Source: Apostichopus japonicus
Lineage: Eukaryota; Echinodermata; Holothuroidea; Aspidochirotida; Stichopodidae
Length of the DNA stretch: 64,000 bases
Assembly (NCBI RefSeq): GCF_037975245.1
Contig: NC_092568.1
Span: 24,597,501-24,661,500, forward strand
Direction of reading: 5' to 3'
Below are positions 1-64,000 of the stretch, in pieces. Every line of letters starts with the position of its first letter. Within the stretch, counting starts at the first letter, position 1. The notes below the pieces were generated by a model. The model did not search any database and was not told where the DNA came from. It saw nothing but the letters and a program-made list of their open reading frames with translations. Made by a program: the position numbers and the translations under genes.

Positions 1-506
1 TCATAGGGACATTTGCATTACAAATGTTCATGTTGCGTTATTGGTCACCCTTTTCGAGTAGGATACATTTCGTTTAACTTCTGCACTAGCTTTCTGATCA
101 AATTTTTAAGGAAGAATTTTAATCTTTATTGTGGAGAAGAAAACAACGGTGTTTATGCACACAGTCAACGGTATAACCATAGTAAGTTACACCACAAGGA
201 ATGGAATAAATCTACGCAAAGTTTATAACTGTTCAAATCATCGAGGGTTTTATTTTATCAAACTCTATGAAAAAGAAGGTTTTTAATACATTTCTCACTT
301 TGTGGATGCGGAAAATGGTATACAAACTGTTCACAGAATTGGCCCAAAATGCTCTGTTTCAACTTCAAAGTAAGTTGCAAAATGTTTAATTATTGCTTGT
401 CGGAGGTAGACTTATTTTGAGTCAACAAGACTAAAATTCCGCAGGTTGAATATTCTCAAAGAAACCAATAGACTTTAACGGACTCTTGTTTATTTAGTTA
501 TATTAT
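1..506. other. 5' flank of the first gene
   Basis: No gene, RNA gene or repeat is recognised here. A TAG at 495-497 is in frame with the ATG at 507 and closes the reading frame upstream, so the first gene does not extend left in this frame. Confidence 0.5.
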
Positions 507-1616
507 ATGATGACGTCCATTATGAATATGCAAGCTCACAATTCATTTAACGGTGAGCTGACCTCGGACTCCGTCCAGTCCCTCAGTAGTCACACTCAGC
601 TTCGGGCGTCTCGTAACAACACAGCAGCTAAGAAACTACTCCATCAAAATGTCTCCACCCTCAAGAGAATGGAATCAAAGGAGATAGTCGCTATTTCTTG
701 TCAACAAAAACGCATCCTAAACGACATCAAGAAGGTTAAAAATAGATCACGTGACGTGGAAGACTGGTTACAAGAGAGTCGCCAAAGAACGGAAGCGAAA
801 CGCACAATGGAATATGATCAAATCCAGCGCAGAATCTCACGCATGAAACAAGAAGCAGGTAACTGGAAACCACCGGGAGGCGCAAGCGCGGCGATGACGT
901 CACATGGACACGACAATGACTTTAGTGGCTATGATAGGTTCGGACACTTTCAGCGAGTGACCGACACCAATGGTCAATTTGGTACGATGAATAATTATGG
1001 CATGGAAACTAAAACTCTGAAAGGAAACACAACACAAAACACAAGTCCTTCCCAGATGCCTAAATTACCCGTGATACATGAGATTAGCAACAACTCACTT
1101 TGGCGGGAAAGAAAGTCGACTGATGTCAGACGACATTCACAACAACGTAGGTCTTCAGAAGCGCCATCGGTGCAAGATGTGAGGCGAAGCTCTGTAACTT
1201 CCGATATCTCGGTGGACAAGATGAAACCAAAAAGAAGATTTTACTTGTTGGGATTAACTGTTGGAAAGCTTGCCTCTAAAACGTCGTTCCTTGGTGGTAA
1301 AAATGGAAGAAAGTTATCGCTGGAGACGAATAAGTCATCGTCCAATTCACGTAGGTCATCTATGGAGAAGCCGCGGCGAAAATCTACAGACAGCTCTCGA
1401 CGATCGTCTCTCGAAGTTATAAGGAATAAATTTGATAAAGGTACTCAAAGACGACGAAAACGGAGTCTACTTCCGTCGGATAGACGTGACATTAATCATA
1501 TGAGTACAAAAGGGTTTCGTTTATTCGACTATCGAGCACAGCTTCTGAACTTAGGAACACAAGGCGATGCTAGTTCTGATTCCGAGGACTCTCTCTCTAG
1601 CTATGAAGAGTTATGA
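507..1616 (+). CDS. Intronless gene, unknown basic Ser/Arg-rich protein (369 aa)
   Basis: I do not recognise the family. The start at 507 is followed at once by a second ATG and preceded by an in-frame TAG at 495-497. Residues about 40-116 are rich in K, R, E and Q with spaced hydrophobics and look helical, probably coiled coil. The middle is polar and disordered-looking. From about residue 200 the protein is basic and carries six RRxS motifs (RRHS, RRSS three or more times, RRKS), the classical consensus of basophilic kinases such as PKA. The last 20 residues are acidic and Ser-rich (SSDSEDSLSSYEEL). There is no signal peptide or membrane segment. A phosphorylation-regulated cytoskeletal or signalling protein is only a guess. 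An open frame of 370 codons in AT-rich DNA supports real coding. Confidence 0.65.
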   Translation: MMTSIMNMQAHNSFNGELTSDSVQSLSSHTQLRASRNNTAAKKLLHQNVSTLKRMESKEIVAISCQQKRILNDIKKVKNRSRDVEDWLQESRQRTEAKRTMEYDQIQRRISRMKQEAGNWKPPGGASAAMTSHGHDNDFSGYDRFGHFQRVTDTNGQFGTMNNYGMETKTLKGNTTQNTSPSQMPKLPVIHEISNNSLWRERKSTDVRRHSQQRRSSEAPSVQDVRRSSVTSDISVDKMKPKRRFYLLGLTVGKLASKTSFLGGKNGRKLSLETNKSSSNSRRSSMEKPRRKSTDSSRRSSLEVIRNKFDKGTQRRRKRSLLPSDRRDINHMSTKGFRLFDYRAQLLNLGTQGDASSDSEDSLSSYEEL

Positions 1617-3561
1617 AGGAAATGGTAACCGAACTAACGATTGGTGTTGACCTATAGTTACCGTGTGTCGACGTAATTATTGGTATGCAGTTGTTTTTTG
1701 ACAGAATTTATTAGGTCACGTGTAGTTATTTACTTGACTAACGTGTATATATATGCTTCATATTCAAAACAAAGAAAAATTGTACCAAACGAAACAACTC
1801 AGATTATACAAACAGGTTCAGGAATGGATTTCAATCAAAACACAAAAATGTTGTGCTTTTGTTGCGAATCCTGTAAAAGGAATAACGACTGCCTATAAAA
1901 TCGTTGAAATTACTCTTTTGCGTGTGGGCAGTCATTGCTTTTTACGGTATAGTGTGAACAGGGAATCACAGTGGGGCAGGGAATCACACGTGCAACTATA
2001 ACGTATAATAAAATGACTACTTAGCCTTTCTATAGATATTAATTGGGAAATCGTGGGACTTCACTGCTCTCGGTATAAAAAATGAATATATATAGTTGAA
2101 ACAGATATTTGATTCAGCCTGGTTGACTTTCATACATACTTTAAATTAATTAAACTTAAAGTTTCCATTGTTTTCAAAAATGATCTTTTCAATAAAAAAA
2201 ACATTTACGAACCGGATCAAGTTTCTATCTCGAATAATTTTGAGTTATCATCTTCATGGCCCCAAATATATTGAAAAGTCAAATAATAGCCGTTAAGGAT
2301 TAAAGTTCACTTACATGTATGTTTAATGCCCCACCCCATCCCCAATTTCAACGTATTACCCTCGTTGAGCCATTGCTTTACTAAGTAAAATTGCTTAAAT
2401 TTCTGGAAATAATTCGAGCGTCAGAAACTCTATAACAAAGTTTTTTTGAAAACTATAATAGCAAAATGTACTGGAATTAAATAAAAATGACATATAAATT
2501 TTTTGAAGTATTCAAATAAGTTGAATGAATGTGTCAGTAAGGTGTTCTGTAACTTTTATAAATTTGATGAACGAATGTCGGTAAGCGATAGACAAAGACC
2601 TCACGAAGAAAATAATCAATCATTTTGAAAGAACAAAGACATTATCTATAGATCAGAGCACGAATGAACGATATTATTGTTCATATTGCTAAACAGATCC
2701 AGTGATCACCACCCCCCCCCCTTTTCAACTCAAGACAAATCATAGCCTTAATGAACATATTGGGCTTAATTATGATCGGTACATCAGGTAATATGAGTCC
2801 TCCATACCACAGTGGCAGGTTCGGTTTCTAATTTCAATGGCAATATGATCATACATTTGGGAATAGGGGGCTGGGTGAAATAATCTAAATGCATCAGGTG
2901 AAGTAATGTAAAGGCATCATACAAAAACACCAACGACAATATTATTGAGTGTATTTGCGGCAGCACTCTACAGTCCAGACTGCCCCCCCCCCCAACCCAC
3001 TTGCATACCGAATTAACTATATGCTGTATAGTGTGTTGCTACAATGGCTTCTTTTTTTTACGAAAAACCTGTATAATGTTGCGCAAGCGTATCATCCTCT
3101 TTGCATTGTGGGCGAGTGTGACGAGGTCCCGAAGCTTTCCTCGTGGAGCTATTCGTTTTCAAACTTGTTACCGATTGATGCCGAGAAGGGTTCTATCAGT
3201 TCGTATATCGTGCTGCATCAGATACGATCAAAGCCACTACCTGATCCCCGATCAGTTGGTCACAAATCTAAATCTGAAAGGCCGCCACTCAATGTCTCAG
3301 CGTGGAATTAAGAATAACTCGTACGCGCCGCGCCCATAATGTAAAGAGGTTGTGCCCTGGTCGTCATGACGACGCGCCTAGATGTCCTATCGATAAAGGT
3401 GTTACGCTTGAGTTCGCATTGCGTGTTGCGAACTTGACAATAGAGTTAAATAAACACAAAGACTTTTAAACGGATCAGGTTGATTATAATCTATTGAATA
3501 TGTTAGCCTCAGAGGCCCGGCCCACGAACTGAGTTCATAAACAGTTAGTAATTCTGTGACT
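1617..3561. other. Intergenic; no supported gene
   Basis: It contains the putative 3' UTR of the first gene and the 5' flank of the LRR gene. About 3080-3420 is less AT-rich with many CG dinucleotides and could hold promoter sequence of the LRR gene. The overlapping open frames there (2949-3339) share no sign of selection and I do not call them. Confidence 0.4.
2007..2012 (+). promoter_or_regulatory. Candidate polyadenylation signal AATAAA
   Basis: A canonical AATAAA lies 391 nt after the stop codon at 1616 and is a plausible 3' end for the first gene. No downstream GU-rich element was tested. Confidence 0.3.
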
Positions 3562-6500
3562 ATGGAGCAGACGACGTCGCATTTATCTGTCAAATTTGAC
3601 GACAACTCAGCGAGTCCATTACATAAAGAGGTAAGATTTTAAGATGTATCTCTATATAGTACGATGTATTAGATGTTTGCTCTGAGAAAGTAACTTAAAC
3701 TGAGACAGGAATCGAATCTTTCTCAACATTAAAATTAGGCTAGTACAGGCATTTTAAGGATAGTAATAGTAAGGATTAGTAAGATAGGATTAGTAAGGAT
3801 ATGACCACGGTGTGGCGTACAGTCCCTAAGTTCTAGACCACATTTATTTTATTATACACACATGTATAACAAAAGTTTCATAGAAGTTCGGTTATAACAG
3901 GACCGCATAACGCGATGGAAACTTTCAGTGGGGAATTAAGAAAATAAAACTTAGTGTAACGTATATGAGAATTTATTTTGTAGTTTTAATTTGTCTTTGT
4001 CGCAGCCAATTAATTCCAAACTCTAAATATAGCTATATAAGAAGTACATGCCTTTTAAATAGTATGTTATTATCGTCATGCCATTGTAGGGTTCTTCTTG
4101 TCCATCTCGTTTTGTATCTATATCTCATTGTTTTTATTATAGAATGGTACTATTTTAGTGTAACTTATTGTTGTTTTGGTTAAACTTTTTGCGGTAGCTC
4201 ACGTTTATTATTAAAATTCAGAGTATGTCAGTTTTTTTCTCTACATATATCATTAACTATTGAATAAAATATATGTAGTCAGAACGCTTCTATGAACGCA
4301 AATATTTGTGACAGACAATCTGTCAAATAAAGTGGATGGTGTCTTCAAATGATTTTATTTTATTAATTTATGTATTTGCCGAGGCAAATCTTTCCCTGGC
4401 CTTCGGAAAAAAATAAAACAGATTTAAGAGGAAAGACAGTTATTAAAATACAATAAAGACAAATAACAAAGTGTAAACGATAAAAATAAAACGAAGCGAT
4501 AAAAAGTAACATATTTAAACCGGGGACTAAAAGTTGCAAACAAACAACGAGGTAAAGCAGTAGGACAGATAATTTGCATAATTTGATGAAAGCAAACATG
4601 AATAAACACTGTGCTTCTCAACAGGATATTTCAATAGGATATTTCTCAACAAGATATTTCAACGTTTACTGGCAAAAACTGTTGATGTATTTTCTATTCC
4701 AATTATACATTTAAAGTTGTATAAGAAAGGGGTTGCACTGTAGATCGACAGCCAACCTTCAACCGACACCATGTGTAGGCCTATAGTAACAATTCACTTT
4801 CTAGTCATACTGTAATATACACACGTAATTGTCTACATACTTGGATCGCCCTTTTCGTACACCTCTATAGTATATAAGCTAAATGGAACACCTTTCCAAG
4901 AAGGAGCATACCTTCAAAATAAATCAATAGAGCTCTATGGAAACACCAGCTTCTCGATTTGCAATGCCTTCAATGAAGTAGAATAGGACCAAAAAGTATC
5001 TAACAAAAGAGAGAAACAGTTGTTTTCCTTTACTGTCAAAGAAACCATTATTATATCCGTGGCATATAATCAGTGGCATCATCGATTATAGGCCTACGCC
5101 GCAATGAGGAGGCGTGTTATTAATAACAGCAAATAGTTTAACTGAAGATAGGGGGAGGGGTGGGCGGACAGGGTGAGTACTTTTAGGATAGAGGTATAGG
5201 CCTATGGATCAAGTCGGTATTGTTATACCGTATAACATCGTTAAAAAAAGGTGCAATTGTTTCGACGAAAGTACAAATTGTCTTCATGTAACATTGTCTT
5301 TAATTTAACTGTCGAGTACGGTATCACCGAAGCTATTTAATCGGATTCAAACCTAGAATTATCCCTTTCGATGTCCAGTTTCAATTCTCCACGCCTCGTC
5401 TTCCGCCCTTGCCTTCAAAGTCATTTATTTCATATTCTCACCTACCATAAGGAATCTCATTCTATTTTTCGGAGTCCCAATAGTTCCGTTAGGTTTAAGG
5501 ACCAACTCGCTGAAGCCCTGTTCGGAGGTGAACATTATCATCAAAGAGATTACACCTCTCTAGCCAATTCCACCAACTTCGAAGTTTTTAATCCACAAAT
5601 ATGGCTTTCGATGGACTGGATGCATGGCAGTTTTCGATAACTAGTGCTAATATTCTGCCGTATTGGATAACGTGTAGCTATACATCTTGTTTACAAGCAA
5701 AGCATTTTCACGAATATAAAGACAATAACCTTGAACGAGATCAATTATTCAATGATAACAATAGTCTGAATGTATGAGTTAATGAAGAGAGAAACACCCC
5801 CACATGGACGAAGAATCAATAAGTTTACAAGCAAAGCACTTTCACAAATATAAAGACAATAACCTTGAACGAGATCAATTATTCAAGGATAACAATAGTC
5901 TGAATGTATGAGTTAATGAAGAGAGAAAGACCCCCCCCCCCCCACATGGACGAAGAATCAATAAGAAGACGAAATTAATCCAACTATACAACTCCTTATG
6001 ATTGTATTTGCCGTATATGTTTGCCCCAAAGAAGGGATATATCGGTTTGAGCTATACGAAGGCGCACATGTTGTGTATTAGCGGCGTAGTATATTGTGTA
6101 ACTCAACTAGCCAATATACTGCCCTGGTAGCTCACGGGCACGATTCACTTATAGGAAGCAGGTTTAAACGCGTATTTGGGCGACAATTTCGAGGATGACA
6201 CTAAACACTTAATATGGTAAGTCTGCATTGCTTTCATACAGAGCAACGACAAAATTGCTTTATACAAATTTGGAGCAACAAAATTTACGGCTGGGTTTCG
6301 AACCACCTCTGGACTATAAGACCAGCGCTCTATTCCAGCTGAGCTATCAAGCAATTATATGTATATCTTGTTTGGAGGGGATCCTTGATGGAATACAGCC
6401 AACTCCTCAGTTGAAGAGTTTGATATCGGATGGGAGGGGTTGAGAGAAGCAAAAAAATGGAAGGCTTCGTTTACCGAATAAATTTAATAAGACGTCAACA

Positions 6501-9500
6501 CCTGGTTGTCGTACAATACTTAAACATGCACATGGTATTCTATTCTGGGCTAGCTTGTATGCTATTCAATCCAAGACAGTTTGGCTTTTCTGCTATGTTA
6601 TTCAACCCCCCCCCCCCCATGCTCCCCTTCCCATCCACGTCCCTCAAATACCTCAGAATCATATTAATGATTTGTTTTCTGATCAGTCATGAAACTGGTC
6701 TATTTCATTCCCACGAAAATAAATAAAAACATAAATCAAATAAAAACTTCTTATATAGAATTAAAGAAATATATTAAAATACTCGGAGTTGCTATAAAAA
6801 CCTAAATAACAGTAAGCTGATAATTCTCATTCGCTTCTCGTACTGCACGCTATGGATTTTCAGAATGAACTTTCAAGAACATACAGTTTATTATATAAAC
6901 AATGGCTGTCCGCGTTACTAAGGAAAACCCAACCAATGATGAGAGTCATATCGTGCAATAGTATCTTTCCTATACAATGTGCACTTGGTATCGATCTACC
7001 AATTGTTATTCAATGATAACTCTGAGCTAGATTGATGATGCTCGACAGATATTCGAAGAGAACTAATAAACCAGAACAGAAATATTACAGACTTGGCTAA
7101 TCTGTTGAGAATCAGGGACTGTATATAGTACAGTGATATATAGTAGGCTATACTCTAATACATGGCCGGGAATCTTGACAGCGTCATTAGAAACTAGCGT
7201 TGCTATGCTAAGTCTGTATTTTGAAGCGTAAAGTTAATTTGAACAGAGACCAATGCAAATGCATGTATGGTCACTTAAGTCAACAGCTTAAGGACTTTGT
7301 CATACAAAACATCGGTGCCCTATGGGCCAAAGGGTGTTAATTCTGAAAAATAGAAGATATTCATTAGTTCTGTATAAAGGCCTACACCGAGTGGATTGGA
7401 GGGAAGAAATATTCGGTAATTGAAAGAAAAAAAAGCATTCGAAATGAGCGAAACCAGAAGCAACAGCAGTGTCTCGACTTATAAACAAGTACCGGATATT
7501 GCACTGAGTGAAGTACGTTTTAATATCTTAATCTATACGTACAGGATAGAGTTTGTGATGAATGAATGCTAGCATTCAACAAGTGTTATATGGTGTATTG
7601 ATGTGCATGGGTTGTGTTTTAGTGTATAGTAAGGAAGGCCATCTAACGTTATAATCACCATGGAGATCATGCATGTTTATGTCGTTCGTTATATCTGATT
7701 CATAGCTGTTGATCGGTATCGGTACCGTATTCGCATATAAACTTGAACTACATGAATCACTCTATATAGACAAGATACTAGGCCTACCTGATATAGATGT
7801 ATCTGTATCTTGCTTTTGAAACTTTAGAGAGATTCTGAACACATGCGGGACGAGTTGGAATCGACGTTGGACGAATTTTAAACTTGTATCCTTACATCTT
7901 AAGAAGCCAGGCAAATATTCAGGGTTTTCGACTAAGCAATAATTATTTAAGCGCATATTTGTCAATATTTTGTTCATTTCGTTTCGTTTTTTTCTTCCAT
8001 TGCTACTTTACGGAACATTTCTACTGGATTTAAAGGGGAAAAAAGGAGTAATAATTTAATTGTTTCACCTTTATTTTTTTTATTAACACCACGCAGTATT
8101 CTGAAGACACCGAAGCATTGCCGAGCGATGCTTCGGAGGTGCTCGGACCTCAAGGAGACTCGGGTCTCGCGAAACATCTAGAGACGAGGAGGATCCTTCG
8201 ACCAATCAATTCGGATGAAAATACGGAATCGGGACATGGTTCGTCAGAGAGTATCAGATCTGGTACTGAAGACAGTCAGTTTGTGGAGGACGGTGGTGAT
8301 GATGATGATGACAGCGACAGTGGGTGGGATACAGACTTAGAAATTGAAGGTATAGTACCAATACATGTGTACATAGTAAAATTGCTATTTGATTACCTAT
8401 ATAATATCATTCGAAAAGCTTGAGTAACTGATGAAACTAAGTTTAATTGACCTGTTTGGAATTATTAAGTAATCCAATTTAATAAAAAAAAGGTTTTTTT
8501 TTTTGCTTGTGAAGTAGAAATTGATAATTTTGACATCAGTCATACATATCGTAATGTGACGTTCATCACTGACTTCATATATATATATATATATATATCG
8601 ATTCTATTGTCATATCAGAGGATCAACACATACAAATTTCAACGATCTATGAAAAGGTTATGATTTCTGCATGAGAAAAAAATACTTGGAACACGACGGG
8701 GCAGTTGTGTCTCAAATGGGGCGGGGAAGGGTCGCTGATTGAACATGATAAATTCAGTTTTACAACGGTACAGATAACACATATACGATTTGTCGTTTAC
8801 GATGTCAGTTCACTGTTTGTGTTGTCACAGCTCTGTGTTTGGTTTACATCCCTGTCCTGTGCCTTTTGGAGTACAGGCCAACGTTATTATTATAGCTGGA
8901 CCAATAACACTTTATACTATATGCTCAATAGGAATCTGTTTCTGTTGGACCGCATTCTTTCTCTTTTTCTGTCACAGACGATATAAAACCAGATGTCTAT
9001 GACGCCACAGGTAAAAACATGTACCTTAAGGCTTGTAAGGATATTGGCGTTGTTCCAGCATCAACTTTTCTGCGTCACATTTCGTCGCCAGTGGTAAACA
9101 TGAAACATCATGGTCTTGGCCCCAAGGGGGCAAAAGCTATCTCGATGGCTCTGGTGGTAAGTATACTTTATAGCTTATAATAAATATATGCAACATATGT
9201 TTGTTCCCTTCTCTATGGATACTCCTGACGTAATATAAGATCAATAACATTTATCCTGTTCCCGCATTTATGGCTTCTCTGTCGAACCAAATATAGACCA
9301 AATATGACATTCAAATATTTAGTATTAAAGATATATACCTATAGCTAAAGATAATGCCAATATTTCTATTTTGCTATTTAGACGAATACGTCGGTCACGA
9401 CCCTTGACCTAGAAGACAATTGGATAGAGGGCGACGGTGGTGCTTATGTTGCGGAAATGTTGAAAGAAAATTGTTACATAGCGAGTCTAGTAAGTATCAA

Positions 9501-12500
9501 AAGCATCTTAACAAACTATAACGACTTCTGAATTGTAGTGAGTTGGAAAATTCAGGAGAGTGCAAAAATTTCCATATATAACTATAAATATATATATAAT
9601 ATTTATATATATATCATTTAATTATATAGGCAAAACTACAAGATGAAACAGTAACTGGTAAAATCGTTTATCATATATACATTGGAAAAGTAAATTTATG
9701 CATGAGGTCAAATATATTGTAACTTATGTCACAACGTCTCTATTGTTCATAATAACTTTTTTTGTCATAAAACTATACGATTGGTGCATTGTGTTTATTC
9801 TTGTTCAGGACATGTCAGAGAATAAGTTACGCAGTAAAGGAGCCAAAGCTATCGGTGAAATGTTACAGCAGAATACTTGCCTAAAGAAACTTCAACTCAG
9901 AGGAAACGAATTTAAAGACAGAGACGCTCGGTTTTTAACCGATGCATTAAAGGTAAGACAAAAACCAATGTGACACTATTTAACAAAATTGACATAATCT
10001 TGTGTTATATGGCATAATGTAGGGCCTGATGTCAACCTCCCGTCCCACCTAACTGACTCCCTTATACTCCCTTAATCCCACACTCTCGCAAACCTCTTCC
10101 CCAGGCAACACTACTCCCCAGTCAGGGGGTAGGAGCCGGGAGCACTGGGGGCACGTGCCGCCCACCTTTTTCCAAAATAGCAAATGTGCCATACTGGCAA
10201 ATAAAATGTGCCCCTTTAATGAAGAAATGTCTTTTGGATATCTTGAGCCTTTGTTAATTTTAATATTTTATTTTAATTATTTATTTTTAGTCTGTGCATG
10301 CTATTTTTAAATGGCATTCCATATCTTTTTGTAGCACGGTTAACAATAAACAATCTCAATAAATAGTATATTGATAGCATACTAACACATCATATATGGC
10401 CCGTGTGTATCGGTTTATAGCATAACAAGTGGTGGTTGTGAAATGAGAAAGTGCCCCTCTGATGTTGTGCCCCCCTCCCCACTTTTTGGAAGCTTCCTAC
10501 CCCCTGTCCCCAGTGGTGCAACCACATATACCTCTGGGGGTGGGGGGGGGGGGCTTTAGCTTTCTCCCAATGACTTGTGCATGCAACTGACTGTTTGTAC
10601 ATCCTAAAGGAAATACAACAGATAAATGGTTATTTACTTGGTTTTTCGATCTTTTCTTGTACCAATTGGTATGCAAACTGAAGCTTTTAACTGAGCTTTG
10701 CTGCGTTTTTGCTGTAAATCTCTTAAACTGCAGTTTTATAAGATATGAAAGTGTCTGAAGATATGTTATCTTGCATTCAGGAGGATTTGAAATTTCAGTA
10801 ACTTTAACTGGTTTACATTATGCAATAATTTAGCATATTTCTTAACATAAAGCAGTAACAGTTGAATGGACTTTCAACAACAGACTCTGATCAGAGAGTA
10901 TATAATATTATATGTCATTTAACATATAATTGAATCACATCATTTTTAGCCCTGTTATTACTGGTTAAGATTTTTATATTCCTATCTCTTAGAGTAATTA
11001 CTTCATGAAAGAGCTCGTTCTAAACCATAACGAATTTGGAGAGGTTGGAGGGGAAATCCTCGGAGAGGGTATTGGTAAGTATATTTCAGACTAAAAGTAA
11101 ATTTTTGTATTCGAACTTTCATACATTGAGCTAAAACTCCATTTTCATGGCAAGTGTTATATAAAGATGAATCCAGATTTGATTTTATAGAGGGAGAGTT
11201 TTACATTTAATATATTGTTGATGTTAAGTGTGCGAGGAATGTAGGCATTCCTGTTTCACCATAAGGGCGTCACCATGGGGTCCTAAGCTTAATATACAAA
11301 GCCCCCAAATACGTTACATGTCTTATGATGCGTCGGTAATTACGTATATTGTGTACAATACAACATACAACAAACTCAATGCCTATACATTCTGTAGCCA
11401 CTTCTATCTTCTATACTTTCCCAGCCGCCAACGAGAGCATTGAATACCTGGACCTCAGCTGGAACCATCTTAGGAGAAAGGGGGCCATAGCGGTCTGTAG
11501 GGGTCTAGTGGTGAGTGTGTAATCACAGGAGATGAAATTGTGCCGCGGGGGGGGGGGGGGGGTTGAGGAAGGTAGAAGGCTCTTAAGTTGAATAATATTC
11601 TTCCCTTCTGAATGAGAGCAATGGTAATCTTAATTTAAATATAAATATAATTTTTTAGTAGTGTATTTATGGTGACTGATGCTGCTTACATATCAGCCAA
11701 CATACAACTAAGCATTAAAGTCTATACATTCATGTTCATTACCTCGCTTGAAGTTGTCTGCCGAATGTTATGGATTATATATAGAATCAGGTCGTGTTTA
11801 GTTAAACATTATTTCAAGACAGCGCTTTGTACAAGACAGATCCAGCGGTGATCGATATCTAGGGTTACGAACAATGTAAACCTATAGCAGGAGACAACCT
11901 TGGAATGGATCTTGCTGTGGTATTATGACTGTATTGATAATACATGCAGGTTAACTTTATCGACTAAACCTGTATAGACAATTAGTTAATATGAAATATT
12001 ACAAAACCTATGAGTCTAATAAAAATATTGCAACATCATATGTAGGTCACACGGGAGGGGCCGGGGGAGGGGGATGGGGTGGAGTGTTTTTGAGCGTTTC
12101 ATGATGCTCACATAGGTAAAGTGCATGGATATTAAAATATATATATATATAAGGCAAATTTCTCGTATATTTGTTTTTCAACAGGAAAATATATCTCTGA
12201 AGAAACTAGATTTATCATGGAACGGATTTGGCGATGAAGGCGCCCTTGCCATGGCCGAAGCCTTGAAATTTAACAGCTCTGTGGAATGGATTGACCTTAG
12301 CAACAACAGGGTAACCGATGAGGGCGCCTTGGTATTATCCAAAGGTATCGAGGTCAATGACGTATTAAAAACATTAAAGGTAGGTAACACATGTCCACTT
12401 TGACTCCACGTCCTCCCATCCCCTTCCCATCACCCATTCGAAGGGAAGGAAAAGATAAAAGAATCGCAGATTAGAAATCATAAACCAGAGAGTTATAGAA

Positions 12501-15500
12501 ATGACTTACTGTTATTGGTATACATATCATATACAACCTTATGAATGAGAGGAATCGCTCCCCCCCCCCCTCACCCTTTCAAAAATAAATGTGACGTGCA
12601 CTATATTCCTTCTGATACGCTAATCATTTAAACATATAGAATATCAATAGCAACATTCGGTTCATCTATAAATCTTCTAAAAGTCTTGGAAGGTAGGTCA
12701 CATTACACCTCTCACTAATATATGCATGGGCAATTGTACGTTTGTTGCTCATAATGTGCTTGCTGCTTAATATATCAGACAGACCGTGAAGCTTCCTGGA
12801 GATTAGAGTTTAATCTTTAGTGCTTCACTGCTTCCTTTTTTTTCTTTTTTTTTCACTAACATGAACGCCAGGGCAAATTTCACATCAAAATGTGTAAGTG
12901 TTTTGCTGCTCAATGTGATGACATATTCTTAACGAGTTAAGGACCAAAATACGTAAGAAATTTAAACCTAAAATATTAAAGGCAATGAAACCGAAACAGT
13001 TGGTTATTCTCGATTACGTTTTACTTCCGACTGATGACCTTCTCATGAAATTTATTTCTTCGATCTTGGAAAACAATCAATCACCAGAATTTGTAAATCA
13101 ATGTTCGCATAAAACATATAACAAATATATAGTATGGTTGTCTTGGTAACTCGATAATGATGGTACACAGAAGGACTGAAACAGACTGACTTACCCAACA
13201 AGGACACGAGACACGAAGGAATATATGGAGTAATGATTGACAAGGGTAAATTAATCTCGCAAATTTTATGATTAGGCCTGTATATTATGTATATGAATAT
13301 AGAGGCCTATCTTTTAGTTCATCATAAACTCCACGTCTGGTATAAGGTATTGTAGTAGCATCATGTTGCCGTATTGATTAAAAACGCGTGTATAGATTTT
13401 AAAATAAGACAGATTTATGAAAAAAATGTATGTATCTATATTGAGGAGAAATGTAAACATTGAGTTCAGTTTAATTTATGCAGGATGTTTAGCAAAAGTA
13501 TAATGTAAGTCCAAGGGTTTATGTTTACTGTTCAAGCCACATTTTCGAACGCACACATATGGTCTTGTCATGATTGTTTCTATTAATTTAATATATTAAT
13601 TTACATTAAAAAAATATTTCTCATTTCAAATTAATTCTAATTATACTATTTCGATATTGTAACGGTCGTGGCGAGACGAAAATAAGGACGATTGTACAGA
13701 ATTCGGAGTCACCGCAATTTATTCTATTCGCAGACGCAAAGACTCCATGGCTCCGTAAAACTATCGGAATACAAAAATAGAAAACTTACAGTACTTAATA
13801 CACAAATTTATCATTTATAGTTTGTTATTGGCACACATAAAAACTAGACAAATTTCACTATTGCACACACATCAACCAGCAAACACACACGAAGAAAGTA
13901 TGTAACTTATTATGACTAAGCACCAACATACCTCTTTTAGCTCTTTAACATCAAGAACATCAAAGAACCACTTCAACTGGTCCCTTTTACAAACAGCAAT
14001 ACTTTCCAACCATTTCACGAGATACAAGTAATTTCAGATGGCTAAATATCTGGCATATAAAATATTGTATACTAGTAAATGCAACAAACGCCAGTAGTTC
14101 TTTTTTCGTGTACCCCTAATATATGCATACATACCAAATGGACATTGAAAAGGACTAATTACGTAACACAAAATCACGAGGGTTCAACTAGCCAATCACG
14201 CAAGGACTTCGTTCAAACGTGGACGAATAAATGAGCAGCTGAATCTGAACAATTTGAAGTATGGCTAAACAAAGTTACACCACATATCACGTAACAGACA
14301 ACACTACGGAAACTCACAAAATACATTTCATTACAGAAATATTATAAATTATATATAAATAATATATATATATATTATAATACTAATTATGTAGGCCTAT
14401 ATCATATTAATTATATTCATAAAAAAATTCTCATTTCAAATTAATTCTATGAAAACTTTAAACGTCAGATGTTCCTTTCTCTATGTATACTCTCTGCAGT
14501 GACTGACATTATTATCATTCTGATTCATTCGTCTCGTTCATTCCTCCCCAGCTGACGCTCAATCCACTAACTGCTGCTGGAGCTATGGCTTTATTATTGG
14601 CGATAGAAAAGAATACCAACAGTAGCTTACAGGAGCTGGACCTAACGGTAGGTATATAGTCAGGATTACCTACAACGGATGCACATGAGGCAATGGGAAA
14701 GTTTGCTTTCGTTACGAAAAAAAAAATTACTCAGCAAATTGTTACTGATTTCCACATAGTAACTTGTCGAGATGCACGTATCGAAGAACCAAATACGTGT
14801 ACAAAAAAAAAAATGAGTCGTTGTCGTGATGTCGGCTTTGAATATGGTAAACAATCAAGAAAACATATACGTCATCAATTGACTTAATAAGAAAACGCAC
14901 GGGTTTGTTTGTACCTTTCGTAGGGGATCGTGCTCAATCGAAATGTAATGGAAGTTGTGGATAGTATTCGAAGTTCTAGACCGGGTTTCAACTTGACGTA
15001 TCATGGGGCCATAGGTCAATTTGAGGTCATGCCCGACGAGGAACCATCACCAGTGGCGGTTGTCCAGGACTACTTGAGGAAGAACAATCTCAGAGTCTTT
15101 GACCTCTTCAGGGCTTACGATAAAGACAAAAATTTATCCGTATCTAGAGAAGAGTTTAAGAAAGGAATTGATGTGAGTATTTATACTTATTTACTTCAGG
15201 CTCCCAATTAGCACAGAAAATGGGTCACCCAGTCGGGACATTTTTTTTCTATACTGTAGTGTTATGTCCCGCTTCAGAGCACTCGTATTATCAGTACGAG
15301 CAGTATGAAGATCATGGTTTCTATCAGATCAAGGAAAGGAACTGTTTGTATACTGACAATACCAGTGCTTTGAGAGCATGATATTGGAGTACAGTTTAGA
15401 GAGGTATTAGCATTAGGAAATTGTCCAAACTGACTGCCCAATGTTCTATTTAATAGTTCGCAGAATAAATGTCTGGCTTATATTTCGGTCCATCGTCAGT

Positions 15501-17933
15501 AATATAGCATGGCGTTCGATTAAGAGTGTATTGTAGAGCTTGATAAAGAAGATCCCAGAGATGATAGGATTTGTCACCGTGTTGTCACTGCAAGGCTAGA
15601 ATCCCGTACTTGAGCCCAATCAGTTACTTCACACTTAAAATCAATGATATCATTCTGTATATAGATATATAGGAAGTGATTGGCTTAATTACACATCTTT
15701 TTTCCCTTCTTTTTGTTATCTTCTTCTTACGTTCAGGCGAGCGGGATGAATATGAAACCAAAACAATTCAACGAACTGGTTGCGGTTCTAGATAAGGATA
15801 ACAGCGGAGAGATTGACTTCAGGTAAGAGATGAACGACAAACTATTAAGTCAGGAGAATTTAGAGCAGAAATTTAGTGTTGAAATATCTATAGTCTAACC
15901 AGAAGGGAAAATCGAGTATATAGGCAATTTAGTTCAGTGATGACGTCAGATCCTCACTCCAGGCCCTAATTTATTCAATGTTAAGAAAGTGCAAAAAGGG
16001 TCTTTTGGTTCATATCAACAACGAGACTGATAGAGAGAAGCTTTGTTGACAAGATCATTAAACTAGAATTATCGGCATGCTTAATGGAACTTCAGAATAA
16101 GTTAACGTTTTATAACTTCTACAAGTCTGGTAAACTTATCGAAGCAGTTTCTTATCTTTGCATGAAATCGATTTCCCTTTTCAAACACCTTGACAGGTTA
16201 ATTGAATGGCTGCTAGATGTATAGATAATGACGCCACCATTATTCTTTCTGATGAATGCAATCTCTGGCCAAGTCGCTTCTGATAAAGGAAGATAAAGAA
16301 ACACCAAAGACAATATTTTGATTTATTTTTATTACTGAAATATTTATCGATGACTTTGTTTCATTACTGCACATTATTGTTTAAAAGAAACAACTTCAAA
16401 TAAAACAATTTTTTCTTAAATTTTCTTCCTCCTTTTCTCATCTTTTTGCTCATGTCTCTGCATCTCCTCCTCCTTGTCTCACCAAATTGGTTCATCCTTT
16501 AACCCCTCCTTGCATCTGTTGGACTGAATATCTTTTGTTTTTAACATATTTTTTATTGTTTGTCGATTCACATTTCGTCTCTTCCTCCAAACGGTTCAAT
16601 TTTAACTTTACACAATTTTCTTATACATCTGATATCTTCTACATTGCCATCAACCTATTTGTTTCTAACATTGGGTTCTATTTCGCTATACCATTCCTTT
16701 TTCTCGTTTCATTGTGTTGTGGATGTTGACATTATTCTTTGCTGCTTTTGTACCATCGGCATTATTTACCTCCGATACACCCATATACCTGCCTTTCTAC
16801 TCGTTCGCTTTATCATCTCAACCCATCAAACAAACCGATTCTGTAAATGCTGTGCTTTCCTCTGTGACTGAATCACCATTAATCCTGCAACCACTCTTTT
16901 CTTTACATTATTAACACATCTCTTTCATCCACATACTCTACATCCTGTAATAACTGTTGTCTGTACCTCGATCCACACCTTTCTCCTGCCATGCACCTTT
17001 TTGTTCTGTAATTCATCTGTCCCTCCTGCCATATACCTGCCTCTCTCGCCGTACAACTCCCTCCCTCCCGTCACACAACTGTCTCTTCTGCCGTACAACT
17101 GTCATATAACTAACTGTCTTTCCTGTCATCTAAATGTATCTCTTGCCGTACAACTCTCTCCTCCGTTACAACTATCTCTCCTGTCATACAACTGTCTCTT
17201 CTGTCACTCAACTGTCTCCCTTGCCGTACAACTGTCTCTCCCGTCATGCAACTGTCTCTTCTGCCGTACAACTGTCTCATCTGTCATATAACTATCTTTC
17301 CTGTCAACTGTCTCTCCTGTCACACAACTGTCTCTCTTGCTGAACAACTGTCTCTCCTGTCACCTAACTTTCCTACTGTCCTAACAATGCATCTGTGACG
17401 TAAACAGTGAGCTCCTGGTTGGCCACAATGACGAGAAGATGAAGCAGCGGACCGAGAGGAAACAGAAGATGATCATCGCCAAGGATAACAGGAGGAACCG
17501 TCTCTATGCACCCGTAGCGGAACAGTTTAGCAATCTGAAGGTGAAAGAGTTAAAGAGGCCCATCTCCCCTGACCGGCGATCCGCCCTCAAAGACCTCATC
17601 AAGAAAGACGTATCACAATGGGACCAAGATGGCCACAAATCTGAGAAATTAACTCTAGCCTTGAGATCACTTGATCAAACTCTAGATTTCTCTAACCAAG
17701 GAAATACTATGACTAAAGAGGAACTTTTATTGAGTAAATCCATTGGTCCTCCAAGGTCCCGTAGTCCTAGTCCGCTCCCCAGGAAAGACAACACAGACAT
17801 CAAAAGCAAGCAGAGGAGCCCTTCTAAGAAAGGAGGTGCAAAGAAGGGAGGAACAAAGCCAAAGAAAAAGAGTACTAAAAAGAAGCTATATAAACCGAAA
17901 AATACGAACCATTTATACGACATGGATTTATAA
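3562..17933 (+). CDS. LRRC74-like leucine-rich repeat protein with two EF-hands (about 690 aa, 12 exons)
   Basis: Exons: 3562-3630, 8097-8349, 8978-9156, 9382-9489, 9809-9952, 10993-11074, 11425-11510, 12185-12379, 14552-14647, 14924-15172, 15737-15822, 17408-17933. All junctions are AG/GT and the phases agree. A TAA at 3538-3540 is in frame before the ATG. Residues 24-107 are acidic and Ser-rich (GGDDDDDSDSGWDTDLE). The segment after it (YLKACKDIGVVPASTFLRH, then GLGPKGAKA) resembles the LRRC74 family. About nine 28-residue repeats of the ribonuclease-inhibitor LRR type (LDLSWN...G) fill residues 140-400. Two canonical EF-hand loops follow: DKDKNLSVSREE (about 470-481) and DKDNSGEIDF.E (about 506-517). 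The last 170 residues are Lys/Arg/Ser/Pro-rich. The LRRs would bind protein partners and the EF-hands calcium; no partner is known from sequence. Exon 1 is the least certain. Confidence 0.85.
5690..5965. repeat. Tandem duplication, unit about 134 bp, two copies
   Basis: 5690-5823 and 5824-5965 are nearly identical direct copies in intron 1 of the LRR gene. They differ by a few substitutions and by a longer C-run in copy 2 (around 5933-5943). High identity implies a recent duplication. Confidence 0.85.
6288..6352 (-). mobile_element. tRNA-derived SINE head
   Basis: Read on the minus strand, the segment has a box A-like TAGCTCAGCTGG, an anticodon-arm-like stem (CTGG..CCAG) and a box B GGTTCGAAACC. 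The acceptor stem does not close, so this is a tRNA-derived repeat, not a functional tRNA. Its 3' body may run left to about 6120. It lies in intron 1 of the LRR gene. Confidence 0.55.
8577..8598. repeat. (TA)n microsatellite
   Basis: Pure TA dinucleotide run in intron 2 of the LRR gene. Confidence 0.85.
10123..10506. mobile_element. hAT-type MITE, 384 bp
   Basis: Terminal inverted repeats CAGGGGGTAGGAGC and its imperfect complement GCTTCCTACCCCCTG are flanked by perfect 8-bp duplications TCCCCAGT (10115-10122 and 10507-10514). An 8-bp TSD with CAG..CTG termini is the hAT signature. There is no transposase ORF. It sits in the intron between LRR exons 5 and 6. Confidence 0.85.
13600..14450. 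repeat. Direct repeats flanking a possible insertion
   Basis: An imperfect direct repeat of about 40 bp (core TCTCATTTCAAATTAATTCT) occurs at about 13600-13640 and 14410-14449, in the large LRR-gene intron. The sequence between begins TGTAACGG at 13659 and contains CATTACA near 14329-14335. That would fit a TG..CA solo LTR, but I see no clean TSD directly at those ends, so the identity is open. Confidence 0.35.
17030..17380 (+). repeat. Pyrimidine-rich minisatellite, unit about 18-20 bp
   Basis: About seventeen degenerate copies of a unit like ACAACTGTCTCTCCTGTCAC fill the end of the last LRR-gene intron, stopping about 30 bp before the exon at 17408. The preceding 600 bp are also C/T-rich. 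Short open frames here are products of the repeat. Confidence 0.85.
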
Positions 17934-19114
17934 ATCATTTTAAGAGCTGCAGCGATCCAAAATATCCCCCCTGGAAACGGGTATAAGTGATGAATAATAC
18001 ACGACAAAATTTCAACGTCTACATCTTATTGTAGTTAACAATCGAAGGGCGTAGTACATAATTGCATTCATTGTAACAGCTTTGGGTTAGTATGAAACTT
18101 GATGATACAATTCTGCTCGGCATATAGAGAGAGATGGGGTGGGGGCGGATACTATATTCGAGGAGCTCAGAGGAGCATATGCAGGAACAGATTATGTAGA
18201 AGGGGCGTGGTCCTGGGGTCGCTGAAGCCGACTCCCATATTTATGTGTGTGTGAGGGGGGGGGGGGGATTCTCCATCAGAACAAACATATATGTCAAATG
18301 GTACAATCTGAAACACATTTAGACTATAACTTAGGTTTATAATTAGGTCTAACTGCAAGGTTGTGTTAATAACTAATTATTTTTTGGGTGTGCGAGGTCC
18401 AAAGGTTTGTGTGTGTAATGGGGGTGAGGGAGGGTAGGGATGTATGTTTACCACCCCAAAATTCTTGCCTGCTATGAAGGGGTTCACTCTGGTCCGTACT
18501 GTCGCCTTTTGGATCGGTGGCAGTAAACATTTTAAAGAGACCTATATCAAGAATTTTAATAGCCTTTACAGAATTTTGATGAACCTGGCATAATTTTTTA
18601 CTATTCCTCATCAATGAAGAGTAACATTAGTATTAAGAATTGGTACATAAAAACTGTTATTTGAGGATAGATGAAAACTGTCATTTTTCATCGTTATTAT
18701 TCAATCATGTTCTTGCTTTCCATTCCTAACTATTGCGATGGAAAATTTAAAATACACACTACTGTTTACATAACATAATAAAACAAAGATATGCATATTT
18801 AAGGAGGTCAATAGATATAGAACAATGTGATATATTGTTATTTGATTCTTCCTTTTTTTCCATTGTTTCAGATGACTTATTAGAATATCTTTAAGACAAT
18901 TAAATTGAAACAGAACTACTTTCACATGTACTAAATCTGATATCCTTTCTAGTCATAATCAGAAATTTGTTTGAGGGAAGGAGTAGGGATGATTCCATTT
19001 GACTTCACATACAAATGAATGTGATAACAGCACGTTGCGTTACCAAGATTGTTTGTGTTAGCGACACTGTTTAGGGGGGTGGTTGGTGGGGGGGCGGAGA
19101 GCCCTTTTCCATAT

Positions 19115-19214
19115 GACTAATTATTAATTATTTCAGAAGTCTCTATGTACTTCATTTAAACATAAGACTAATTATTAATTATTTCAGAAGCCTCTATGTA
19201 CTTCATTTAAACAT
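19115..19214. repeat. Tandem duplication, unit about 50 bp, two copies
   Basis: A block starting GACTAATTATTAATTATTTC and ending in CTTCATTTAAACAT occurs twice back to back with one substitution (GTCTC versus GCCTC). Confidence 0.85.
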
Positions 19215-20169
19215 GCTGCATTTGCACACCCAAATAATTGGATTCACTCAAGATTACTGGTATCAGGTTCTGTAAGAACTCATAAAAGTGAATTTTATTC
19301 TTGCAAATTATGGTGCAATTCATCCATCTTTACCCTCAACAATTTATCAATTAATGCCGATACCAGCTTCAGCCCCTGCTCTGATATGCAAAGTAAGCCA
19401 GGCAACTTTAGATTTGTTCAGAAGATAGGGAATGCTTACGTTCATTGTTTGTTTTTATTTTTTATAAATAGTTGCCATAATGCCATAAACAAGCATTGTA
19501 ACATTGATACAACAAGTAAACCATTACACTTTCTGTTCATTAATACTAGAGACCTTCAGCTTTATGACAAGGTCATGACCTTCTAAAAGCATGCAGCTTA
19601 CTGAATGTATTTGGATGTTTTAATGTATAATCAATACCAAGAAATTGATTACAATATTTACACTAAAGCAAATGGAAAAAGAGAGACATTCTGAAAACAT
19701 ATCACTTTGCAGTTTTGGTGGTATTGTGATGTTTCAAAAGTCCCATAGAACACAAACACACATTTAAGTATTACATCTTAAAGTACAGAAAGTGAAACTA
19801 CATAAGAATTGACTCTCATATATAAACAAAAAAAACATTAGAGATAGGAATTATGGATTATAAAGCAAAAATGTCATTGCACTTCAAGTTAACTGGTGGG
19901 TTTGACTAGCCCAATCATCGTAAAGCAAATTCACTGCGAGGGTTTTTGAAGGATTTGTTTCACCGTTGTGTCATGAAGAGATAGGTATTGAAAGTACTAC
20001 AATAGCATTTGCACAATGTTACTTCTACTTGTAAAATAAATTGGTCCATTAACACTAAAGAGAGTTTATGCAATTATCATTGAGGCATTTCATTTGTATC
20101 GCTTTCATTCGTGTGTTCAAACAAGTAAGAATCAATGAACTGGTCTGATGGTTGTCTCCTTCCAAAATG

Positions 20170-20900
20170 AAAATTCCTAAAAACCAGTATGAATAAATGC
20201 ATTGCGGTTTTGATGACTTCATTACACTAGACTTTTGCTTGATCCACCAGAAATATCTCTTGTAATATAAATGTCCTAAACTACTATATTGATGTACAAT
20301 TACACTATGGCACAATAAACTCAGGCCAGTCCACTGTACGTGGCAATACACACCTCCACCAAACACAATAGGGGTCTTTTACTCAATGTGATGCATCCAC
20401 ACACCAAGTATGAGAAGTATCCATGATTTCTACCTCGAGATACCCTTATAAAAGGTTTTCAGTGTTTGATGCTGGTGACCAAAGATGAACTTTGACCTCC
20501 ACAAAAAATATTCACTTCTTCGTCTCAATATGACGCATCCACATGGTAAGTATGAAAGTATCCATGCTTCATATCTTGAGATATAGTGTTTACAAGGTGA
20601 CCTTTGACCTTCACCAAAAACAACAGGGTTCTTCTACGGAAATGAAACCATGCTTCCAAACTTTAGATATCATGTTAAAAGGTTTTCAGTTTTTGACCTC
20701 TGGTGACCTTTGACCTTCACCAACCTCTCAATATGACACATCTACATACCAAGTATGAGAGAAATTGAGAATCCATGATTCCCTATCTTGAGATATCATG
20801 TTTACAAGCTAGGCATCACGAACACATATACATGCACACGCCATGTTTACAAGCTAGGCCCCACGAACACACATACATACACACGCCATCATGACCACAC
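20170..20900. repeat. Dispersed repeat R1, internally tandem
   Basis: Related 100-140-bp segments recur (phrases CCAAGTATGAGA, CTTGAGATAT, TGACCTTTGACCT). The left part (20190-20390) is homologous to 32450-32650, and the family recurs at 48000-48610. Exact TGACCTTTGACCT occurs at 20598-20610 and 20704-20716. No coding capacity is seen. Confidence 0.7.
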
Positions 20901-21607
20901 ATGTTTCTCTTCTCATTGAAATCAAACATTGTCAAAACCTGATACACAACTGGTTAAACTGACCAGCTTTTGCAATGAATTTTTAAACTTTTTTTAAAGT
21001 TTCTAACTTTTGCAATAAATTTCATCTGGGAAATCACAGATGGTCATCTTGGTCATTGGCTAGTTCCGGACGTATCCATAGATCACCGGTAGAGTCATCT
21101 CAATCTGGAAAGATCGCATCACTAGAGATGGCTACCAGCTCTTGATACTATAATAACAAAATGAAAAGATAAATAGATGGGGTGGATCAAGGCAGGTTAC
21201 AAAAAAGAAAATTAATACATTTAAGAGATATAAAAACGTGCCGCTCGTATAAATTTATATCCACAATAAACTGACACAGTGCTGTTGGAACTCTTTTACA
21301 GTAAATGAAACCAACAGAATATGCTCTTGTATTGTCTTAAGCAATCAGCAGTAAGTAGCGATGCACTGATACAATCTACGATAGAGGGAGAGAGTCACAT
21401 ACAACACATCCTGTCAAAACAAGCTTGACCACTTAGCTGCTAACATTTGACCAGTACTCGAGAGAGTCCACGAGGGACCTCAACGAGAGAAGTAACAAGT
21501 GGTCTCCATCTTTAAATCTAACTCCCCCAAGTTAAGCCTTAAAGAGAGAGTGATGAGTCGATGACCACCTAGTCATTATTTACCTGATTTGATGAAGAGC
21601 AGGACTT

Positions 21608-24600
21608 TCAGTCCATGGTGAATATCCTAGAAGCGATATCATCTATAAGCCAGTCAATACCGTAGAGTAGATTCTCTCCTGTGACAGCACTACAACCAAT
21701 TATCATCCAATGGTGGGTCTTGATTTCATCCAACCTCAGCGTCTGAGGATCAAAAAAAAACAGAGATTAGAAACGAAACGTAGTAGAAGCTTTCTTGACC
21801 TCCTTACCTTGGAGATGATCCCTGGAAACTGTCTGGAAAACTGAAATCATTAATATTATCTGTCCTTTGAGATTCAGTGTCTTGCAACTGCAACCCTTTA
21901 GCTCATATATGATGCTTACTTTCTGACTTGGAGCATGGTGACTTCCAGGAGGGATAGAAAGAGAGGATGTTTTTGGTTTGCAATACTACCCTCCCAACCT
22001 GTCAACCTCTCCACTTCCGCAACCATGACTACTTTGCTTAATAGCCTTTTTCCTGTTTCAAAGATACTTTAACTGTTGTGATTGAAAGCGAGCAGTATTA
22101 AAAAATATATATATCTCGATAATGGCTTCAAACTAGTTTCATAGCTTGCTACACCTTGTTAGCAAGAAAGACCAACTGAATTACCTTTCTTATTTCTTCG
22201 GCTGGGAAAGCACCCGGGAGATCTTGTTTATTGGCGAATACTAGTAATGTGGCTCCAGCTAACCTCTGAAAAGACAATCAAAAACAATTGAAAAAGATAA
22301 AAGACACATCTTCACATCTTCATATATGATTCTAGTAAAATCATTAAACATAGTTGAGGTAGATGATATGCTAGAACCACATTCAATATGAAGCTTTTCT
22401 ATGTATTCAGCTCATACAATTAATTCAACTTACACAATCATTCATTCTTCAATTGTCTACTTCTACTAGTCAGCATTGGTTTTAATTCATTCCATACATT
22501 AACAGTCCCCTTTCCAATTCTTTAAAGACACACATATTTGTAGAGCTTTAAGAAGTCACATGTCACATGAAGCAATGTTTTACAACAGCAAAGTAGCTAC
22601 TGTACTTAGTTTATTATCATTACCAAAATTAGAACTGAGTTTTTCCAAATTATGTTAAAAACTCACGTAAGATAACCAATCTCAATATACAATGTCTTCA
22701 CAACCAAATTTAGTAATAAAAAAAGAAGGAAAAGAAAGAAAGAAACCAAATATTGAGATAAATGTTACCTCCTCTAAGAGTAAACCATCCAGTTCATTCC
22801 GGCAATCCATTAACCGCCTCTTATCAGCACTATCAACTACCCATATCAGACCATCTGTGCTCTCAAAGTAATTTCTCCAGTAAGATCTCAGAGACTTCTG
22901 ACCACCAACATCCCAAACATTCAATTTGAAACTGAAATTTTGAAGAGAAGGAAGAGTTAAAGTATGGGTTGTCAATAAGCTGTATGTGGGCCAAATCTCA
23001 CCTGGGATGGATTTCAATAGGGCCCATAAAACGATAGGCCCACAGTCTTGCACTGATCGGGTGGTATGCTGGCCCCCATTAAGGCCTTAAAGGCTTGAGC
23101 ATTACCTCTCCCACTCTATACTCAGCATTGTTCAACTTAACCTTAAGTGGGATTTTAGTTAGAACTGTTCAGCCCTTTCCTTAAACCAATGTCTGTCTCT
23201 AGCCCTCACAGAAAATAATTGTGAAAGTCTGATTAAAATAAAGATGAGCAAACAAATGTAGCCACTATGACAACACTAATGAGACATCACAGGCGAGTAT
23301 AACAAGTCTTAAGCAGGCTGGGGAAAAACCTGTCCTTTATTGCAGGATTATGCTGAGTACCATCTACAAAAACAAAGGCATTGAACAAAAGCATTTGACC
23401 CTCCTAGTTGGCTATATCTTGTGGTATATGGAGCCAGTGCAAGCAATATTTAACAAACAAGGTTTTTGGATGAGAATGCATTTCACCAGTATTTTGGCAA
23501 AAGCATGGGTATTCTCTAAATGACACTTTACTGTCCAAAACTCAAACCGGTTACTGATCCTTACCTAATGGAGATCGCAACACATTTGAAAAATGTGACA
23601 AATAAACTTAAGAATCAATATGGGTAAAGACTCCAAATGTACGTCACATGAATAGACAATCTTTCAGAAGCTTGGGATGGACAATATTTGGTTGAAACGA
23701 AACAATCACAGCTCATGGACCTGTATGATACTAATTGTTTAATGAGAGAAGTATTCAAAACACAGAAAGTCATAGATACACACTGGCAAATGGCAAAACT
23801 TCTGTGTAATGCAACTTTTGATTTGGAAAACTTTTATCTTGAATGTATTATTAAGCTGCCAGCTGTAATGGTACATTGTGGATAGCCCTGGATCAAGGCT
23901 AAAATATCGCTTACCCTTTATGTTCAAGCGTCTTAATGTTGAAACCTAGAGTTGGTGAAATTGTGTTGATGTCCTCACCGTTAAACTTCTTCAGAATTGT
24001 AGTCTTTCCAGCATTGTCCAGTCCTCTGTTATGTGGTTAAAGAAGTTATTAGACACTTGAGACTTCATCAATTAATAAATTATTCCAATTATTGAAAATA
24101 ACCCCCCCCCCCATAAAGAGGTACTAAATTCCATCATGATCTGCACAGTGCTTCAAATTTTGAACTTCTCCAATCTTAAATTTGTGGAGAAGAAGAAGAG
24201 GAAGGAGAATGCAAGTACATTACAATGTATACAAAACTGGAAGAACAGGAAATTCAGAACATTATTTAGATGCTTTACTTATTTTGACTGTTATTTTGGG
24301 CTTCAGACTTCATAAGAGCTGCTAATCAAGATGGTGTAAGCATGCATCAGGGGATTCATGGACTATTAAATAATTAAGTGCTTAGAGATTATTTGAATGC
24401 TTTTCCAATTTCGACAGCTGATACCGTATTGGTTTCTGTTGTGAGAGCAGTTGGCAAATGGGGATGGAAGTGGGGTGAAGATTGGGTCAAAGGATCAGAC
24501 AGGAACTGTTAGTAATCTAGTTCTTACAGTTTGCTTAGACGTGTTCAGATGTATGAATAATTGAATATCATAAAAGATTTGTAAATACTATGGTTTTTGT

Positions 24601-24922
24601 GGATAAACACTGAAGCTGGTTCCATCTATCAAAGTGTGCACCATCATGGTCATTTTATAAACAATATCTAAATGCTGCGAAACCTATTCCCCTGTGAGAT
24701 ACACTGTACATTGAACAATGTCAAGCTACTTTCCAAACTGGTAATGAAGACGAAGCTTTCACCGCATGTTGAGGGGGTACAATATTTTACATGCAGTATA
24801 AATATATGTAGTTGTGTAGGTATTGTAAACTGAAATACCAGTTGATGTAAAGGATACAACATCAGTAATCTCATCTCTTTTTCCTTCTGTTTCATCTTTT
24901 TGAGGATGGTTAAAAGTCCCAT
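21608..24922 (-). CDS. ARL2: ADP-ribosylation factor-like protein 2 (184 aa, 5 exons)
   Basis: Exons in transcription order: 24922-24858, 24025-23915, 22931-22769, 22265-22185, 21742-21608. All have GT-AG junctions, phases match, and the sum is exactly 184 codons plus stop, the usual ARL2 length. The N-terminus [18 protein letters not shown] is the diagnostic ARL2 amphipathic helix. GTPase motifs are all present: P-loop GLDNAGKT (exon 2), switch II WDVGGQ (exon 3), NKQD (exon 4) and the CSAV G5 motif (exon 5). ARL2 is a cytosolic and mitochondrial small GTPase. It works with tubulin cofactor D and cofactor C/RP2-like GAPs in tubulin dimer assembly, and releases lipidated cargo from PDE6D/UNC119. 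Nothing is missing or frameshifted, so the copy looks functional. It is convergent with the LRR gene, and the first intron is about 830 bp. Confidence 0.97.
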
Positions 24923-25806
24923 TTTCAAAGCTGATGCTGTCCTTGTTTCAGGAAAGAAAGGTGAAAAATGATCTTCTATATCCTGTGCAGCGATTCTGGT
25001 TGCTTACATGGACAGTACCTGAAAAGAAGAAACTGCTTTTTATGATGTGAAGAATGTATTTTGGCAACATTTGATTTGATAAAATTTGAGAATTTTCACT
25101 TTGCCATGTACCCTAGTGTCCATCTCAATATACATCTATATGAGAAAAAAATAATAAATAAACAACAACAACAAAAGGAAAACAATTCTGACATTAATAT
25201 GCTAAATTATAACACCTTCCACTTAACACGCATGGATCATATAATTTTGAATGTTATATAGTTATAAAAACTAATAACTGAGGGAATAATTAATCTGGTT
25301 TAGCATCGCACAGTGCTATGCAAAATGGTATCGAGTGCAAAGATATATATTGGAATGTTAATTTATTAACAGGAACCGCTGCAAGAGACAAAGCCTATTA
25401 TTTTATTATAATAGACAAAGCATTTCAAACCTACTACACAAGAATTGAGCACTAGAGAATTCACTGTAACTACCAGTCAATAAACATGCAGAGCTTGTAA
25501 CAAGTTACTTAAGAAAAATTGTTGTAATTCTATAGTGTATATATATTTATATATACACCAGGCAGAGACTAGATCGTGCTATCCAGAGAAATATATCAGT
25601 TGAATAAAAGTTCTTTCCACTACTTCCTTAATAGGAAACGCAAGAGGATGAAAAACTACACATACTGTACTCTGAATCGTTGATGCTCACATCCTAAAAT
25701 GATGTATTGGGGAGTGGTATTCAGATTGTTGAAATTGGAACCTTAAAAGTATTTGATGAAAAGTGCTAACACTATGAGTTGTTAAGTTAGTTAATATAAC
25801 TGACAG
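24923..25806. other. 5' flank of ARL2
   Basis: No gene seen. It should hold the ARL2 promoter and 5' UTR. An A-rich stretch lies at 25145-25185. Confidence 0.4.
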
Positions 25807-25999
25807 CAGGGCTTGACATGACCTACAGCAAAAAGCTGTCGTGCCCTCGATTTTTGCCGAAGTGCCCCTGAAAAATACACTCAAAAGACTGCAAAAGTTG
25901 CCGTCATGCCCCTTTTTCGGTGCTGTACATTCTGAGTGGTACTATCAAAGTTACACTATAGAGTAACCCAACAAACTTGGGTGGATTTTGTTTGTATGT

Positions 26000-26222
26000 A
26001 TTTAGATCCTCCTGCAAGCAGGAACTCGCGAAGAAGCCTCATTGGCTTATCAAGCCGCAAGCTGACCGAAGTCAGTCTCTTACATTCATATTTACTGTCC
26101 ATGATTATGAAGTGTCAATTGTCAACAACTCTGTAACTGGACGACATACATTAATCTGGGAGTGACTCGAACCGGGGACCTTATGATTGAAAGGCACTGG
26201 CGTTAACCACTGAGCTAAAACT
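26000..26222 (-). mobile_element. tRNA-derived SINE (family S1)
   Basis: The minus strand starts with a tRNA-like head (box A TAGCTCAGTGGTTAACGCC, box B CCCGGTTCGAGTCAC) and ends with a conserved 3' domain around 26005-26080 (GCGAGTTCCTGCTTGC on the minus strand). It is clearly homologous along its length to 32056-32305. Confidence 0.8.
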
Positions 26223-26459
26223 CCTTGATTTTTTATTCGTCCTTTGATTCGTCCTTCGCAAGAACCTTGCTCTTCGATGATCTTTTGACTTTCACACATT
26301 AAGTCAATGGGGCCTCTCCAATGAGTCAAACGAATGCGAGGGAAATCAGACAGTAAAATCCCATTGACTTTGTACAGAGGTTGTTCATTGTCTTCACGGA
26401 GCCTTCCCTCCATTTGTAAAAATACACCGAAGTCATCATTTAAAATTTAACACACCATT

Positions 26460-27010
26460 CATGATAGGGAATGTGTTTTTAAAGCATTCATAAACATGAA
26501 CTATTAAATATTCATTCTAAACCAATCAAAAAGTTTATAGAACATCGAAATCATGAAGGCTTGGATGCACAGGCAACCCTAAACAGTCGAATATAGTACT
26601 AGTGGCCCAAGTAGACTCCTTACAACAAGTATGTGGAAATCCCAATGTGTTTACAAGTTGTAACCACGTTATTCCGAGTTTGCACTATTAAAATCCATAA
26701 GGTTATGACACAAGACCTCTTTAGAGCTTATATGCAGAAAATTATTTCAACAATTCACAATTATCTGTCACTTGGGGAAAACATATTCACCATCAAAACA
26801 TGGAATTGCCCAGTTGGTTAGGCTTCACTGTGCCATACACTAACAAAGATCTATAGGAAAGTATTAGGCTTGTTAACAAAAAAACTTGAAGAAGAAACTG
26901 TTTTGTGTCAAAGTACCAATACACTTAAGGTGGCCACACCTCCAAAAAATTTTCATGATGTATTTTCTTCATGTCATCAGACACAAGTCGCAAAATATAC
27001 AAAAATGAAG
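26460..27010. repeat. Dispersed repeat R2, copy lacking a SINE
   Basis: It is homologous to 45590-46420 (shared phrases GGCAACCC and CCAATACACTTAAGGTGG). At about 26911-26918 it is uninterrupted where the other copy carries a SINE, so it acts as an empty site. Confidence 0.65.
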
Positions 27011-27627
27011 GAGTTTTGAGAAAGTTTGTTGTAATTCGCTGAAATTTGTTTTGCAAAGTTTTACACTCGACTGCACATAAAACTGTAAATATAACTGTCA
27101 TTCTGGAAAAATAAAAATTTGAAGTCTGATTCTTGCATTTTCACTGTATCCATTAGAAATGGTCTGATTAGACACTTTACTGCTCCTCAAATGACGTAGT
27201 GCTGCATAAATGAAAAATGCTGTCATGCCCTTATTCAGATTCATTTTTGCCGTCTTGCCCTTCCCATTTGCCATAATGCCTTTCACCACTGGAACCTACC
27301 AGTGGATTTTTTGCTTTGCCCTTTGAAGCTTCTGTCAAGCCCTGTGACAGTGTAGCTGATTATTCACAATTTTATTGTTTTCATTCCTGGTCCTGCACCA
27401 GTATCACTGTAACTAAGGCTAGGCCTATGTCATCACAAATGCTGTATCAACTACACTACAGGCTTCTTTTACTCCTTGTCCTTAGTCCGTCTATGTTCCT
27501 AACATCGCCAATGGCACTGCAAATGATACGCTTGGCCTAGCATATGCAAATCACACATAAAACAGTGGTGGAAGTCAAGTATACTCAATTATTTTAAGGT
27601 GCGAATTTGCAAAATGCATTAACAATA

Positions 27628-27901
27628 CAAAGTGGCTATTCTTACGACTGTTCGTAAGAATAATTTCCGATAACGCATGCGCAGTTGCTATTTTTATGAC
27701 AGGAGTACTATTTTTTACGACCAGGAGTAACAATAATTTCCGGTTAGGGTTAGTGTTAGGATTGGGGTTTAGGGTTAAAGTTAGGGTTACCCCTACTACA
27801 TGCGCAGTTGCTTTATTTACTTTACTGCGCTTGAATTCGCCTTTGTCGTAAGAATAGTTTATAAATAATTGTTACGACTAGTCGTAAGAATAGCCACGGC
27901 C
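27628..27901. mobile_element. MITE with 9-bp target duplication, 274 bp
   Basis: Long inverted ends built on GTGGCTATTCTTACGACT are bordered by perfect 9-bp repeats TTAACAATA at 27619-27627 and 27902-27910. The outermost 4 bp of the two ends differ. Each arm folds on itself (TTCTTACGACT..GTCGTAAGAA). The centre carries TTAGGG/GGGTTA-like telomere-type repeats at about 27744-27790. A 9-bp TSD is typical of Mutator-like elements, but the superfamily is not proven. Confidence 0.75.
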
Positions 27902-27910
27902 TTAACAATA

Positions 27911-28797
27911 ACATTATTAAGTTATAAACGCCATTATTTTCGCAGAACTAGGTATGCACCTTATGTTATGCGAAATCCTAACACAGTCCTAACGTTACAC
28001 GTTGGAAGATGTTACATCGATTGTAAATGCAAATGCTGATATTGACCAGGATTGTTTCACAATAATGGTGATGTTCAAATCCTTCCTTAAACATTAACTC
28101 AAAACCCTTAAAACTTACTTACAATTGATCACCTTCGAAACAACTGCGTTACACTTGGAATCAGATGAAAACATGCACTTCGTTGATGGTTTAGTAATTG
28201 GATTGTTGCATTAGTAATTTACTAGACTGCAGTACATGTACATACTGTGCACCCAATTTATTATATATAGCTGTAAATTTGATTGTTTTACTGTTTAGCT
28301 AGCAAGCCGAGGGATTTGGAATAGTGACACTACATTCGTAATCGCTGCTGTTAGCTTAGAACATATGGAACGCCAAATTACACAAACTCAAGACTAAATG
28401 CTACTGCTCGAAATGCAAATGATTAGGTAGGCCCAGAGCCCTATATAAGGCTCTGGGTAGGCCTATGTCCAAAATCAGGCGCGTATCCAGGGGGGGCGTT
28501 GAGGGCGCGCCCCGCGGGTAAGGAAAAGAGGAGAGAAAAAAAGAGAAGAAAAAAGGGAAAAAGAGGGAGAAAAAAGAAAAGGAGGAGAGGGAGGAAGGGA
28601 AAAGAAAAAGAAGAAAGAGAGAAAACGGAGAAAAGGAGGAAGTAGAAGATAAACGCCAAGACCTCGGGAAGAGAAAGAGGAACAGTCATAATTACAGCGC
28701 TGATCCCTATTATATACACAGGGTAGCCAGTGACAGATCGAAGATTACAGAGGGGACGTGCGCCTCACCCTACCCCTTACACCGACAACTCCATTTT
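27911..28797. other. Gene-free stretch with one transposon end
   Basis: No gene recognised. A hAT-like terminus CAGGCGCGTATCCAG starts at 28478 but has no matching right end nearby, so it is probably a truncated element. The polypurine tract follows. Confidence 0.4.
28519..28690 (+). repeat. Polypurine (A/G) tract
   Basis: About 170 bp almost entirely of A and G (GGAAAAGAGGAGAG type). The complementary open frame is a low-complexity artefact. Confidence 0.8.
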
Positions 28798-29349
28798 TAG
28801 CTCATACCAGCATGCTGGTGTGAGCTATTGTTACAGTGCGGCGTCTATCACTCTATCACTCTATCCGTCGATCAACAATCGGTAAAACCGCTCCCACTCA
28901 CACAGTATTTAATGGAATTTCATGAAACTTGGACACAAGGACCATTGGGTATAGGGCCATCAGAGATGGTCCGAAATTTGGGGTCAATTGTCACCTGTGG
29001 GCCGTAATGGGCCATTTTGTGGAAATACGCAAAATGCTTCTTCTCCTACAGATTCCATGGTACAATGTTGAGGGTTTGTCACGATAGTACTATGGAAGTT
29101 TTACCTTCAGGATGTTCATGAATTTGAGATCAAAGATCAACTACGGGTCTTTTGTGGCCCTGGCCGCCGCCCTATATTTTCAAATTGCTCCTGTTCGTAC
29201 AGTGTATGGCCAGTTATAATGAAACTTGGTCACAACGTTCCTCGGGATGAGGGTTATGAGGGGTGTTCGGAAAATTGAGGTCAAATGTCATTTAGGGGGT
29301 CATCAGGGGCAGTGGCGGAGATTTCTTGTCAGAAGTGGGGGGGTTGCAG

Positions 29350-29644
29350 CAGGCGCGTAGCCAGGAATTTGCCAAGGGAGGGGCGAAACTGTAGATTCGG
29401 CATTGCAAACTATCTAAGCGTAGCGCCACCATGAGTTGGCGCGAAGCGTACAAGAAAATTTTGGCTGTAAATGCCTCCCAGATCGCCGGAAATGGCACTT
29501 CCCATGCCTTGTTAGTTGTATCTTAGCATTTTCTCTTTTGAAAATACTAGCGATATCATAAAAACCTTAAAAATTTTTGTAAAAAATATGCTCAAGGGGG
29601 GGGGCGGCTGCCCCCTTCGCCCCCCCCCCTTGGCTACGCGCCTG
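29350..29644 (+). mobile_element. hAT-type MITE, 295 bp, nested
   Basis: Termini CAGGCGCGTAGCCA and TGGCTACGCGCCTG have perfect 8-bp TSDs GGTTGCAG (29342-29349 and 29645-29652). It carries the shared module at 29409-29511, 59 bp from its left end. The same family as 39969-40280. Confidence 0.9.
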
Positions 29645-30410
29645 GGTTGCAGGCCATTGATGAAATAAAAAGTCATAACTGCTGGCTCACTATCTACGTG
29701 GAGCGCCACCATAAGTTGGCGCGAAGTGCACAAGAATTTTTTGGCAAATATTGCCTCCCAGATTGCAGTAAATGGCACTGCCCAGGCCTTGAAAAGCTGC
29801 ATTTAACCAGGGGCGTATGCAGGATTTTCTAACCCGGGGGCGCGTATTACTATCTAAGCGGAGCGCCACCATAGGTTAGCGCGCAGCGTACAAGCAAATT
29901 TCTGGTTTTGGTACCCCCAGATCACCGGAAATGGCACTTCTCGGGCTTGAAACTGACCAACCATATGTACACTTTTGCCTGAGAACCAAGTTTTTTCCAA
30001 ATACTTTTTTTCTCATCTATAACCTTTTGAAGATTGTCACCAGTCACACATCATGTTCGACTTCATCACATATCCTGTGGATCATTGCTTTTGTAGGTGC
30101 ATCGCGGCCCACAATATCCGTCAGCCCCACTGTTCAGAATTTGAAAATTCACAATTCTCGTGAATAAATTCACTTCAAAACATACCCATAATGTTGCACA
30201 AAATATCATCTATGGACAACCGATATAGAAAAACCTCCTTCAAACCCTAACAGACGGGTCAAAATTGCACGAGTATGATGAAGTATGATGAAGAATGTTG
30301 GTTAGGGAATTTTCGAAAATTCAGACGGCTACTAAAAAATTTCGTTGAAGGAAATAAAAATACACCAGATATTTCCGAAACCGAACACTACACACATCGA
30401 CAGTTTTGAG

Positions 30411-30968
30411 CATGGGCGCAGATCAGTCTTGGATAATGGTGGGGACGCGTGTCTGTTCTATGACACTATCTAAGCGGAGCGCAACCATGGGTTCGCGCGT
30501 AGCGTACGATTTTTTTGGGCAAATATACCTCCCAGATCGCCGGAAATAACACTTCCCAGACCTAATGATGCTCCTAAACCTCCTTAAGTTTTAGATCTCA
30601 TGGCTTAGAAATTTAGTTTGGAGAAATACATGGGCGTCTGCAGAAGGAAAATCAGGGGACAAATAATCCAAGTAGACTTTTGTATATACGATGGGTCTGG
30701 GGTCCTCTCCCAGAAAACAAATATAGACTGCCGCAAATGCGATTTCCGTCCTATATTTAACAACTGTGGATAAAATACAATAAAATGAGAACTGCTGCAT
30801 GTCATTTGCACAATGCTGGATCAAACTGCGCCAAAGTTCAATACAGGGGAACTTGAAATGCAGCTATTGGTCAAGACAAATTGGTGGGGACACGGTATAT
30901 CATGTCCCCGCTACTGAAAAAGTTGGTGGGGACGCGTCCCGCAGTCCTCACCAGGATCTGCGCCCATG
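30411..30968 (+). mobile_element. hAT-type MITE, 558 bp, nested
   Basis: Termini CATGGGCGCAGATC and GATCTGCGCCCATG are bordered by GTTTTGAG (30403-30410) and GTTTGGAG (30969-30976), a TSD with one substitution. The shared module lies at 30464-30563, 53 bp from the left end. The other subterminal part repeats GGTGGGGACGCG. Confidence 0.85.
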
Positions 30969-32055
30969 GTTTGGAGGCTGTTTATCGTGGAACGCCATTT
31001 TCATGCTCACTGATATGATGTGATATCTGCTGTTTGCTTTACTAATTCGAATAATTTTGTCACTGTTCCTCTTTCTCTTCCCGTTTTCTTGCCGTATTTT
31101 CTACTCCATCCTTTTCTCCTTTTCTCTTTCTTCTTTTTCTTTTCCTTCCTTCACCTCGTTGAAGTTGGCAAGTGTATACAGATCCAAAGCTATTCAACAG
31201 CAACAAAACGTTATTTTGTGTATGTCTGTTGTGGGGTGAAGTTAGCGCTATGAGCTACAAGTTCCAATGCGCAAGGTGGGGGAAAGGGGCTAGAAATAAT
31301 GTATGGGTCAATTCTAACTCGGTTTTCGGTCGTTAATTGTTGATGTATAGCCTACCGGTAAAAGGTTGAAATGACTTTAACAATTTCAAATATAATAATT
31401 TGATTTATTATGCCATTTGGAGCACATAACATAGGCTATAACAGAACATTACTGGCAAAAACTAGGGGGGGTTGATTGTGTGGGCCAACCCCCCCTCTTC
31501 AAAAAGTGGGGGGGTTAAAACCCCCCCAACCCCCCCTGTTTCTCCGCCAGTGATCAGGGGTCATTCTTTGTAATATTTTCAAATATCTCAATCTCCTCAA
31601 GATTTTGATGGATCATATTCAAAGTTGAACTGATGATTGTTGGATTGTGTATGAATAAGATGATGCCTAATAATTTTTGGTCAAAAGTTAATTAATTACA
31701 ATTAATCCCCATTGTTTAAAAAAATCTGGACCTTCACCTTTTGCCAAAGCTCCTTTAATTTGTCTCCCAGTCTCTGCAGTGTTTGTTTACATTTGTGGTT
31801 AAGCTCTGCAGAGGCTGTTAGTGGAATTAAAGCAGGACTGGGAGTTGTTATTAACTGTTGAACTGTAAGCATGAGAGCCCTATAGCCAATCAGCACTTGC
31901 CGATTCTTAGAAGTCTTTGAGCCTGAGGTATGTAGGCAGCCAGCCAAAATTTTGGCAAGGAGTGCTTCAGTATGGAACGCGAAAAGGGCAACCATATTTC
32001 GTTGTATAAACTAAGTTTGTTGCAGTCTAAACTAAAGTTGTTGCTGCTGTTTTGT

Positions 32056-32305
32056 ATGTATGTATGTATGTATATGTGATCTTCCCGCAAGCAGGAACTC
32101 GCGAAAGAAGCCATGGAGGCTTGTAGACTCGCAAGCTGACCGAAGCCAATCTCTCGGCACACATCCATTTAACGTCCATGTCGGGAAGTTGTTATTGAAC
32201 AACACCCTTGCCAGACGACACACATTGCTGTCGGCGGGGAATCGAACCGGGGATCTCATGACTGGGAGACGCCGGCGTTAACCACTAGGCTATACACTCC
32301 GCCTT
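32056..32305 (-). mobile_element. tRNA-derived SINE (family S1)
   Basis: On the minus strand the head has box A TAGCCTAGTGGTTAACGCC and box B CCCGGTTCGATTCCCC. The 3' domain matches 26000-26080, and the 3' tail is a TGTA microsatellite (32055-32075). It is better preserved than the 26-kb copy. Confidence 0.85.
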
Positions 32306-32828
32306 TTTACCACGTTTACCACGTTTACCACGTTTTACCACGTTGTTGCTCAACTCACGTTGTTATTTTAACTTCCGTTGTCTAAACATACGTCGTTGTC
32401 TAAACTTACGTTGTTGCTATCGGCGCTGTTCAAAATTGCTCAACCGCGTAATGTATACCAGAATGCAAAATGCATTGAGGTTTCGATGACTTCAGTACAC
32501 TAGAAAGGTGTTAGTATAAGCAGAACTAGCTGTTACTATATAAATGGCCCGAACCACCATTTTGATACATTAAATAAACACAGGTCAGTCTACTGTACGT
32601 GGCTATACACACCTGCACCAAAAACAATAGGGGTCTTGGAGGTCCAAGTCCATTTGGAGTCACCAAACGCAAACTTGTGGAAACCTTGTTCTATAAGCTA
32701 CCGTATCTCCCACAGCCAGCCTATCAGATAACTTGTGCGTTACAACTCATACGAATAGGAGGCTGCATGGTAAACAACTTTTAAAATGTTATCATGTTAT
32801 ACCTATAGGCTATGCATATACGCTGTGA

Positions 32829-33080
32829 ATTAATGTCGGAAATCAAGTACAACGTCGAGTGTCTAGACAAAGTACCAGCATAAAAATACTGCACTTTTAA
32901 ACTGATTTCATTGAGCCCCTCCAACAATGTGTAGAGATAATCTGGGAATGTCGGTAATCAAGTAAAACGAGTGTCGAGACAAAATGCCAGCATAAAATAC
33001 TGTACTTAAAATTGAATTATTGAACCATTACATGATGTCTGGATATGTTGTGAATGTCGGCAATCAAGTAAAACGAATGA
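32829..33080 (+). repeat. Tandem repeat, unit about 107-115 bp, 2.3 copies
   Basis: Units begin AATGTCGGNAATCAAGTA at about 32833, 32947 and 33054 and share GACAAA.T.CCAGCATAAAA. Confidence 0.75.
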
Positions 33081-33390
33081 CAGTAATATTACTAAAGAAA
33101 AATGTTTTCGTCCCGATAGAACACCAATTGCGTTTATTATATGACCTATACTTTTACTAGTGTTTATAGTTGAGAAGATGCGATCTTATCACTGCCTGTA
33201 CTTTGTGAATGCTCTGCACAATATATATATATATGGCGGATGCCATACAGTGCCCTAGCTTCGCTGTTTTACAAGGGCGGCCGTCCGACCTTAATTTCGC
33301 CTGCCCTGCGACTCTTTTCTCCTATAATATTATATTTTAATAATTTTTTTGAAAAGAAAGAATGATGTTCGTTCACAATGTGTTCACAAC

Positions 33391-33700
33391 GGAACTTTAG
33401 ATAGCAACGAAAGTGTAGACATCAACGTGAGTTTAGACATCAACCGTAAGTTAACTTAGCAACGAAAGTTTTAGACATCAACGTGAGTTTAGACATCAAC
33501 CGTAAGGTTTATAAATCAACGTGAGTTTAGACATTAAGGCGCGTTTAGTCGTCAACGTGACTTTAGACATCAACGTAGTTTAGACATCAACGAACAACAG
33601 CAACATGGTAAACTAGCAGCAACAGCTTCAGTTTAGACAGCAACAAACTTAGTTTAGGCAACGAAACAAACTTAGTTTAGGCAACGAAATACGGTTTCCC
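33391..33700 (+). repeat. Minisatellite, unit about 17-20 bp (GTTTAGACATCAACGTGA)
   Basis: It forms the right arm of the foldback-like element. Inverted relatives lie at 32005-32045 and 32310-32430 in the left arm. Confidence 0.75.
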
Positions 33701-34286
33701 TTTTCGCGTTCCATACTTCAGGTCTGCTCAGGTAGAGGGGAGAAAGTTTAATAGGGTAGGTCAGTGGTATTGTTTGAGAGAGTGGGTAAAACAGGATTTA
33801 AAGGGGGGAAAATAGGAATTATAGCCAGTGGTGTGGCCAGTATTCTGCTAACGGAGGGGGGGGGGGTATCCCTCATGGGCCCAAAATTGGGTGGAATATG
33901 AAAAATGGCCTGAAATTTGGTGGGCCATAAAGTTTTGTTGGCCCTACATATTTAAGCTCGAAAAGGTATGAGCTTCTGCACCATTGGTGCTCTAGTTGAC
34001 GTTTCCATTTTTCCTCTCTCACTAATGTATCTATATATATATATACTGGTCTAGCATAACGCGTGCAGTGTGTGTATGGACGCCTTGAACAATTGTTCAA
34101 TTGTGCAATGGAACCAACTGTGGCTGGTCTTGAACTCGACCAAGTCGTCGGGGAACATGACGCATTTCGGGAAGGGGCGACCGCCCCCCCCCCCCGAGCA
34201 AATTTTCTCTATGATATCGTACTGCTTTGAAATGCTGCAAGCTCTGTGGATATAAATACATACACACATATACACATATATAAATT

Positions 34287-34287
34287 G

Positions 34288-34322
<35 letters not shown>

Positions 34323-34356
34323 GTATGTATGTATATATATATATATATATATATAT
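34287..34356. repeat. (TA)n with TGTA interruptions
   Basis: It borders the block starting TGAGGACCCTCCC. The same TA-then-block junction occurs at 39178 and 58592. Confidence 0.9.
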
Positions 34357-36594
34357 GAGGACCCTCCCTCTCATTTATCTTGAAATCCTGAACCCTAACA
34401 AATTGGCCACGTCTTCTTTCATCGTTCTGTATGCGGCTATTTTCCGCGGTACTGTAAGTCAACGGGAATGTGGTTACCCATGCAACCATATTCGTGAATT
34501 TTCATTGGCGTAATTTGATATTTATTCAGGTTAACCAGTAAAAATTATCACCAAACTGGCACTTTTGAATGAAACAAATGGGAAAAAGGCACATCTTATT
34601 ATTTTGAAAAGATATATACTTGAGTTTTTCAAACTAGTGGGAGGAGAAAGGGGTGGGGCACCTGTCAACTCTGCCAACTCCCATGAAGTTTGTAAAATTC
34701 TTGACCAAACACAAACAGCTATAGGCCTACATGCATGATTTCAGCTTGTTCGGTGACGGATGAATTGGTTTGGTGGCGCTCCGCTTAGATAGTAACAAGA
34801 CGCCCTCCCAGGAAATGGTCAAGGCCCCCCAGCACCACCCCCCCACTTAAGAAAATCCTGGCTACGCCACTGCTTGGCGCGGTATCTCAAGCTAACTGTT
34901 ATTAGTTCCCGTATTAGCTGGGAAATGTCCGTCACTTGTGTTAAACTAAAATATCCTTTCAGTATAATGTTACATACTCAAAATCCAGGGTTTTACATGG
35001 TTCACCAAAAATACTTAATTTAGGCACAAGTATATGCACACAGAGATGCGAGTATTGGTATGACTTATCAGTTGTTTCTCGACTAAAAGTAAAACATAAA
35101 ACAAAGCGTATACATGATAGGATCAGTTTGTCGTATAGAACAAGAGTATATATAAGCAAAAGATGAACGAAGACAATGCCTATAATCTAAATCTCTTTAT
35201 CTTTCTTTTCTGAAGAGTGTCAAAGGGTATACAGAGCAATTTACAACATTCCCTCCACCATTTACTCCACCATTCTCTCCACCATTTCTATGTTCTGTGG
35301 TAGTCATGTTCACGTTCAAGTTTCGATCTTCGGTTCTTGCCCAAATCTGTCCAAGTATAGAGAACACAGAGAAGTTATTATTGGTATTGAACGATGACAA
35401 TAACGGTATAAGTACCTACACCAACTTAGTAGACACTTAATCACGTGTTGCATATATTTGAATACCCCTATCAACATAATGGACTAACGTACAAAGCTTC
35501 GTGCACATTGGATTTTCATAGGGGATTACAAGGGCGTAGGAACCGAGGGGCTGGGGGGCGCCAGAGTGAAGGTTACTATATACTGTTTATTTGCATTCAT
35601 GTTAATCCGTCTTAAGGTATAAACGTTTATTTTTTATTCACTTTAGTTGGATGAGTGCATTGCGCATTTGTGACGTAATGTAGGGACTGCGTGATAGAGT
35701 ATGTCGGTACGGAATTCCGGGTTGTACGGTATCGCCCCAGCATCTCCCCTCTCTGTGACAAACGGCAGCAGAGGAGAGACCTACCAAACGTGAGACGTTT
35801 GCAACCCCCCCCCCCCCCCGCCACTGGTTTTGGTAGGGGCGTGAACCTTCCTTGTCGAAGGGCCAGAAACCCACGAAAGTTTATTTTCTATTTAAATAAG
35901 GTGACTTCTATGAAACGTTGCCATAGTCTTGTGATAGGGTGGTGGGGGGGGGTGGGAGGGGTAGAATCACAATAATCCAATAAAAATCAGAATTTTTCCA
36001 ACACGGTGGATTCATAAGGAAGTGTGCCGTACCGCAAGTTAGTAGAATTGTTGGTGAGCAAACTGACCATAATTATGTTATGCAGACAATTTTAAAGTTA
36101 GTTTGTAATATTTTCAATTTTATTATGGGTTGTACAAGGAGATAGACACAAGATTTCGATTAATTGTAAGTTCGAATTTCGTCAAATCTTTTTATAATGT
36201 TAGAAATATTACAAATAGCCTAATATTAATGACTCAGAAATCTTGTCAAAAGTGCGATATCTTTATATCTGTTACAAGATACAAAATATCCAACTGTCAT
36301 GTTTTGGACCACTGATTTTTCCAACTGTTGAAGATTCAAACCAATTAATTGGGGGGGGGGGGGTGAGACATCCCAGCATCCCACTGTAGGTAAGTATTAG
36401 TATTATTAGTAAAAGTATTATTGACATTTTTAAGCGAAACGAAAATGAATATAAGTAGAACGTTCTACTTGAACATGCTTCTAATCTTGTAACTTTAGGA
36501 TACGTACTGACTGACATAGAAAATACAAATAGTCGAAATGAGGTGATTAATACATTTTGTAAAGCAAGTACTAAAGTAGGCCTATTTCACTGAC

Positions 36595-36664
36595 CTGTAT
36601 ACGCATTAGCGCCCAACGAAGTACTGAGCAAGACAACAAGCATCAACAGGCAAGAAACCTTCAT
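36595..36664 (-). pseudogene. Orphan signal-peptide exon of a Kunitz-type gene (U1)
   Basis: The exon encodes 23 residues (MKVSCLLMLVVLLSTSLGAN then AYT), a typical signal peptide with a hydrophobic core and small residues before the likely cleavage site. It ends in a gtcagt donor in phase 1, exactly like the U2 exon at 44036-44105. The matching Kunitz exon is absent from U1 because the sequence jumps from 35567 to block C. The exon could only splice to the small downstream exon-like segment ending near 35196-35362, so I treat it as non-functional. The open frame is undamaged. Confidence 0.6.
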
Positions 36665-36769
36665 CTTAAAACGGCGTAGTAGTTACGGGAAGTGGGTGAG
36701 ACGGCTGGTATATCAGACGGGAGGTCGAAGCAGAGCGCAAGAGTGAGATTATTGCACTTCACCGTCATC

Positions 36770-36776
36770 ATTTATA
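36770..36776 (-). promoter_or_regulatory. TATA-like box upstream of the U1 signal exon
   Basis: TATAAAT on the minus strand, about 106 bp before the ATG. The position and sequence are conserved in U2 (44211-44217). Confidence 0.4.
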
Positions 36777-37234
36777 TTTATCGTCAAACAGCAGCGGAAT
36801 ACATAAGCCAATCACTGTCACGTTCTGGTCCCAACTGTATAGGTTACGTAAATTCCACTGACCAATCATAGAATAAACGAAATGGTTGGTAACTGCTGAT
36901 TGGCTGAGGCAAGTAGCATTGTTTTCGAAAAGGTCAACCACTTCCCTGAATAATATGTTCAACACCGAAGAACCGTAAAACGTGTCTAAAATTTGACTCC
37001 AATTAGCAATTTGAACTGTTGGCCACGTTGTCAAAGTTAGATTCATTTTCATGCCTGTATTTCGTTCCATATCAATATTGTACGTAAATATCTACCGGCA
37101 AGTCTAACAATTGATGTATACACATAGGCGTACGAGGCGGGGGGGGGGGCAGGGGGGTAACCTGCCCCCCAAAATTTCCAGAGGACAAGAAATTCGGGCA
37201 AAAGTCCTGAAAAATTCGGGCAGCCTAAGAGGAG

Positions 37235-37237
<3 letters not shown>

Positions 37238-37317
<80 letters not shown>
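37238..37317. repeat. (TA)n microsatellite, about 80 bp
   Basis: Uninterrupted TA run inside block C of U1. The paralogous site in U2 has only about 20 bp of non-repetitive AT. Confidence 0.95.
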
Positions 37318-37320
<3 letters not shown>

Positions 37321-38205
37321 GTAGCTTGCCCGAATCTTTTTCAAATTTTTGCCCGACAATTCCGTGGAGAGTGTTTGTGACATTAATATTATATTAATAT
37401 TAATATAGGCATAATGATTTTCTTTATTTAGCATCATGATGCCCGAATATTTACGTGTAACACCACCGTAAGCGCAGCTCATCTGGGCTACCACGCTTTT
37501 TGCAATATCGACCAAAATTATTAACAGAGAACGCCGCTCACAATTGTGGTGACATGCATGCATGGAGATTAGCAGTCTCTGAAGTGAATGACTAGAAGTC
37601 TAAAATGATCTTAAAAAATATACTGTCCTATTTTTCCCCTTCAAAGTGATGTTACCATTTTTCTTCTTCTAATTTACCAAATTTTGGGGAAGTGTAAATT
37701 TCTAAAACTTGAGATTAAAAAATAAAGAATGTTTAGATGAAACTTGCAAGGAGTTCATAAGTGCCATTTTCGGCAATCTGAGAAGCATTTCTTGCCAAAA
37801 AAATTCTAGTACGCTACGCGCCAACGGATGGTGGCGCTCCGCTTAGATAGTAATTCGCGCCCCCGGGTTAGAAAATCCTGGATACGCCCCTGGTTACTAC
37901 CAGCAGTGAGCAATTCCCAACCCAACCCCCGGGCCTCGGTCCATTGTCAAACACTATCCGGGAGTTTTGGGGGCTTATATATGAAAAGCTCGAATCTTTT
38001 TAAAAGTCGGGAGGAGGTTATAAGGGCCAGGGCACACGACGACCTAGTGGTGCCAGTTTAACCGTCACCCTGACCCAATTGTAAATATGCTCTCGGAGTT
38101 GCCCGAGGGACCAGTGTATATGTTGAGGCCCGCGGGAAACTAAACTCGAAAAAAGACGGGCGTATCCGTCGCTGTATCCGTCTCCTAAAATTAACGGCAT
38201 ATGTC

Positions 38206-38512
38206 CAGGGGTATATTCGTCCGGGGGTTATTTATCCGGGGGGGGGGGGTAATTGTCTAGGGGGGTAATTGTCTAGGGGGTATTCGTCCGAGGGGGTAGT
38301 TGTCCGGGTGGGTACTTGTCCGGGGGGTTTTTGTCCTCGGGGGTAATTGTCCGGGGGGTTTCTGTCCGGGTGGTAGTTGTCCTGGGGGGTAGTTGTCCGG
38401 GATGGTATTTGTCCCGGGGGTATCTGTCCGGGTGGTAATCGTCAGGGGGGTTATTGTCTGGGGGGTAATCGTCCGGGGGGTATTTGTCTGGGGGGTATTT
38501 GTCCGGTCACGG
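38206..38512 (+). repeat. G-rich minisatellite, unit about 17-19 bp (GGGGGTAATTGTCCGG)
   Basis: About sixteen degenerate copies. On the minus strand they read as a PDNYPPGQLPPGQ-like frame, which I regard as repeat-derived and not a gene. Confidence 0.9.
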
Positions 38513-38591
38513 GTGTATAAGGCCACAGTTACTTCCGGTGACGATGGCACCACCAGGTCATATGTTGGGCTTACCGGGGGGGGGGGGGGAT

Positions 38592-38897
38592 TTCAAATCT
38601 AGATATAATAACCACACTAAGTCTTTCAGAAATAGTAAATACGAGAAGGAGTCTGAGCTGTCTAAACACATATGGGGATTGAAGAGACAAAAGGTAGATT
38701 ACTCGGTTAGGTGGAACATAATTAGGTAATCCGACACTTATCAGCGGGAATCGGGTAACTGCAACCTTTGTATAGAAGAAAAACTGGAAATCCTACGCAC
38801 AAGAGGTGACACGATCAATAGGAGATCCGAGCTTATTTCTTTGTGTCGCCATGGTAACCCCAAGCTATCGAACCGTAAACGGTTGAAAAAGAAGTAG
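38592..38897 (+). pseudogene. Penelope-like retroelement, C-terminal fragment
   Basis: The frame reads RYNNHTKSFRNSKYEKESEL, then W.LK, CNLCIEEKLEIL, NRRSELISLCRHGNPK. This matches the conserved tail of Penelope-like elements downstream of the GIY-YIG domain (H..SF, LS..W.LK, C.LC..EK, N.RSE..S.CRH). One in-frame TAA (38727-38729) interrupts it, and the reverse transcriptase is absent, so it is a 5'-truncated dead copy. The element's 3' tail probably continues to about 39050, followed by the TA run. The family call rests on remembered motif pattern. Confidence 0.75.
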
Positions 38898-39051
38898 TCT
38901 GTTTTGACCATCCAATGGCCTGAAGATCGTCGCTCTATGCGTGCGTGAAACCCAGGGTAGCAATATGGTGTAATTTGTATATCTTGTGTTATATGTGATA
39001 GCCTATTATTGCTCTACTACGGTATTGAGCACTTACTACTGATTACGTGTG

Positions 39052-39092
39052 ATATATATATATATATATGTGTGTGTATATATATATATGTG

Positions 39093-39176
<84 letters not shown>
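39052..39176. repeat. (TA)n microsatellite, about 125 bp
   Basis: TA run with TGTG/TGTA interruptions at its left side, immediately before the first block of U2. Confidence 0.95.
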
Positions 39177-39179
<3 letters not shown>

Positions 39180-39968
39180 GAGGATCCTCCCTCTCATTTA
39201 TCTTGAAATACTGAACCCTAACAAATTGGCCACGTCTTCTTTCATCGTTCTGTATACGGCTATTTTCCGCGGTACTGTAAGTCAACGGCAATGTGGTTAC
39301 CCTTGCAACCATATTCGTGAATTTTCATTGGCGTAATTTGATATTTATTCAGGTTCACCAGTAAAAATTATCACCAAACTGGCACTTTTGAATGAAACAA
39401 ATGGGAAAAGGGCACATCTTATTATTTTGAAAAGAAATATACTTGAGTTCTTTAAACTTGTGGGAGGAGAAAGGGGTGGGGTACCTACCTGTCAACTCTG
39501 CTGCCAACTCCCATGAATTATGTAAAATTCTTGACCAAACACAAACAGCTATAGGCCTACATGCATGATTTCAGCTTGTTCGGTGGCGGATGAATTGGTT
39601 TAGGCTATAAATATTACTTTCCAATGTAGTTGGTACTTTGAAAGTAACGTCAAACTGGGTTAATAAGTTACATGCAAAGTGGTGACAGACGTTCTCGTGA
39701 AGACGGAAGGTTCTCGATCTATTCAGTACATTATAAACAACTGTGTATAGGTCTTGGCGCCAGTGGCGTAGCCAAGGGGGCATGGGGGCGACAGCCCCAT
39801 GAAAGCTTGTCGCCCCCAGTCGCACTCCCTCTGGGATTTTGGGTGTCGAAAACAAAATAACATGTTGTGCGAAAATATATCATGACGTCTACAGTAGTCG
39901 CACTGTACTGAAAACACATGTTTATTGTTAACGACCGTCGAATGATATACTTTCTGCTCTAATAAATA

Positions 39969-40280
39969 CAGGCGCGTAGCCAAGGAGGGGGGGGGGCGAA
40001 GGGAGAGACCACTCCTCCCCCTTGAGCATATTTTTTTGGTACGTTTTTATGATATCGCTAGTAATTTCAAAATAGAAAATGCTTAGATGCAACTTGCAAG
40101 GCCTGGGAAGTGCCATTTCCAGCGATCTGGGAGGCATTTTCGGCCAAAATGTTCTTGTACGCTTCGCGCCAACGCATGGTGGTGCTACGCTTAGATAGTT
40201 TTCAATGCCGAATCTACGGCTCTGATAATTTGCCTACAGGCTCACCCCTCCCTTGGCAAATTCCTCGCTCGACGCGCCTG
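39969..40280 (-). mobile_element. hAT-type MITE, 312 bp, nested
   Basis: Termini CAGGCGCGTAGCC and the degenerate CGACGCGCCTG have perfect 8-bp TSDs AATAAATA (39961-39968 and 40281-40288). The shared module is on the minus strand at about 40090-40200. Same family as 29350-29644. Confidence 0.88.
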
Positions 40281-40394
40281 AATAAATACTAATATAAACA
40301 GCCAATCAGGATCATGTAACCAGTTCTCATCAACTGATCAAACAAGCTAGTGGGCTATACTATACCCTAGTAGAAAGGTGGTTTCCAGGTACTG

Positions 40395-40620
40395 GAATGC
40401 CAAAGAAGATGTTAAAAGGTAAAAATGCTGACATCATACAGGTTTCTCACATCATTGATTGCGTCATTGCCTCGATACTCTGTTACATTTTCAATCGGGT
40501 TTTCACTTCTGGGACGTACCCTGATGCTCTTAAAACCGCTAAAAAACCAAATTTTCAAGAAAGGAGACAATACTATCGCATACCGGCCAATCAGTCTATC
40601 ACCCAAATAATATTTCAGAC
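40395..40620 (+). pseudogene. Non-LTR (LINE) reverse transcriptase fragment
   Basis: One frame reads LCYIFNRVFTSGTYPDALKTAK and a shifted frame continues IFKKGDNTIAYRPISLSPK. Together they match the conserved N-terminal part of non-LTR reverse transcriptases (G.YP..LK.A...PIFKKGD...YRPISL). A frameshift near 40545 and the short length show a dead fragment, carried inside the hAT element. Confidence 0.75.
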
Positions 40621-41489
40621 GCAATCTTTGATGTCAGTTTGACATATAATTTGATCATTTCAGTATGCTACTTGCCTGAAAGCCCAGTCAATCTTTCCTT
40701 ATTTTCCACGCGCAATTTGCAGATTTGTCGAAAAATGTCAATGCCGGTGTCAAACTCGCAAAAGATATGTCATGATATTTCAAATTAGCTTACCAGACTG
40801 TTTTTCTTTTCTATTTCACTAAACTATTTGATGACCATATCAAGATATGGGATCTCAAAATAAAGGATGTTGAGAAAACTTAAGAGCAGCTTACAAGGCC
40901 TGGGAAGTGTCATTTCCAACGATCTAGGAGGCCCTTTTATCTAAAAGATCTCGGTACGCTGCGCGCCAACCCATGGTGGCGCTCCGCTTAGATAGTAACA
41001 AGACGCCCTCCCAGGAAATGGTCAAGGCCCCCCAGCGCCCCCCCCCCACTTAAAAAATCCTGGCTACGCCACTGCTTGGCGCGGTATCTCAAGCTAACTG
41101 TTATTAGTTCCCGTATTAGCTGGGAAATGTCCGTCACTTGTGTTAAACTAAAATATCCTTTCAGTGATGTTACATATACTCAAATCCAGGGTTTTACATG
41201 GTTCACCAAAAATACTTAATTTAGGCACAAGTATATGCACACAGAGCTGCAAGTATTGGTATGACTTATCAGTTGTTTCTCGACTAAAAGTAAAACATAA
41301 AACAAAGCGTATATACATGATAGGATCAGTGTTTCGTATAGAACAAGAATATATATAAGCAAAAGATACAACGAAGACAATGCCTAATCTAAATCTCTTT
41401 ATATTTCTTTTCTGAAGAGTGTCAGAGAGTATACAGAGCAATTGACAACATTCCCTCCACCATTTACTCCACCATTTTCTCCACCATTT

Positions 41490-41548
41490 CTATGTTCTGG
41501 GGTAATCATGTTCACGTTCAAGTTTCGATCTTCGGTTCTTGCCCAAAT
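41490..41548 (-). other. Possible alternative last exon (charged tail)
   Basis: Behind an acceptor CTTGGACAG, the phase-1 frame gives a 19-residue charged tail (DLGKNRRSKLEREHDY..) then TAG. It is conserved in U1 (about 35304-35362) and U3 (about 59544-59602). Only conserved splice context supports it. Confidence 0.25.
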
Positions 41549-41807
41549 CTGTCCAAGTATAGAGAACACAGAGAACTAATTATTGGTATTGAACGATGAC
41601 AATAACGGTTAGTACTTATACACCAACTTAGTAGACACTTAATCACGTGTTGCATATTTTAATACCCCTATCAACATAATGGACTAACCTACAAAGCTTC
41701 GGGCACATGGAATTTTCATAGGGGGTCAACCATTTCTGTATCAAACACAAAATATTTTAACATTAAAAGACATGTTAAGTTTTGTTAACTACATAATAGT
41801 ATCAACG

Positions 41808-41813
41808 TTTATT
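41808..41813 (-). promoter_or_regulatory. Candidate polyadenylation signal AATAAA
   Basis: It lies about 100 nt past the last stop of the exon-3 frame of the U2 Kunitz gene. The same sequence is kept in U3 and U4. Confidence 0.4.
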
Positions 41814-41910
41814 AATTTAATAGTACCATACATTTTAATGTTCATTTGATGTTATTTTACCTGATGAATGTTTCTTCTAACATTGACAATAAAATACAGA
41901 CCCTACGATT

Positions 41911-42182
41911 TTAGTAATGGCAACCTTTCTGAGAAATTACGGTCCAGCCGTCGCTGGCCAAATGATTTGCACTAAGTCGGCTTTGAGTACAGCGGTTCTT
42001 GATGTTGCTGTCATAGTACTTAACGACTTTGCGATCCGCGTTATATAGTCTTTGCCGACTTTGCAATTCGCGGTTTCTCTTACAAGTCTGCAAAGTCGGT
42101 AAGAGTGACTCCATAGTTTTTCCCTTTCGGGGACCTCCCCCACCCTCCAAAAAAGTTCTCTTGATGCTTTTCGGCACTTTTC
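41911..42182 (-). other. Exon 3 of the U2 Kunitz gene (probably 3' UTR)
   Basis: An acceptor (CTATGTCAG) at 42183 joins in phase 1 to the gtaagt donor of the Kunitz exon. The frame stays open for 90 codons to 41911 (TAA). In U2 the Kunitz exon already ends with TGA, so this exon should be untranslated. In U4 the preceding codons are CCA and translation would enter the exon. A homopolymer G-run (in transcript sense) near 42130-42140 differs in length between U2, U3 and U4 and changes the frame, arguing against a conserved protein tail. Confidence 0.5.
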
Positions 42183-42272
42183 CTGACATAGGAGAACACT
42201 CGGGCGGATTGATACAGGATCTATATGAAGTATGCCACCTTTGGAGTTGGCACCTAATGTATTATACTTACC

Positions 42273-44105
42273 TCACATAACACATGCTTCGATGCATTCG
42301 TTTTCTGATAAGAATTTGTTTCGGTTCCCCATACATCCTCCGTATACAAATACTGTACAGGAGCCATCTTGATATGTCCATTGTGGGAAGTAACCGAAGC
42401 ACGGACCATGGTCAACAGGCAGAGAGCAAACTTCCCTGGGAACTAAATTTGAGACGGGATCATTTATTTAAAAACCAATCAATCGAAATCGATGGCAATT
42501 TAACATACACTATTTGAGATACGTGGACGAATACAATGCACGTATAAGATGCCATAAGTAATGAAATATACATCAGTTTCTGTCAAATGACACGGCGCCG
42601 TACTCTCATTGGATTAAAAAACGGCACATGTTCGAAACATTGACATACGACGAGTTTACTTGCATCATTCAGCTTCCAGCAATTCAGATTGGTAGAAATC
42701 GGAATATGTACAATAAAATTGGCATCTGCATGTCAGTTTATCGTGGAAGACATTGCCACACGTCAATCCCTGGGTGAAAGAAATTAACGGATGTCGAATT
42801 ATATTGACATAAGTCAGTTTCTCATGTTCACAGTCAGTATCGAAACGTCTACATATTAACTCGTGATGTTACAGAGGTACTACCGCTGAGGCTAAGGTTA
42901 GGGTAGCTGTTCATGGAAGCCCGTCATTAAAACTGATTTCAAACAACCCTGGACTGTCTGGCCCCACATGGGCGGCTTGGCTGTTGTTTCGACCACGAAA
43001 CTTAAAAGAGTGAAGGTTATATTACATACTGCTTATTTGCATTCATGTTAATCCGTCTTAAGGTATAAACGTTTATTTTTCATTCACTTTAGTTGGATGA
43101 GTGCATTGCGCATTTGTGACGTAATGTAGGGACTGCGTGATAGAGTATGTTGGTACGGAATTCCGGGTTGTACGGTATCGCCCCACCATCTCCCCTCTCT
43201 GTGACAAACGGCAGCAGAGGAGAGACCGACCAAACGTGAGACGTTTGCACCCCCCACCCCCCCCCCGCCACTGGTTTTGGTAGGGGCGTGAACCTTCCTT
43301 GTCCAAGGACCAGAAACCCACGAAAGTTTATTTTCTATTTAAATAAGGTGACTTCTATGAAACGTTGCCATAGTCTTGTGATAGTGTGGTGGGGGGAAGG
43401 CGGGTGGGAGGGGTAGAATTACAATATTCCAATAAAAATCCTAATTTTCCAACACGGTGGATTCATAAGGAAGTGTGCCGTACCGCAAGTTAGTAGAATT
43501 GTTGGTGAGCAAACTGACCATAATTATGTTATGCAGACAATTTTAAAGTTAGTTTGTAATATTTTCAATTTTATTATGGGTTGTACAAGGAGATAGACAC
43601 AAGATTTCGGTTAATTGTAAGTTCGAATTTCGTCAAATCTTTTTATAATGTTAGAAATATTAAAAATAGCCTATTATTATTGACTCAGAAATCAGAATTT
43701 TCTTGTCAAGAGTGCGATATTTTTAGATCTGTTGCATGATACAAAATATCTAACTGTTATGTTTTGGACCACTGATTTTCCAACTGTTGAAGATTCAAGC
43801 CAATTAATTGGGGGGGGGGGAGTGAGACATCCCAGCATCCCACTGTAGGTACGTCCAAAAGTATTATTGATATTTTTAAGCGAAACGGAAATGAATGTAT
43901 GTAGAACTTTCTAACATGCTTCTAATCTTGTAACTTTAGGATACGTACTGACTGACATAGAAAATACAAATAGTTGAAATGAGGTGATTAATACATTTTG
44001 TAAAGCAAGTACTAAAGTAAGCCTATTTCACTGACCTGTATACGCATTAGCGCCCAACAAAGCATTGAGCAAGACAACAAGCATCAACAGGCCAGAAACC
44101 TTCAT
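42273..44105 (-). CDS. Secreted Kunitz-type serine protease inhibitor (79 aa, 2 coding exons)
   Basis: Exon 1 (44105-44036) encodes a 23-residue signal peptide, MKVSGLLMLVVLLNALLGAN plus AYT, ending in phase 1 at a gtcagt donor. Exon 2 (42442-42272) follows an acceptor AAATTTAG and encodes one Kunitz/BPTI domain with TGA at 42275-42273, two bases before a gtaagt donor. All six cysteines are present in the order C-x8-C-x13-C-x7-C-x12-C-x3-C, with the hallmark GPC, FVYGGC and GN.N.F elements. The usual second spacing is x15, so the hairpin turn is two residues short. The P1 position after the second Cys is Phe, predicting chymotrypsin-like targets. The product should be exported and block proteases in body fluid or secretions. 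A conserved TATA-like box lies about 106 bp upstream of the ATG. Confidence 0.85.
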
Positions 44106-44950
44106 CTTAAAACGGCGTAGTAGTTACGGAAAGTGGCTGAGACGGCTGGTATATGAGGCGGGAGGTCGAAGTAGAGCACAAGAGTGAGATTATTGCACTT
44201 GACCGTCATCATTTATATTTATCGTCAAACAGCAGCGGAATACATAAGCCAATCACTGTCACGTTCTGGTCCCAACTGTATAGGTTACGTAAATTCCACT
44301 GACCAATCATAGAATAAACGAAATGGTTGGTAACTGCTGATTGGCTGAGGCAAGTAGTGTTGTTTTCGAACAGGTCAACCACTCCCCTGAATAATATGTT
44401 CAACACCGAAGAACCGTAAAACGTGTCTAAAATTTGACTCCAATTAGCAATTTGAACTGTTGGCCACGTTGTCAAAGTTAGATCATTTTGTTTGTGCCTG
44501 TATTTCGTTCCATATCAATATTGCACGTAAATATCTATCGGCAAGTCTAACAACACATAGGCGTATGAAGCGGCGGGGGGGGGGGCAGGAAGGGGGACAG
44601 ACTGCCTCCCCCCAAATTTCCAGAGGACAAGAAATTCGGGCAAAAGTTCTGAAAAATTCGGGCAGCCTTAGAGGAGAAAAATATACATATTTATGTAAAT
44701 ATGCAGTAGCTTGCCCGAATCTTTTTCAAATTTTTGCCCGACAATTCCGTGGAGAGTGTTTGTGACATTAATATTAATATAGGCATAATGAATTTCTTTA
44801 TTTAGCATCATGATGCCCGCATATTTACGTGTAACACCACCGTAAGCGCAGATCATCTGGGCTACCACGCTTTTTGCACTATCGCCTAAAATTATTAACA
44901 GAGAACGCCGCTCACAATCGTGGTGACATGCATGCATGGAGATTAGCAGT
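43009..44950. repeat. Duplicated block C, copy in U2
   Basis: Partner of 35568-37560. It includes the signal-peptide exon and its promoter region. Confidence 0.85.
44211..44217 (-). promoter_or_regulatory. TATA-like box of the U2 Kunitz gene
   Basis: TATAAAT on the minus strand, about 106 bp before the ATG at 44105 and conserved in U1. Confidence 0.4.
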
Positions 44951-45299
44951 CTCTGAAGTGAATGACTACAAGTCTAAAACGATCTTAAAAAATATACTGT
45001 CCTATTTTTCCCCTTCAAAGTGATGTTACTATTTTTAATTCTTCTAATTTACCAATTTTTTGGGGAAGTGTAAATTTCTAAAACTTGAGATTAAAAAATA
45101 AAGAATGTTTAGATGAAACTTGCAAGGAGTTCAGAAGCGCCATTTCCGGCAATCTGAGAAGCATTTCTTGCCAAAAAATTTCTAGTACGCTATGCGCCAA
45201 CCGATGGTGGCGCTCCGCTTAGATAGTGTCACGGGAACTTTCGGGCACAAAAGTTTCTGCCCCCCCCCCCAAACTGAAATGGTCCCATACGCCTATGTG
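44554..45299 (-). mobile_element. MITE with CACATAGGCGTA ends
   Basis: The left end CACATAGGCGTATGA and right end TCCCATACGCCTATGTG are inverted. The shared module lies at about 45117-45230, 69 bp from the right end. I could not read a clean TSD. The U1 relative (from about 37122) has the same body but a different right end after the module (TAATTCGCGCC..ACGCCCCTG, 37851-37892). Confidence 0.65.
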
Positions 45300-45589
45300 G
45301 ATACAGTTCCCCGAATGACAAGATATGGAGGGTTTTTGCTGGAAATATCCCCCAAATCGCTATAACGACTTTGACGTTGTAACGGTTTGATCCATTGAAG
45401 CTTCTTGATGTTGATCCAAGGATTGAGTTCGTTGTCAGTTTACATGGGCAAAAAAAGTATAAAAAAATAAAATAAAAAAAATGCTGTGACAAAGGAAAAC
45501 CTGATTTTTAAAACACTTTGATACAACAAAATATATGTCTAAATTCTAGCTACAACTGTCACATTGTTGATATTTCTTTGCTTGAAATT

Positions 45590-46420
45590 GTAAAAACCAA
45601 GGTCTGCGCTTTGAATTAAAATGTTAATAACTTAATTTCTCAATCAATTAAGAAAGTTATTAAACATCGATATCACCACGGCTTGGTTATGCGCAGGCAA
45701 CCCCTACAAAATAGAGTAGTATTAGCGGCCCATGCATATACTACTAGCTATAAACATTGCCAATGAAGTTCATCAACATCTGAGAAGGGTAAATTGTGTT
45801 CGTTAACACAAAAACGTCAAGGAAAAAAATTTTTCGTGTCACAATGTGAGGGCGTTGGCAGTGGAATTGTGATCTAAGGATTACACGTTCGAGCCCTGGC
45901 CAGATTATTACGTTGTGTCCTTGGGCAAGGCGCTTTATCTCCACTGCCTCTCTTCACCCAGGTGTATAAATGGGGACTTGGGAGGTAACTTGTAAATATA
46001 GTCGTTTTCGCCGGTTTGTGGCTGCAACCTATGGGAATTCCCCCGGGGACACGTGGTTGTGGTGCACGGTGGTGCCCCAGGACAGATTGATTGAATTGTG
46101 CACACTTTGGTGTGTAGGTTACAAGTTACCAATGACCAGGGTTAAGTTGTAAAGTCGTGTGAGAGGGCCTTGGCCCTGAACAAGACTGTAAACCTAAATT
46201 ATAAATTATATAAAAATTATTATAAATTATATAAATACCAATACACTTAAGGTGGCTAAACATCTCCTAAATTATTTCTTAAGGCATTTCATACATGTCA
46301 TCAGTCTTAATGCTAGATATTTTTGCAAAGATTTTCATTCAACCAGTTGCGAGTGGAATGTGATGCTCTTTCAACCTTAGTTTGAAAGTGCGTAAAAGAT
46401 TGCGTGTGAGTTGGAATGTC
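45590..46420. repeat. Dispersed repeat R2, copy with SINE
   Basis: Homologous to 26460-27010 on both sides of the SINE at 45842-46234. Confidence 0.65.
45842..46234 (+). mobile_element. tRNA-derived SINE (family S2)
   Basis: The head has a box B CACGTTCGAGCCCTGGCC, followed by a body with CCTTGGGCAAGGCGCTTTAT and CACCCAGGTGTATAAATGGG, and an AT-rich tail. The insertion is confirmed by the uninterrupted R2 copy near 26915. A related head fragment lies at 55310-55402. Confidence 0.85.
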
Positions 46421-47999
46421 TGCATTTGACAGGGCACCATGACAATTTTATATCGAGCCTGCTATAGAGCTCAAAACCTACCCAATGACAAAATGAAGGT
46501 CTTACTTAGTCCTTCGTGATCACATATAACCTCACAATCTATTTGCAGCAATTAGCATTCGTGTCAGTGAGTAATGGGATCAGATGTTTCTTCATGGTTT
46601 CGTGTGCAATCCCCATCAATTTTTACCAGCAACAGGAAACAGGTCAGTGAACAGACTGTTGAATTGTTGGCTACTGGGATTTATCGAACTTGAATTAAAT
46701 TCGTTTACAATTAAAGCAATATCACAGGCCGACAACAACTTTGTGCGATGAAAGTAGTTTAAATTCAGTATACCAATGTACTAAGTGAGTAACAGACTAA
46801 ACTGCATGTAATTTTACAAAGTCGTAGCAAAATTTCCGCTTTCTTCGGAAAGCTTTTTGCAAATGTTGCAACTCAAGAGGAAGGATGAAAGTCCTCTCAT
46901 CCTTTCATGACCATTTAATTAAGCTTGCTCCACAAATGGGATTGGGGGTGGGGTAGTTATATTACTTTTTCCTAAAGTAATGGGAAAATACAATTGACTA
47001 AATATTTTTCCATTAATGTGCTAAATTCTGATGTCAGAATTTTTAAGGAGATGCAAGTTTAAAGAAATTATGTCCACAGATATGAATAAATTAACTGCTA
47101 AATTATGAGGAGAAACAAAACTTGAAACAACAGAAAGACAAAAATAAGAGCAGAAAAAGAAATTCATAAAGTGACCGAAGACCAGTGGTGCATTGCTATG
47201 TAATTCTTCCACTGAACATTTTCAATACATCATTCTGTCTAACTTGAAGGCTGCCCTCCATTACAACGATTATACTTGAAATCTTACATAATTAGTAGAA
47301 CTACCTGTCAAAGAAATTCATCTTCACAAAAGCAAATGCACTTTTCTAAAATGCTTTCCTTATTTCCAAAATCATGTATAAAAGAGGGCATTATTTTCAA
47401 TGCATATTGGATTCTGTTCTCCCTGAATTTCTTTAATTTGGGAGTTCAGAAGGGTAAATTTAAAAAACAAGATTGATTCATTAATGAAGTAAAATCTACA
47501 CAACATGTTTAAATTATTCTCATGACGTGTACGTAAGCATGTCTAATCCAGACACAAGCTTTCTTTCAATAGTTTTTTTGGCTTTGCTTAAGAAAGACTT
47601 TGTAAGATAAACATTGTAAAACTTGGGTCTTAAAGCAAATATTTGAAATACTACTGAAAGTATGGTTTGAAATACTTCTGAAAGTAGATGTTTGCAAGAA
47701 GTCTAGATTTCATATGTATGTTATTTATTATACACTGTGTCCTTTCACATACTGAAACCAAGACTGATCATTATCTTTTCAATATCCGAGGATGTCACTA
47801 AGTCTGAAGAAAGTTTGAGTCATTTTTAGGAAATTTGAAATGACCTTCAATGCATTTTTTCCCCACTACCAAGTGATAAACGTTGCCAACACTGATCAAC
47901 ATTAGATGCAGCACACATGATGAAGTTGAATTTCCAAAACGTTTCAAAGATGTTTAACACTGTGAACCCTTATAACCTTGGTGTAAAATATGACTGTCA
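46421..47999. other. Intergenic; no gene seen
   Basis: AT-rich sequence without recognised exons, RNA genes or element ends. Confidence 0.4.
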
Positions 48000-48610
48000 C
48001 TATTCCCATTTTGAGATATAATGTTAACAATGTTTTCAGCTTTCATCTCTGTTGACTTCATATTACATTTGACCTGCATAAAAATAAGAGTAATCTTCCA
48101 TGCACATATTAACCTTGACCAAGTTTGGTCTTTGAGAGATACATATAGTTTTCACATTTTGGCAACTGCTTGCCTTAAATAACCATTGACCTCCACAAAA
48201 AAAAACATTAGGGATCTTGTACTCATTATAGGGAAGTCATATGTTAAATATGAGAACTCGTGAAGTTTCCTATCTTGAGATATTTTGCTTTCAAGGTTTT
48301 GAGGGTTTGACCTCTGATGACCTTTGACCAACACCAAATTGTGTAAAATCTTTACACTACATAAGATTATCCTACCATGCATAAATGAGCTCTTTTGAGT
48401 CCTGGAGATACAGCGTTTTTGAGATTTTCACATTTTGCCCTCTGCTGAACCCAAATGACCTTTGACCTCCACCCAAAACTACAGGGTTCTTGTACTAATT
48501 ATGGAGAAGCCACATGTCAAATATGAGAACTACAAATGTTACCTATGTTGAGATATCATGTTACGAGCTAGGGCTTCACAAACACACACGCACACACAAA
48601 TGCAGCACGA
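48000..48610. repeat. Dispersed repeat R1 near the tryptophanyl-tRNA synthetase 3' end
   Basis: Same family as 20170-20900, with CTTGAGATAT, AAATATGAGAAC and TGACCTTTGACC phrases (48318-48330 with one mismatch, 48456-48468 exact). It ends in an ACACAC-rich tail like the 20.8-kb copy. Confidence 0.7.
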
Positions 48611-48862
48611 TCGCAAAGGTCACTAGTTTAAAGAATCCCAGAGTGGAGAGGAATAAAGTTACATATTCCTAATTAACCTAGGAAATCTCCTTATTTGTAA
48701 TCTCCACAGTTGTCTATGAACTGCTCTTCATCAAAGTTCTCTGCTTAAACATATTACTCTTAAGCATTAAGTCCAGAAGGCAAGGATATCTGTGTATATT
48801 TCTATTTGTATGGCACTCTCAACAAGTTGGCCACATTAATTACACTTATATACTTCTTATAA

Positions 48863-57297
<8,435 letters not shown>

Positions 57298-57643
57298 CTC
57301 TGGTCATGAAAATGAGAACTAATAGAGAACCTTCTGATTGCTATCTGCTTGGTTCTTTGTTTCTGGGAAGAACAGAAAATTAATAGACCTTTAACATTAA
57401 CACGTACAGCTTAAAATAGTTAATATTTTGATTTGATGCCAGGGATAGTAAGGGGGGTGGGCAGTGGGAAAGGGGTTTGTTCCCATAATTTGAAGCATGT
57501 GGCTCTGCAAATACCAGCTTAAAAGGACTCATTATAATACGTTTAGTAAATCCAAAGGGTAGTTGAAAAGTGGTGTTATTGTAACACAGTGTTTTGGACT
57601 AGTAAGGTAATAATATCAGTATTATTGTTTTATTATTTATTAT
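57298..57643. other. 5' flank of the synthetase gene
   Basis: No other gene seen. It should contain the promoter. Unit U3 of the Kunitz locus starts just beyond. Confidence 0.4.
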
Positions 57644-57814
57644 TGTCTTGAACTCGACCGAGTCGTCGGGGAACATGACGCATTTCGGGAAGGGGCGACC
57701 GCCCCCCCCCCCGAGCAAATTTTCTCTATGATATCGTACTGCTTTGAAATGCTGCAAGCTCTGTGAATATAAATATATACATACACACATATACACATAT
57801 ATAAATTGTATATA

Positions 57815-58134
<320 letters not shown>

Positions 58135-58289
58135 TTTTCATTTGCCTTTGTCGTTTACCTCCATTGCATTAACATAAAGTCTGTTCAAAGTATCTCTTTC
58201 GAGATCCGGCTTTAGGAATCACAAATGATTTTCGAGTTGAATAGCATCATGTTTGATCTCTAGAGTAGGGCAAAATATGTCACCAAAAA

Positions 58290-58498
58290 CAGAACTAGTA
58301 TTGTTCGATATAGGTGACAAACGCCTACAGTGGAATTACGATCTTCCTTACCGGTTTCGAACCTCTGGACATACATTCAGCGTCCATAGCCTAGTGGTTA
58401 GGGTGTCCGCGTACAGAGCGGGAGGCCCGTGGTTCGAATCCCGGTGGAGGCTGAAAGTTTTTTCACTGTTCTTGATTTTCCAACTCATTACGATTTTC

Positions 58499-58502
<4 letters not shown>
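58290..58502 (+). mobile_element. tRNA-derived SINE (family S3), copy 2
   Basis: Almost identical to copy 1 over 210 bp, and its 3' end runs directly into a TA tail of about 90 bp. The 155 bp between the copies is unrelated. Confidence 0.85.

Positions 58503-58592
<90 letters not shown>
58503..58592. repeat. (TA)n microsatellite
   Basis: Pure TA run, either SINE tail or host microsatellite, followed by the TGAGGATCCTCCC block. Confidence 0.95.
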
Positions 58593-58595
<3 letters not shown>

Positions 58596-59772
58596 GATCC
58601 TCCCTCTCATTTATCTTGAAATCCTGAACCCTAACAAATTGGCCACGTCTTCTTTCATCGTTCTGTATGCGGCTATTTTCCGCGGTACTGTAAGTCAACG
58701 GGAATGTGGTTACCCATGCAACCATATTCGTGAATTTTCATTGGCGTAATTTGATATTTATTCAGGTTAACCAGTAAAAATTATCACCAAACTGGCACTT
58801 TTGAATGAAACAAATGGGAAAAAGGCACATCTTATTATTTTGAAAAGATATATACTTGAGTTTTTCAAACTAGTGGGAGGAGAAAGGGGTGGGGTACCTA
58901 CCTGTCAACTCTGCTGCCAACTCCCATGAATTTTGTAAAATTCTTGACCAAACACAAACAGCTATAGGCCTACATGCATGATTTCAGCTTGTTCGGTGAC
59001 GGATGAATTGGTTTGGTGGAGCTCCGCTTAGATAGTAACAAGACGCCCTCCCAGAAAATGGTCAAGGCCCCCCAGCGCCCCCCCCCCCACTTAAAACAAT
59101 CCTGGCTACGCCACTGCTTGGCGCGGTATCTCAAGCTAACTGTTATTAGTTCCCGTATTAGCTGGGAAATGTCCGTCACTTGTGTTAAACTAAAATATCC
59201 TTTCAGTATAATGTTACATACTCAATTCCAGGGTTTTACATGGTTCACCAAAAAAACTTAATTTAGGCACAAGTATATGCACACAGAGATGCGAGTATTG
59301 GTATGACTTATCAGTTGTTTCTCGACTAAAAGTAAAACATAAAACAAAGCGTATACATGATAGGATCAGTTTGTCGTATAGAACAAGAGTATATATAAGC
59401 AAAAGATACAACGAAGACAATGCCATTAATCTAAATCTCTTTATCTTTCTTTTCTGAAGAGTGTCAAAGGGTATACAGAGCAATTTACAACATTCCCTCC
59501 ACCATTTACTCCACCATTCTCTCCACCATTTCTATGTTCTGTGGTAATCATGTTCACGTTCAAGTTTCGATCTTCGGTTCTTGCCCAAATCTGTCCAAGT
59601 ATAGAGAACACAGAGAAGTTATTATTGGTATTGAACGATGACAATAACGGTATAAGTACCTACACCAACTTAGTAGACACTTAATCACGTGTTGCATATA
59701 TTTGAATACCCCTATCAACATAATGGACTAACGTACAAAGCTTCGTGCACATTGGATTTTCATAGGGGATTA

Positions 59773-60139
59773 CAAGGGCGTAGGAACCGAGGGGCTGGGG
59801 GGCGCCAGCCCCCAAGTGAAAAATGTGGAGGGGCGGAAGTATCATTCCTCCCCCCCCCCCGGTTCGCAAGTCAGAAAACCCCTTTTTCATTCCAAATGAG
59901 AAAAAAAATCTCATTTGGAGCACCAAATTGCATCTAAGGCCAGGTGAAAATACAAAATTAAGTTTACAAAATGGAGTGGGTGTTGAAGTGCGCTATATTG
60001 CACCAAATTGCATCTGAGGCCACCTGGAAATGCAAAAAATTCCAAAGGGGGAGGGGGACACCCCCTCCCCTTAGACCCCTCCCCCAGGCTGGCCATCAGT
60101 CTTCAGCCCCCCACTCAAAAGTACCTTCCTACGCCACTG
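59773..60139. mobile_element. hAT-type MITE, 367 bp
   Basis: Termini CAAGGGCGTAGGAA and TTCCTACGCCACTG have perfect 8-bp TSDs GGGGATTA (59765-59772 and 60140-60147). U4 has the empty site at about 63425-63432. Internal direct repeats CACCAAATTGCATCT occur twice. The first 40 bp of the same insertion survive at the U1 deletion junction (35531-35567). Confidence 0.92.
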
Positions 60140-60692
60140 GGGGATTAACAATTTCTGTGTCAAACACAACATATTTTAACATGCATGTAAGGACATGTTA
60201 ACTACATAATATTATCAACGTTTATTAATTTAATAGTATCGAGTACATTTAAATGTTCCTTTGATAATATTATTTCACCTGATGAATGTTTCTTCTAAAA
60301 TTGACAATAAAATACAGACCCTACGATTTTAGTAATGGCAACCTTTCTGAGAAATTACGGTCTAGCCACGGTCCCTGGCCAAATGATTTGCACTAAGTCG
60401 GCTTTGAGTACAGCGGTTCTTGATGTTGCTGTCATAGTACTTAACGACTTTGCCGATCCGCGTTATAGTCTTTGCCGACTTTGCAATTCGCGGTTTCTCT
60501 TATAAGTCTGCAAAGTCGGTAAGAGTGACTCCATAGGTTTCCCTTTCGGGGACCCCCCCCCACCCTCAAAAAAAAGTTCTCTTGATGCTTTTCGGCACTT
60601 TTCCTGACATAGGAGAACACTCGGGCGGATTGATACAGGATCTTTATGAAGTATGCCACCTTTGGAGATGGCACCTAATGTGTTATACTTAC

Positions 60693-60853
60693 CTCACATA
60701 ACACATGCTTTGGTGCATTCGTCTTCTGATGAGAATTTGTTTCCGTTCCCCATACATCCTCCGTATATAAATTCTATACAGGAGCCATCTTCATATGCCC
60801 ATTGTGGGAAGTAACCTAAGCACGGACCTTGGTCAACAGGCAGAGAGCAAACT
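60693..60853 (-). pseudogene. Kunitz-domain exon of U3, upstream part lost
   Basis: The frame keeps all six cysteines with the same shortened x13 spacing and FIYGGC/GNGNKF motifs. Its P1 residue is Leu instead of Phe, and it also ends in TGA (60694-60696) before a gtaagt donor. At 60853, just upstream of the first Cys, homology switches to block A sequence, removing the normal acceptor and the link to a signal-peptide exon. It is a probable broken gene, unless a new acceptor (GCCAG, adjacent on the minus strand) is used. Confidence 0.65.
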
Positions 60854-61233
60854 GGCACTTCTGAATGAAACAAATGGGAAAAGGGCTCATCTTATTATTT
60901 TGAAAAGAAATATACTTGAGTTCTTTAAACTAGTGGGAGGAGAAAGGGGTGGGGTACCTACCTGTCAACTCTGCTGCCAACTCCCATGAATTTTGTAAAA
61001 TTCTTGACCAAACACAAACAGCTATAGGCCTACATGCATGATTTCAGCTTGTTCGGTGACGGATGAATTGATTTAGGCTATAAATATTACTTTCCAATGT
61101 AGTTGGTACTTTGAAAGTAACGTCAAACTGGGTTAATAAGTTACATGCAAAGTGGTGACAGACGTTCGCGTGAAGACGGAAGGTTCTCGATCTATTCAGT
61201 ACATTATAAACAACCGTGTATAGGTCTTGGCAT

Positions 61234-63350
61234 CACTGGCGGATCCAGAGCCTTTGTTTGGGAGCGGCCAAATTGGCATTAAAGTGATATGGGGGAGGGG
61301 TCTAAGGGGAGGGGGTGCCCCCTCCCCTCAGGCGCGGCGGAACGGAAAAATTATTGGGGGGCTAATGTGTGGAGACTATCTCAGCGGAGCGCCACCATCG
61401 GTTGGCGCGGAGCGTACAAGAAAATTTTGGGTTTTTTCAAACCCCCAGATGGCCGGAAACGGCACTTCCCGAGTGTTTTATGCTGCGAATACCTAGCCCT
61501 AAAATATGGGTCTCAAGTCTGCAATATCTTAGATTGAACGAGAAAGTCTGTAAAAACATTGTAATTTGTATTTTCGATGGTGTTTTAAGAGAGTAGCTAT
61601 TACTCGTAGTGTACTCGCAAAGACGTTTTGAGTGTAGTAAGGGCAGTGGCGGAGCTAGGGGTATTGGTCGGGGTGGGGGCAAGAATAGTCTGTAGGGCGC
61701 TTTCGACACTATCTAAGCGGAGCGCCACCACAGGTTGGCGCAGAGCGTACAGAAAATTTTTGAGTAAAGATACTCTATAGATTGCAGGAAATGACCCTTT
61801 CCGGGCCTTGCTAATTTGCAGATAAACTGAGAATAAATAGGTGTCGTCGCCATTTTGTCGGAAAATTACACCAACAAAATATGACAAATGTCAATAGGTA
61901 GATGAGAGCGCAATAAAATAGTCAATAATCGCGAATAAGTAAAAAGTAGTGAAAAGCTGAAAAGGGCGCCAGCAGTCCATTTGAGTCCGTCAGGGGGGGG
62001 GGCATCTGCCCCCCTGGCTGTATGGACGCTCCGCCACTGAGTAAGGGGATGTTGGAGAACTGGCTGAAATGAGGCAAGTCATTATCCTAAGACGAAGTTG
62101 TGTTGCGCTTACCGGTACTCACACTCACTGCTTCCACTTTTCACGGGGCGTGAAGACGCGGTTGGGGTGACAATGTGGTCTATAGCCAGGGGACGGGCCG
62201 AGGGTCCCCCAGCATTTACGAAAATTTTTACACCTATATAGTATACGTGTGCATCAGACAGATCGACAAGTATGCATTGAAAAATGGGCAGATGCACGTT
62301 TCGGAGCCTTGGTAAATATTGGGGGGGGGGCTTATCATGCATTTGCCCCCTCAACTTTTTCATTGGGGGGCTGAGCCCCCCCCCCAAGCCCCCCCCCCCC
62401 GGTTCCGCCGCCACTGCCTCCCCTTTGGAAAATTTTCTATTGCTGAATGCCCTCAGATGCAATTTGGTGCGACAACAGTGTACAATGGTGATGTAAATTT
62501 ACTTCTAAAAAAATGTTTCCCAGGTGTAATTTTCTAAAATATTTATGAAACAAAGTTGGGATCATCTTTCTCAAGAAATTTTATTTCTCATAGGTTATAA
62601 ATTTCTTACAACCAGCCTGTAACTGCAAAATGGTGTTAAACTGTAAATCCTTATGCTCATACATTTACATAGCTCCCAACTCTTGAGAAGGCAAATGCTG
62701 GTCCATGACACGAATCGCCGTCCTGGGGGAGGGGTATAAGGGGAGGGGGTGACCCCCTCCACTTTTGATTTTTTTTGGAATCCTGGTAATGCCTACATGT
62801 AAAATGGTGGCACTTAGAAAGGCTTTTGTCACCCACAATTTTCTGAGAAATACGCATTTTTTTGTGTGTAACATCAATAAATTGAATAGTAGGTGATAAT
62901 TCATTCTTTCCCGTGGCATGAAAATGTTCGCTGCTCGCCCCAATGAAAAGAAATATAGGCTAATTTGAGGTTCAAATGATGCTGTAAAGGAGGTTGTATA
63001 CTCTATTATGCTAAATGCTAAAGAAATGATGGTTGCTAAGTCAAAATTGGATGCAATTTTTTTTTATGTATACTTGACAATTACAATGCGGTTTTTTCGG
63101 ACGCTTGTGCGGGTCAGCGGGTTTGGGTGTTAGAATGCGGGTCTAATTCCCGCGAATTGCGGGTCAGTTGGGAGCTCTGCATTTAATTTTAAATCAGAAA
63201 ACGAAAAGGTTTAGACTAGTCTACCACTGCTATTCCTCTCGCTTTTTTTAATTTCCAATCATATGATTTAGCGGATGTTCGGAAACACTTTTTGGCTCAC
63301 CTTTGGGGGGGCCATGGCCCCCCTTGCCCCCCCCCTTGGATCCGCCAGTG
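61234..63350. mobile_element. hAT-type element, 2117 bp
   Basis: Termini CACTGGCGGATCCA and TGGATCCGCCAGTG have perfect 8-bp TSDs CTTGGCAT (61226-61233 and 63351-63358). It contains a shared module at about 61375-61475 and a younger MITE (61644-62039). A lone terminus CCGCCGCCACTG ends at about 62417. No intact transposase frame. Confidence 0.88.
61644..62039 (+). mobile_element. hAT-type MITE, 396 bp, nested
   Basis: Termini CAGTGGCGGAGCTAG and CGCTCCGCCACTG have perfect 8-bp TSDs AGTAAGGG (61636-61643 and 62040-62047). The shared module is at 61708-61810, 64 bp from the left end. Confidence 0.92.
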
Positions 63351-63699
63351 CTTGGCATATATTTGAATACCCCTATCAACATAATGGACTAACGTACAAA
63401 GCTTCGTGCACATGGGATTTTCATAGGGGATTAACAATTTCTGTATCAAACACAACATATTTTAACATGCATGTAAGGACATGTTAACTACATAATATTA
63501 TCAACGTTTATTAATTTAATAGTATCGAGTACATTTAAATGTTCCTTTGATAATATTATTTCACCTGATGAATGTTTCTTCTAAAATTGACAATAAAATA
63601 CAGACCCTACGATTTTAGTAATGGCAACCTTTCTGAGAAATTACGGTCTAGCCACGGTCGCTGGCCAAATGATTTGCACTAAGTCGGCTTTGAGTACAG

Positions 63700-63889
63700 C
63701 GGTTCTTGATGTTGCTGTCATAGTACTTAACGACTTTGCCGATCCGCGTTATAGTCTTTGCCGACTTTGCAATTCTCGGTTTCTCTTATAAGTCTGCAAA
63801 GTCGGTAAGAGTGACTCCATAGTTTTCCCTTTCGGGGACCCCCCCCCCACCCTCCAAAAAAGTTATCTTGATGCTTTTCGGCACTTTTC
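63700..63889 (-). other. Exon 3 region of the U4 Kunitz gene
   Basis: Homologous to 41911-42182 with the same acceptor. In phase 1 the frame stops after about 38 codons because the G-run is longer than in U2. Confidence 0.45.
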
Positions 63890-63978
63890 CTGACATAGGA
63901 GAACACTCGGGCGGATTGATACAAGATCTATATGAAGTATGCCACCTTTGGAGATGGCACCTAATGTGTTATACTTAC

Positions 63979-64000
63979 CTGGCATAACACAAGCTTCGAT
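63979..64000 (-). CDS. Kunitz-domain exon of U4, 3' end only
   Basis: The last 22 nt before a gtaagt donor encode IEACVMP-like sequence. The TGA seen in U2 and U3 is CCA here, so translation would continue into exon 3. The window ends inside the exon, so intactness cannot be judged. Confidence 0.6.

Follow-up and report, generated by a model that had tools for sequence, protein, structure and literature searches.

A one-sided subterminal module shared by hAT-type MITEs with different ends in Apostichopus japonicus

Why should transposable elements that differ at their ends carry one and the same sequence just inside them? This question is raised by a 64,000-nucleotide stretch of Apostichopus japonicus contig NC_092568.1 (assembly GCF_037975245.1, positions 24,597,501 to 24,661,500; hereafter the window), in which a first-pass annotation had described a module of about 100 bp in ten full copies, with fragments near 34768-34796 and 59016-59040. 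All ten full copies are real and lie within a few bases of where they had been placed. They start at 29409, 29689, 29849, 30465, 61375 and 61708 on the plus strand and at 37851, 40199, 40996 and 45227 on the minus strand. What had been called fragments are remnants of 23 bp, at 34793 and 59036 (both minus), and a profile search found no further match in the window at E ≤ 1. The 17-bp module head occurs 12 times in the window with at most 3 mismatches and 0 times in 100 dinucleotide shuffles. The elements that carry these copies are as follows.

29310..31552, plus strand: B, a composite; ends CAGTGGCGGAGA; target duplication atcagggg; its own module at 29689-29790; also holds A, a C piece and D
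29350..29644, plus strand: A, a hAT-type MITE of 295 bp; ends CAGGCGCGTAGCC; target duplication ggttgcag; module at 29409-29511, 59 bp from the 5' end
29808..29951, plus strand: C-type 5' end CAGGGGCGTATGCAGG inside B; module at 29849-29948; no 3' end found for this copy
30411..30968, plus strand: D, 558 bp; ends CATGGGCGCAGATC; target duplication gttttgag/gtttggag (1 mismatch); module at 30465-30563
34771..34872, minus strand: F-type 5' end remnant with module bases 1-23 only (34771-34793), inside a segmental duplication
37123..37892, minus strand: C2, a chimera of a C-type 5' end (41 bp) with I-type module (37754-37851), body and 3' end; no target duplication
39761..41074, minus strand: F; ends CAGTGGCGTAGCC; target duplication gcgccaag; module at 40895-40996; holds E
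39969..40280, minus strand: E, A-like, 312 bp; terminal inverted repeat (TIR) with 2 mismatches; target duplication tatttatt; module at 40098-40199
44556..45297, minus strand: I; ends CATAGGCGTA; no intact target duplication; module at 45130-45227
59014..59116, minus strand: F-type 5' end remnant with module bases 1-23 only (59014-59036), paralogue of 34771-34872
61329..62416, plus strand: G; ends CAGGCGCGGCGGAACG / CAGTGGCGGCGGAACC; target duplication cctcccct; module at 61375-61476; holds H
61644..62039, plus strand: H, 396 bp; ends CAGTGGCGGAGC; target duplication agtaaggg; module at 61708-61809

Part of these copies are products of segmental duplication and not independent insertions. The F-type ends at 34872, 41074 and 59116 have identical 60-bp upstream flanks and thus represent one F insertion within segmental duplications; two of the three (34872 and 59116) lack the module beyond base 23, and the remnant at 34771..34872 is apparently a deletion product. 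I and C2 are also located in paralogous segments, and other copies of A were found with target duplications of their own. The window has eight 5' end types; by inspection, we distinguished about 14 when the fetched loci are counted too. The proposal that a single module is shared by at least ten MITEs with differing ends stands for the sharing and for the ends; the copies are not all independent.

The module consists of block 1 ACTATCTAAGCGGAGCGCCACCATnnGTTGGCGCGnAGCGTACAAG, a variable spacer and block 2 CAGATnGCCGGAAAtGGCaCTT. A GCGCCA/TGGCGC quasi-palindrome sits in block 1; this inverted repeat, previously described as the core, is almost invariant, with 97.4% of cells pairing and 0 compensatory changes among 19 sequences. 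Across 17 representatives, some of which share a family (136 pairs), mean pairwise identity was 0.87 for module positions 1-46 and 0.67 for positions 47-103. Outside the module, the upstream 45 bp gave 0.46 and the downstream sequence 0.49/0.44, with a baseline of 0.51 for shuffled 60-mers; flanking sequence on either side is thus at random level, and block 1 is better conserved between families than the outer 45 bp. We dropped a structured-RNA reading on the grounds of the missing compensatory changes, the folding of six copies no better than shuffles (z-scores -0.4 to -1.1) and the lack of an Rfam match at gathering score. A coding reading was also dropped: by eye, the family A module reads CCACCATG followed by an open frame, and in family F (40996) the frame hits a TAG within the module. 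Searches of PMC text for words of the module sequence matched no paper and a literature search for this combination of ideas found none, neither of which is proof of being unpublished.

Most carriers are hAT-type MITEs, as had been proposed, with CA..GGCG-type ends, 8-bp target duplications where both ends are intact and lengths mostly of about 250-1500 bp. The duplications are perfect (8/8 bp) in A, B, E, F, G, H, J, N and the K-ended copies, have 1 mismatch in D and in the K element of locus L015, and are not intact in C2 and I; C has no 3' end for comparison. TIRs start with CA and finish with TG; those that could be paired (25 of 104 hits, a set that still includes L003 and L009, which repeat places of the window and were left out of the clustering, identity and terminus counts) differ at 0-2 of 11-12 bp. 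Short TIRs beginning with CA and ending with TG are typical of hAT elements. The carriers in the window and in L001-L038 are non-coding by the following measure: when 39 open frames taken from transposase-side loci were used as tblastn queries, no match at 1e-4 was found there, L025 aside, where the match is a neighbouring hAT. The same genome holds hAT transposases, with 150 scored places for Dimer_Tnp_hAT and 60 for DUF4371, 56 of the latter above cut-off. A hAT transposase is the putative mobiliser of these carriers.

The module keeps a fixed place in these elements. A hAT-type terminus lies 25-110 bp upstream of the module head in 92 of 109 usable heads, a sample biased towards the query families (A, F, H and the K chimera). 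By comparison, a terminus was scored in 274 of 5000 random 85-mers (5.5%) and downstream of 4 of the 109 heads. Inspection of the 17 heads lacking a scored terminus revealed ends that are mutated, decayed or displaced by a nested A. Wherever a copy has a terminus, it is on the same side of the module. The one-sided placement noted in the first-pass annotation is thus upheld, and its range of about 40-75 bp becomes 41-81 bp from module start to terminus as measured in the window. First-look searches gave 1454, 1741, 2086 and 1240 candidates, 40 of which were scored each time; these are not verified copy numbers.

How, then, did different ends come to stand beside one module? We documented two end swaps, in line with the earlier suggestion of repeated end-swapping at the module. 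C2 is I-like from module base 1 on (93.7% over 558 bp), and its 41-bp 5' end has an identity of 0.96 to C and 0.47 to I. As C2 lacks a target duplication and lies at the edge of a segmental duplication, it reflects recombination at the module and not transposition of a chimera. In the second case, a K-ended element is 84% identical to C over 503 bp, from 3 bp before the module, and its 5' end is unlike that of C (identity 0.42); its 3' end is K-type (72% over 87 bp to L015). This K-ended chimera has spread as a multi-copy family, with at least 40 scored places in the genome, the query copy itself counted. Flanks were all different in the 12 of these 40 places that were fetched (12/12), and the far end had a K-type tip and a perfect target duplication in 4 of 5 copies checked. 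Other differences between outer segments call for a different reading. These segments also change by insertions and deletions inside a family (A versus E, and among copies of the K chimera), so a differing outer segment alone does not prove a swap. Neither of two conflicts in our clustering table comes from a swap: E groups beside A owing to an insertion in its outer segment, and the L067 copy is truncated. In this clustering G runs were squeezed and the score threshold was set by hand; in an earlier single-linkage clustering most outer segments had merged via G runs.

The documented swaps bear on plain common descent, in which one ancestral hAT gave rise to all carriers, the module was held by constraint, and termini and bodies drifted gradually without swapping. 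On the module tree, most end types are each one clade; downstream, weak similarity persists between some families (for example, 0.63 for E versus I2 over the first 60 bp). Gradual descent of all copies, which the first-pass annotation had set against exchange, is contradicted in two lineages: C2 and I are alike in module and body with 5' ends at random level, and the K-ended and C-ended elements share a body and have unlike 5' ends. Module and TIR distances showed no congruence in the proposed comparison of end and module trees (r -0.004 for 14 families and a 16-bp TIR, a test of low power). Common descent is therefore unlikely as the full account and may remain the main history of the other lineages; since an end type in most cases goes with a module lineage of its own, swaps have been occasional.

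A passive recombination hot spot, at which the palindrome breaks and gene conversion homogenises the module with no role in transposition, would account for several breaks within block 1 (at base 23 in 34793/59036, base 12 in L067, bases 27-55 in L080 and about base 18 in L078) and for the position of both swap junctions at the block 1 edge. However, conversion leaves unexplained why distance and orientation to one terminus persist in about 14 end types, does not account for two separate blocks conserved across a variable spacer, and sits poorly with the persistence of family-specific module variants, which makes this reading less probable still. Independent entry of the module into many MITEs, either as a small mobile element or as an insertion target, would suit about 100 bp lying between unrelated flanks, but is very improbable given no clear solo copy among the 109 usable heads, a terminus at the expected place in 92 of them, always on one side, and no target duplication seen at the module's own edges.

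An autonomous hAT bearing the module, as the first-pass annotation had envisaged, was not found in 42 transposase-side loci (30 Dimer_Tnp_hAT loci out of the 150 scored, plus 12 other stretches), where the fetched sequence stops short of several transposase elements' 5' ends, among them those of the 804-aa and 801-aa elements. Nine module matches occur in 7 of these loci, in MITE copies only, and none is assignable to a transposase element's own ends. They comprise two nested MITEs in L071 and one in L076, the latter being the very copy matched at the edge of L060; three copies resembling A or H in which parts are decayed or broken (two in L080, one in L078); a truncated copy in L067; and a weak match in L052 (E 0.0026). 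Among 121 listed module places and 150 transposase places, six pairs are no more than 20 kb apart, including two, each in opposite orientation, that are no more than 2 kb apart. A hAT of the L057 family with a putative transposase, whose ends were both reached and whose TIR is similar (CAGTGGCGTRGCCAG), lacks the module, which is thus apparently not needed by every related hAT. A block 1-like motif at the 3' end of the L058 hAT was not significant, its score being equalled or exceeded in 13 of 200 shuffles.

We favour, as the somewhat more probable account, a cis-acting role for the module: a subterminal site, on one side only, in a large group of hAT-type MITEs, needed for mobilisation, with end swaps by crossover at its edge. 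Its position and orientation would be kept because mobilisation probably requires it. By analogy with Hermes, the zinc-finger domains of a hAT transposase would most likely load on the module at one ('left') end. Of the two roles suggested in the first-pass annotation, transposase binding is thus a putative one, and so is a part in replication. Recombination or template-switching repair between elements may cross over at the outer edge of the module, which is possible there because the module is the stretch common to otherwise unrelated elements, and would fit a different terminus onto an existing module and body; working combinations of terminus, module and body would then multiply by transposition. 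More tentatively, and with considerable doubt, the module could be a portable transposase-loading cassette, a left-end site for several hAT transposases of differing terminus specificity that moves between families through recombination at its edge. If so, new MITE families would be a new terminus fitted to an existing cassette and body. MITEs are usually classified by their ends. In these carriers the internal, one-sided site stays constant and the ends are what is exchanged. The swap that led to a multi-copy family is a concrete, testable case of how a new MITE family originates, and bears on which features, apart from the TIR, a hAT transposase may require.

Interiors that stay conserved while the TIRs differ have a precedent in the CMITEs of Acropora corals; the hAT-type, one-sided form is a variant of this arrangement. 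The coral study describes families with different TIRs that share a 75-bp interior more conserved than the TIRs, and one CMITE bearing the internal region of another family, with a role in transposition suggested (PMC2872659). As described there, CMITEs are about 100 bp long with piggyBac-like CC[C/T]T ends and TTAA duplications, whereas the module here is off-centre near one end, in elements with hAT-type CA..GGCG ends of about 14 types and 8-bp duplications. P-MITEs of Anopheles gambiae also have 8-bp duplications; one carries TIRs of two subfamilies, and gap repair from an ectopic template was proposed for their interiors (PMC1562414). They belong, however, to the P superfamily, and no single subterminal module across families is described in the available part of that paper. 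A parallel for a one-sided site is Hermes, in which, according to the available text, BED domains bind three sites at the left end, two of them forming a palindrome, and none at the right, an asymmetry that matters for activity (PMC10368747). Hermes is a single characterised autonomous element with a short AAG(T/C) site near the tip, and that text describes no sharing of the site among families with different ends. What the two would have in common, if the analogy holds, is a close set of zinc-finger sites, including a quasi-palindrome, at one end of the element.

The window holds ten full copies of the module, a subterminal stretch of about 100 bp common to many MITEs, and two 23-bp module heads. 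A profile derived from the sequence of 19 copies alone found exactly these twelve places at E ≤ 1, in agreement with the ten modules and two fragments of the first-pass annotation. The module starts sharply at ACTATCT and consists of a 46-bp block 1, a spacer that varies among copies and block 2 (CAGATnGCCGGAAAtGGCaCTT). Block 1 contains the GCGCCA/TGGCGC quasi-palindrome earlier proposed as the core, surrounded by AGCGnAGCG-like repeats. In a comparison of 17 representatives, which include members of the same family, identity averaged 0.87 in block 1 and 0.67 in the remaining module, and was at random level in the flanking sequence on both sides. In sampled copies the element terminus lay on the same side of the module; the window distance to it is 41–81 bp instead of about 40–75 bp. 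We found 120 module heads in an uneven sample, because loci were fetched with family A and F module queries, plus H and transposase loci. Among the 109 usable heads, 92 had a terminus 25–110 bp upstream; by inspection, the other 17 comprised four copies of the composite B, in which a nested A displaces the end, and copies whose end had mutated or decayed. The palindrome may be fragile, given three modules broken inside block 1:

L067, 2180-2277: break from base 12
L078, 1646-1729: break from about base 18
L080, 4568-4641: bases 27-55 absent

CA..GGCG-type inverted ends and 8-bp target duplications surround most module copies, in the window those of A, B, D (one mismatch), E, F, G and H. Such a pair accompanied 25 of 104 module matches in fetched loci under strict rules (a few being repeats of window places) and was present in 6 of 9 further family-A loci. 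Family-A duplications at independent sites were AACCACGA, ACCCTCTT and ACTTAAAA; TCATCATC sits within a TCA repeat and has little proof value, and GGTTGCAG occurs twice within the B composite. Nesting is heavy: B (29310-31552) encloses A, D and a piece of C, and 61234-63350 encloses G, which encloses H. The 5' end of B recurred at three further places, each with a different 5' flank (the 3' ends lie outside those loci), which suggests that such composites move as units. The outer element at 61234-63350 is hAT-type, with CACTGGCGGATCC ends and the target duplication cttggcat; the module profile found no module of its own. The profile search of the window likewise found none in a 367-bp element at 59773-60139 (hAT-type ends CAAGGGCGTAGG / CAGTGGCGTAGG, target duplication ggggatta). 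In two of the F insertion copies, everything between module base 23 and a point about 160 bp past the far end is absent. The window also contains several segmental duplications (0.4–1.7 kb, 92–98% identity), tRNA matches and tandem arrays:

34268-35564, 39093-39601, 40974-41724, 58503-59808, 60140-60853, 63348-64000: segmental duplication segments
58007-58079 and 58380-58452: Rfam tRNA matches, 47.2 bits each, 300 bp apart
17017-17387: tandem array, 20/40-bp unit
38244-38506: tandem array, 15/31-bp G-rich unit

Two cases bear out the proposal that ends are swapped at the module. The first, C2 (37123..37892, minus strand), begins with the 41-bp end of C; its sequence resembles I (44556..45297, minus strand) from module base 1 on, at 93.7% over 558 bp and then 86% over 151 bp. 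Paralogy of the two regions extends past the element's other end and stops at the module start:

35563-37261 / 43007-44702: paralogous pair adjoining C2 and I, 1.7 kb, 92.7%

C2 has no target duplication, and its mixed end and body, with paralogy stopping at the module, mark it as a record of recombination there.

The second case has spread. An element in L071 with K-type tips at both ends and the target duplication attgccat matches C at 84% for 503 bp, starting 3 bp before the module. Its end and module gave at least 40 scored places, itself included, at 93–100% over nearly the whole query. All 12 fetched copies shared the terminus start and had 12 different flanks; in four of five copies checked at the far end, a perfect 8-bp duplication came after the K-type 3' end, and in the fifth the tip was diverged or truncated, with the flank repeated after it. 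The K chimera therefore transposed repeatedly. An A-like piece was also present in all three copies compared (L071, L113, L115). Another locus, L015, carries the 14-bp K-type tip, the same up to one base, and differs in its outer segment, its module and its body.

The module tree places C2 beside I, and the K chimera beside C. For 15 representatives with 16-bp ends, end groups required 10 changes (minimum 7, shuffled mean 9.7), and module and end distances were uncorrelated (r = -0.004, p = 0.50; 14 families). This comparison, weakened by the possible convergence of short ends, gave no sign of the congruence that would contradict swapping. Against swapping, most end types have their own module lineage, and insertions or deletions within a family also alter the outer segment.

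hAT transposases are plentiful in the genome: 150 places were scored among 633 Dimer_Tnp_hAT candidates, there are 60 DUF4371 places, and one open frame of 804 aa occurs four times. The autonomous hAT carrying the module that had been anticipated was not found: no examined transposase element had a module established as part of its own termini, and for the 804-aa and 801-aa elements the stretches fetched stopped short of the 5' end. One element had both ends in view and lacked the module:

L057-family hAT element: 5' end L080:4686, 3' end L025:1164, target duplication CCAATACC

In L071, the long open frame (801 aa) of a hAT transposase gene is apparently interrupted by the K-chimera MITE at 519-1731, which overlaps its start.

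The best interpretation of the module is a putative one-sided transposase-loading site. Transposase would bind there by analogy with the left end of Hermes, which has several sites for zinc-finger domains, a quasi-palindrome among them, and the right end has none (PMC10368747). Edge swaps at the module would be compatible with homology-driven recombination or template switching during gap repair; ectopic-template repair has been proposed for P-MITEs (PMC1562414).

Coral CMITEs, as described in PMC2872659, likewise combine a conserved interior with differing TIRs, and one element carries the interior of another family. CMITEs are, however, piggyBac-like with TTAA duplications, whereas the module elements are hAT-type and therefore not members of that group. 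The hAT-type module elements show the same sort of phenomenon as the CMITEs, in a new form.
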